A stretch of DNA of 33,999 nucleotides from a virus. Position numbers and translations under genes: made by a program. Position 1 is the first letter of the stretch. Each line of letters starts with the position of its first letter. The notes beneath the pieces are model-generated. The model ran no database searches. It had not been told where the DNA came from and worked only from the letters and a program-made list of their open reading frames with translations. The stretch lies in IMG/VR virus record IMGVR_UViG_3300034012_001166, positions 1 through 33,999 of that record, one strand, 5' to 3'. Positions 1 to 33,999 of the stretch are shown here, in pieces.

Positions 1-742
1 TTTTTTTAGTATATGTTTTTGAAGATGTACCACAGAATCGTCTAAAATATGACTTCCAATCATATGAAGATTCTGTTTCTTCAAACATATTATCAATCCA
101 ACTTTGTAATTCATCAGGTATGAATCCTCTACCTTGATTATTTTGTGAATTAACAATTTCTTTAATTTGATGTTCAATTTGCGCTTTAGCTAATTTGGCA
201 TCAGCTTCACCCATACCATCAAATTCTTTCCATGTTGGGTGTAAACCACCATCCATTCCTGTTAAACTATCCATTAATGCTTGTAATGATGGACTTGTAC
301 CTTTATCTAATGCTTGTTGTAACAATCCATAATACACTTTAGTACCAGCTTTCTCAGGTAGATTTAATTCGGGAAATGACGATAATAATATAATATCATC
401 TGTTGGATAATACTCTGGTGTTAGATATTGATTAATTTCTAAATCCGCAGCTATATTATGTAATTCATGATTAGGAAACCACTCTCTATCTTCTAAGTGG
501 TTAAAACATATATGAAGTAGCTCATGTTTTAATAGACCTATCTTCTTTTTGTCATTATCTAATGAGTTCCAAAATTCCTCATTGATAGCTAGTTGATAAT
601 TAATGTTATTTTTAGAAACTCCAGCAGTAGGTAAATCCTTTCTTACAACTTTATTAAGAGTTGACATGAATATACCGTAGAATGGTTCACTAAACATTAA
701 TTGTTTGCCTATTCTTGATAGGTCTTCTTGTAAATTCGCCAT
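1..742 (-). CDS. VWA-type putative metallopeptidase (DUF2201-like), 3'-truncated by window edge
   Basis: The frame opens with ATG at 740-742 and stays open to the window edge, giving at least 247 residues with no stop. The protein starts MANLQEDLSRIG. At about residues 86-95 it carries HELLHICFNH, an HExxHxxxxH zinc-binding signature. This layout, with the zinc motif early in the chain and a Trp-rich acidic segment later, matches the N-terminal domain of the VWA-like metallopeptidase family (DUF2201) that often pairs with a MoxR AAA ATPase. That partner would lie outside this window. The C-terminal VWA domain cannot be seen. The start is chosen because the upstream DNA is intergenic and holds a terminator. 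The coding strand reads TATAAATA just three bases before the ATG, without a Shine-Dalgarno sequence. The zinc motif is seen directly; the family is from recognition; the role in the phage is unknown. Confidence 0.8.
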   Translation of the reverse strand, partial: MANLQEDLSRIGKQLMFSEPFYGIFMSTLNKVVRKDLPTAGVSKNNINYQLAINEEFWNSLDNDKKKIGLLKHELLHICFNHLEDREWFPNHELHNIAADLEINQYLTPEYYPTDDIILLSSFPELNLPEKAGTKVYYGLLQQALDKGTSPSLQALMDSLTGMDGGLHPTWKEFDGMGEADAKLAKAQIEHQIKEIVNSQNNQGRGFIPDELQSWIDNMFEETESSYDWKSYFRRFCGTSSKTYTKK

Positions 743-773
743 AAGTATTTATAATTATAGCTAAATATAACAA

Positions 774-798
774 AAGGGTCCGGCAAAGCCAAACCCTT
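774..798 (-). terminator. Intrinsic terminator after the FAD dehydrogenase gene
   Basis: On the coding strand an 11-pair stem (AAGGGTTTGGC with GCCGGACCCTT, two of the pairs G-T) closes a TTT loop. It is followed by TTGTTATATTT. It lies 24 bases beyond the dehydrogenase stop codon and before the metallopeptidase start, so it separates the two genes. Confidence 0.8.
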
Positions 799-822
799 CA
801 TGTCAAATGTTATGTATAGTCT

Positions 823-2103
823 TTATAAGAGCGACTCAGCTACATATATTCCTTGCGCTCCACTTACTGTAATTCCACGAGCAGATAAAGCATCTCCTAC
901 AAAATGCACATTAGGATAATCAGTTAATGCTAAGTTTTTATAATCTACTAATGGTTCAGGACTTAAATACTTAACTTCAGGTATATACATTCCCCAATCA
1001 TTACCAAACTTAAATATTTTATTCATTTGGTCAATAAAGTTAATAATGTAATCAGCATATTCACCCATTACTTCTTTAAATTGGTTTAGATTACCAACTT
1101 GAACTGTATTAATACTTTCACCTTCAGATGTTTGTGATGGTGTACGAGATGGACTATAATATAACCCAATATTTCTAAATTGTAATTTACTTACTACTTC
1201 TCTTGACCATTCAAATGGATTTTCAATACCTTTAATTTCCATTAATATACCAAAGTTAGTCATATCATTTCTAAATTCTTCACCTTTTTTAGCATGACCA
1301 TTATAAGTAATATCACCATATGTTTCTTCTACCGCTACATAAGCTGCGTTATTGTTAGTACAAAATGAACGTAATGATACATTATTGAATTTTTGATATA
1401 GTTTAAAATCATAACTAACATCAATTAATTTTTGGAAGTATTTTTGTGGTGCTTCAAAACGAACTCCAATTTGTACTGATTTTGGTTCTGTTGGTAAGTT
1501 ATATTCGTCTGCTAATTTTTTACCAAAGTCAATACCTGATTTACCTACTGCAAATATTAATTCATCATATGATATTACTTCTAAACTATCCTTAATATCA
1601 ATATACTCAGTTTTAAAATCAATGGCTGATACTTCAGTATTCCATTTAAATTTTACACCTTTGTTAATTAAATATGAATACCATGTTTTAGCAATTTCAT
1701 GTAGATAATTTGAACCAATATGCCATACTGGGAATAAACGTAATCCAAAATATGGTTTAATAAAATCAGGTTCTGCTTGTGGGTCAGAGCAAAATATTTC
1801 TTCTGGTTTAGGATGGAAACGTCTAAAGTTACTAATAACTTGATCCATTAATTCCATTGCTTTCTCTTCACCGCAGTACTTTGATAGTACACCTCCGATA
1901 GCAGTATGGTATGTTAATTTACCATCTGACCACCCACCAGCGCCTAACATACCAGTCATTACCTCTTCAGGTAAACGATTATGTGGATCATTTCCTTTGT
2001 CTATAATGGTGATTAATTCACCTGGGTAGCCGTTATCGACTAATTTAGTAGCTGCGTTTATACCCGCTACTCCCGCACCTATAATTACTATTTTCTTATT
2101 CAT
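823..2103 (-). CDS. FAD-dependent dehydrogenase, COG2509-like (NAD(P)/FAD oxidoreductase)
   Basis: A 426-residue flavoprotein. The N-terminus KIVIIGAGVAG (dinucleotide-binding GxGxxG at residues 9-14) is a Rossmann FAD-binding motif, and a basic/acid patch with GGWSDGKLT follows at about 56-64. The C-terminus has FVGDALSARGITVSGAQG (about 401-418), the second FAD-contacting motif with the Gly-Asp pair. GG-x-SDGKLT plus GDA-x-RGI is the pattern of the uncharacterised COG2509 dehydrogenases, which may act on an aromatic or isoprenoid-like substrate; the substrate is unknown. The chain ends only six residues after the last motif (AESLL), slightly shorter than cellular relatives. Strong hairpins lie on both sides, so it is probably its own transcription unit, like a moron. 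It is an unusual metabolic cargo in a phage structural region. The fold is secure; the substrate and the benefit to the phage are unknown. Confidence 0.85.
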   Translation of the reverse strand: MNKKIVIIGAGVAGINAATKLVDNGYPGELITIIDKGNDPHNRLPEEVMTGMLGAGGWSDGKLTYHTAIGGVLSKYCGEEKAMELMDQVISNFRRFHPKPEEIFCSDPQAEPDFIKPYFGLRLFPVWHIGSNYLHEIAKTWYSYLINKGVKFKWNTEVSAIDFKTEYIDIKDSLEVISYDELIFAVGKSGIDFGKKLADEYNLPTEPKSVQIGVRFEAPQKYFQKLIDVSYDFKLYQKFNNVSLRSFCTNNNAAYVAVEETYGDITYNGHAKKGEEFRNDMTNFGILMEIKGIENPFEWSREVVSKLQFRNIGLYYSPSRTPSQTSEGESINTVQVGNLNQFKEVMGEYADYIINFIDQMNKIFKFGNDWGMYIPEVKYLSPEPLVDYKNLALTDYPNVHFVGDALSARGITVSGAQGIYVAESLL

Positions 2104-2139
2104 ATAATATTAATATAATAAATTTATTTTAAAAGCCAA

Positions 2140-2181
2140 ACTAAGGTGGCCCACCTTTTGGGTGGGCCACAGCTCCTTAGT
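2140..2181 (-). terminator. Strong, possibly bidirectional terminator upstream of the FAD dehydrogenase
   Basis: A perfect 10-pair stem (GTGGCCCACC at 2146-2155 with GGTGGGCCAC at 2161-2170) closes a five-base loop. An outer 6-pair stem (2140-2145 with 2176-2181) is separated by a five-base bulge. On the minus strand it is followed by TTGGCTTTT, and on the plus strand by ATTTTTATT, so it could stop transcription from either side. It ends the unit of the 483-residue membrane protein gene. Confidence 0.85.
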
Positions 2182-2224
2182 ATTTTTATTAAATCGACAG
2201 GCTATGAATCTGTCTATATGTTAT

Positions 2225-3676
2225 TTATTTTTTGTAATTGTCATATATATACTGGCCTATCATTAATAAAGCAGCGGCTGCTAAACCTCCAAGGACAGCA
2301 GCTGTCATATGAGACGGAGAATATCCTAACATTTTCATTTCTGGGGTTATAATATCTCCAAGACTAGCTATATAACGAGCTAAAGCACCTCCTCCAAATA
2401 AACCACCTAAAAATAATGCTCCATAATTACCTTCTTCTTCACCTAATGTTTTTGCTTTTTTAGCAAAAGCTAAAGCTATTTTATAAACATCTTGAGGATT
2501 AACATCAATATCTCCTTCATTTAAAGAAATATTAAATTTAGCTAATATTTTATTTAATTCTTCTGTTGCTTTTGGGTCAGCAGCTATCTTATCAGCTATA
2601 GCTTTTAATTTAGGATTTGATTTTAATTGATCTATATTATTAGCAATATCTTTTGCTATTTTTTCTGGTGTTGGTGCTTCTTGTTGGTCTTCAGATTCTC
2701 CAATTAGTTCATCATCTGGAGATATTCCTAAAATTTTTCTGGATATACCATGGATTATTAATGATGCTACTAAACTAATAACTGGGCCTACGAATGCTCC
2801 GAAACTCCATGGACTCATATCTATTAAATAGTTAATAACAAATCCAAATGGAAGACCACCTAATGCTAATAGGTTTAGACCAGTTAAATTTTTAACTAAT
2901 CTTACAACTTCGTATGCTATTTTGTCTACTGTTTCTTCAGCTCCTTCTTTTAAATCTTCAGGAGTTTTAGCATCTTTATCTAGGTTGATAGCATCTACTT
3001 TAGTCATTATATCTTCTAAAGAAGGAGCACCTTTAGCTTCAGCTAAATTAAATTTAGCTTTAAAGTTTTCTTTGTCTTTTTCAGACATTTTAGTCACAAC
3101 AGAATTAATAAGTTTATCAAAAGCAGGTAAACTTGCTATCTTATCTTTAACTTTATTTAAAGCTCCAGATAATGATATTTCTTCTAATTGATTCTCAATT
3201 AATCTTTTTTTTTGATTGTATTGAGCTTCAGTAATTACACCTGCTAATTTTTGCATTTTAAGGAATGATTCATTTATTGCTTCTTCTTCCTCCATTGTGT
3301 AATCCATTTCAGGAACTATAGCATTATCCATACTATCCATTGCACTTCCTTCTTCAACTTCAGCTTCTTCAACTGGTTCGTCAGTTACTACTTCTTTACC
3401 TTTGTTTTTCTTAGCTTTAACCTTTTCTAATTTTTCTTTAGATTTTTCAAGAGTTTTTAAATGTTTTTTAAGTTCATTTAATTTAGTAGGATCTACTAAT
3501 TCTTGCATTTCTTCAAGGCTTTCAGCCATTTCAATTTTTTTGTTTACTTTATCAATAGCTTCAGTGTAAGCATTTAATTTAGCTTCCATTGCTGCGTTTT
3601 CTGCAACATCTTCAATCTCTTTAAGATTGTTGCTAATTGATTCTCTTATGATTGAACGTAGTCTGTTAATTTCCAT
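2225..3676 (-). CDS. Tagged coiled-coil membrane-active phage protein (483 aa), unknown function
   Basis: Regions in order: an amphipathic leader MEINRLRSIIRESI (1-14), a charged coiled coil (about 25-95), an acidic Glu-rich linker (95-135), and an internal motif FLKMQKLAGVITEAQY (138-153). A helical region follows, then two hydrophobic blocks at about 269-312 and 415-478. The second block is rich in Gly/Ala (LGGLAAAALLMIGQYIYD) and is a clear transmembrane segment near the C-terminus. No enzyme motif is visible. The internal motif is nearly identical to the N-terminus of the next gene upstream (3712-4314), so the two proteins share a module. VITE-A (cut after residue 150) resembles a prohead-protease site. 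Membrane segments on a possible virion-packaged protein suggest a role in DNA entry, but that is inference. Confidence 0.65.
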   Translation of the reverse strand: MEINRLRSIIRESISNNLKEIEDVAENAAMEAKLNAYTEAIDKVNKKIEMAESLEEMQELVDPTKLNELKKHLKTLEKSKEKLEKVKAKKNKGKEVVTDEPVEEAEVEEGSAMDSMDNAIVPEMDYTMEEEEAINESFLKMQKLAGVITEAQYNQKKRLIENQLEEISLSGALNKVKDKIASLPAFDKLINSVVTKMSEKDKENFKAKFNLAEAKGAPSLEDIMTKVDAINLDKDAKTPEDLKEGAEETVDKIAYEVVRLVKNLTGLNLLALGGLPFGFVINYLIDMSPWSFGAFVGPVISLVASLIIHGISRKILGISPDDELIGESEDQQEAPTPEKIAKDIANNIDQLKSNPKLKAIADKIAADPKATEELNKILAKFNISLNEGDIDVNPQDVYKIALAFAKKAKTLGEEEGNYGALFLGGLFGGGALARYIASLGDIITPEMKMLGYSPSHMTAAVLGGLAAAALLMIGQYIYDNYKK

Positions 3677-3690
3677 TTTGTTTTATTTTA

Positions 3691-3700
3691 TTATAAATAT
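3691..3700 (-). promoter_or_regulatory. Intergenic ATATTTATAA element
   Basis: The coding strand reads ATATTTATAATAAAA. It lies 11 bases after the stop codon of the 200-residue protein gene and 14 bases before the ATG at 3676. It contains a TATAAT-like hexamer and is one of nine related sites in short gaps. A promoter is the likeliest reading, but this is unproven. Confidence 0.45.
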
Positions 3701-3711
3701 GTGTGTTTTTA

Positions 3712-4314
3712 TCAAATTTGTCCTTTAACTTTAGATGCTATTTGAGCTATTTCTATCGCTTTAACCCCACCTAAAGCACTTTCAATAGCTGTTAAGATAG
3801 GATGAGAACTACTTAATACAGTTTTTAAAGCGTTACCAGCTGCTATACTTAGAATTACACCATATAATATTTTAGCTAGTGATACTAATTTTTGTTCATC
3901 TATTTTATTATCAGGTAACATCCATAATTGTTTACCAAATTTAGTAAATTTAATAGCAGCTATTATAGCTTTTATATAAAATTTTTCCCATTTATGGCCA
4001 AATTTAATAATATTTTTGGCTACAGTATTTTCATCTTTACCAACAAATGGTCTAGTTATAATACTTATACCTTTTCCTAACCATTCTATTAATTTTGGAG
4101 CGGCTAATAATCCACTAATTACTAAACCTACAACTGATTCTTCAAGAGGTTGTTCTTCAATTTCATCTAAAGAACTTAAATCTTGTAAAGCGTTAACTCC
4201 TGATGATAATGCTTGATCTATTTCTTGCTCTTCAGATTCTACTATTAGAGTAGCATATTGGCTTTCAGTTATTAAACCAGCCGTTTTTTGCATTTTTAAA
4301 AATTCTTTGTTCAT
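3712..4314 (-). CDS. Tagged hydrophobic phage protein (200 aa), unknown function
   Basis: The chain starts MNKEFLKMQKTAGLITESQY (residues 1-20), closely matching residues 138-153 of the 483-residue protein encoded next. It continues into an acidic segment (about 25-60) and then a hydrophobic, basic half. That half has likely membrane-associated helices at about 62-75 (VGLVISGLLAAP), around 110-120, and at 145-160 (ILYGVILSIAAG). No catalytic motif is recognisable. LITE-S after residue 17 could be a protease site like those in neighbouring proteins. The next gene upstream ends one base away, so the two are probably translated together. An internal virion protein that inserts into the host membrane is one possibility; a simple scaffold or membrane-anchor role is another. 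Confidence 0.6.
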   Translation of the reverse strand: MNKEFLKMQKTAGLITESQYATLIVESEEQEIDQALSSGVNALQDLSSLDEIEEQPLEESVVGLVISGLLAAPKLIEWLGKGISIITRPFVGKDENTVAKNIIKFGHKWEKFYIKAIIAAIKFTKFGKQLWMLPDNKIDEQKLVSLAKILYGVILSIAAGNALKTVLSSSHPILTAIESALGGVKAIEIAQIASKVKGQI

Positions 4315-4315
4315 T

Positions 4316-7300
4316 TTATACAGTTTTTTTCTCTACAGATTTATTTAATTTGAAATTTCTAACACCTTTAATTGCTCTAATGTCAGTAAATAATTGTTGT
4401 AAATCTTCATCTTTAAATCCATTAGGATATGGATGTGGATCTACTTTCATTTTAATTATTGTATAGTAGTTAGGATTGCTAAATGCAGATGATTCACCTG
4501 ATAAGTCATAATCTTTACTTGATACAATTGTTATACCAGGTAATGAGCGTATATCAGATAATATATCTTTTTGTGGACGATCTTCAGTGTTAGTTAATAA
4601 TAATCCTTCAATATTGTATTGAGTAGATTCTTCTTTAATTATCTTTAAAGTTAACTTACCATTACCTTTAATAACACGATGCCATTCACCTTTAGGTATT
4701 GTAATAGGTTGATTCATAGAAATTGGTAGTTGATTTTCTAATTGTATTTTCCAATCAGTTTTACCTACAATTTCTACTATTCGGTTTTCATTATCACGAT
4801 GCCATTTTAATTCAATAGGATCAATATTCTCATCAAACTCACGAATAATATGTTCATTAGTTACTTCTAAATCTTTATAAGGTTTAGTTTTAACTTTAGA
4901 TTTAATTTCCTCTAGTTCTTCTGGTGTTGCTGCTCCCATTGCTATTCGTAATATGTCTTCTGTTTCACGTAAGTTACGAGCTGTTAAAGCATCTATAAAG
5001 TTACCTACTCTACCCATATTAAACGCGCTAGTAGCGGTTATAATAAAGTGTCTTGCCTCAGGTTGGAATGATGCTTGTCCTATCATAGTACCACTAGCTA
5101 AACGAATGATATACATTCTACTTTGACCAGCAGATATAATTCTAGTAACTCGTCCTCTGTCTCCTAATGCTCTATTACGACCTGCTACTCCATTGTCATT
5201 AGCTACTAATGTACCTGATAATATTCTACTTCTAAGTGGAGCTGGTAAGGCAGTAAATCCTTGTTCTAAACCTGCTCCAACAATTGCTTGTCGTACAGCA
5301 TCATTTACTTGGCCAGTAGTTGTAGGTGGTGTAGCCGCTGCTGCGGTTGCTGTTCTAGGTGTTCTAGTACCTCTAACTGCTCCCGCAGGTGGTCTTGTTC
5401 CTAGTATTATAGCTACTTTAGCTGGGGTAAGATTAGCTCTAAGTAAATTACCTGTTTGTGGACTAAGTTTTCTACTCTCAGATGGATTATTTTGATTTAT
5501 AATATACCATGTTCCTTCATATTGAGCAGGTTTGTATGTGTTATCAGCTGTTAAAGGAGGATTAGCTGCTAAGAATTTTGCTCCAGCGTAATATTGAGAA
5601 CTAGCTAAAGGAAGGAGTTGAGTAGAATCATAAGCTAAATTTTGAGATCTTAAATAATTAAAATATTCAGACCATATTTCTTGATTTGCCATTTTTCCAC
5701 TACCAAATCTTCCATCTTCTCTATAATTAAATGCTACAGAACTTCTATCTAAAGGATTATTTGTATTCCATAAATTAAGTTCATTCCCTGTACTACTAGG
5801 TATTATTATGAAATTATCATCTCCTTTTCTTACTATTCTTTTTTCTGATGGAGTTTGTTTCACTATTGAGGATATAGTTGACATAGGTATTGATGAAGGG
5901 ATGCTATCAAATTTTGAAATCATCCTTATAATACCATCTTGAATACCACTACCTACTGTGTCTGATTTTAATATACTTTGAACAGAGTCATCTTCAAATG
6001 GTACTGGTGTATATTCTCCATTTTCAGGTTTATATGCTTTAAAAGTATTTGTATCTAACACTATCTCGCCTTCATCAGTATTAGCTGTTACGATAGCTGA
6101 TTTAGAGTCTTCTTCTTTTGATTTTTCAATTACTTTATCAACAGTGTCTTTAGGTAAAAGATTATCTTTTGTTAACTTTAATAAAGCATCAAAAGGCATC
6201 TCATCAAATCTAGGTAAACTTTTTAATATACTACTTGTACGAGTGTTTATTTTAACATTAGGATATGTATCTTTCTCAGTAAATAAACCCATTGATACAT
6301 CATCACCATTAAATTTTAATTTAATTATAGCCTTATCATCATTAGAAACATAGTATCTTTCACTATTAGGAACATCAAGTAATCCACCATTAACTACTGC
6401 TTTTTTAGCTGAAAAAGGAATACCACGTGATTTTAAAGTTTCTGTAGATACTTTTGTAAATCTTCGAGCGTTAGCTATGATTGATTTTTGATTTTGGTTA
6501 GAGAAAGAATCAAATTCTTGTAATAAAGTATTTAAATCTATCATCCCATAGTTTTTAGCTACTACTGTAGCCATATCTTGATTGTCTGGGAGAATAGTTT
6601 TTACAAACTTTTCATTAGATATATCAGAAAAAAGTGTTTTTCCTTTTCTAATAATAAGATATCGTTCTTTAAAATCTGGTGGTGCTACTTCCCATTCTTC
6701 AACAGTCATAGCTTGATTAGCATATTGACGAGTTGATAGCTCAACTTTACTAACAGGAATGTATCTAAATATTCTTTCTAAACCTTGAACTGATGGGAAA
6801 TTTTGTTCAACAAATGACCATGGTTCCCATCTGTTCCATTCTGTTCCTCTACCACCAACATCATTGTTTGATCTATCTGATACTTTGTAAGTATTATCAC
6901 TACCTACTACAACAACAAAGAAACTTTTTCTATCACTATTTGGTAAGTTAGTATCTTTTACTAAATAAAATGTTGGATTTTTTCTATTTGAATCATAGCG
7001 ATAATTACCAAATGATCCTTTAGTGATACACCATTGCTCACCTCTACCAAACTTTAAACAGTTTTCTTCATTATGACCACTATAAATTATAAGACCATTT
7101 TCATTATAAACAACGTCTGGTATATTTGATACATCTTCATCATCATCTTCTTTACTTGAACCTTTATAAGCTGATACAAGTTTAATTAATGATTTTAATG
7201 GGTACTTAGCTAAATCTTTTTCAGTTACTTTAGGATTATTTTTTAATCGAGTATCAAAATAGTCAATATAGTCACTTAAATTTGTATCTGAGATTGTAAT

Positions 7301-7429
7301 GTTAAAATCATCTGCTTCTTGCTTAAATTTATCCATTAACTGTTGCTTAACTCTTGGAGCTAATGCCTCAGATAAATTGTTTGACCAATTGTTAACTAAA
7401 TGTTCTATTAATTTATGAATATTACTCAT
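4316..7429 (-). CDS. 1037-residue multidomain phage protein with WCIT motif, cupin-like and C-terminal alpha/beta domains
   Basis: The leader MSNIHKLIEHLVNNW ends in NLSE-A (E21-A22), a prohead-protease-like site. At about 120-137 lies an EENCLKFGRGEQWCIT segment, a Cys/Trp motif I recognise from large phage virion proteins of unknown function. An Ala/Pro/Thr-rich linker (about 683-712) is followed by a basic helical region (about 723-766). A cupin-like beta domain comes next (about 870-930), with WHRDNENR and IPKGEWHRVIKG carrying His residues in the expected places. A C-terminal alpha/beta domain (about 950-1030) resembles small ferredoxin-like folds. It is the largest protein of the tagged group and is probably packaged or structural. 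No enzyme activity can be assigned. The ATATTTATAA element lies just upstream of the ATG. Confidence 0.65.
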   Translation of the reverse strand: MSNIHKLIEHLVNNWSNNLSEALAPRVKQQLMDKFKQEADDFNITISDTNLSDYIDYFDTRLKNNPKVTEKDLAKYPLKSLIKLVSAYKGSSKEDDDEDVSNIPDVVYNENGLIIYSGHNEENCLKFGRGEQWCITKGSFGNYRYDSNRKNPTFYLVKDTNLPNSDRKSFFVVVVGSDNTYKVSDRSNNDVGGRGTEWNRWEPWSFVEQNFPSVQGLERIFRYIPVSKVELSTRQYANQAMTVEEWEVAPPDFKERYLIIRKGKTLFSDISNEKFVKTILPDNQDMATVVAKNYGMIDLNTLLQEFDSFSNQNQKSIIANARRFTKVSTETLKSRGIPFSAKKAVVNGGLLDVPNSERYYVSNDDKAIIKLKFNGDDVSMGLFTEKDTYPNVKINTRTSSILKSLPRFDEMPFDALLKLTKDNLLPKDTVDKVIEKSKEEDSKSAIVTANTDEGEIVLDTNTFKAYKPENGEYTPVPFEDDSVQSILKSDTVGSGIQDGIIRMISKFDSIPSSIPMSTISSIVKQTPSEKRIVRKGDDNFIIIPSSTGNELNLWNTNNPLDRSSVAFNYREDGRFGSGKMANQEIWSEYFNYLRSQNLAYDSTQLLPLASSQYYAGAKFLAANPPLTADNTYKPAQYEGTWYIINQNNPSESRKLSPQTGNLLRANLTPAKVAIILGTRPPAGAVRGTRTPRTATAAAATPPTTTGQVNDAVRQAIVGAGLEQGFTALPAPLRSRILSGTLVANDNGVAGRNRALGDRGRVTRIISAGQSRMYIIRLASGTMIGQASFQPEARHFIITATSAFNMGRVGNFIDALTARNLRETEDILRIAMGAATPEELEEIKSKVKTKPYKDLEVTNEHIIREFDENIDPIELKWHRDNENRIVEIVGKTDWKIQLENQLPISMNQPITIPKGEWHRVIKGNGKLTLKIIKEESTQYNIEGLLLTNTEDRPQKDILSDIRSLPGITIVSSKDYDLSGESSAFSNPNYYTIIKMKVDPHPYPNGFKDEDLQQLFTDIRAIKGVRNFKLNKSVEKKTV

Positions 7430-7440
7430 TACAAAATTTA

Positions 7441-7450
7441 TTATAAATAT
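7441..7450 (-). promoter_or_regulatory. Intergenic ATATTTATAA element
   Basis: The coding strand reads CATATTTATAATAAA, three bases after the stop codon of the 207-residue protein gene and 11 bases before the ATG at 7429. It is almost identical to the sites at 3691, 13309 and 23234. Confidence 0.45.
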
Positions 7451-7453
7451 GGG

Positions 7454-8077
7454 TTATTTATTTATTATTCTATTAACATCATAATAAAATGCATCCCCAT
7501 CTTCAGTTACCCATCTATCAGATTGATTTTCAACTGATGGTAGTTCAGTATCTACTTTAAATTGTTTTAAATCTTCTGGGAGAGATTTAGTTACCCAATT
7601 TGAGTCTTTCCAAAATATTCTATTATTAGGTTGACAAAGTAAATATCCATCATCTGCTTTAAATATATGACCACATTTATAATCTGAAGGTTCATCACTA
7701 TATGGGTTGTTATACCAATCTATAGTAAATAAATATGTACCCCAAATTTTAGAACCATCTTTTAATACAACTTGTGCTTTATGATATGCTAAGAAGTCAT
7801 AAGCTATAACAGCTACATTTTCTGAGAAACAATCCCATAATTGTTTATAATGGAATGGGATATCATTTTTTGGTACTTTGGTGTATATTTCTGATATTGG
7901 TACTCTATTACGGACCATTCCATCATCAGTCATAACATGGAATGTTAATATTTTCCCAGATATAGATTGGGCCCCAAAAACATATACGTTTAAAAAAATC
8001 TCAGTGTCTTTTGAATTTTTTGTAAAATATGATTTACGTACTAAAGCTTTAAAACTAGGGATATCAATATTTAACAT
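7454..8077 (-). CDS. Conserved hypothetical phage protein (207 aa)
   Basis: A soluble mixed alpha/beta protein rich in aromatics (MLNIDIPSFKALVRKSYF at the start). Its centre has GSKIWGTYLFTIDWY at about 109-123, which I associate with uncharacterised proteins of large marine and freshwater phages. It lacks the Leu/Glu leader, a signal peptide and transmembrane segments. Its start abuts the stop of the upstream basic protein (one base apart), so it is part of the same transcript. Its function is unknown. Its position between tagged genes suggests expression with the virion cargo set, but nothing in the sequence shows that it is packaged. Confidence 0.6.
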   Translation of the reverse strand: MLNIDIPSFKALVRKSYFTKNSKDTEIFLNVYVFGAQSISGKILTFHVMTDDGMVRNRVPISEIYTKVPKNDIPFHYKQLWDCFSENVAVIAYDFLAYHKAQVVLKDGSKIWGTYLFTIDWYNNPYSDEPSDYKCGHIFKADDGYLLCQPNNRIFWKDSNWVTKSLPEDLKQFKVDTELPSVENQSDRWVTEDGDAFYYDVNRIINK

Positions 8078-8078
8078 A

Positions 8079-8438
8079 TTATTTTTTTATAGATTTAGTT
8101 TTCTTTTTAGATGCTTCTTTTTTAGTTGTGATGTATTCTAAAGCATTTTTTAAACGTTTTTTTACTTCAGGATCTTTAGCTCTACCATAAGCCGCTCTAA
8201 CACGTTGGTGAATTAAATTAATAATTTGGGATTTACGAGCGTGTGGTTTTGACTTAAATGATGTTTTAGATAAAGTATCTTTAATATCTTGAACAGTTTT
8301 AAATTTAATACGTACTGTGTCCGTTGGATCTTCATCTGTGTATAAACGACGACCTGAACCTTTAGGTTTTTTACCAGTACCTACTTTAGGATCACCTTCT
8401 AATAGGATTTTATTTAGTATATCTACTAATTTAATCAT
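8079..8438 (-). CDS. Tagged, very basic phage protein (119 aa), possible DNA-binding internal protein
   Basis: The leader MIKLVDILNKILLEG has L-L-E-G at residues 12-15, an almost ideal T4-type prohead-protease site. The remainder is strongly basic: KPKGSGRRLYTDEDPTDTV, then a helical region (about 60-100), then a Lys tail (KKKTKSIKK). The KPKGSGRRLYTDE segment is one I know from many uncharacterised large-phage proteins. If cleaved after E14, the mature product would be a small polycation suited to neutralising packaged DNA, like the T4 internal proteins. The ATG overlaps the stop codon region of the upstream gene by four bases (8435-8438). The packaging role is inferred from the tag and the charge. 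Confidence 0.65.
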   Translation of the reverse strand: MIKLVDILNKILLEGDPKVGTGKKPKGSGRRLYTDEDPTDTVRIKFKTVQDIKDTLSKTSFKSKPHARKSQIINLIHQRVRAAYGRAKDPEVKKRLKNALEYITTKKEASKKKTKSIKK

Positions 8439-8893
8439 TTTGTTTTACCCCAAGTTTTACCTTTGCCTTTCTTTTTACATCCAGCTGGTGTAGGACGACA
8501 TGATGGGTATTTAGCCCGTTTTTCGCCTTCTTTTCTACCACAAGATTTATATCCACCTTTTCCATCAGGTGCATTACAATCTACCCATCCACCTTCTTTA
8601 CCTTTAGCACCTCTACGTTTAAACCATTTATAAAGTGATTCGTCTTCATTTAATATTTTTTGAATTACTTCTTTTAATCTAGCATATCCTGATCCATAAG
8701 GAGCTGCTTTACCAGATTGTGGATCATCTGTTTCTTTTAAGTCTTTCCAAATTTTACCTTTACGACATCTAACAATAGCACCTGACTTATAAGCAGATGG
8801 TTTATCATAGCGACGATCAGCAATACGTTTGCAGCGATCTGCTTTTTTCTTTTCTTCTAAAAGAATTTGTTCTATTAATTGTGTAATATTCAT
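8435..8893 (-). CDS. Two-module basic Cys-containing phage protein with two leader-like segments (152 aa)
   Basis: The leader MNITQLIEQILLEE (1-14) precedes a basic module (about 15-68) with DRCKRIADRRYDKPSAYKSG and Cys 21 and 43. A second leader-like stretch, RLKEVIQKILNED (72-84), precedes a second module. That module contains WVDCNAPDGKGGYKSCGR (103-120) and a KYPSCRPTPAGCKKKG tail, with Cys 106, 118, 132 and 139 as possible zinc ligands. The second module resembles the Cys-containing domain named DUF6321 in phage annotations, and the first resembles DUF5872-type segments; I cannot confirm either without a profile search. The tag-module-tag-module layout suggests maturation into two peptides. 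It is highly basic overall and probably binds DNA. Confidence 0.65.
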   Translation of the reverse strand: MNITQLIEQILLEEKKKADRCKRIADRRYDKPSAYKSGAIVRCRKGKIWKDLKETDDPQSGKAAPYGSGYARLKEVIQKILNEDESLYKWFKRRGAKGKEGGWVDCNAPDGKGGYKSCGRKEGEKRAKYPSCRPTPAGCKKKGKGKTWGKTK

Positions 8894-8894
8894 A

Positions 8895-9539
8895 TCACCA
8901 GAATCCTGAAAATGTTGTTTTAAATCCTAATAACTTTGCGTAACGAGGAAGACGACATGACCAGTAACTAGCTTTTGTTCTATCTTTCTTTTGTGGGCAG
9001 TTATGACGTTTAGAAAATGCTGAGCGTGCCTTAGAGTTATTTAATTTAGCACGTAGTCCACCACCTGCCATACCAAATGATACTTTTTTAATACGTTTGG
9101 TTTTAGGATCTTTAACATAAACATAGAATTTTTTAGAACCACCACGTTTTGGTTTACCTAACGCTGGTTGTTTCTTTTCTTCTTCTAATTCTACTTCTGT
9201 TAATATTTCTAATTCCATCATTGGTAAGTCTAAAGGTACTATTTCACCTTCAAACATCCCAAAACGACCTAAATCTGTATTTTCAAATAATTTTTTATCT
9301 TCAGCTTGAAGTTCAATAATACCTTGTTTCCATAGTATACGAGCTTCATGAATTAACTCTATATGTGATTTAGAACCAGGACGAAATATATTTTCATGGA
9401 TTTGGATTTTATTAGAGATATGGTATCTCATTTCCTCAGATATAGGAGAATTATATTGTTTAGATTCATTTAATGTTGGAGCAACATTAGGTTGTTCTAG
9501 TAAAGCTGATTTTATTGCTTCTATTATTAGTTGTTTCAT
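8895..9539 (-). CDS. Tagged two-domain conserved phage protein (214 aa)
   Basis: The leader MKQLIIEAIKSALLEQ (1-16) precedes an acidic alpha-helical domain (about 32-110). That domain has NIFRPGSKSHIELIHEAR and GRFGMFEGEIVPLDLPM, a conserved phage domain of unknown function. A Glu-rich linker follows, then a strongly basic C-terminal domain (about 125-205) with KFYVYVKDPKTKRIKKVSFG, then SKRHNCPQKKDRTKASYWSC and RLPRYA. The second domain is one I recognise as widespread in cyanophages and other T4-like phages, without an assigned function. Candidate cleavage positions are E15 and E25 (TLNE-S). The fusion of an acidic and a basic phage domain behind one leader fits the modular cargo pattern of the neighbours. 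Its four-base overlap (9536-9539) with the upstream gene implies translational coupling. Confidence 0.65.
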   Translation of the reverse strand: MKQLIIEAIKSALLEQPNVAPTLNESKQYNSPISEEMRYHISNKIQIHENIFRPGSKSHIELIHEARILWKQGIIELQAEDKKLFENTDLGRFGMFEGEIVPLDLPMMELEILTEVELEEEKKQPALGKPKRGGSKKFYVYVKDPKTKRIKKVSFGMAGGGLRAKLNNSKARSAFSKRHNCPQKKDRTKASYWSCRLPRYAKLLGFKTTFSGFW

Positions 9540-10735
9540 GTTGTTCTTATTTTTAAACTTAGTGGTAATATTCCTTTACCTTGAGTATCTCGTATTTCAA
9601 TAAGATAATTTACTGGGCCTAATACTGGGCTGTCTGCTATTAGTTTTACTGTTAATGTTTTTGTCTCTTTATTAGGATACTTAACACTAACATTTTTTAT
9701 ATCACCAACAAATTTATAGACATCATCTTCTGTTCTATTATCATAAACAAATAATCCTTTATCTTTTTCACGAACATACCAGTATCCATAATCATATCCT
9801 GATGCTATGAATTTTTTAAGATCTTCAGAATTAGTTACACTTATATTTTCATATGTGTTAGACATATCACCTTGTTTAGTAGCATATTCATTTAATCCTT
9901 GGGCTACCTTTTCAGGATCAATATTAAGTGTTTCAAATAATTGAGCTATAACAGGTTTAATATTAAATTTACTAGGATCATAAACTACTTTACCATCTTC
10001 AAAGACAATAAATGGAATGATTCCTCCATTATAAAATCCACTACCTGCTATATTTTTAATAGATAGATAAGTGTCAGGTAAAATTGTTATATCTGATATT
10101 GTTTCTCCTTTATTTTCAGGACCATTAAAATCAATAGGACGTTTAGTACCTTTATTTCCAGTTTGTATTACTTGTTCTGGGGTGATATCTTCAGGATCAA
10201 TGCCTATTTTATTGTATAATTCTCTTAAATCAGGGTCAGTTATATCTTCTAATGAAGTACCAGCTGATGATTTAATTTTATCATAGAAGTTGCTTTCATA
10301 TTTTTCACCTAAATTAGCCCCACCAGATAATATTATTTTAACAGGACCTTCAGAAGTAGTGAATAAATACATATTATATTTAGAACTTGGATTTTCTCCT
10401 TCTTTAGGTTTAAGTATAGTTACTTGAGGATTATTAAAAGTATTTTTAATAATTTCTAAGAATTGATCTGGAGATATTTTGTCCATATTTCCTAAACGAG
10501 ACCAATCTGTTTGAGGTTTAAAATTATATTTTTTACCTAATTCTGAATTAAGAATAGTTTGAATTGCTTTAACTGTATTTTGTTTCATACTACCTTCATT
10601 TAAACTTACACTTTGCCCTAATACTTCACTTATTAAAGATTCAAGTAATGAAATATCAGTAGGGTTACTCATATCTGGGTAACCCTTAGGGAATTTGTAA
10701 GAAACGCTATGTAGGAATTTATCAAATATATTCAT
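9536..10735 (-). CDS. Tagged phage protein with possible PD-(D/E)xK-like nuclease core (399 aa)
   Basis: The first 21 residues are followed by MSNPTDISLLESLISEVLGQ and SLNE-G (E47-G48), a leader-like helix and an (I/L)xE-G site. The ATG at 10735 is kept as the start because ATATTTATCA sits directly before it; Met22 is the alternative. At about 141-155 there is GEKYESNFYDKIK. At about 208-225 ISDITI and LSIKN appear, spaced as in PD-(D/E)xK nucleases that use a Ser-x-Lys variant with an upstream helix Glu. This is a weak pattern match, not a secure family. The C-terminal third is beta-rich with aspartate-rich turns. No membrane segment is seen. It belongs to the tagged group; a packaged nuclease would be plausible but is speculative. 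Confidence 0.6.
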   Translation of the reverse strand: MNIFDKFLHSVSYKFPKGYPDMSNPTDISLLESLISEVLGQSVSLNEGSMKQNTVKAIQTILNSELGKKYNFKPQTDWSRLGNMDKISPDQFLEIIKNTFNNPQVTILKPKEGENPSSKYNMYLFTTSEGPVKIILSGGANLGEKYESNFYDKIKSSAGTSLEDITDPDLRELYNKIGIDPEDITPEQVIQTGNKGTKRPIDFNGPENKGETISDITILPDTYLSIKNIAGSGFYNGGIIPFIVFEDGKVVYDPSKFNIKPVIAQLFETLNIDPEKVAQGLNEYATKQGDMSNTYENISVTNSEDLKKFIASGYDYGYWYVREKDKGLFVYDNRTEDDVYKFVGDIKNVSVKYPNKETKTLTVKLIADSPVLGPVNYLIEIRDTQGKGILPLSLKIRTT

Positions 10736-10737
10736 AT

Positions 10738-10747
10738 TGATAAATAT
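10738..10747 (-). promoter_or_regulatory. Intergenic ATATTTATCA element
   Basis: This is a variant of the repeated element on the coding strand. It begins directly after the stop codon of the spanin-like gene and ends two bases before the ATG at 10735. The spacing to the ATG is too short for a standard promoter with a leader. Confidence 0.35.
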
Positions 10748-11200
10748 TTAATGAACTAATAAATAAACTAAAGGTGCTATAATTATTACTGCTACTCCAC
10801 CTGTTATAAATGTTGATTTAACCCATTTGTTTTTAATATTAACAGCTTTATCTAATTTAATTTTTGTATTCTCATGAGCAGTATATTCATCATTATATTT
10901 CTTTTGGAAGTCTTTAGATACAGTTAATAAACTTTTATACTCTTTATTTAAATAAGTATATGCTTCTCTTTCTCTATCAATTTGTAAATCAGCATCATTA
11001 GCATATCTTTTCCATTTTTCAATTTCAAGTTTACAACCCTCAAGTTGTTTAAATTTTACTAATAACTCAATTTCTTGTTTATTAGTAAAAAATATACCAG
11101 TATCACCGCTAAAGACAATACGTTTAGGGGTTAAGTGTTGACCACATGCTATCACGTTGGTCAATAGTAAAATTATGGATATTAGAAATGTCTTTAGCAT
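10748..11200 (-). CDS. Spanin-like lipoprotein with C-terminal membrane segment (u-spanin topology)
   Basis: The N-terminus MLKTFLISIILLLTNVIAC (1-19) is a lipoprotein signal with lipobox VIAC and Gly at +2, so the mature protein should be lipidated at Cys19 and sorted to the outer membrane. A long charged coiled-coil region follows (about 41-125). The chain ends in a transmembrane segment, FITGGVAVIIIAPLVYLLV (131-149). A lipid anchor at one end and a membrane helix at the other is the topology of unimolecular spanins such as phage T1 gp11. These join inner and outer membranes and disrupt the envelope at lysis. The gene overlaps the upstream small membrane-protein gene by 77 bases in another frame, as Rz1 genes often overlap Rz. 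The topology is seen; the lysis role is inferred. Confidence 0.65.
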   Translation of the reverse strand: MLKTFLISIILLLTNVIACGQHLTPKRIVFSGDTGIFFTNKQEIELLVKFKQLEGCKLEIEKWKRYANDADLQIDREREAYTYLNKEYKSLLTVSKDFQKKYNDEYTAHENTKIKLDKAVNIKNKWVKSTFITGGVAVIIIAPLVYLLVH

Positions 11201-11450
11201 TTTTTATTTGGATATATTGGATTTCTGTTTTAACATTTAATTGAGCACTATCATAATCTTGTTTTAGTTTAATATATGATTTATTCAATGAATCTACAAT
11301 ATGACTTAAACTATCTATACGATTATCAACTGGAGGTGTTACTGGTCTTGGGTCTGGTTTAAGACTTTTTATAATTAATAATGACACTAATAATATTACT
11401 AATACCCAAGGTAATACAGGATGATTAAGGAACTTATTTAATTTTTTCAT
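11124..11450 (-). CDS. Small single-pass membrane protein, possible i-spanin (Rz-like)
   Basis: A 108-residue protein with one N-terminal transmembrane segment, LPWVLVILLVSLLIIKSL (13-30), preceded by a short positively charged stretch (MKKLNK). This predicts N-in topology with the rest in the periplasm. A Pro-rich hinge (PDPRPVTPPVDN) precedes a heptad-like coiled coil (about 43-75). This is the layout of inner-membrane spanin subunits. Its 3' end overlaps the lipoprotein gene by 77 bases in a different frame, the arrangement typical of Rz/Rz1 pairs. No holin or endolysin is recognisable nearby, so the lysis assignment rests on topology and overlap. It could instead be a different periplasmic anchor. 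Confidence 0.6.
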   Translation of the reverse strand: MKKLNKFLNHPVLPWVLVILLVSLLIIKSLKPDPRPVTPPVDNRIDSLSHIVDSLNKSYIKLKQDYDSAQLNVKTEIQYIQIKNAKDISNIHNFTIDQRDSMWSTLNP

Positions 11451-11452
11451 TA

Positions 11453-12010
11453 TTATGCTGGTAATGTTTCTTCAGGTGTTTCTTCAGTTGGTGGTGTTTC
11501 TTCAGTTGGTGTTTCTGGGGTTGTTTCATCTGCTGGTATTTCTCCTCCTGTTGGTACTTCACCTACTGGTGAGTCTTTATCTGGTTCTGCTCCTCCACCA
11601 TAGCGTAATATACGAGCTATAGCTGCTGCAGCACGTTGTTCTTCATTTAAACTAGCTAAATAGAATTTTTTACCTTCAACTTGAGCAATCCAAGAACGTT
11701 CAGTGTATATTAGATAGAAATGTTGATCATTAGCTAATATAATTTTAAATGTAGTAGGACGAGGAGCTACCCACCATATATCAGATATAAAATCTCCATA
11801 TTGGTCTGTAAGTAAATCTATTATAACTTCTTTTAGTTTAGGAAATTTAGCTAATACAGGAAATAATTCTTCCTCAAAGTTAACATCATCTGGTGTAACA
11901 CCAAATGTATCTTCTTGTGCTTCTATTGATGTTTCACCTGCTGTTTTAGCAGCATAAACACGTTTAGCTATAGCTTGTATTTTATCTACTAGTTCCTTTT
12001 TACTTGCCAT
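11453..12010 (-). CDS. Conserved phage structural-type protein with acidic Pro/Thr/Glu tail (185 aa)
   Basis: The N-terminal helix (MASKKELVDKIQAIAKRVY) and a compact domain (about 50-136) include DIWWVAPRPTTFKII, an ERSWIAQVEGKKFYL segment and AAIARILRYGG. I associate this domain with uncharacterised proteins of T4-like cyanophages and marine phages. The last 45 residues are a low-complexity acidic tail of repeated T-P-E-E-T units, from an imperfect DNA repeat at about 11458-11530. The fold and role are unknown. No leader of the Leu/Glu type is evident, although the first helix is amphipathic. It lies one base after the next gene upstream and two bases before the spanin-like gene, so it is co-transcribed. 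A disordered tail of this kind may mediate binding or be removed on maturation. Confidence 0.6.
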   Translation of the reverse strand: MASKKELVDKIQAIAKRVYAAKTAGETSIEAQEDTFGVTPDDVNFEEELFPVLAKFPKLKEVIIDLLTDQYGDFISDIWWVAPRPTTFKIILANDQHFYLIYTERSWIAQVEGKKFYLASLNEEQRAAAAIARILRYGGGAEPDKDSPVGEVPTGGEIPADETTPETPTEETPPTEETPEETLPA

Positions 12011-12011
12011 T

Positions 12012-12680
12012 TTATTTATCTAAAGTGTATTCTGTTCTTTCGTCTATTTCTGGCTTGTTAGCTGCTTGAAATCCTAAATATTGGCTAACTGATGCTATAT
12101 AGTCAGCTGCTTTAGTGATCTTACTTTGTACCCATGCTTCTAATTGAGTATCGTCATCTAACATTTGCATTAACTCTTGAGAGTTTTTAACTAAGCGATA
12201 TAATTCAGATTTAGCCATTTCTCCTTCATAATCAACTTCTTCTTTAAGATCTACCCCACGTCCTTTTAATATATCAGCTTTAGTTACTTTACCATCACCT
12301 GTTAAGTCAGGAAATTCTTTACTTTTTTTCTCACTTACTGGAGGTGTAGATAATGCTTTTTTAATTACTTCTTTTAATTTAGTATCACTCATAGTCTGTA
12401 CTTGTTTTTTAGCTGTGTTGATTGCGCGACCCCACAATATATTTTCTGCGCTATTACCATGTTTAGCAACAGCATTCATTATTGCTTTATCATCAGCTTT
12501 CATAGCTGAGTATACATCTTTTGCTCTGTCTAAGACTGCGTCTGATAATCCCTCATTAATAGGTTCAGAAGCATATAGAGCTCTCATATAAGCCTTAGCT
12601 TTTTTAACAGATGAAGAACATCCTTTCTTCTTACCTGTCTCTTTATTATAAACACATTTGCCTTTTAATTTGTATGGCAT
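12012..12680 (-). CDS. Modular phage protein with dockerin-like calcium loop (222 aa)
   Basis: Four parts are visible. A basic Cys-containing N-terminal module (MPYKLKGKCVYNKETGKKKG) ends in PINE-G (E43-G44), a prohead-protease-like site. A helical module (about 44-95) is followed by a leader-like helix, TKLKEVIKKAL (about 98-110). DLTGDGKVTKADIL (about 123-136) is a single EF-hand or dockerin-type calcium-binding loop with the expected Asp and Gly positions. The C-terminal domain (about 150-205, from YEGEMAKSELYRLV to WVQSKITKAADYIASV) recurs in many T4-like phage proteins of unknown function. The gene sits just after a hairpin terminator, so it probably has its own start point or depends on read-through. 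It belongs with the modular, possibly processed cargo proteins. Confidence 0.65.
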   Translation of the reverse strand: MPYKLKGKCVYNKETGKKKGCSSSVKKAKAYMRALYASEPINEGLSDAVLDRAKDVYSAMKADDKAIMNAVAKHGNSAENILWGRAINTAKKQVQTMSDTKLKEVIKKALSTPPVSEKKSKEFPDLTGDGKVTKADILKGRGVDLKEEVDYEGEMAKSELYRLVKNSQELMQMLDDDTQLEAWVQSKITKAADYIASVSQYLGFQAANKPEIDERTEYTLDK

Positions 12681-12700
12681 ATCTATTTATTTTAAAGTTA

Positions 12701-12719
12701 AGGGGAGCATTGCTCCCCT
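12701..12719 (-). terminator. Hairpin terminator between the histone-like gene and the 222-residue protein gene
   Basis: A perfect 8-pair stem (AGGGGAGC with GCTCCCCT) closes a three-base loop, GC-rich in otherwise AT-rich DNA. The T run on the coding strand is interrupted (TAACTTTAAAAT), so termination may be partial. It lies 21 bases after the stop codon of the histone-like gene. Confidence 0.65.
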
Positions 12720-12739
12720 ATAACTCAAATTTACAATTC

Positions 12740-12913
12740 TTATTTCGCTTTGTCTTCAGCAGTAGAAGCTTTACGGTATTCCGCAATTACCTTCTTAATC
12801 TCACCTGCTGTTTTGCGAGCACGTCCATGTGCTGCTTTTGCTGGTTTTGAGTGTTCTGCTACTAATAACTCGAATAACTCTTGCATTCTTTCTAATAACT
12901 CTTGACTGTTCAT
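12740..12913 (-). CDS. Small histone H1-like (Hc1-type) protein, 57 aa
   Basis: ATG at 12911-12913 opens a 57-codon frame ending at TAA 12740-12742. The first part (MNSQELLERMQELFELLVAE) is an amphipathic helix. It is followed by SKPAKAAHGRARKTAGEIKK and an A-E-Y-R-K tail. The Ala/Lys/Arg-rich AAxGxRARKTAxEIKKVI segment matches the pattern of the small histone H1/Hc1-like proteins common in Bacteroidota and in Chlamydia. Such proteins bind and compact DNA. It is followed by a terminator, and the upstream gap (12914-12936) has no Shine-Dalgarno sequence. It could coat packaged phage DNA or act on the host nucleoid; the sequence does not decide. It also supports a Bacteroidota host. The family call is from pattern recognition. 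Confidence 0.7.
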   Translation of the reverse strand: MNSQELLERMQELFELLVAEHSKPAKAAHGRARKTAGEIKKVIAEYRKASTAEDKAK

Positions 12914-12936
12914 AGATTTTATTTGTTTGGTTTATA

Positions 12937-13299
12937 TTATGCTTGATCTTTAGTGATTTGTGTTTTCAAAAAGAATAAAGCGGTGTTTCCAATTTGACGT
13001 ACTAATTTATCTTTATTTTCTCCGTCTGGTAGTTGCTTAGCAGCGTCTAATGCTGTTTGTAAGCCTTGGCCAACTTGTTTTTCAATTGAATCACCACCCA
13101 TATCTGCTCCCATATTCATGTCTATATTTGGGTCAGTAGATAAGTCATCTATAGGTGCTTCTTCAGCGGGTGCTACTTCAGCGTCAACATCAACATCAAC
13201 ATCTAGAGGAGGTAATTCGTCTTTTTTCTTTTTCTTTTCAAATAAAGCAACTTCCTCTTTGATGATTTGTTGTATTAATGATTTTAATTTAGTACTCAT
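12937..13299 (-). CDS. Tagged small acidic phage protein (120 aa)
   Basis: The leader MSTKLKSLIQQIIKEEVALF (1-20) is a clear amphipathic helix of the tag type, followed by a Lys run (KKKKK). An acidic disordered segment rich in Asp-Val and Ala-Glu repeats follows (about 30-65). The Asp-Val run comes from an imperfect six-base tandem repeat (TCAACA units on the plus strand, 13184-13203). The C-terminal half (about 72-118) is a helical module ending LVRQIGNTALFFLKTQI. No known domain is recognised. The helical end resembles short conserved modules in other T4-like phage internal proteins. It lies directly upstream of the histone-like gene in the same transcript, so a role in head filling is possible but unproven. 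Confidence 0.55.
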   Translation of the reverse strand: MSTKLKSLIQQIIKEEVALFEKKKKKDELPPLDVDVDVDAEVAPAEEAPIDDLSTDPNIDMNMGADMGGDSIEKQVGQGLQTALDAAKQLPDGENKDKLVRQIGNTALFFLKTQITKDQA

Positions 13300-13308
13300 T
13301 GTATTTTA

Positions 13309-13318
13309 TTATAAATAT
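13309..13318 (-). promoter_or_regulatory. Intergenic ATATTTATAA element
   Basis: The coding strand reads ACATATTTATAATAAAA, beginning one base after the stop codon of the 69-residue protein gene and ending nine bases before the ATG at 13299. It is one of the best matches to the shared core. Confidence 0.45.
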
Positions 13319-13319
13319 G

Positions 13320-13529
13320 TTATTTTTTAATGGTTTTGCACTCATAACATTTCTTTTTAGATAATGCTTCTTTAGCGATGCCTTTAATCTTATCTTGAAG
13401 ATTTTGAGGGAGTTTAGCTATTTCAGCTTCTTTTTCTTTATCTTCAGCATTCCATTTATCTAAAAGATCTTTAAACATGCCTTGTGTTCCAGCATATTTG
13501 TCTTCAGTTAATTTATATTTAAAAGCCAT
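13320..13529 (-). CDS. Small hypothetical phage protein with C-terminal Cys pair (69 aa)
   Basis: A charged, mainly helical 69-residue protein starting MAFKYKLTEDKYAG. It has a Glu/Lys-rich middle and a KKKCYECKTIKK end whose CxxC could form half of a zinc site. The start codon overlaps the stop codon of the upstream DUF5856-like gene by one base (TAATG), so it is almost certainly translated by coupling. No family is recognised. The protein is too short for a confident fold. Confidence 0.5.
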   Translation of the reverse strand: MAFKYKLTEDKYAGTQGMFKDLLDKWNAEDKEKEAEIAKLPQNLQDKIKGIAKEALSKKKCYECKTIKK

Positions 13530-13891
13530 TATCGTAAGTTTTGTAATTTGTAGATAGTTGATTTAATTAAATCTGTAATTCCATCTAGTAAATTTTGTAT
13601 GTTAGTGTCCTCAGTTGATTGGTATACTTCATAAACTGCTTTACATAATGCGTCTAAGTACGCTACTACTTGTTGAGTATTATTATACTCCATTAGATTA
13701 AAATTAGAGTAACCTTTTACAATACCGTATTTACCTTGGTATGCTTCTACAATACCATCAATTAATGGTACAATTCCATCATAGTAAACATTTAAAGCCA
13801 TATGCTCAGCATATGACTGTGTTTGTAAATGGAATATGTGAGCTTGGGTACGAGAATGGAATAAATATGATATTAGTTTTACAAAATCCAT
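13529..13891 (-). CDS. DUF5856-like, possibly ferritin-like four-helix protein (120 aa)
   Basis: The N-terminal half contains SRTQAHIFHLQTQSYAEHMA (about 13-32) and then YYDGIVPLIDGIVEAYQGKY (36-55). This is the conserved core I associate with the phage family DUF5856. His18, His21 and His30 plus Asp44 and Glu49 fall in a pattern resembling the Dps/ferritin helix pair, where a His-rich first helix and a D-x-x-x-x-E second helix bind iron. Metal binding is inferred. The rest (about 72-115) is helical with no signal peptide. If it is a Dps-like cage, it could protect DNA or scavenge iron in the infected cell. It may also be a purely structural phage protein. The family resemblance is fairly strong; the metal role is tentative. 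Confidence 0.6.
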   Translation of the reverse strand: MDFVKLISYLFHSRTQAHIFHLQTQSYAEHMALNVYYDGIVPLIDGIVEAYQGKYGIVKGYSNFNLMEYNNTQQVVAYLDALCKAVYEVYQSTEDTNIQNLLDGITDLIKSTIYKLQNLR

Positions 13892-13903
13892 GTTTAATTT
13901 TAT

Positions 13904-13913
13904 ATATAAATAT
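13904..13913 (-). promoter_or_regulatory. Intergenic ATATTTATAT element
   Basis: The coding strand reads GATATTTATATATAAAA, three bases after the stop of the zinc-ribbon gene and 12 bases before the ATG at 13891. It matches the shared core in nine of ten bases. Confidence 0.4.
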
Positions 13914-13916
13914 CGG

Positions 13917-14486
13917 CTATTTTTTCAAGCTCTCAAGATACTTAATGGTTTCTTCTTTACTTTCAAGAAGTTTTTGTTTAGCATTACCAGACCAACGTTC
14001 CATATCACCTGCTTCAGTTATAAATGACTCATTTTTAGTATTCATTTCTTCATCAACCCAAATATTAAATTCATTTATAAGTCCATCAATATCTGAGTTG
14101 ATTATGAGTTTTTCGTACTCTACCCATAAGCCTTTCTTTTTAAGATCAGTTTCAAATTCAATTTGACAATTAAAACATCTTTTATACTGTATAAAAAACT
14201 GCTTATCATACCTATGTTTCATCATTCCATTACAACATGGGCAAAATAATGGTAAGTGAAGAGACTCTTTAGCTTTGTCTAATTTAGTGATATTTTGTTT
14301 AATACCATTTTTAATAGTCCAAGTACGATCATCTTCTTCCCATACATCTCCTTCTTCATGATGTTCATATTGTTTAGTATAACCAGTACCTACAGTAGCT
14401 TTTTCACCATATTTACCTTGCATAAGGTTACGAAGACGTTGTACATCTTTCTCCTTAAATTCTTTTTTCAAAACATTTTCAGCCAT
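13917..14486 (-). CDS. Zinc-ribbon phage protein (189 aa)
   Basis: The N-terminal segment has KDVQRLRNLMQGKYGEKAT (about 14-32) and EEDDRTWTIKNGIKQNITKL (about 50-69). A zinc ribbon follows at about 82-106, with CPCC and CFNC as the two half-sites. The C-terminal third is helical, with NESFITEAGDMERWSG near residues 149-165. This layout is shared by uncharacterised proteins of many T4-like phages. The ribbon probably binds zinc and may contact nucleic acid or protein. ITE-A near residues 156-159 resembles a prohead-protease site, but here it lies near the C-terminus. There is no Leu/Glu leader at the start. It is followed by the ATATTTATAT element. Confidence 0.6.
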   Translation of the reverse strand: MAENVLKKEFKEKDVQRLRNLMQGKYGEKATVGTGYTKQYEHHEEGDVWEEDDRTWTIKNGIKQNITKLDKAKESLHLPLFCPCCNGMMKHRYDKQFFIQYKRCFNCQIEFETDLKKKGLWVEYEKLIINSDIDGLINEFNIWVDEEMNTKNESFITEAGDMERWSGNAKQKLLESKEETIKYLESLKK

Positions 14487-14490
14487 AATA

Positions 14491-14946
14491 TTACTTTGAT
14501 GGAACCTTTTCTATATTACATTTTATTTTAGCACTATCTAAAATTACTTTTAAATCATTTTCCATTTGAACTAAAGTAAGTGTATTTTTAGATTGAGGGA
14601 ATCTTAAAGACTCACCTTCAACTTCAAAGTTAAATTTATTAGGATTTGCTAACTTTTCTTTAAATTTATTTATTTCAGCAGCCGTTTTAGTGGGAAATGC
14701 TTCTCCTCTTTGTTTTTCTAATGATTTTCTTTTGGCTGGATTTTGTGGGCCAAAGTAATCTTCTAAAGCTGATTTAGAAATCTTAGCAAATAGTTTTTCA
14801 TAATTCTTAGGATTCTTAATTGCTTCTTTTACTTTTTCAATAGTTGAACCAATTGGGGTTAACAATAAATCATTTGTTTGTTTATTGATTGAAAATGTTG
14901 CTTCATCTCCCTCATTTTCTAATAGTTTTACTAAACTGTATTTCAT
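14491..14946 (-). CDS. Tagged small phage protein of unknown function (151 aa)
   Basis: The start MKYSLVKLLENEGDE is leader-like and is followed by a soluble, mixed-charge domain without recognisable motifs. A KxxE-rich helical region spans about 35-85, and a beta-rich end (about 100-150) contains FEVEGESLRFPQSKNTLTLV. The start overlaps the end of the HAD phosphatase gene by four bases (14943-14946), so the two are translationally coupled. Gene order ties it to the kinase, nucleotidyltransferase and phosphatase set, but no function can be given. Conservation in other phages would need a homology search. Confidence 0.5.
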   Translation of the reverse strand: MKYSLVKLLENEGDEATFSINKQTNDLLLTPIGSTIEKVKEAIKNPKNYEKLFAKISKSALEDYFGPQNPAKRKSLEKQRGEAFPTKTAAEINKFKEKLANPNKFNFEVEGESLRFPQSKNTLTLVQMENDLKVILDSAKIKCNIEKVPSK

Positions 14947-15443
14947 AATCCTAGTTCTTTTAATTGTTTAATTGTATCTGCTGTAGATGTATGTAATATT
15001 CCTATTCCACCTTTATCTCTCCATTGTTGTATATTTTTTTCCATATCATCAATAAGTATTTTATTTTCCCCTGAGTATTTTTGTTTGAATCTTGCTGGTG
15101 TTAAAATCATTTTAGCATCAGGTAAGTTATTTTTCTTCCATACTCGTTTACCTATTTTAGATGATTCTTCTTGTGAAGGTGCTGATAGTAATGTTGGATT
15201 AAATGGTTTAATATAATTCCATAATGTTTGTCCATCAGGTAACCATTTTAATTTGATCCAAAATGAAGCTCCCATTTTATGTATTGGTTCCCAAAACTCA
15301 GGACCTTCACCTGCGGCAGACATTGGTTTGCCTGTTGCTTCTTCATAACCTTTTTCAAAATCAACTAATACCCCATCTAAATCACAATAGATAGTATATT
15401 TGTTGTTTTCAACTTCTTCTAATAACTCTTTTAATTTAATCAT
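14943..15443 (-). CDS. Tagged HAD-superfamily phosphatase, 5'(3')-nucleotidase-like (166 aa)
   Basis: After the leader MIKLKELLEEVENN comes a complete HAD core. Motif I is DLDGVLVDF (residues 21-29, nucleophile Asp21 and acid Asp23). Motif II is LLSAPS in the middle of the chain, followed by a Lys-rich motif III region (ARFKQKY), and motif IV is LIDDMEKN. The small cap and about 165-residue length resemble the 5'(3')-deoxyribonucleotidase type of phage phosphatases, which dephosphorylate nucleotides; the substrate is not certain. Its ATG overlaps the upstream nucleotidyltransferase gene by eight bases. The leader lies outside the catalytic fold and matches that of the kinase (MIKLTDLLKEV), although the enzymes are unrelated. 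This is the best evidence that the leader is a separate targeting element. Confidence 0.8.
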   Translation of the reverse strand: MIKLKELLEEVENNKYTIYCDLDGVLVDFEKGYEEATGKPMSAAGEGPEFWEPIHKMGASFWIKLKWLPDGQTLWNYIKPFNPTLLSAPSQEESSKIGKRVWKKNNLPDAKMILTPARFKQKYSGENKILIDDMEKNIQQWRDKGGIGILHTSTADTIKQLKELGL

Positions 15444-17079
15444 TTTTCTTTATTGAATTTTCCCAACCTCTAAATAATAAACCATTACCATACTCATATG
15501 CTTCACGTTCTAATTCTTTTAGATAATCGTCTTCATTTATATTTTGACCTTGTATATCATTTAATTTTCCTTCTAAATTTTGTTTATGATGTACCATTTC
15601 ATGTGCAAAAGAGCGCAATACATCTTTAGGATGACGTTTTAGTGTGTATAACGTGATTGATTTATCATTTGGGTTATAATACGCTGTTTTACCAAAGAAA
15701 TCATCAGCATTCTTAACATCATCTTCAACAAAATTAACATCTGGTAATGGTTCAATATTAATATGATCCATCATGTAACTTGTTAGTGATACTAATTTTT
15801 TTATAAAGTCAGTATTATTTTCTAAACCTTTTTTACTAATATTGGATATTATTATTTTGTCTTTATCTTTGTCAACTTTAAAATCTGATGGTGATAAATT
15901 CTTATAATAATCTTTATAGTAATCTACTCTAGTAGGTTCTGATGATATGTTTAAATCTAATTGTTTGTCTTGGATTGGTTCAAAGAAATTATTTGTTTCT
16001 TTAGGAGTATTATCATGTCCACATTTATGACATATGAATAAATCATCACCACCATCTTTTATCTTCCAAGTCCAACCACAATCATCACAAACTATACTGT
16101 CATCTTGAATCTGTTCAAATGTTAATTTAGTACTTGTAGTTTGAAAATTAGGTTTACGCATTATAGTTTTAGCTACCGCTACTACTTTATCACGTAATTG
16201 ACTTTTTTTAATATCTTTAGTTAATGGGATATTAATATCAGTATCTGAGTCTGTTGCTACTACTTCTCCTTGGTCTAATAAATTAGCTAACTCATCTTTT
16301 TCATCTGATAGTTTATCAAAGAAATCATATAGCTCGTCTGTTTTAATTCCAGGACGATTACGTTTATCATTAACTCTATCAATAAAATGAGGTGGTATGT
16401 CAATATCAATTGGATTTAAAACACTATCAGCATAGTCATCAATATCATCAATCTCAGGTTCAGGTACAACCTCATTAACCCAAGTTGTTATTTCTTCACT
16501 TTCAGACATTGGATTAAGTATACTATATACTTCTTCTCTTTCACTATCTGATAACTCAATTGGTAAGTAGTTAAATAATGATTCTTTATCTGTTAGTACC
16601 TGTCTAGCTTTAGTACCACTAACATCATTAGCAGTGACAATATTAATTGCTTCTAAATTATCACGAGTATCTACCGCTTTAGAGCGTTTATAAAAATCTT
16701 CAAAATCTTGGTTATTACCTTGTCTAGATCCTAAAAACCATTTAATATCCTCAAATGGATGCTCTTTAGCATATCTATAAATTGAAGATACTGGGTTAGG
16801 TGAAGGTATAATTTCAACATTATCTGGTAGATACTTTTTATAGATGTTCCATATAGCTAATGATTGATCTTGAGTAATATCTGATCTTCCTCCTCCTGTT
16901 CCAACAAATATAATAAATTTGTTTGGGTTATATTTTTCTATAGCTTTTTTAACTACTTCAAGATGACCCTTAGTTGGTGGTTGAAACCCACCTCCAAATA
17001 AACCTACAGTTAATCCTTCACCTAAAGAATCAACCTCAGTTAAAAATGGTAATATAAGTGATTTAACTAATGAGCTCAT
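15436..17079 (-). CDS. Nucleotidyltransferase - zinc ribbon - zincin metallopeptidase fusion (547 aa)
   Basis: The leader MSSLVKSLILPFLTEV ends in SLGE-G (E21-G22). A cytidylyltransferase-type domain follows: GLFGGGFQPPTKGHLEVV (26-43) has the PTxGH form of the HxGH nucleotide-binding motif, and VSGTKARQVL (about 153-162) matches the ISSTxxR motif. Such enzymes make adenylyl or cytidylyl derivatives (e.g. NMN or pantetheine phosphate adenylyltransferases); the substrate is unknown. A middle region (about 215-320) carries a conserved phage segment. A C4 zinc ribbon (CDDCGWTWK to CHKCGHD, about 331-355) is followed by a C-terminal zincin with AHEMVHHKQNLEG (HExxH at about residue 492) and EREAYEYG. 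Three catalytic or binding modules behind one leader is an unusual fusion. The start overlaps the upstream kinase gene by four bases. Confidence 0.75.
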   Translation of the reverse strand: MSSLVKSLILPFLTEVDSLGEGLTVGLFGGGFQPPTKGHLEVVKKAIEKYNPNKFIIFVGTGGGRSDITQDQSLAIWNIYKKYLPDNVEIIPSPNPVSSIYRYAKEHPFEDIKWFLGSRQGNNQDFEDFYKRSKAVDTRDNLEAINIVTANDVSGTKARQVLTDKESLFNYLPIELSDSEREEVYSILNPMSESEEITTWVNEVVPEPEIDDIDDYADSVLNPIDIDIPPHFIDRVNDKRNRPGIKTDELYDFFDKLSDEKDELANLLDQGEVVATDSDTDINIPLTKDIKKSQLRDKVVAVAKTIMRKPNFQTTSTKLTFEQIQDDSIVCDDCGWTWKIKDGGDDLFICHKCGHDNTPKETNNFFEPIQDKQLDLNISSEPTRVDYYKDYYKNLSPSDFKVDKDKDKIIISNISKKGLENNTDFIKKLVSLTSYMMDHINIEPLPDVNFVEDDVKNADDFFGKTAYYNPNDKSITLYTLKRHPKDVLRSFAHEMVHHKQNLEGKLNDIQGQNINEDDYLKELEREAYEYGNGLLFRGWENSIKKND

Positions 17080-17873
17080 TTAATAAAATTATTAACAACA
17101 GTAGGTAATTGTTTACTATCTATGGGATTCAATTTAGATTGAATATCCCCGTAAGTATTAGCTATTTTATCAATGTTTTGATAAAGTTGTTGTTTTGTTT
17201 TTTCTCTTGATTTTTCTCGTTTAGCTTTTTCTTCAGGTGATAACTCAGTATCATCTTTTCTGAATGATGAAGTAAATTGACCTGTAGATAATAAACTGTC
17301 AAAATATTCTTTTAGAGTACCGTCTTTATATGCTTTTTCAAAGTTAGCAATTTCTGCTTCTTCTTCTGGGCCTGATGGTGTATTTACTAAAATAAAATTG
17401 TCTCCAAATATATTTTTATATTCATCTAATAAATTATAAACATTAGCCCAAGTACCTAAAACACCAGCAGCTGGTACTTTACGTTCACGCTTATAGTTTC
17501 TTAAAAATGATACTATAGGATGAGCATAAACCATCAACATCATAACATCATATCCACCTTCATTTAACATATCTAATGTTGGTTGAAGTGTAGATAGATT
17601 GGATGCTGTGGTATCGTAAATTAAATTACGTTTAGCTGCTATAGCGTTAGGTAAATCTTGTTTTCTTATTTGAGATGAGGCAGCAGATAAATTACCAAAC
17701 ATTGGTGAGTCTTTATCTTCTACATATTTGTCTGCATTTAAGTTTTCAAATCCTTTTAATTGAGAATCAATTGTTTTTAGGATTGTTGATTTACCTACTG
17801 ATGCTCCTCCAGCCATTATTATGGCTTTTGGTTTATTTTGTACTTCTTTTAGTAAGTCAGTTAGTTTTATCAT
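17076..17873 (-). CDS. Tagged P-loop kinase, zeta-toxin-like (265 aa)
   Basis: The leader MIKLTDLLKEV precedes KAIIMAGGASVGKST, whose GGASVGKST (22-30) is a Walker A motif. NADKYVEDKD and the RNLIYDTTAS strand follow, as in zeta-toxin/AAA_33-type kinases. A lid-like Arg-rich stretch (NYKRERKVP) fits phosphotransfer. The C-terminus is charged and helical. Zeta-type enzymes phosphorylate small metabolites such as UDP-N-acetylglucosamine, but phage relatives may act on nucleotides or RNA; the substrate is not visible. The start is taken at 17873, not the upstream in-frame ATG at 17921. The longer frame would run through the terminator hairpin, and the tag begins exactly at 17873. The stop overlaps the next start (ATGA). 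Confidence 0.75.
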   Translation of the reverse strand: MIKLTDLLKEVQNKPKAIIMAGGASVGKSTILKTIDSQLKGFENLNADKYVEDKDSPMFGNLSAASSQIRKQDLPNAIAAKRNLIYDTTASNLSTLQPTLDMLNEGGYDVMMLMVYAHPIVSFLRNYKRERKVPAAGVLGTWANVYNLLDEYKNIFGDNFILVNTPSGPEEEAEIANFEKAYKDGTLKEYFDSLLSTGQFTSSFRKDDTELSPEEKAKREKSREKTKQQLYQNIDKIANTYGDIQSKLNPIDSKQLPTVVNNFIK

Positions 17874-17888
17874 CTTGCTAAATATAAT

Positions 17889-17910
17889 AAAAAAATTTGG
17901 CGAAGCCAAA
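17889..17910 (-). terminator. Intrinsic terminator after the exonuclease gene
   Basis: The coding strand forms a TTTGGC/GCCAAA stem (17896-17910) with a TTC loop, followed at once by seven T residues (17889-17895). It ends the baseplate-replication transcript before the tagged kinase. It lies inside the over-long frame that starts at 17921. Confidence 0.85.
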
Positions 17911-17917
17911 CATTTTA

Positions 17918-17927
17918 TCATAAATAT
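17918..17927 (-). promoter_or_regulatory. ATATTTATGA element overlapping the exonuclease stop codon
   Basis: This is a nine-of-ten match to the repeated element. Its first base overlaps the exonuclease stop codon (TAA at 17927-17929), and the terminator lies between it and the kinase start. If it were a promoter, its transcript would meet the terminator within about 10-20 bases. This weakens a simple promoter reading at this site. Confidence 0.3.
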
Positions 17928-18697
17928 TACAAGTCTTCTCGTTTTGCGGTAGTTCTAAACGACTCAAACACGGGTGCGGACTTAGGATTTTCAAGATCAA
18001 ATAACTTACGTACTGTTTTGAATATTTCTAAATTTTCTTCAAATGTACGTTCTGATTCAGCTATTTCCCATCCTTTACCTTGCATTTTATCTTTACTAGC
18101 CTTACGTTTAGATGATTTTAACCATAATACAGCAGCATGATCAGCTTCTAAACCATAACATTCTTTGTAACATTGTTTGTAAACAGCTGTTTGTAATTCA
18201 TATACTGTTTGTAGATGGTTAGATGTTTTAAAGTCAATGATCCATAACTTACCATCAATTTCACAAACTAAATCACATGTACCAGCTACTTTTAATTCAT
18301 CTGAGAATAAATGTACTTCTGTCTCTATTAGTTTAGGGTTATATGTCTCCCAAAAATCTACAAAACGTAAGAACATAATCCAAACATTTGGATCATATTG
18401 TGGTACACCATATGGACTTAAAAATTTTAATTCTTCACCATTTAAGTATTCTTCAATCATTTCATGAGTTTGAGTACCATCTTCAGCTGCTTTTTTAACT
18501 ATATATTCTGATGCATAGCCTACTTTCTTTAACCAATCTTCAAAATGTTTACCTTTAGGATAAGTACCTAACACATAAGTAACAGATGGGTAATAATCAC
18601 TATTTCTTCTATAATATCTAGAATCTGGTAGTGTTATTTGTTTATGATCTTCAGAAATTTCTAATATACGCTTATACGAGTGCTTTATTTTGCTCAT
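17927..18697 (-). CDS. PD-(D/E)xK exonuclease, RecB/Cas4-like (256 aa)
   Basis: The nuclease motifs occur in order: GTQTHEMIEEY (74-84, with His78), a strand with Glu (LIETEVHLF), then AGTCDLVCEIDG (Asp142), DFKTSN (Asp155-Lys157) and QTAVY (Q169xxxY173). This is the RecB/PDDEXK_1 signature, metal-dependent cleavage of DNA ends, as used in phage recombination and replication. The C-terminal part is basic and helical. The start overlaps the stop of the primase gene by four bases (ATGA), and the gene ends at a strong terminator. The assignment is firm; the exact in vivo substrate is inferred. Confidence 0.85.
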   Translation of the reverse strand: MSKIKHSYKRILEISEDHKQITLPDSRYYRRNSDYYPSVTYVLGTYPKGKHFEDWLKKVGYASEYIVKKAAEDGTQTHEMIEEYLNGEELKFLSPYGVPQYDPNVWIMFLRFVDFWETYNPKLIETEVHLFSDELKVAGTCDLVCEIDGKLWIIDFKTSNHLQTVYELQTAVYKQCYKECYGLEADHAAVLWLKSSKRKASKDKMQGKGWEIAESERTFEENLEIFKTVRKLFDLENPKSAPVFESFRTTAKREDL

Positions 18698-19623
18698 ACT
18701 AATTGGAGTTTTTTCTCAAATAAACTTGAGAATGTTAATGGAACAGTATGTTGGATAAGATTTGTAAAATTTTCAAATCCCATTTCACCAGGATCTTTAT
18801 CTTGCATATCTACCAAATATACCTCTTTACCTTCATTGATTAGCTCCTCACAGAATGATAGAGCTTGTTTAATAGCATCTTTATCTAATGCTATATATAT
18901 TTTTTGTACTTTAGAAGTAACTAATTTTTTTCTTAAATTTTGTTGAATATTTTTACCTAACAGTGGGATAACATTGCGTTTAATAGCTAGCGCATCAAAT
19001 GGTCCCTCACATAATATAATTGGTATATTCCAGTTAATAAACAACTCAAACGGTATTATATCACGAGATACATCTGGGTTTTTATATTTTATAGATGAGT
19101 TTTTATCAAAACTTCTAGCAGTAAAATAATTTAAGATTCCATCTTTATCATATGATGGTATTACAATACAGTTGTTATACTTGCCAGATTCACAATAACC
19201 TATATTGTATTTAATAATATCGTTAGATGTAACTTGTCTGCGTTTTAAATAGCTGAAAGCGTGCTTATATGCGATACTATTATATTGGTTTGATAGTGGT
19301 TTGAATTCTTTAGGTAATTCTACTTTTTTATCAACTACTACTGTTTCTGCACCTGATGTGTATTTTACTAATGATTTTAACTCATTTATTTTTTCAGCAG
19401 TAGCCTCTATTAATTTAAATAGTTTAACTAAACTTTTACCTCTTTTATCACAAACCCAACAATGCCATGGATGTTCACCTTTTTCATTTTCAGATAGATT
19501 AACTTCAAGTTTAGGTTTATGATGATTACAGAATGGGCAATGATAAGCAAAATTACCTTTAGAGGTAGACTTACCAGTACCTAAAACAGAATTTATTGTT
19601 GCTACTAAAGCTTGATTTACCAT
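18694..19623 (-). CDS. DNA primase, T4 gp61/DnaG type (309 aa)
   Basis: An N-terminal zinc-binding domain has CPFCNHH (from Cys29) and HCWVCDKRGK (Cys55, Cys58), the usual primase zinc finger that recognises template DNA. A TOPRIM domain follows: IILCEGPFDALAIKRN (about 201-216, catalytic Glu), IYIALDKDA (Asp-x-Asp) and YLVDMQDKDPGEMG. The length, about 310 residues, matches the short primases of T4-like phages that act with a separate helicase, which is outside the window. The region between the finger and TOPRIM (about 110-195) forms the N-terminal part of the catalytic core. It sits between the GIY-YIG gene and the exonuclease gene with near-zero spacing. The function is well supported by motifs. 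Confidence 0.85.
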   Translation of the reverse strand: MVNQALVATINSVLGTGKSTSKGNFAYHCPFCNHHKPKLEVNLSENEKGEHPWHCWVCDKRGKSLVKLFKLIEATAEKINELKSLVKYTSGAETVVVDKKVELPKEFKPLSNQYNSIAYKHAFSYLKRRQVTSNDIIKYNIGYCESGKYNNCIVIPSYDKDGILNYFTARSFDKNSSIKYKNPDVSRDIIPFELFINWNIPIILCEGPFDALAIKRNVIPLLGKNIQQNLRKKLVTSKVQKIYIALDKDAIKQALSFCEELINEGKEVYLVDMQDKDPGEMGFENFTNLIQHTVPLTFSSLFEKKLQLV

Positions 19624-19625
19624 AC

Positions 19626-20093
19626 TTACAATATATCAATAGAACTTGGAGTTGCCAAGTCTTTTCTATAATATCTTGCTTGTATGTTATCGTTATAGCT
19701 ATTTGTTTCTAAGACATCTGTTTTAAATTGATATTTAGCCTCAAGATATGACAGGTGTTTTGATGACCATGCTAGGTCTAATATTTCTTTATAGAATTTA
19801 TCTTCACCTAAACGTTTTACGTCTTCTAATAATGGTTTACAACTACCCCAATATGTTTGCCAATCTGACTCAGCATATGAGACTTCTTTAGTTTTTTTAC
19901 GACCAGGACCAGTTTGTTCAGCTATGGCTTTCTTGCCTAGTTTTTTAGTTTTCTTATGTTGTAGAAATTTTTTACCAATATATATTCTACCATCAACTGT
20001 ATTAGAGATAAGGTAAACAAATCCAAATGGAGTATGTTCACCAAAATCTTCTATACTTTCAACTTTTTTACCTTTATATAACCAATTTACCAT
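19626..20093 (-). CDS. GIY-YIG family endonuclease (155 aa)
   Basis: GFVYLISNTVDGRIYIGKK (24-42) holds both halves of the GIY-YIG core (V-Y at 26-27, YIG at 38-40). It is followed by a Lys-rich linker and DWQTYWGSCKPLLEDV, then EILDLAWSSKHLSYLEAKYQ with the conserved catalytic Glu. The YWGSC and YLEAKYQ elements resemble the T4 Seg and related phage GIY-YIG proteins. They may act as homing endonucleases or in nucleotide recycling. It lies two bases before the primase gene and four bases after the last virion gene, embedded with no extra regulatory sequence. There is no sign of a disrupted neighbour or intron. Confidence 0.75.
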   Translation of the reverse strand: MVNWLYKGKKVESIEDFGEHTPFGFVYLISNTVDGRIYIGKKFLQHKKTKKLGKKAIAEQTGPGRKKTKEVSYAESDWQTYWGSCKPLLEDVKRLGEDKFYKEILDLAWSSKHLSYLEAKYQFKTDVLETNSYNDNIQARYYRKDLATPSSIDIL

Positions 20094-20097
20094 AATC

Positions 20098-21468
20098 TTA
20101 TTTATCTATATTAACTAATATTGTTGTGTCAGTTGTTTGACTTGTTGGAAGAGGTTGACCTAATTTAGCCACCATCATTAATTCTTGAGCTTCATTATAA
20201 AAACCTACTGTTGTAACATATGGACTAAAATATGAACTTGTTACAAAATTATAAACTGTACCTTCTGTAGAGCCTGATATTAAACTTGGATTTAGGCTAA
20301 AGTTAAATTCATCAGGTCTAATAGTACATTTGTATTGTGTTTCATATATTGTTCTTGAACTTTGGAAACTGCAAGTCACATCATTAGATGATGTAAAACT
20401 AGAGAATATACCATCAGTAATTACTATTGTACCATGTGAATAATTTATTACTCCAACATAGTCTGATGAACCGCTTTTGTATATTAATCCTTCACCATTG
20501 TCTTTAATTTTAAGAGGGGGTATTGAAGACTTATACATTCGCATTTTTATGTTTAAATTTACACTAGCGGATGAAGGATCGGAAATATTCCAAATAGGAA
20601 AAAGACTAATAATTTGACTATTTCCAACATATGTTTCATCTAAACTAATTATAAACTCATAATTACTTGGGAAAGATGAAAATGTGTGGGTACTAATACT
20701 ATCAGTGTAGTTAGAACCAGTACAAACTGCTATAGTAATATCTGTAGTAGATACTGAATTTGATGCTGTAACTTCAATATATAAATCAATAGGAAAAGAT
20801 ATATTATTTAATAATATTAATTGTCCACCATTAAACCATCCTAAAGAATCTGTATTTTCAGACCAGGTAATATATGGGTTAGAATCTATAATTGATGTTA
20901 TATTATTATCATCTTTTATAAGAGAGGCAGTTAATGAAGCTGATAGGAAGACATCTGGGAGGTATGAAAATTGTTGAGTTGAAAAATCTAAACTGTTTGG
21001 GTTAATATAATCCCCAAATAAATTTTTAGATATAGATATTACTCCTATTTGAGCATTTGATTCTGTTGGAAAATATCTTTCAAAACCATAATTTGAAGTG
21101 TATCCTAATGAATTAGTTTGGAATAAAGTTGTAGATTCATAATTATAAAATCTACTATAAACATCAGTTTGAGTAGTATCTTCAATTACATTACCATTAA
21201 AATCAATAATATAAGGTGAACCACTAATTGGGTTAGGAATATAATTAGTATAATATAATTGCTTTACAGAATTATATAATTGTGATGAAGAAATAGAACT
21301 TGTTATTTGGGTAGATGCTTGTAAAGAAGATGAGGGGTTAATGTTAACCCCTAATAATCTATCAATATTATTTATAAAAGATGCACTCCCTTCAAAAGAA
21401 AAACTTTTGTTAACAACTAACGGAGATACAATGACATCCGTACTTAGAAATTGTTTGAAAGCACTCAT
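20098..21468 (-). CDS. Virion structural protein, Ser/Thr-rich (456 aa)
   Basis: The N-terminus MSAFKQFLSTDVIVSPLVVN resembles uncharacterised baseplate or tail proteins of large phages. The centre is beta-rich and Ser/Asn-rich. Residues 387-456 (EFNFSLNPSLISGSTEG, then YVTTVGFYNEAQELMMVAKL) match the last 69 residues of the next structural protein, so the two share a C-terminal domain that may dock to the same partner. It is the last gene of the tail block and has no signal peptide. The role is inferred from its neighbours and the shared domain. Confidence 0.65.
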   Translation of the reverse strand: MSAFKQFLSTDVIVSPLVVNKSFSFEGSASFINNIDRLLGVNINPSSSLQASTQITSSISSSQLYNSVKQLYYTNYIPNPISGSPYIIDFNGNVIEDTTQTDVYSRFYNYESTTLFQTNSLGYTSNYGFERYFPTESNAQIGVISISKNLFGDYINPNSLDFSTQQFSYLPDVFLSASLTASLIKDDNNITSIIDSNPYITWSENTDSLGWFNGGQLILLNNISFPIDLYIEVTASNSVSTTDITIAVCTGSNYTDSISTHTFSSFPSNYEFIISLDETYVGNSQIISLFPIWNISDPSSASVNLNIKMRMYKSSIPPLKIKDNGEGLIYKSGSSDYVGVINYSHGTIVITDGIFSSFTSSNDVTCSFQSSRTIYETQYKCTIRPDEFNFSLNPSLISGSTEGTVYNFVTSSYFSPYVTTVGFYNEAQELMMVAKLGQPLPTSQTTDTTILVNIDK

Positions 21469-21471
21469 TCA

Positions 21472-22542
21472 TTAAAAGTCTAATTTAACACGTACTAATG
21501 CCTCTTTTGTAAAGTCTTTCTTAAGTGGTTTAGATAATTTAGCTACTGCTAATAGTTCGTTTGAATCATTATATAAACCTACAGTTGTAATATAAGTAGT
21601 TGGACTATTAATGAATAAATCATATAATACTGCTCCTGTGCTACCTGAAATAAAACTTGGGTTTTCAGTGTAATTAAATTCAGCGTTTCTTGCTCTACAA
21701 AATACAAAATCAGAAGTAATTGTTTCATTACTATTTAATGAGAAACTACTTGTTATAGATCCTGTAGTTAATCCTATTCTACCAGATGATGTTGAAAATA
21801 AACGGGTTGGATTATTTGTATTAGTATTTGATGTTCTTAGAGTATTTAAAGCAATACCTCCATTAGCAAATGATAAATCTAATGCTGGGGCATTTAGTAT
21901 AATAGTTCCAATGTCTGGGAGGAATAAACCATATGACCCAGATATAGTCATACCAGCACTAATAGCTCCAGGAGCACTATTTGCTGTTGTTATTGCTGCT
22001 CCATCACTTCCTGATACAATTTGGAATACTCGCCCTGCATCACAGTATGTAACTGTGGTTGTGTCTAAACTATTATCTGTTAAAGTAATATTTCTAGAAG
22101 CAGAATATAATGTTAAATTTAATGAACCTGGGAATAATGATTCTTTAAATCTTGCTCTATCAATAGTAATAGAATAAAAATCTTGTTGGGCTGGGGTAAC
22201 TGTTGAAAATGAAAAATTAGTATTTTCATCCCCATAAATTAAATTACGGAATTGACCATATACTGTTCTTGAAGGAGATAACCCATCTATACCAGCGTTA
22301 TATAATAATGAGCCTGATCCATTTATGTTACCATAAGCTATGTTAAATTGGATTTCAGCTGAGGTATCTGTAGAAGGATTAGCATTATACACATTTAAGT
22401 AATAATTACCTGATGTCCCTGCTATTTGTACAGATGATGTATATAGTGCGGTTATTGGAGAAACATAATTAGTCCAACATGGAGCTGTTACACTATCGGC
22501 ACTAACTAAGAAGTCTTGAGGGTCTAATGATTTATATGACAT
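21472..22542 (-). CDS. Virion structural protein sharing C-terminal domain with neighbour (356 aa)
   Basis: A beta-rich, Ser/Thr/Asn-rich protein starting MSYKSLDPQDFLVSADSVTA. Its last 69 residues, EFNYTENPSFISGSTG through TYITTVGLYNDSNELLAVAKL to the end, are clearly homologous to residues 387-456 of the protein encoded just downstream. The N-terminal parts differ. A conserved terminal domain on two different bodies is typical of baseplate or fibre proteins that attach to a common site. No enzymatic motif is seen. The call as a tail or baseplate component rests on gene order and composition. Confidence 0.65.
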   Translation of the reverse strand: MSYKSLDPQDFLVSADSVTAPCWTNYVSPITALYTSSVQIAGTSGNYYLNVYNANPSTDTSAEIQFNIAYGNINGSGSLLYNAGIDGLSPSRTVYGQFRNLIYGDENTNFSFSTVTPAQQDFYSITIDRARFKESLFPGSLNLTLYSASRNITLTDNSLDTTTVTYCDAGRVFQIVSGSDGAAITTANSAPGAISAGMTISGSYGLFLPDIGTIILNAPALDLSFANGGIALNTLRTSNTNTNNPTRLFSTSSGRIGLTTGSITSSFSLNSNETITSDFVFCRARNAEFNYTENPSFISGSTGAVLYDLFINSPTTYITTVGLYNDSNELLAVAKLSKPLKKDFTKEALVRVKLDF

Positions 22543-22559
22543 TTTTTATAATATTTTTA

Positions 22560-23216
22560 TTAGCTAACTTTTGTTATAGTGATTGGAATAGTTACTCTTG
22601 CTCCGCTATCTCTACCTGTTACTATTAATACAGTTTGTAATTGTGTTTGGTTACCAAACAATGTATTAATAGTAGTACCAGCCATGTTTAATGTAGTACC
22701 AATTACTGTTTTAGATACATTAGTTCCTAAGGTAGTTGTTGAATTTAGTGAGGTAGCTTGTGTTGTGTTAATACCTACACCATTAAATACACTCATTGTT
22801 CTAACATCACCAATAGTAAAGTTATATCCTGATGCTTCATAAGTTTGTGAACCACCTAAATAGTTTAATGTTTGAGGAGTAATTGAAAGTGAAGCTCCTT
22901 GTTTCAATACTATATTAGTATATCCAATATTAAGAATAGGCATTTTAGCTGTACCACGAGGTAATGTAGTAAGTTGATATTTCATTATTTGAGTTTCATC
23001 TGAGAATGCTTCTAATAATGGCATACCTTCAATAGCTTGACCGTAATAAGCAGAACCTGAAGGATTATTTGGGTTATAAAGTGTGTAATCAATTTCATCA
23101 TCAGATAATGAAAATTGAGTAATACGGAATGTGCCGTCGTTTTTAGCTAATAGTTCTCTACCTTTTTTAGTTAAGATAGCATCAACTGTTATAATTTGGT
23201 TATTTAAATATCCCAT
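22560..23216 (-). CDS. Conserved virion protein, baseplate or tail associated (218 aa)
   Basis: MGYLNNQIITVDAILTKKGR, the following ELLAKNDGTFRITQFSLSDD segment and DYTLYNPNNPSGSAYYG (first 62 residues) form a strongly conserved N-terminal domain that I recognise in T4-like phages of aquatic bacteria. It is always among structural genes. The C-terminal half is beta-rich and Thr/Asn-rich. No catalytic motif or membrane segment occurs. The upstream gap holds an ATATTTATAA element (23234-23243), the only clear gap within the tail block apart from that at 31170-31188. Its exact position in the particle is unknown. Confidence 0.65.
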   Translation of the reverse strand: MGYLNNQIITVDAILTKKGRELLAKNDGTFRITQFSLSDDEIDYTLYNPNNPSGSAYYGQAIEGMPLLEAFSDETQIMKYQLTTLPRGTAKMPILNIGYTNIVLKQGASLSITPQTLNYLGGSQTYEASGYNFTIGDVRTMSVFNGVGINTTQATSLNSTTTLGTNVSKTVIGTTLNMAGTTINTLFGNQTQLQTVLIVTGRDSGARVTIPITITKVS

Positions 23217-23233
23217 TTTTTATATATAATTTA

Positions 23234-23243
23234 TTATAAATAT
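23234..23243 (-). promoter_or_regulatory. Intergenic ATATTTATAA element
   Basis: The coding strand reads TAATATTTATAATAAA. It overlaps the last base of the stop codon of the 505-residue structural gene and ends 17 bases before the ATG at 23216. It is one of the best matches. Confidence 0.45.
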
Positions 23244-24760
23244 TATGTTAATAAGCCTTCTGCGGCAAGTTTTTGTATTATAGTTGTAAAATTGTCTTCT
23301 ATTTCTTGAGAAGCATATTGAGGTTTAATAAAACCAGTTAATTGTTGACCTGTTGTACCTGTGGGTTTAGGCACGTTTAGTATTATTTGATTACCTGCAT
23401 TTGGGTTTATTCTAAATACTGTAAAGTGATCTAGAATAGAACCTGATGGAACTGGTGGCATTATATCTATTTGAGCTAAACCTACACTTCCTATTGTATA
23501 TGTACTAACATTGTATATTTTTGACATTTTAGTTTTATCATATTCAAAACGTATATAATCACCAGGAAGTAAATATGATGGAGAAAAGATGGTACTAAAT
23601 CCTAATGATGATGTTGGATTAATTTGTGTATAATCACTTTGGGGATTAAGTATATTAGTTAATTTTACAGAAGTTATTAAAGATTGAGTAACATTAGATG
23701 ATGTTGGGTAACTTAGAGCTACCCAGTATGGTGCTTCTACTTCTAAAGCATTAGAATAATTAGTAGTTGCTACAAAAGAAGTATTTAATGTGTTAGGAGA
23801 AGAACCAACTAATAACAAGGATGGTGAAAAGGGACTTAATGATTCTAACTTGTATCTTACTCTTATTCGTGATCCACTTTCAAATGTTTGAGGTAAAGTT
23901 TGTATGTAATTTAAATAACCTAAGTTAGATAAACCACCTTGCGCTCTATATATTTTACCTTCTTCTGTTGTTATAATACTTTGGAGTGGTGGAGTAGTTG
24001 AATTTGAAAAATTAGCTCCAGGTGAAGCAACTTCTATATCTAATGATTGAGATGTTACAAAATTATCAGTAGATTCTATTATTTGCATATATAGTACTTC
24101 ACTAGCACTTAATCCACTAACTAACATACTAGCTTTAAAAACAACTTTAGTGCTATAATCATATGAGCTAGTTGAAAAAGTATAAGTGTATGTTGAGTTA
24201 TTATAACTAGATGATGGATCAAATAATTCATATGGATAATCTACAGTTGTAAAAGTTGTAGCTGTTATAGTACTTGTATTAACTTTTTTAGCTGAGAATG
24301 AAAAGTCAGGAATAAAAGATGTTTGTAATGATGTTCCTCCTTGAGAAAAACTCATTGTTGTAATATAATCTCTTCTTCCAGAACCTGTTTCTGAAGTTAG
24401 AATAGTTTCTATTCTTCCTATATCAGTAACCGTTTTAGTTCCTAATAATGAATTAAATAATGTTGTTCCTTCTAGACTTGTAACATTTACTATTTTCCCA
24501 GCCTCAAAATTTTGTATTAAATTTAATACATCAATAGAATTAGGTTGTGGAGTAACCACATTACCTTGAGCATCAATTAAATATTTTACAAAATAAGCTG
24601 TTTGGTCTATAAGTTCAGGACCTGTTCCTCCTACACTACTAAAGTAAGCAAAATATGTTTGATTTTTTTCAGCAGCTGGTAGGGCACCATATCCACTTCC
24701 ATCATTGGTAAGAGTATTAAAATCTCCTTGAATATTTGCACTATATAAATTTTCTGACAT
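23243..24760 (-). CDS. Virion structural protein (505 aa)
   Basis: A beta-rich protein with high Ser/Thr/Tyr and no enzymatic motif, starting MSENLYSANIQGDFNTLT. The C-terminus changes to a helical end with IEDNFTTIIQKLAAEGLLT. It has no signal sequence. Its size, composition and position between two other structural genes (stop next to the following start, one base apart on the upstream side) place it among baseplate or tail-fibre-like proteins. No named family is recognised. Confidence 0.6.
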   Translation of the reverse strand: MSENLYSANIQGDFNTLTNDGSGYGALPAAEKNQTYFAYFSSVGGTGPELIDQTAYFVKYLIDAQGNVVTPQPNSIDVLNLIQNFEAGKIVNVTSLEGTTLFNSLLGTKTVTDIGRIETILTSETGSGRRDYITTMSFSQGGTSLQTSFIPDFSFSAKKVNTSTITATTFTTVDYPYELFDPSSSYNNSTYTYTFSTSSYDYSTKVVFKASMLVSGLSASEVLYMQIIESTDNFVTSQSLDIEVASPGANFSNSTTPPLQSIITTEEGKIYRAQGGLSNLGYLNYIQTLPQTFESGSRIRVRYKLESLSPFSPSLLLVGSSPNTLNTSFVATTNYSNALEVEAPYWVALSYPTSSNVTQSLITSVKLTNILNPQSDYTQINPTSSLGFSTIFSPSYLLPGDYIRFEYDKTKMSKIYNVSTYTIGSVGLAQIDIMPPVPSGSILDHFTVFRINPNAGNQIILNVPKPTGTTGQQLTGFIKPQYASQEIEDNFTTIIQKLAAEGLLT

Positions 24761-24761
24761 A

Positions 24762-25700
24762 TTATATTGTTCTATATGAATTTGTTCTACTACCGTTATA
24801 TCTCAAATTAGACCATGCTTTTGAATTATAATTTGAGTCTTGAACAAAAGCTCTATCTGCTGTTCCAGATATGATAAGACCAAAATTGACAGGAACCAAG
24901 GGATTTTGAGAATAATCTACATCCATCCATATATTAGAATATTGAGGCGTTTCTGCATTGTCTAATAATGGATTATAGTCATTGTAATCAAAATTAAGAG
25001 CATCTGGGTCAAATATTGATAATGATGATGAGCCATCAAATTGGGGAGTAACATTATATATACTCATACTAACAGTAGCACTAGCAGAATTACTAAAATT
25101 ATAAGTATATACAGCTAAAGTTTCTGTTTCTGTTAATGATAAACTTCCAGTTAATGTTATATCAATACTACCATTACCTATAACTAATCCTAATAAATTA
25201 TCAGGGTCAACTGGGTTTAATGTTGTATAAGATGTACCAGTTGAGTTTTTATAAATACTATGAGTTGTAGCAGCATTAGATACATTTGATATATTTACAT
25301 TAACTTTAACTGGTATATTAGGAGTGTCTCCAAAAGTATATACACCTGTAGTAGCGTCAAAGTATCCTAGGTTATTTCCATTTGTAGTACTATAATTTCT
25401 TACTTTTATAAGATTACCAATAGTTGGAGGTTGAAGATTTGCTTTTGAACTAGTAACACTATAATTATTGATATTTCCTTTAGAAGACGTAGCCTCAGTA
25501 GTTGATATCCCATATAAGTAGAAATTAGCTTGTTCTTGAGTAGTTAAAATAGGATATAAAACTGATCCTCTATCAGGATATATTAGGGTAATAGTTTGTA
25601 ACTGTTCTAAGTAATCAGATCTATCTAATCCTCCTGAATCGTATCTATTAACTTTAATATATTTGACACCTTCGTTAACTGTAAATCCGTAATCTGGCAT
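24762..25700 (-). CDS. Virion structural protein, conserved C-terminal segment (312 aa)
   Basis: The N-terminus MPDYGFTVNEGVKYIKVNRY is followed by beta-rich Ser/Asn-rich sequence. The C-terminal region (about 235-305) carries DYNPLLDNAETPQYSNIWMD and VDYSQNPLVPVNFGLI. GTADRAFVQDSNYNSKAWSN and RYNGSRTNSY follow, a segment I associate with uncharacterised baseplate proteins of large phages. No enzyme motif is present. Gene order indicates it is assembled with the 1340-residue protein encoded upstream. Confidence 0.6.
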   Translation of the reverse strand: MPDYGFTVNEGVKYIKVNRYDSGGLDRSDYLEQLQTITLIYPDRGSVLYPILTTQEQANFYLYGISTTEATSSKGNINNYSVTSSKANLQPPTIGNLIKVRNYSTTNGNNLGYFDATTGVYTFGDTPNIPVKVNVNISNVSNAATTHSIYKNSTGTSYTTLNPVDPDNLLGLVIGNGSIDITLTGSLSLTETETLAVYTYNFSNSASATVSMSIYNVTPQFDGSSSLSIFDPDALNFDYNDYNPLLDNAETPQYSNIWMDVDYSQNPLVPVNFGLIISGTADRAFVQDSNYNSKAWSNLRYNGSRTNSYRTI

Positions 25701-25715
25701 AGTTGCTTATTTTAA

Positions 25716-28700
25716 TTATCTTCCGCCTGTTGGGGCTCCAGGTGTAATTGATGGGTTAATTGTACTTCCGGTATCATACCATAAATATATTTCACCTTGA
25801 TTTGGTGAAGTATTAATATTTAAAAAGCTTTCTAGTGGAGTTATATTACTTAGATATAATGTTGGGTCATAATATACTTCAAAAGTAGTAGGATATTTAA
25901 AATCATTAGCATCATTTAATTCTCCATTTGTTACAATATATTCTGTTCCTGGTAATTCTCCATTATAAAACTCATCTTGTGTTGAATGGATTATGGTAGA
26001 CACCCCAGTTGATCCAGTATAATATTGAGGCCATGTCTGATTTGAGTAAGGGTTAATATATGTTAAACCAAATTGTGGGTAAAGTATATTAAGTGGGACA
26101 TTTAAATTTTTAATCCAAAGTGAAAATCTTTCACCATATGAACAAGATATAGATGATGTGATATTAAAAGTTAGAGATCCTTCATTAGAAGAAACTAATG
26201 TACCCTGTTGTGATGATGATAAATAAACTGTAAATGTATTACCACCCCCAGAATTACTTCCAGATGCAAATAGTTGTATGTCACCGTAAAAATAGGTAAT
26301 TATCTCACCACTATTTGGATCCCAATAAAAATTGTTATTTATTGGGTTATTAGTTGTTATACTTGCATTTGAAGATGAAATAACATAATAATTTAAGATA
26401 TCAGATGATGTCACATAAAAATTAGAACCACTTATTATAAAAGGGTAATCTTGATTAGGTGAAAGTACATTATATTGGTTAAATGTTCCTCCAGTACTAC
26501 CAGTTATAAAAGCAGTGTCAATAGAACCACTATATGTTAAATCTTCTCCATAATTATATGAACTACTTAATCCTAAACTTGATGAATAAGTAGTTGCATT
26601 TTGATATTGAGTATTATCAACTTGTGGTTGAGGATACTTATTTCTTTCTAATAGATGTTGTTTAATAACTACACCAGATGTAAGACTTGTTCTTGCGGGA
26701 ACAAAATCTTTAATCATTTTAAATAATGAGTTATCAAAATATTTAATTAATCTTATATAATCAAATAAATTATATGTAGCAAAATATTTTTGAAAGAAAT
26801 TATTACTTAAAGCATTTAAATCAGGATATGAAGTAGCAGATGAAGATACTTGTCTTGGATCACCAATGTACTCACCTATATTAAAATATCCTAATGAATC
26901 TATAATATCATCATTAATTTCATTTTGAGGTGAGAATGCTACTTCTAATAAATTAACATCAGGTGATTCACTATTTAATGATGGATAATTTTGTTCTAGG
27001 CTAGTATACTGTGATAATACACTTCCTGTAGGTAAACTAGAAGATACAATTTGTATTTTATCTGTTACTCTACCTCTTAAACCTATAATAGGAGAGTTTA
27101 AGAATCTAGTTTCTATATTAGGGGTAAAAGTAACATTAGTTAATGTTGCGTTATTAGAAGCTATAAATGAGCTTGTTGAAGCCCAAGATCCAGTAGCTCT
27201 AGGATGTACTGAGCCTGAGTTAGTATATAAGTCTCCTCCTAAAGGTAATCTAAATACTAAGTAATCATCATATAAAACTTCCCCAGAATAATCTATAGAT
27301 TGGGGATTCATTACAAAATCTTTAAATGAATCTACACTTCCTGTTTTAATCCAATATCTTATTTCTTGTAGTGAACCTGTAAATCTATTGTATGTTGTTC
27401 CACCTAAACTAACAGATGAAGATAAAAATGTTGAAGTGGAGGTGAATGATTCAGTCCAAAAATTTACAGATGATGTGATTGAAGAAGAAGCTAAGTATCC
27501 TATTTGATTACCATCATATCCATCATAATATAATTTATTACCAGCATACAATGTATAAGTATTTTCAAATTTATTAATCATAATTGACCACCAATTATGA
27601 TCAAAAAATGGTAAATACACACTAGCTGTATTTGTAATATTAGTTGTATCTGGGTAAAATGTTAAATAAGCATGTTGATAATATGGGTTTACAATTGAGC
27701 CACTATATGAACCTGTAGTTAAACCTGATCCACTATATTTAATAACTAATGAAGCTGAAGGGTAATTTGTTGGGTCAAGTAATGAGGATAAATTCCAAAG
27801 TTGATAATTTGACCCGGTATCAAAATCACTTGTTTTAAATCTAAATTGTACTGATGAGGCTTTGAATTGGTTAATACTAGCACTCCACACAGTATTTAAA
27901 AACCATGGGGTTGAGATTATAGCTGAGCTACTTGCAACAGCAGTGTAATTATACTGTTGATCAAAATAATCATAAGTAGAAGTATCTTTATCTCTACCTC
28001 CAAATTCACTGATTCTTAATATAGTATCAGGTACACCAAAACAATTTATTAAAGCACGTAAACCAGGTATAGTACCTTTAGTTTTAGCTAAATAAGGTAA
28101 GTTATGATAAATACGTTTATATACTTCTTTATTAATATCATCTAATGGCATCACAGATGCGTCATAAGAAGATGTAATATAACTATTAATATATTCTTGG
28201 CCTGAGTTAGCTGTTACAGGTAATGTAGGTGTAGTTAATGGGTTTCTAGCTCCATACCCTAAGAATGCTGAGTATAAATCGTTTGATGAAAAGTTATTTT
28301 GATATAGTTTAACACCGAATGATCTTAATGCTTCTGCTACTAAATCTTTAGAAATACCATAATCTAATCTATTATCAGCTTGATATAAATTAGTCACATC
28401 TTTATAATAAATCCAAATGTTATCATAGTTTTGAGCCACCATATCAATGAATAACTTATATGGGTCATTTTGTGGATCATCTCTAAGATACTCAGGAATT
28501 GTATAAAGTAAATAATCTGAGTTTTGGTCATCAAATATAGATGCGCTTCCTAAAATTCCTGATGGGTTATTTAGGTCATCATCTCCTAACCAAGTAATTA
28601 CTTGGGCTGAGGTTGGACTGTATAGAGTATATGGAACTGTTGAGGTAGACTTAGGCCATGAATATGAACCTGTTCCATAATATAGATAATATTCATACCC

Positions 28701-29738
28701 ATCAAAATTATCAATTATATTATTAATTTGATTTGTTAAAATACTAGTATTACTTGAGGTATCGTATCCTGAGAATGAAGAGTTAATAACATTTATTTCA
28801 GCTTGAGAAGAAGATATTTGAGTTACTTTATATTGAAAGTTTTTTATTCTTTGTACAGCTGAGGAGAAATGGATAAAATTTGAAAAATCAGTATAATTAA
28901 CACTAATTTCTATCCCAGATGAAGACATTAAATTATTTAATTGGGAATATTGAGTAGATAATAATGAGCTAGTAATGAGATCATTATAATTAGTATAAGG
29001 TGTTGAATTATTTATTAAATCTTTAGTATCTAAATTAAGGTTAGGACCTTTTAAAGCAAAAGATACTAATGTTGGAGTTACAGGAGTAGGGGTAATTGAT
29101 ATATCAAATACTAATGAATCAGCTATTTTAGTTACTATCCATAATGGAACAGTAATACCGATGTTATTAGGAAGTGGATTATATAAATTAATTATTATAT
29201 CAAAAGTAGTAGAATCAATAGCTATATTATTAGCTACAGTTAAAACATTATTTCCAAAATTTAAATAAAAATCTTCAAAATATAAAACATTATTAAATAA
29301 TGATTCTTTAAAAGAATTTACTTGGGTTACTAAATCACTATTTGGATTTGTACTACGGATTACAACTTCAGTTCTATCTGGTGAGATAGATTTAATAAAA
29401 AATGATTGGTTATCATATGAAGAACCAAGTTCATTTTTATAAAAATTATAATATACATTATATTCACCATTGTCAAATCCTCTAGATCCTAAATCTAAAT
29501 CAGGATTGATTATAATATCACTTACTGATGATGAAATTACTGTTCCATTTGTTGGGAATGAATAATCAGTATACTTATAATCTACTGTCTGGAATGAATT
29601 ATTCGGTGTAGTTATAATATACTCTATATAATCTGTTGCCGGATCAAAAGAAGAAGTTATAATCTGTGATGAAATTAACGCTTCATCATTTGAAGAATAA
29701 GGTGTTGGAGAAGAAAGGTCAATTATATCTACAGCCAT
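25716..29738 (-). CDS. Large baseplate/tail protein with LamG-like domain (1340 aa)
   Basis: The N-terminal half is beta-rich and Ser/Asn-rich. Around 440-475 it has DNIWIYYKDVTNLYQADNRL and LVAEALRSFGVKLYQNNF. Around 546-580 it has LPYLAKTKGTIPGLRALINC, FGVPDTILRISEFGG. The KTKGT-GLRALI-FG signature is typical of tail proteins of the P2 gpI/T4 gp7 type. At about 620-805 a concanavalin/LamG-like domain is suggested by FRFKTSDFDTGSNYQLW, WWSIMINKFENTYTLYAG and GSLQEIRYWIKTGS. This fold often binds glycans. The last part is Ser/Tyr-rich. It is the largest gene of the window and probably a wedge or arm component contacting the receptor apparatus. No protease or lysozyme motif is visible. Confidence 0.7.
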   Translation of the reverse strand: MAVDIIDLSSPTPYSSNDEALISSQIITSSFDPATDYIEYIITTPNNSFQTVDYKYTDYSFPTNGTVISSSVSDIIINPDLDLGSRGFDNGEYNVYYNFYKNELGSSYDNQSFFIKSISPDRTEVVIRSTNPNSDLVTQVNSFKESLFNNVLYFEDFYLNFGNNVLTVANNIAIDSTTFDIIINLYNPLPNNIGITVPLWIVTKIADSLVFDISITPTPVTPTLVSFALKGPNLNLDTKDLINNSTPYTNYNDLITSSLLSTQYSQLNNLMSSSGIEISVNYTDFSNFIHFSSAVQRIKNFQYKVTQISSSQAEINVINSSFSGYDTSSNTSILTNQINNIIDNFDGYEYYLYYGTGSYSWPKSTSTVPYTLYSPTSAQVITWLGDDDLNNPSGILGSASIFDDQNSDYLLYTIPEYLRDDPQNDPYKLFIDMVAQNYDNIWIYYKDVTNLYQADNRLDYGISKDLVAEALRSFGVKLYQNNFSSNDLYSAFLGYGARNPLTTPTLPVTANSGQEYINSYITSSYDASVMPLDDINKEVYKRIYHNLPYLAKTKGTIPGLRALINCFGVPDTILRISEFGGRDKDTSTYDYFDQQYNYTAVASSSAIISTPWFLNTVWSASINQFKASSVQFRFKTSDFDTGSNYQLWNLSSLLDPTNYPSASLVIKYSGSGLTTGSYSGSIVNPYYQHAYLTFYPDTTNITNTASVYLPFFDHNWWSIMINKFENTYTLYAGNKLYYDGYDGNQIGYLASSSITSSVNFWTESFTSTSTFLSSSVSLGGTTYNRFTGSLQEIRYWIKTGSVDSFKDFVMNPQSIDYSGEVLYDDYLVFRLPLGGDLYTNSGSVHPRATGSWASTSSFIASNNATLTNVTFTPNIETRFLNSPIIGLRGRVTDKIQIVSSSLPTGSVLSQYTSLEQNYPSLNSESPDVNLLEVAFSPQNEINDDIIDSLGYFNIGEYIGDPRQVSSSATSYPDLNALSNNFFQKYFATYNLFDYIRLIKYFDNSLFKMIKDFVPARTSLTSGVVIKQHLLERNKYPQPQVDNTQYQNATTYSSSLGLSSSYNYGEDLTYSGSIDTAFITGSTGGTFNQYNVLSPNQDYPFIISGSNFYVTSSDILNYYVISSSNASITTNNPINNNFYWDPNSGEIITYFYGDIQLFASGSNSGGGNTFTVYLSSSQQGTLVSSNEGSLTFNITSSISCSYGERFSLWIKNLNVPLNILYPQFGLTYINPYSNQTWPQYYTGSTGVSTIIHSTQDEFYNGELPGTEYIVTNGELNDANDFKYPTTFEVYYDPTLYLSNITPLESFLNINTSPNQGEIYLWYDTGSTINPSITPGAPTGGR

Positions 29739-29740
29739 TT

Positions 29741-30088
29741 TTATATATTTTGTACACTAGAAGAAATTTGTAAGTTTAAGTTTTGTTGTTCAATTATTAA
29801 TAATTGTTGTCTTAATACTGTAATTTCATCTAATAATAATTGTATATCTTCATTTGTATTAGAAGTATTTATATAGTCTCCACTTGTTTTTACTAAATAA
29901 GCATGAGAATTGGTATTCCCTTCAGCAGGAATATCATAAAATATCTTACTGTAATATTGAAAAAATTGTTCAACAGTTATTGTATCTTCTACAGGTATAG
30001 TAGGAGTGATTTGAGTAAAAGAAGTATCAATAACATTAAGATATTCTCTTCTATTATAAACTGTTTTATTTAAGGTATAATTAGCCAT
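29741..30088 (-). CDS. Small conserved baseplate-region protein with C-terminal coiled coil (115 aa)
   Basis: The N-terminal part has YNRREYLNVIDTSFTQI (11-27), VEQFFQYYSKIFYDIPAEGN and THAYLVK-like residues (about 40-68). These form a compact conserved segment that I associate with small proteins next to baseplate genes in large phages. The C-terminal 35 residues form a Leu/Gln-rich coiled coil (DEITVLRQQLLIIEQQNLNL). The gene overlaps the upstream DNRLRE-like gene by eight bases, so the products are made in linked amounts. A trimerising connector is plausible, but this is inference. Confidence 0.6.
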   Translation of the reverse strand: MANYTLNKTVYNRREYLNVIDTSFTQITPTIPVEDTITVEQFFQYYSKIFYDIPAEGNTNSHAYLVKTSGDYINTSNTNEDIQLLLDEITVLRQQLLIIEQQNLNLQISSSVQNI

Positions 30089-31169
30089 TTATTACTTTAA
30101 AAGTGTAATCATTATCAAATATTAAAACATTGTTATCTATAATAGTTTTAATTAAAATACTATAATATCTTTCAGGTTCTAGACCATTCATATATAATGT
30201 AAAATAACTTCCATTAGCATCCACGCTTAATTGAGTAAATTGATTATCAAAATCAACTACATATTCATTTGTGTATGTATCTTTAATAGCGTAATATGAG
30301 GCTGTAGGTAAATAATAATTTTGAGTATAATAAGAAGATGTTGAGAATATTCTAGTTGGGTACTCAGGTCTACTATTTACTCTAAATTTATTTATACTAT
30401 CAGGATTAAATGTACCTGGGTTTTCATCTATAGCTATTGTAGCTGGTAGTGTGGTTAGTTCAGTTAATGAACCTGTGTTAAATGAGTAGTCTCTCCATTT
30501 TATTTCTAATTGTGGAGGATATATAGTATGGGTATCTCTTGAAAAATAATCTAAATTGATATTATATAAAAGATTATCTACAAATTCAACAGATTGTTTA
30601 ATAAGAAATCCATTATTAGCTATAGACCCAGAGAACCAACTTCTAACAATAGGTGTAACATTTATGTTTATATCTTTATCATCATAGTATGAAAATGACT
30701 GCGTATAAGAGGCAGTATACCAGTTACCTCCACCACTCACGGAACCATATGATCCTGTTACTCCTGTTGGAAAACCCGCTGTTCTCCATGCTCCACTACC
30801 TGAAGATAATCTATCATACCAACTTACTCCATTAGTATATTCTGGGGAGTATGAGTATTTTCCTGTACCCATATTCCATGAACCTGTCACAGCATATACT
30901 TCTAAAGTAGTATCAAAATTTAACCCATTAGCTTCAGCTATGAATCCTCTTAGTGAAGCACTCCAAGTAGATCCACTTACTTTATTAGTAATAACATCCG
31001 CTATTTCTGTAGATGAAAATTGTATTAAAGTTCTAGCAGCTTGGGTATTACCACTATCTTGAGCGTCCTCAATACTTACAGATAATATTTCATTTAATCC
31101 TGTGTTTTTATTAGGATATCTAGAATATATTGTTGCGTCTTGGGAAGGGAATAATTTGTATACTGCCAT
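30081..31169 (-). CDS. DNRLRE-like beta-rich virion protein (362 aa)
   Basis: DATIYSRYPNKNTG (10-23), AARTLIQFSS (44-53) and later VTPIVRSWFSGSIANNGFLI (about 168-187) are the landmarks of DNRLRE-type beta-sandwich domains, with the GVSWYDR turn between them. Such domains occur in cell-surface and phage adhesion proteins. The C-terminal region (about 225-362) is a further beta domain ending YTFKVING. The position next to gp6- and gp25-like genes indicates a baseplate or fibre-attachment role. The domain name is a recognition call; a receptor-binding role is only possible. Confidence 0.65.
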   Translation of the reverse strand: MAVYKLFPSQDATIYSRYPNKNTGLNEILSVSIEDAQDSGNTQAARTLIQFSSTEIADVITNKVSGSTWSASLRGFIAEANGLNFDTTLEVYAVTGSWNMGTGKYSYSPEYTNGVSWYDRLSSGSGAWRTAGFPTGVTGSYGSVSGGGNWYTASYTQSFSYYDDKDININVTPIVRSWFSGSIANNGFLIKQSVEFVDNLLYNINLDYFSRDTHTIYPPQLEIKWRDYSFNTGSLTELTTLPATIAIDENPGTFNPDSINKFRVNSRPEYPTRIFSTSSYYTQNYYLPTASYYAIKDTYTNEYVVDFDNQFTQLSVDANGSYFTLYMNGLEPERYYSILIKTIIDNNVLIFDNDYTFKVING

Positions 31170-31172
31170 TTG

Positions 31173-31182
31173 TTATAAATAT
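31173..31182 (-). promoter_or_regulatory. Intergenic ATATTTATAA element
   Basis: The coding strand reads TTATATTTATAACAAATG. The element begins six bases after the stop codon of the gp6-like gene and ends three bases before the ATG at 31169. Confidence 0.4.
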
Positions 31183-31188
31183 AAAATA

Positions 31189-33027
31189 TTAAAATGTTAC
31201 AACCTTACCTTTAATATCAACATTAGGATATTTAACTTCAAATATCATTGGGTCTAATGATGGATAAACAACATTATTAACTGTCGCCCCAGTAACATCA
31301 TATGAATAGTTAGAATAACCTAAAGCTGAGCCGTATTTGTTAACAATACTGATATTTTTAACTGTTTGGACTCCATTTACTTTATCTAAAAGCACATATA
31401 AATCTCGCAATATTATAGGTTCATTAATTTGCCATTTATCAATATTAAAATAATCTTGAAGTTTTACTATACAATCTGCTATTACTAAATTACTATTATA
31501 GTTAGGTAAAACAATTATTTCAAAATCTACACCTATATTAATTACAAATGCATCTTTAATTTTGATTGAATCATTTATCACTCTATATTGAGATATATAT
31601 GTTGAAAGATTTTGTTTTAATGCTGGGGAGGATAGAATTAAATGTTTGTTGATATCATATGTTAATATGAATAAATTTAATATTGAAGGAGTTTCCCCAG
31701 GTAGTAAATTAGATATTTTTTCTGACTCAATGTATGCTTTAGCTACATTACCATAATTTGAAGGTAAAGATAATGCTCGTACTAAGTAATCATCTTGCGT
31801 AACTGTTCGTTGTTGGGTTGTAAATGAACCCATTGATTTTAAACGTAAATCATCATCTGTGTCACCAGCTCCACCACCATTAGAAGCTAATGGGTTGGTT
31901 ACAGCTACACTATTAAATATAGCATTAGATAATATTGGGTCTAAGTTATTATTTTGGAATTTAAATAATTCTTTATTATTAATAACACTTAATGTACCAG
32001 CTCCAACATTAGATTGAATTCCTCCACCTACCAAATATCTAACAGTTAAAGTTGTTTGATAAGGAGCTATTCCGTAAGTATCTGTAAATAAGAAATTAGC
32101 TGGGGAGAATGCTGTGTTAAGTTTTGATTTTCTATAAGGTAATCCTAATCCTACATTATCAGAATTAGGTGTTACTTCTTCATCATTATTACTAGTATTA
32201 GTCCCAGCTCCAAATTGGATTTGTAGTGTAGTACTATCTAAAAATCTAGTAACAAATCTACGTTGAACTTTTTTAAGTTGAAGTAAATATGGTGCTTCTC
32301 CACTATCAGATGACAATGAAGGATTATTTATATTAGTATTTTTAATAGTGTCATAAATCATTTCTTGGGCTAGATATGGAACTTCATACCAAGTATTCCC
32401 ATCACTATCAGTTATATCTAAAATTCCTATTATGTTAGAATTATTTATTTCCACTGTTGGAAATGATGTAGGTGTTGTGAATGAAAATGTTTCTGTTTTT
32501 ATTTCAGATGATATTGCTTTTCTAGTTTTTTTTAAAAGATAATAATTAGCATCATATACTGTAACTTCAGTAGGATCTGATGAGCTAGAGAAAGCAAAAT
32601 CAATTGTATCTTGTATTAAAAATTTAGCAGCAGATTGTAGTGGTGATTGGATTGATAAATTCTCAGCTACATAAAATGCATATGAATAATCTGGGAGGTC
32701 TCCTACTAATGGTATTTTTTGATATATATCTATATCTACTGTTGAAACTGATGTTACTTTAGGTGTGTAACCTAACATATATGCTAAAGCATATAAATTA
32801 TCAGATTGTCTAGCATATTGAATAAAATTTTCTTGAATTTGATTATCAAGATAAAAAGACATTATATCCCCAACATAAGCGGACATTTCCATAAACATCA
32901 TTCCTGGAGAGGAAGGGCTAAAATCAGTATATGATGTTGGAAAATAAGTTTTAGCATAATCAATAAGAGAATTTCTAAATTGATTAAAATCTTTATTTAA
33001 ATATGTGATATTTCTAATTTCAGCCAT
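31189..33027 (-). CDS. 6: Baseplate wedge protein gp6-like (baseplate J family), 612 aa
   Basis: The N-terminal segment TDFSPSSPGMMFMEMSAYVG, then DIMSFYLDNQIQENF (about 38-72), is the hallmark of the T4 gp6/baseplate-J family. The middle has RLKSMGSFTTQQRTVTQDDY (about 395-415) and LSLPSNYGNVAKAYIE, matching the conserved core. The length, about 610 residues, fits T4 gp6 (660). The protein forms the ring of the wedge that links neighbouring wedges around the tail tube. Its start codon overlaps the stop of the gp25-like gene by one base, the same gene order as in T4-like phages. This is one of the most secure calls in the window and fixes the phage as contractile-tailed. Confidence 0.9.
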   Translation of the reverse strand: MAEIRNITYLNKDFNQFRNSLIDYAKTYFPTSYTDFSPSSPGMMFMEMSAYVGDIMSFYLDNQIQENFIQYARQSDNLYALAYMLGYTPKVTSVSTVDIDIYQKIPLVGDLPDYSYAFYVAENLSIQSPLQSAAKFLIQDTIDFAFSSSSDPTEVTVYDANYYLLKKTRKAISSEIKTETFSFTTPTSFPTVEINNSNIIGILDITDSDGNTWYEVPYLAQEMIYDTIKNTNINNPSLSSDSGEAPYLLQLKKVQRRFVTRFLDSTTLQIQFGAGTNTSNNDEEVTPNSDNVGLGLPYRKSKLNTAFSPANFLFTDTYGIAPYQTTLTVRYLVGGGIQSNVGAGTLSVINNKELFKFQNNNLDPILSNAIFNSVAVTNPLASNGGGAGDTDDDLRLKSMGSFTTQQRTVTQDDYLVRALSLPSNYGNVAKAYIESEKISNLLPGETPSILNLFILTYDINKHLILSSPALKQNLSTYISQYRVINDSIKIKDAFVINIGVDFEIIVLPNYNSNLVIADCIVKLQDYFNIDKWQINEPIILRDLYVLLDKVNGVQTVKNISIVNKYGSALGYSNYSYDVTGATVNNVVYPSLDPMIFEVKYPNVDIKGKVVTF

Positions 33028-33428
33028 TATAATGTTATATTAAGAGTATTTGGGTTGCCCCCTAGTATTGAATAATTTATAGTTATAAAAATTGAATTAG
33101 TATCATATTGAGGTATAACTAAGATTTCATTTACTAAAACTGATGGGAAGTTTGTTTTTAATTCTTCTTTTAGTAAACTAGATATATTATCTGTTGTGGT
33201 TGGTGATAATGATTCAAATAACTGTTGTCTTATATCAGTACCAAAATTAGGGTTAAGAACTCTTTCTCCTTTAGATGTTAATATAAAATTTATTATATTT
33301 GATTTGATTTGATCAGATGTAGTATAAGTTTGAGTAAAGACTTGAGGTTGATTAAAAGGAATAGAAACTCCTATAGCAACTCTTTGTCCTACATCAAGTG
33401 GATTTATATTTGGTACTCTATAAGCCAT
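33027..33428 (-). CDS. 25: Baseplate wedge protein gp25-like (133 aa)
   Basis: Of the gp25/GPW family, the core is present: IPFNQPQVFTQTYTTSDQIK (23-42) leads into ILTSKGERVLNPNFGTDIRQ (49-68). The GER (54-56), P60 and FG (62-63) positions are the family hallmark. The length is typical (T4 gp25 is 132). The protein forms the inner core of the baseplate wedge and starts sheath assembly. It is not a lysozyme despite historic annotations. It overlaps the gp6-like gene and the upstream tagged gene by one base each. Confidence 0.9.
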   Translation of the reverse strand: MAYRVPNINPLDVGQRVAIGVSIPFNQPQVFTQTYTTSDQIKSNIINFILTSKGERVLNPNFGTDIRQQLFESLSPTTTDNISSLLKEELKTNFPSVLVNEILVIPQYDTNSIFITINYSILGGNPNTLNITL

Positions 33429-33793
33429 TATTTAGCGTTCATTATTCCCATTATTTGATCTAAACTTACTTCACCTCCAGGTAAACTTGATCCTTCACTC
33501 ATAGTATTAGCTGATGGTGGTGGGGTGTAAGATGGTTGAGCATGTGATGAGTTAGCAGTAATTACCGCGTCAAATTCACCTCCAATCATACTTCTTAAAT
33601 TACGTTTAAGATCATGATTTACAGTAGTATGGTTTGGTTGAAGATTAACTGTTGAAGGTGAAACAGGAACATAGGTTTCCTGTACTACTGTTTTTGGTGA
33701 TTTAACTGCTTCAAGTAGAATGTCTTTTAATTCTTCTTGAATTGCTTCACGTACTGCTTCTTTAATTAATTTTTTTAGTCCGTCGATTTTCAT
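33428..33793 (-). CDS. Tagged small phage protein next to baseplate genes (121 aa)
   Basis: The first 30 residues form a long amphipathic helix: MKIDGLKKLIKEAVREAI, then DILLEA with L-L-E-A at 26-29. That pattern is shared with the leaders of the cargo genes about 20 kb downstream. The rest is a low-complexity Pro/Ser/Thr linker (about 32-60 and 85-105), a short basic helix (HDLKRNLRSMIGGEFDAVI) and a C-terminal helix (DQIMGIMNAK). It is unlike any enzyme. A scaffolding or internal role is possible. The start is directly preceded by the ATATTTATAA element. Confidence 0.6.
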   Translation of the reverse strand: MKIDGLKKLIKEAVREAIQEELKDILLEAVKSPKTVVQETYVPVSPSTVNLQPNHTTVNHDLKRNLRSMIGGEFDAVITANSSHAQPSYTPPPSANTMSEGSSLPGGEVSLDQIMGIMNAK

Positions 33794-33797
33794 ATGT

Positions 33798-33807
33798 TTA
33801 TAAATAT
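33798..33807 (-). promoter_or_regulatory. Intergenic ATATTTATAA element
   Basis: The coding strand reads AATATTTATAAACATATG. The element starts four bases after the stop codon of the truncated upstream gene and ends four bases before the ATG at 33793. Confidence 0.4.
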
Positions 33808-33811
33808 TTGA

Positions 33812-33999
33812 TTATTCAGCTGTTATGCTAGGATTTGAATCTATTATGAATTTTAATTGATCTATCAATACAGTTGGATCTGAGGCGAATGAAGAGTCTG
33901 TTCTTAGTACATCTACTCCTTGTTTATTAGTAGCAACAGCATAACGTCTAATATATTGACTTTCATTTGTTTGGTCTATTTTAACTGATAAAGTAAATT
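33812..33999 (-). CDS. C-terminal end of a hypothetical phage protein (5'-truncated)
   Basis: An open frame of 61 codons runs from the window edge to TAA at 33812-33814, ending DSNPSITAE. The fragment contains SVKIDQTNESQYIRRYAVAT and VLIDQLKFIIDSNP. It matches no family I know. It is a plausible gene end because it stays open, has phage-like composition, and is followed at normal spacing by the element at 33798 and the next gene. Its start and full length are outside the window. Confidence 0.5.
   Translation of the reverse strand, partial: FTLSVKIDQTNESQYIRRYAVATNKQGVDVLRTDSSFASDPTVLIDQLKFIIDSNPSITAE

Follow-up and report, generated by a model that had tools for sequence, protein, structure and literature searches.

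Shared N-terminal leaders on unrelated proteins of an environmental T4-like phage resemble capsid-targeting propeptides

Introduction

Why should a series of proteins with unrelated bodies, encoded in one fragment of a phage genome, open with the same kind of short leader? The question is raised by the window, the 33,999 nucleotides analysed here (positions 1–33,999 of IMGVR_UViG_3300034012_001166), a genome fragment without head genes. A sequence-only reading had proposed that the leaders direct enzymes, basic proteins and membrane-active proteins into the phage head, following the logic of the T4 internal proteins, for ejection with the DNA. This interpretation is supported by the present analysis, but packaging and ejection are still inferred, and a membrane-active nature of any cargo has not been shown.

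Leaders in the window

All N-termini listed by the sequence-only reading are present in the window, on the minus strand, as are all features given below. A first, stricter regular expression for the leader was too narrow (three and one matches), and a motif based on T4 spacing was used instead: hyd-x-x-hyd-[L/I]-x-E, defined as [LIVFMYW]xx[LIVFMYWA][LI]xE with the E at residue 9–20. It opens 8 of the 34 called proteins, or nine if an internal start of a kinase is counted, and these nine are non-homologous to each other. When these N-termini were shuffled, 0.6 matches were obtained on average (maximum 4), and internal segments gave 0–2, so that the leaders on unrelated window proteins can be regarded as real. 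Outside the leader the motif is nearly absent from the motif-bearing proteins.

One of the nine is a Zeta_toxin/PNK-like P-loop kinase (gene 17076–17873; Pfam Zeta_toxin, 9.6e-13) with the leader MIKLTDLLKE (17844–17873). Its start at the internal ATG at 17873 is supported because several homologues begin exactly there; the full motif is found in 54/55 homologues, and L4 and E10 are invariant in the 12 that were aligned. An HAD / 5'-deoxyribonucleotidase-like phosphatase (gene 14943–15443; PHROG 2643, 5.6e-25) opens with MIKLKELLEE (15414–15443), its only motif match in 166 aa. Only 16/48 of its homologues have the full motif (plain [LIV]xE in 27), and the one in Flavobacterium phage immuto begins with a different leader, MKKVMGNLADLLLE. 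A cytidylyltransferase-like (NTase) protein (gene 15436–17079; CTP_transf_like 3.4e-5, above the cut-off) carries MSSLVKSLILPFLTE (17035–17079) and a C-terminal HEMVH metallopeptidase-like region; the motif occurs once in its 547 aa, at residues 9–15, and homologues in two other contigs are leaderless.

Among the smaller proteins, the leader MSTKLKSLIQQIIKE (13255–13299) of gene 12937–13299, the single match in 120 aa, has the motif in 11/11 homologues and lies inside a fusion protein in three contigs. The motif in the leader MKQLIIEAIKSALLE (9495–9539) of a basic protein (gene 8895–9539) is kept in 10/18 homologues, while in seven no LxE precedes the body. A DUF5872-like basic protein (gene 8435–8893; E 1e-4, below the cut-off) starts with MNITQLIEQILLE (8855–8893), and the body, 'KKADRC.RIA', follows directly after the leader in immuto and in a close relative of the window phage (G001, 160.8 kb), whose leaders differ. 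The only other motif match of this protein, YARLKEVIQKILNE (8645–8686), precedes its C-terminal domain. The motif is also present in the leader MIKLVDILNKILLE (8397–8438) of a small basic protein (gene 8079–8438; one match in 119 aa), whose body from residue 16 reappears inside larger proteins of two contigs as a domain, and in MEINRLRSIIRE (3641–3676) of gene 2225–3676, which has hydrophobic stretches towards the C-terminus. A possible leader, MKYSLVKLLE (14917–14946), of gene 14491–14946 shows plain LxE only; [LIV]xE at this place is kept in 10/10 homologues and the full motif in none.

While most of the leaders listed by the sequence-only reading fit the motif, two were not clean examples. 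The N-terminus MSNIHKLIEHLVNNWSNNLSE (7367–7429) of gene 4316–7429 is uncertain: the proposed leader MSNIHKLIEHLV is without the full motif and lacks the L/I-x-E site, which ends the other leaders, at the expected position, with no more than a plain LSE|A at residue 21. The N-terminal helix MKIDGLKKLIKE (33758–33793) of gene 33428–33793 matches the motif three times. However, whereas the cargo leaders diverge, this helix is kept over its full length of about 33 aa at 73 loci situated upstream of baseplate genes, and judged from these alignments it is probably not a cargo leader.

Two further N-terminal modules, on genes 3712–4314 and 9536–10735, had been overlooked by the sequence-only reading. 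The first, MNKEFLKMQKTAGLITE (4264–4314), precedes a hydrophobic body and belongs to a second leader family, FLxMQKLAG[LIV]ITE, which opens 37 body families in IMG/VR; BLAST matches of this protein to other proteins span only residues 1–24 to 1–29. A copy of the same module, FLKMQKLAGVITE, lies internally at residues 138–150 of gene 2225–3676 (3227–3265) and is N-terminal on other IMG/VR proteins. The third module, KFLHSVSYKFPKGYPDMSNPTDISLLESLISE (10628–10735), ends in the motif LESLISE, and several homologues of gene 9536–10735 match over residues 1–38 to 1–67 only, with different bodies. An identity of the second family with SHOCT was considered and rejected, as the score was 15.5 bits against a Pfam cut-off of 27 (E 0.015) in a single protein (gene 2225–3676).

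Enrichment in related phages

As the motif was fixed only after the leaders had been seen, controls and independent genomes matter, and the strength of the enrichment case rests on related genomes and not on the window alone. Within the window, the contrast between leader block and tail block (8/21 versus 1/14 genes, Fisher p = 0.056) is by itself only suggestive. The enrichment expected in related phages was found in G001, where 26/209 N-termini carry the motif (shuffles 4.2 ± 2.0, maximum 12), and in immuto with 17/209 (shuffles 4.0 ± 2.1, maximum 11). Plain [LI]xE discriminates weakly (65 versus 33 in G001, 47 versus 31 in immuto). The leaders are N-terminal and about 10–19 residues long, with enrichment of E at residue 9–20, and 108/122 hits in viral contigs were placed N-terminally, versus 9/117 hits in bacterial or archaeal ones. 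Enrichment was marginal in Mel-JY01 (8 versus 4.2, p about 0.05). No excess of the motif was seen in the non-T4 flavobacterial phages phi14:2 and phi38:1 (50 kb each; 1/61 and 0/69). The T4-like pelagiphage HTVC008M, which encodes a related NTase, HAD and kinase and had been expected as a positive case, was not enriched for the motif (5 versus 3.1).

The N-termini might be alike merely because translation profits from A+T-rich starts rich in Lys, Leu and Ile, or because their first codons were copied along with the DNA upstream. The genomes are indeed low in G+C (about 32–35%), and a copied 5' segment, MLYSGIIKN, is common to some early G001 genes. This explanation is nevertheless disfavoured and hardly credible: matches become far fewer once the residues are shuffled, the non-T4 flavobacterial phages show no excess, two MIKLTDLLKE copies in one genome differ in their codons at 7/30 nt, and leaders outlast wide divergence of the body, as in the kinase.

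Resemblance to the T4 capsid-targeting sequence

In T4, a capsid-targeting sequence is carried by IPI, IPII and IPIII (Mullaney and Black 1996; reviewed in PMC9026906), and for IPIII it was defined experimentally that positions 4 and 7 serve targeting and positions 8 and 10 processing by gp21 (PMC9026906). The commonest leader form, MIKLxxLLKE, superposes on the T4 sequence MKTYQEFIAE and fits the IPIII determinants with hydrophobic residues at 4 and 7, [L/I] at 8 and E at 10, which extends the proposed T4 analogy to the residue level. M1, K3, L4 and E10 reach 90% or more in 70 mostly unrelated MIKLxxLLKE proteins; L4 is found in 108/111 and L7 and L8 each in 110/111, and the search pattern permitted F too. 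E10 was fixed by this pattern, yet it is the same residue that is invariant in the 12 kinases, which were found independently. In longer leaders the spacing relative to E is kept and the absolute position is not. The residue following the presumed cut is variable in the leaders, whereas it is A in most T4 examples examined. Applied to T4 itself, the same regular expression selects IPII, IPIII and gp24.

Short amphipathic N-terminal helices are also used to load enzymes into bacterial microcompartments. With this precedent, the leaders could be amphipathic helices that serve oligomerisation, membrane binding or, in the manner of microcompartment or encapsulin loading, docking to a phage compartment other than the capsid, and the weak SHOCT-like score of one second-family protein would agree with an interaction helix. 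However, SHOCT was not matched by any of ten further second-family proteins, even at E values up to 1. The acidic end that is conserved coincides exactly with the L/I-x-E site of gp21, the spacing is that of the T4 sequence, the scaffold has the same site (see below), and non-T4 controls lack a motif excess. A helix with a role apart from the capsid is thus considered quite improbable.

Bodies and folds

In IMG/VR, proteins from at least 49 unrelated body families begin with MIKLxxLLKE. In AlphaFold models, the first ten residues have a pLDDT of 54–65 versus 87–92 overall, and the first body strand follows directly; values for the leader are 54 in the kinase, with the first strand at residue 15, and 65 in the HAD protein, against 92.4 overall. 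Models and alignments show that the leaders lie outside the folds and that the bodies are complete without them, since NTase homologues without leader exist, leader pLDDT is low, and the leaders open 49 and 37 body families. The objection that they might be integral to each fold is thereby met. Fold searches, with modest TM-scores, placed the HAD protein near deoxyribonucleotidase-like HADs and the kinase near zeta toxins and polynucleotide kinases; at the sequence level, no PDB match to HAD, kinase or NTase was obtained. In fused proteins, LxE was found at 26/28 internal domain junctions versus a background of 23%; these junctions are not independent, as about half come from one domain family.

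Prohead protease, scaffold and late promoters

The prohead protease called for by the proposal is encoded in relatives. S77 (PF03420) is present in G001 and in one further genome (G003), is annotated in immuto, and was found in 11/18 further leader-bearing long contigs, including 5/5 of at least 140 kb. The scaffold N-terminus MNREMLKEAIAE|A resembles MLKEQLIAE|A of T4 gp22, and the scaffold contains 5.4 LxE per 100 aa versus a median of 1.3. The site FLTE|A of the T4 major capsid protein (MCP) aligns with LVVE|A and IVSE|A; as judged from sequence only, the MCP sites of the leader-phage group have V and not L/I at position -2.

The leaders might instead mark components of the prohead core which are cut up and expelled at maturation, that is, assembly factors and not injected cargo. 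It fits this idea that the scaffold opens with the same site, that T4 core proteins, gp22 and gp67 among them, are cleaved into multiple fragments, and that FLKMQKLAG-ITE occurs also internally and near C-termini. On the other hand, many enzymes and folded domains have no further full-motif site (HAD and NTase at the leader only) and should for this reason survive maturation, and body families differ between phages, unlike assembly factors. We regard a role confined to the core as unlikely.

A late-type promoter element, ATATTTATA, is located at 13310–13318, with further copies starting at 3700, 7450, 13913, 23243, 31182 and 33807. All seven copies lie 13–27 nt upstream of a start codon, among them those before genes 12937–13299 (13318), 2225–3676 (3700) and 4316–7429 (7450), and the element is common to leader genes and virion (tail) genes. 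The T4 late promoter proper, TATAAATA, seldom precedes genes here.

Proposed cargo system

With good confidence, the leaders are interpreted as T4-type capsid-targeting propeptides of a greatly expanded cargo system, in which cleavage, packaging and ejection are inferred. The missing enrichment in HTVC008M, its marginal level in Mel-JY01, the low share of full motifs among HAD homologues, V at position -2 of the MCP sites and the variable residue after the presumed cut speak against this reading. As the same kind of presumably cleavable tag by which T4 loads its head is found on dozens of otherwise unrelated proteins of the window phage and many relatives, a large ready-made protein cargo is probably injected with the DNA. 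Leader-bearing proteins would be made late in infection, the leader would dock on the prohead core, and the S77 protease would cleave after E. The core would then be degraded and removed, whereas leaderless enzymes and basic proteins would be retained in the head and delivered with the DNA into the next host. In fused proteins, LxE at domain junctions may allow one packaged chain to be split into several proteins. So far, neither virion mass spectrometry for leader phages nor a paper on the immuto virion was found in the open-licence literature.

A broader reading, held with little better than even confidence, is a clade-wide modular cargo code in environmental T4-like phages, in which at least three interchangeable docking peptides with a prohead-protease site serve dozens of enzymes and junction LxE sites yield polyproteins. 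The enzymes concerned are kinases, nucleotidyltransferases, HAD phosphatases, ADP-ribosyltransferases and hydrolases.

Phage-injected proteins are mostly unknown because proteomics has to identify them virion by virion. If the leader is a capsid-targeting signal, the injected proteome of many uncultured phages becomes readable from sequence. This would nominate new counter-defence and host-takeover enzymes, provide a compact peptide with which phage heads could be loaded with proteins in laboratory work, and make T4's small set of internal proteins a modest instance of a far larger cargo system.

Relation to known systems

No earlier description of such a leader cargo system was found in the literature, limited to open-licence papers. 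The leaders share with the T4 system an N-terminal propeptide of about ten residues, an S77/gp21-type protease and unrelated bodies under one leader. T4 has three IP proteins and Alt, whereas leader phages have about 10–20 motif proteins above background per genome, with dozens of body families clade-wide, at least three leader families and LxE at fusion junctions, all unlike T4. For P1 DarB, the first 30 residues suffice to direct a reporter to the head (PMC9024508); the Dar proteins are alike in that an N-terminal signal sends an injected protein into the head, but BLAST shows no shared consensus in their N-termini, in contrast to the explicit consensus of the leader phages. Giant phages of the SPN3US/phiKZ type carry a great mass of protein in the head, and a prohead protease cleaves N-terminal propeptides of some of these proteins (PMC5694885, PMC10052503); in the parts of these sources available, 42 SPN3US head proteins are reported as uncleaved and no short common leader is described, unlike in leader phages.

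Polyvalent proteins are multidomain proteins with enzyme domains, encoded near late genes, for which packaging and injection have been predicted (Iyer et al. 2017, PMC5512222). As far as that paper was accessible, no common N-terminal packaging leader is described for them, whereas leader phages carry leaders on separate proteins and LxE at the junctions of fusions. Polyvalent Pfam domains were not found in the window proteins; among relatives, multidomain fusions were seen and ART-PolyVal occurs in one. This phage (L199), which has S77, encodes a MIKL leader followed by an ADP-ribosyltransferase (PF18760, 2.1e-10), paralleling T4 Alt, a packaged ADP-ribosyltransferase processed by gp21. The L199 protein differs from Alt in its small size (128 aa) and in its domain, which belongs to the ART-PolyVal family.

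Leader peptides and capsid targeting

The short leaders that open otherwise unrelated proteins of this 33,999-base phage fragment from IMG/VR are quite probably best explained by a much expanded capsid-targeting and processing system of the T4 type. That the proteins behind the leaders (bodies) are kept in the head and injected is likely, but only inferred; no virion data for this clade were found.

The N-termini listed in the sequence-only reading were found in the window, and most fit the motif hydrophobic-x-x-hydrophobic-[L/I]-x-E with E at residue 9–20, but the products of 33428-33793 and 4316-7429 are not clean fits. This motif was refined only after the leaders had been inspected. It was counted in 8/34 window proteins (shuffle mean 0.6, maximum 4), where it is almost limited to the leader, in 26/209 N-termini of the near relative G001 (IMGVR_UViG_3300011115_000874, 160,798 b), which has the same leader block (4.2, maximum 12), and in 17/209 of Flavobacterium phage vB_FspM_immuto (4.0, maximum 11). 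Counts were at background level for internal segments and for shuffled N-termini, and about 4 chance matches are expected per large genome, e.g. the G001 terminase. Independently, when the N-termini of non-homologous G001 proteins were all compared with one another, 24 strongly similar pairs emerged (residues 31–50, 1 pair; shuffles, 0–2); in immuto, ordinary signal peptides were also picked up, a positive control included in the pair counts there.

The window baseplate-wedge protein shares 47% identity with its immuto counterpart and 43% with that of Microcystis phage Mel-JY01. The expanded leader set is not general to T4-like phages, because HTVC008M encodes related enzymes yet lacks motif enrichment, and enrichment in Mel-JY01 is marginal. 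In two flavobacterial phages that do not belong to the T4 group, the motif was present in 1/61 and 0/69 proteins. Two neighbouring Mel-JY01 genes (60276-61105) with near-identical starts, MIKLKSLL[QK]EIISDRVWHLTT, seem to have arisen when a leader-bearing gene was duplicated in tandem.

The ten N-terminal residues of T4 IPIII are enough for packaging, with residues 4 and 7 responsible for targeting and 8 and 10 for processing (PMC9026906). The T4 peptide is MKTYQEFIAE; MIKLxxLLKE is likewise hydrophobic at 4 and 7, with L at 8 and E at 10, and longer leaders hold the same spacing counted from E. T4 gp21 cleaves after L/I-x-E. Applied to T4 65-110 kb, the motif retrieved the cleaved head proteins IPII, IPIII and gp24, plus gp2.

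Leader families and bodies

A degenerate DNA pattern for MIKLxxLLKE matched at least 120 stretches in IMG/VR. Among the matches listed, 108/122 open a frame of at least 60 aa (9/117 at frame start in bacterial and archaeal genomes), and 111 usable proteins comprise at least 49 body families; where the pattern permitted L or F, L4 was found in 108/111 and L7 and L8 in 110/111. A second leader, FLxMQKLAG[LIV]ITE, starts 37 body families, and a third module, on window gene 9536-10735, is likewise common to differing bodies. FLKMQKLAGVITE also lies within ~25 residues of protein C-termini (L313, L327, L370, L378 and other loci), and the second-family module is therefore not strictly N-terminal.

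Leaders are appendages to bodies. Homologues of one body can bear different leaders, as in the HAD protein (14943-15443; MIKLKELLEE in the window, MKKVMGNLADLLLE in immuto), and some homologues of the cytidylyltransferase-like protein (15436-17079) have none; 54/55 kinase homologues (17076-17873) keep the motif. AlphaFold models of HAD and kinase, with HAD-type and zeta-toxin/polynucleotide-kinase-like folds, are of high confidence with the leader as main exception (pLDDT 65 and 54); their first strands begin at residues 17 and 15. Separability from the folds, on which the sequence-only reading depended, is thus supported by differing leaders, leaderless homologues and low leader pLDDT. Where bodies are embedded in longer proteins, LxE lies within ~20 residues of the body start in 26/28 (23% of random windows) and the full motif near it in 10/28 (3%). 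The junction p-values are too strong, because a single domain family supplies about half the sample and the positions of body starts are approximate.

Window bodies include the kinase, the HAD phosphatase, small basic proteins and the cytidylyltransferase-like protein with its metallopeptidase-like region. On a 173 kb phage contig with an S77 protease, an ADP-ribosyltransferase of the ART-PolyVal family (L199:4514-4897; PF18760, 2.1e-10) directly follows MIKLIDLLKE, recalling T4 Alt. A weak alpha/beta hydrolase match was seen among relatives' bodies; most bodies matched no known family. The C-terminal domain (residues ~850-932) of the 1037-aa product of 4316-7429 exists in many relatives as a protein of its own, ~85 aa long (e.g. 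L094:20126-20389). The 33428-33793 product, a small protein encoded near baseplate wedge genes, has 73 homologous loci (e.g. L005:9146-9508), with the first ~33 residues (MKIDGLKKLIKEAVREAIQEELKDILLEAVKSP) strongly conserved and the remainder variable.

Head-maturation genes and promoter-like element

The prohead protease expected under the capsid-targeting reading was identified as S77 (T4 gp21-type) in G001, G003 and immuto, and in 11/18 other leader-bearing contigs (5/5 of those of at least 140 kb). In immuto, terminase, portal, prohead protease, scaffold-like protein and major capsid protein directly follow the leader-rich block. The product of a G001 gene located between protease and capsid genes starts with MNREMLKEAIAE|A, resembling MLKEQLIAE|A of T4 gp22, and has 5.4 LxE per 100 aa (gp22, 5.9; proteome median, 1.3). 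By sequence alignment only, LVVE|A and IVSE|A, with V, not L/I, at -2, match the site FLTE|A of the T4 capsid protein.

Leader genes, as well as virion genes for tail sheath, tail tube and baseplate, have the element ATATTTATA upstream of their start codons; in the window it is on the minus strand at 3700, 7450, 13318, 13913, 23243, 31182 and 33807, 13-27 nt before start codons. It favours the coding strand (42:3 in G001, 16:1 in immuto), differs from T4 TATAAATA and looks like the late promoter of the clade, 'late-type' by association only.

Adjoining the leader block, window 823-2103 encodes a leaderless FAD-dependent oxidoreductase-like protein with a Rossmann match from residue 3. In G001 56442-61502 (L172, L173), several short early-type genes have a common copied 5' segment, MLYSGIIKN..M, in which a promoter or leader transcript region may be repeated.

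Follow-up and report, generated by a model that had tools for sequence, protein, structure and literature searches.

A predicted cargo polyprotein of T4-type Bacteroidetes phages with prohead protease-type motifs at its module boundaries

The prohead protease of phage T4, gp21, cuts after L/I-X-E: The internal proteins of T4 carry capsid-targeting propeptides of 10–19 aa, and gp22, gp67, and gp68 are each cut by gp21 into several fragments (PMC9026906). In SPN3US, 13 of the 14 reported sites remove N-terminal propeptides and one is C-terminal. A further group, the polyvalent proteins, are mosaic multidomain phage proteins that are thought to be injected; they have been likened to polyproteins, and their release by an embedded metallopeptidase domain has been proposed (Iyer et al. 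2017, PMC5512222). In the literature we searched, which lay mostly outside subscription journals, we found no account of a prohead protease processing cargo polyproteins.

Here, we analyzed a 152-aa protein encoded on a 34-kb virus fragment (IMG/VR record IMGVR_UViG_3300034012_001166; the whole stretch of 33,999 nucleotides is referred to as the window). Among named phages, immuto of Flavobacterium (160 kb) is the closest relative, with 75% identity. The parts of the protein and further leader-bearing proteins of the window are listed in table 1. The [LIV]xE triplets of the protein end precisely at residues 13, 54, and 83, and the N-terminal leader is matched by a second leader-like helix, RLKEVIQKILNED (residues ~72–84, or about 70–84), immediately N-terminal to module 2. 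Both this helix and the second basic, Cys-containing module had been noted in a preliminary description of the locus and are borne out. Helices are predicted at residues 3–17 and 70–84 with low confidence (AlphaFold; mean pLDDT 51.6, pTM 0.31), and a structure-based identification was dropped because the model is too weak. A domain search of the sequence found no peptidase domain and no published polyvalent-protein domain. The family DUF5872 (PF19197) matches weakly over both modules (E=1e-4), but membership was rejected, the score of 23.3 bits being below the Pfam gathering cut-off of 27.5. The positive charge of the module peptides suggests that they may bind nucleic acids.

Table 1.—Features of the 152-aa protein and of other leader-bearing proteins in the window
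Feature	Residues	Position	Strand	Remarks
152-aa two-module ORF (P0001), leader–module 1–linker/leader–module 2		8435..8893	minus	ATG to stop
N-terminal leader MNITQLIEQILLE	1–13	8855..8893	minus	Predicted capsid-targeting propeptide, ends LLE
Module 1	14–54	8732..8854	minus	Two invariant Cys, net +10, ends WKDLKE
Linker/internal leader TDDPQSGKAAPYGSGYARLKEVIQKILNE	55–83	8645..8731	minus	Net 0, ends LNE
Module 2	84–152	8438..8644	minus	Four invariant Cys (alignment of relatives), net +14
119-aa neighbor		8079..8438	minus	Leader MIKLVDILNKILLE, then basic RRLYTDEDP module
214-aa neighbor		8895..9539	minus	Leader MKQLIIEAIKSALLE, C-terminal KPKRGGSKK module; PHROG 7595, E=1.2e-9
222-aa protein, TKLKEVIKKALSTPPVSE preceding EF-hand-like module		12330..12383	minus	Motif retained in 4/6 relatives
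483-aa protein, FLKMQKLAGVITE	138–150	3227..3265	minus	Mobile element, N-terminal in 200-aa ORF (3712–4314)

Quite probably, the 152-aa protein is a cargo polyprotein that is targeted to the capsid and, inside the prohead, cut into peptides by a protease of the Peptidase_S77 (gp21) family. The carrier would be a T4-type Bacteroidetes (Flavobacterium-like) phage, and, by analogy with T4 IPIII, the N-terminal leader would direct the chain to the prohead core. Judging from the sequence and the rule of the protease family, cuts would fall after LLE13, LKE54, and LNE83, removing leader and linker and releasing two small basic Cys-containing peptides of ~41 and 69 aa, which would both remain in the head until their ejection along with the DNA. 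The modules are interchangeable units; relatives carry whole domains between the two sites. The cutting into separate peptides proposed in the preliminary description is plausible, as the junctions fit the protease rule.

The protein shares features with each of the systems above but also differs from each. Like T4 IPI–III and Alt, it has a short N-terminal leader ending in L/I-x-E (LLE13, within the ~7–65 aa of N-terminal propeptides with this ending) and small basic predicted products (+10 over 41 aa and +14 over 69 aa), and the S77 protease and a gp23-type capsid protein occur in the same phage group; unlike the T4 internal proteins, with one propeptide and one product, there are at least two modules per chain with a site at each boundary. 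Multiple gp21-type sites per chain are also found in T4 gp22, gp67, and gp68 (PMC9026906), but these are scaffold proteins whose fragments mostly exit the head, whereas the sites described here border conserved modules, which are also found as genes of their own. The head proteins of SPN3US and phiKZ are similar in being cut after x-x-E by a gp21-like protease (gp245 and gp175, respectively), in their long propeptides and in being ejected, but the sites reported for SPN3US do not divide a single chain into several cargo units. In its mosaicism the protein resembles the polyvalent proteins, and one relative (L129) contains the domain ART-PolyVal. Their embedded metallopeptidase, which is common but not universal among them, is lacking in the 152-aa protein, and release would here occur in trans by the prohead protease. 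The known parts would be the capsid-targeting propeptides of T4 and the polyvalent proteins, and the new element release in trans by a morphogenetic protease.

IMG/VR contains 379 relatives of the 152-aa protein, of which we examined the best 80, together with 80 from a second search, reduced to 45 non-redundant junctions preceding module 2. All 45 contain [LIV]xE, a motif with only two fixed residues, with the E two or four residues (once three) before an ESL anchor; in shuffled linkers, the motif was found at 19.0 ± 3.3 junctions (maximum 32). P1 is E in 45/45, and P3 is L in 31, I in 13, and V in one (L/I in 44/45), the L being encoded by several different codons, whereas P2 is occupied by nine kinds of residue. 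Immediately after module 1, a WKx[LIV]xE site is retained in 42/42 relatives. The linker in between measures 1 aa in six of these, 5–15 aa in 16, 16–35 aa in eight, and more than 35 aa in 12, the last representing whole domains placed between the modules; from 1 aa to more than 300 aa, both sites are retained. In the six relatives with a 1-aa linker, the helix is absent and the junction reads just LKE/DESL. As linker length is free while both sites are kept, the conserved feature is the pair of sites and not the helix. The repetition of the leader claimed in the preliminary description is correct in that a second helix is present, but conservation resides in the [L/I]xE site (E in 45/45, L/I in 44/45); the helix is less conserved than implied there, and in the window it comes with a mobile linker cassette.

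This cassette, DPQSGKAAPYGSGY..KE (DPQSGKAAPYGSGYxxxKE), occurs in at least four unrelated contexts; outside the 152-aa protein, it stands in front of modules of the zinc-ribbon-like and CW[KP]GY types and of a metallopeptidase-like domain. At N-terminal and internal positions alike, modules start shortly after [LIVF]xE: This holds for module 1 in 65 of 66 non-redundant relatives (motif at most 12 aa upstream), module 2 in 47/48, the 119-aa-type module in 8/10, a 5'-nucleotidase-like domain in 9/9, the zinc ribbon in 6/6, and the CW[KP]GY module in 7/7. L129 has the ADP-ribosyltransferase ART-PolyVal (PF18760, E=1.4e-9, above the cut-off) inserted between its two sites, and the same relative encodes a 212-aa chain consisting of a leader, the RRLYTDE module, the linker cassette, a zinc ribbon, and the CWKGY module. 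Several other inserts (L110, L143, L144, L157) contain ParB-like DGxHR strings, without a Pfam match at the cut-off used, which recall the ParB-type domains of polyvalent proteins.

Module 2 is found alone with its own leader in four relatives (L148, L327, L352, L355) and behind unrelated domains in three (L091, L097, L319). This separation, as well as the persistence of two [LIV]xE sites around linkers ranging from 1 aa to whole domains, argues against the possibility that the two modules form one functional protein, in which helix and linker are a mere spacer or pairing helix and remain uncut. We regard this as unlikely, although the subthreshold DUF5872 match spans both modules, and both are retained at 42 of the 45 junctions, all in S77 phages.

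As for the putative protease, Peptidase_S77 scores above the cut-off in immuto and in 11 of the 12 large records that carry tagged modules. S77 went undetected in two tagged MAG genomes (L165, L166), perhaps owing to incompleteness; the window itself encodes neither a prohead protease nor a capsid protein, the head-gene region lying outside the fragment. The gp23-type capsid proteins of the 11 S77 records have a predicted propeptide that ends at [LIV]xE. P3 of the capsid maturation site is mostly V (9/12), with L at P4, as against L/I at P3 of the module junctions. In immuto, proteins with an N-terminal-proximal [LIVMF][LIV]xE are concentrated at 100–130 kb, the region of the head and cargo genes (17/31 vs. 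26/162, p=1e-5).

Phages without a detectable S77 protease provide a natural control: Their modules are of the same kinds but are encoded by small, separate, leaderless genes. S77 was found in none of the 12 searched records that hold untagged module-2 genes, nor in any of six named phages (CRP-7, P-SCSP2, C72C1, CRP-901, CRP-902, and HTVC033P). In a wider set of module-2 genes, 31 in number, untagged and non-redundant, module 1 was never in the same ORF (0/31) but was a separate neighbor in 28, and [LIV]xE preceded module 2 in only one. It should be noted that the presence of S77 is confounded with genome size and lineage in this comparison and in that with the third lineage described below, that the relatives are mutually dependent, and that the searches were seeded with tagged or untagged queries. 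The gene order, module 1 followed by module 2, is the same, and since the modules are neighbors even when separate, they may act as a pair; this adjacency hints at a joint function and favors the single-protein alternative, whereas the missing motif in these phages speaks against it. In CRP-902, we considered a frameshift between the two modules, but the second frame has a GTG start, and two overlapping genes are the simpler solution. The module-2 gene with this start, overlapping that of module 1, is unannotated in CRP-902 (L086, ~8162–8392) and in the corresponding region of CRP-901 (L195).

The separate genes also bear on the origin of the chains, for which the preliminary description had suggested a fusion of ancestral tagged genes. 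The modules are indeed separable, and in three contigs (L087–L089), a downstream tagged module including its start Met is fused behind module 2. The direction is not supported, however, as the modules are untagged and separate in phages lacking S77, and S77 phages show cases of fusion as well as of splitting. A leader-bearing module 2 on its own is found in the four relatives named above; the 28 separate adjacent cases are untagged. That the internal leader is a functionless relic, the former N-terminus of a separate tagged gene, is very improbable: The leader with its Met is retained within the fusions of L087–L089, and a single 841-aa protein of immuto (_192) corresponds to two genes of the window, but a relic would be expected to decay, whereas E is kept at every junction and L/I at all but one, and relatives without the helix retain the site alone. 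Least likely of all is an uncut internal helix acting as a second capsid-targeting element that strengthens binding to the prohead core, for although the MQKLAG element described below occurs N-terminally, internally, C-terminally, and at the end of the gp22-like scaffold of immuto, as would a core-binding helix, many junctions have L/I-x-E and no helix.

The motif is conserved, the chains are modular, they are associated with S77, and the phages lacking S77 behave differently. With less confidence than for the 152-aa protein itself, we lean toward a polyprotein strategy of tailed phages, in which the prohead protease would act in trans on mosaic chains with one capsid-targeting leader, cutting them at L/I-x-E boundaries, the modules being encoded separately where S77 is missing. 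On a similar footing, we are inclined to see the mosaic modules of such chains as host-directed or DNA-binding, and the head protease as also processing the cocktail of ejected proteins. If this is true, the T4-type head protease is both a capsid maturation enzyme and a polyprotein processor, many proteins can be loaded with a single entry tag, and the polyvalent-protein concept is extended by a protease acting in trans. [L/I]xE at module boundaries in S77 phages would then predict, among the many unknown proteins of aquatic T4-type phages, those located in the head and their mature ends.

A third lineage, sampled via an intermediate query, contains tagged modules in the orders C-N, N-C, and CW-N-C. 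The motif is present in 25/30 cases (shuffled 7.1, maximum 14), with five of 30 lacking it in the tested window of residues. A leader of the type IIxEELxxVLxE begins standalone genes and is also found internally in fusions. S77 is missing in 14 of the 18 contigs, most of which also lack gp23 and are thus fragments without the head region. Two contigs with gp23 but no S77 end near the capsid gene, and in G029 and G040, S77 lies ~12 kb from it; truncation rather than absence therefore likely explains the missing S77.

Leaders of this kind are also found in other genes of the window. The RRLYTDEDP module of the 119-aa neighbor is internal in relatives, where it follows [LI]xE. For the family of the 214-aa neighbor, the window of the first regular expression was too short (11/37 matched); as its motif lies 13–17 aa upstream of the anchor, the family was excluded from the support for the motif. 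The internal leaders that the preliminary description had pointed out in two further proteins are both present: In the 222-aa protein, STPPVSE lies between TKLKEVIKKAL and the EF-hand-like module, and the FLKMQKLAGVITE element of the 483-aa protein is flanked by [LI]xE. An element FxxMQKLAG[IV]ITE is N-terminal, internal, or C-terminal depending on the protein (window 3712–4314 and 2225–3676; immuto _188 and _204), and a similar string, RWQKLAGIIK, stands at the end of the immuto gp22-like scaffold; with its weak SHOCT match, the element is possibly a prohead-core-binding helix.

The genes of the 222-aa protein and an adjacent 185-aa protein (window 11453–12680) correspond to parts of the single immuto gene _192, the second part being preceded by an internal leader-like helix, SKSELKEIMLEAYIEVLQE. 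Three enzyme-like proteins (window 14943–17921) have leaders with [LI]xE and may also be head cargo: a zeta-toxin-like kinase (PF06414, E=9.6e-13), a HAD 5'-nucleotidase-like protein, and a NadR-like nucleotidyltransferase fused to an M91-like peptidase region. Finally, a 1037-aa protein (window 4316–7429) ends in a KH-like domain, DILSDIRSLPGIT (residues ~950–1037), which recurs in the relatives L075 and L087–L089 as a separate tagged or fused unit.
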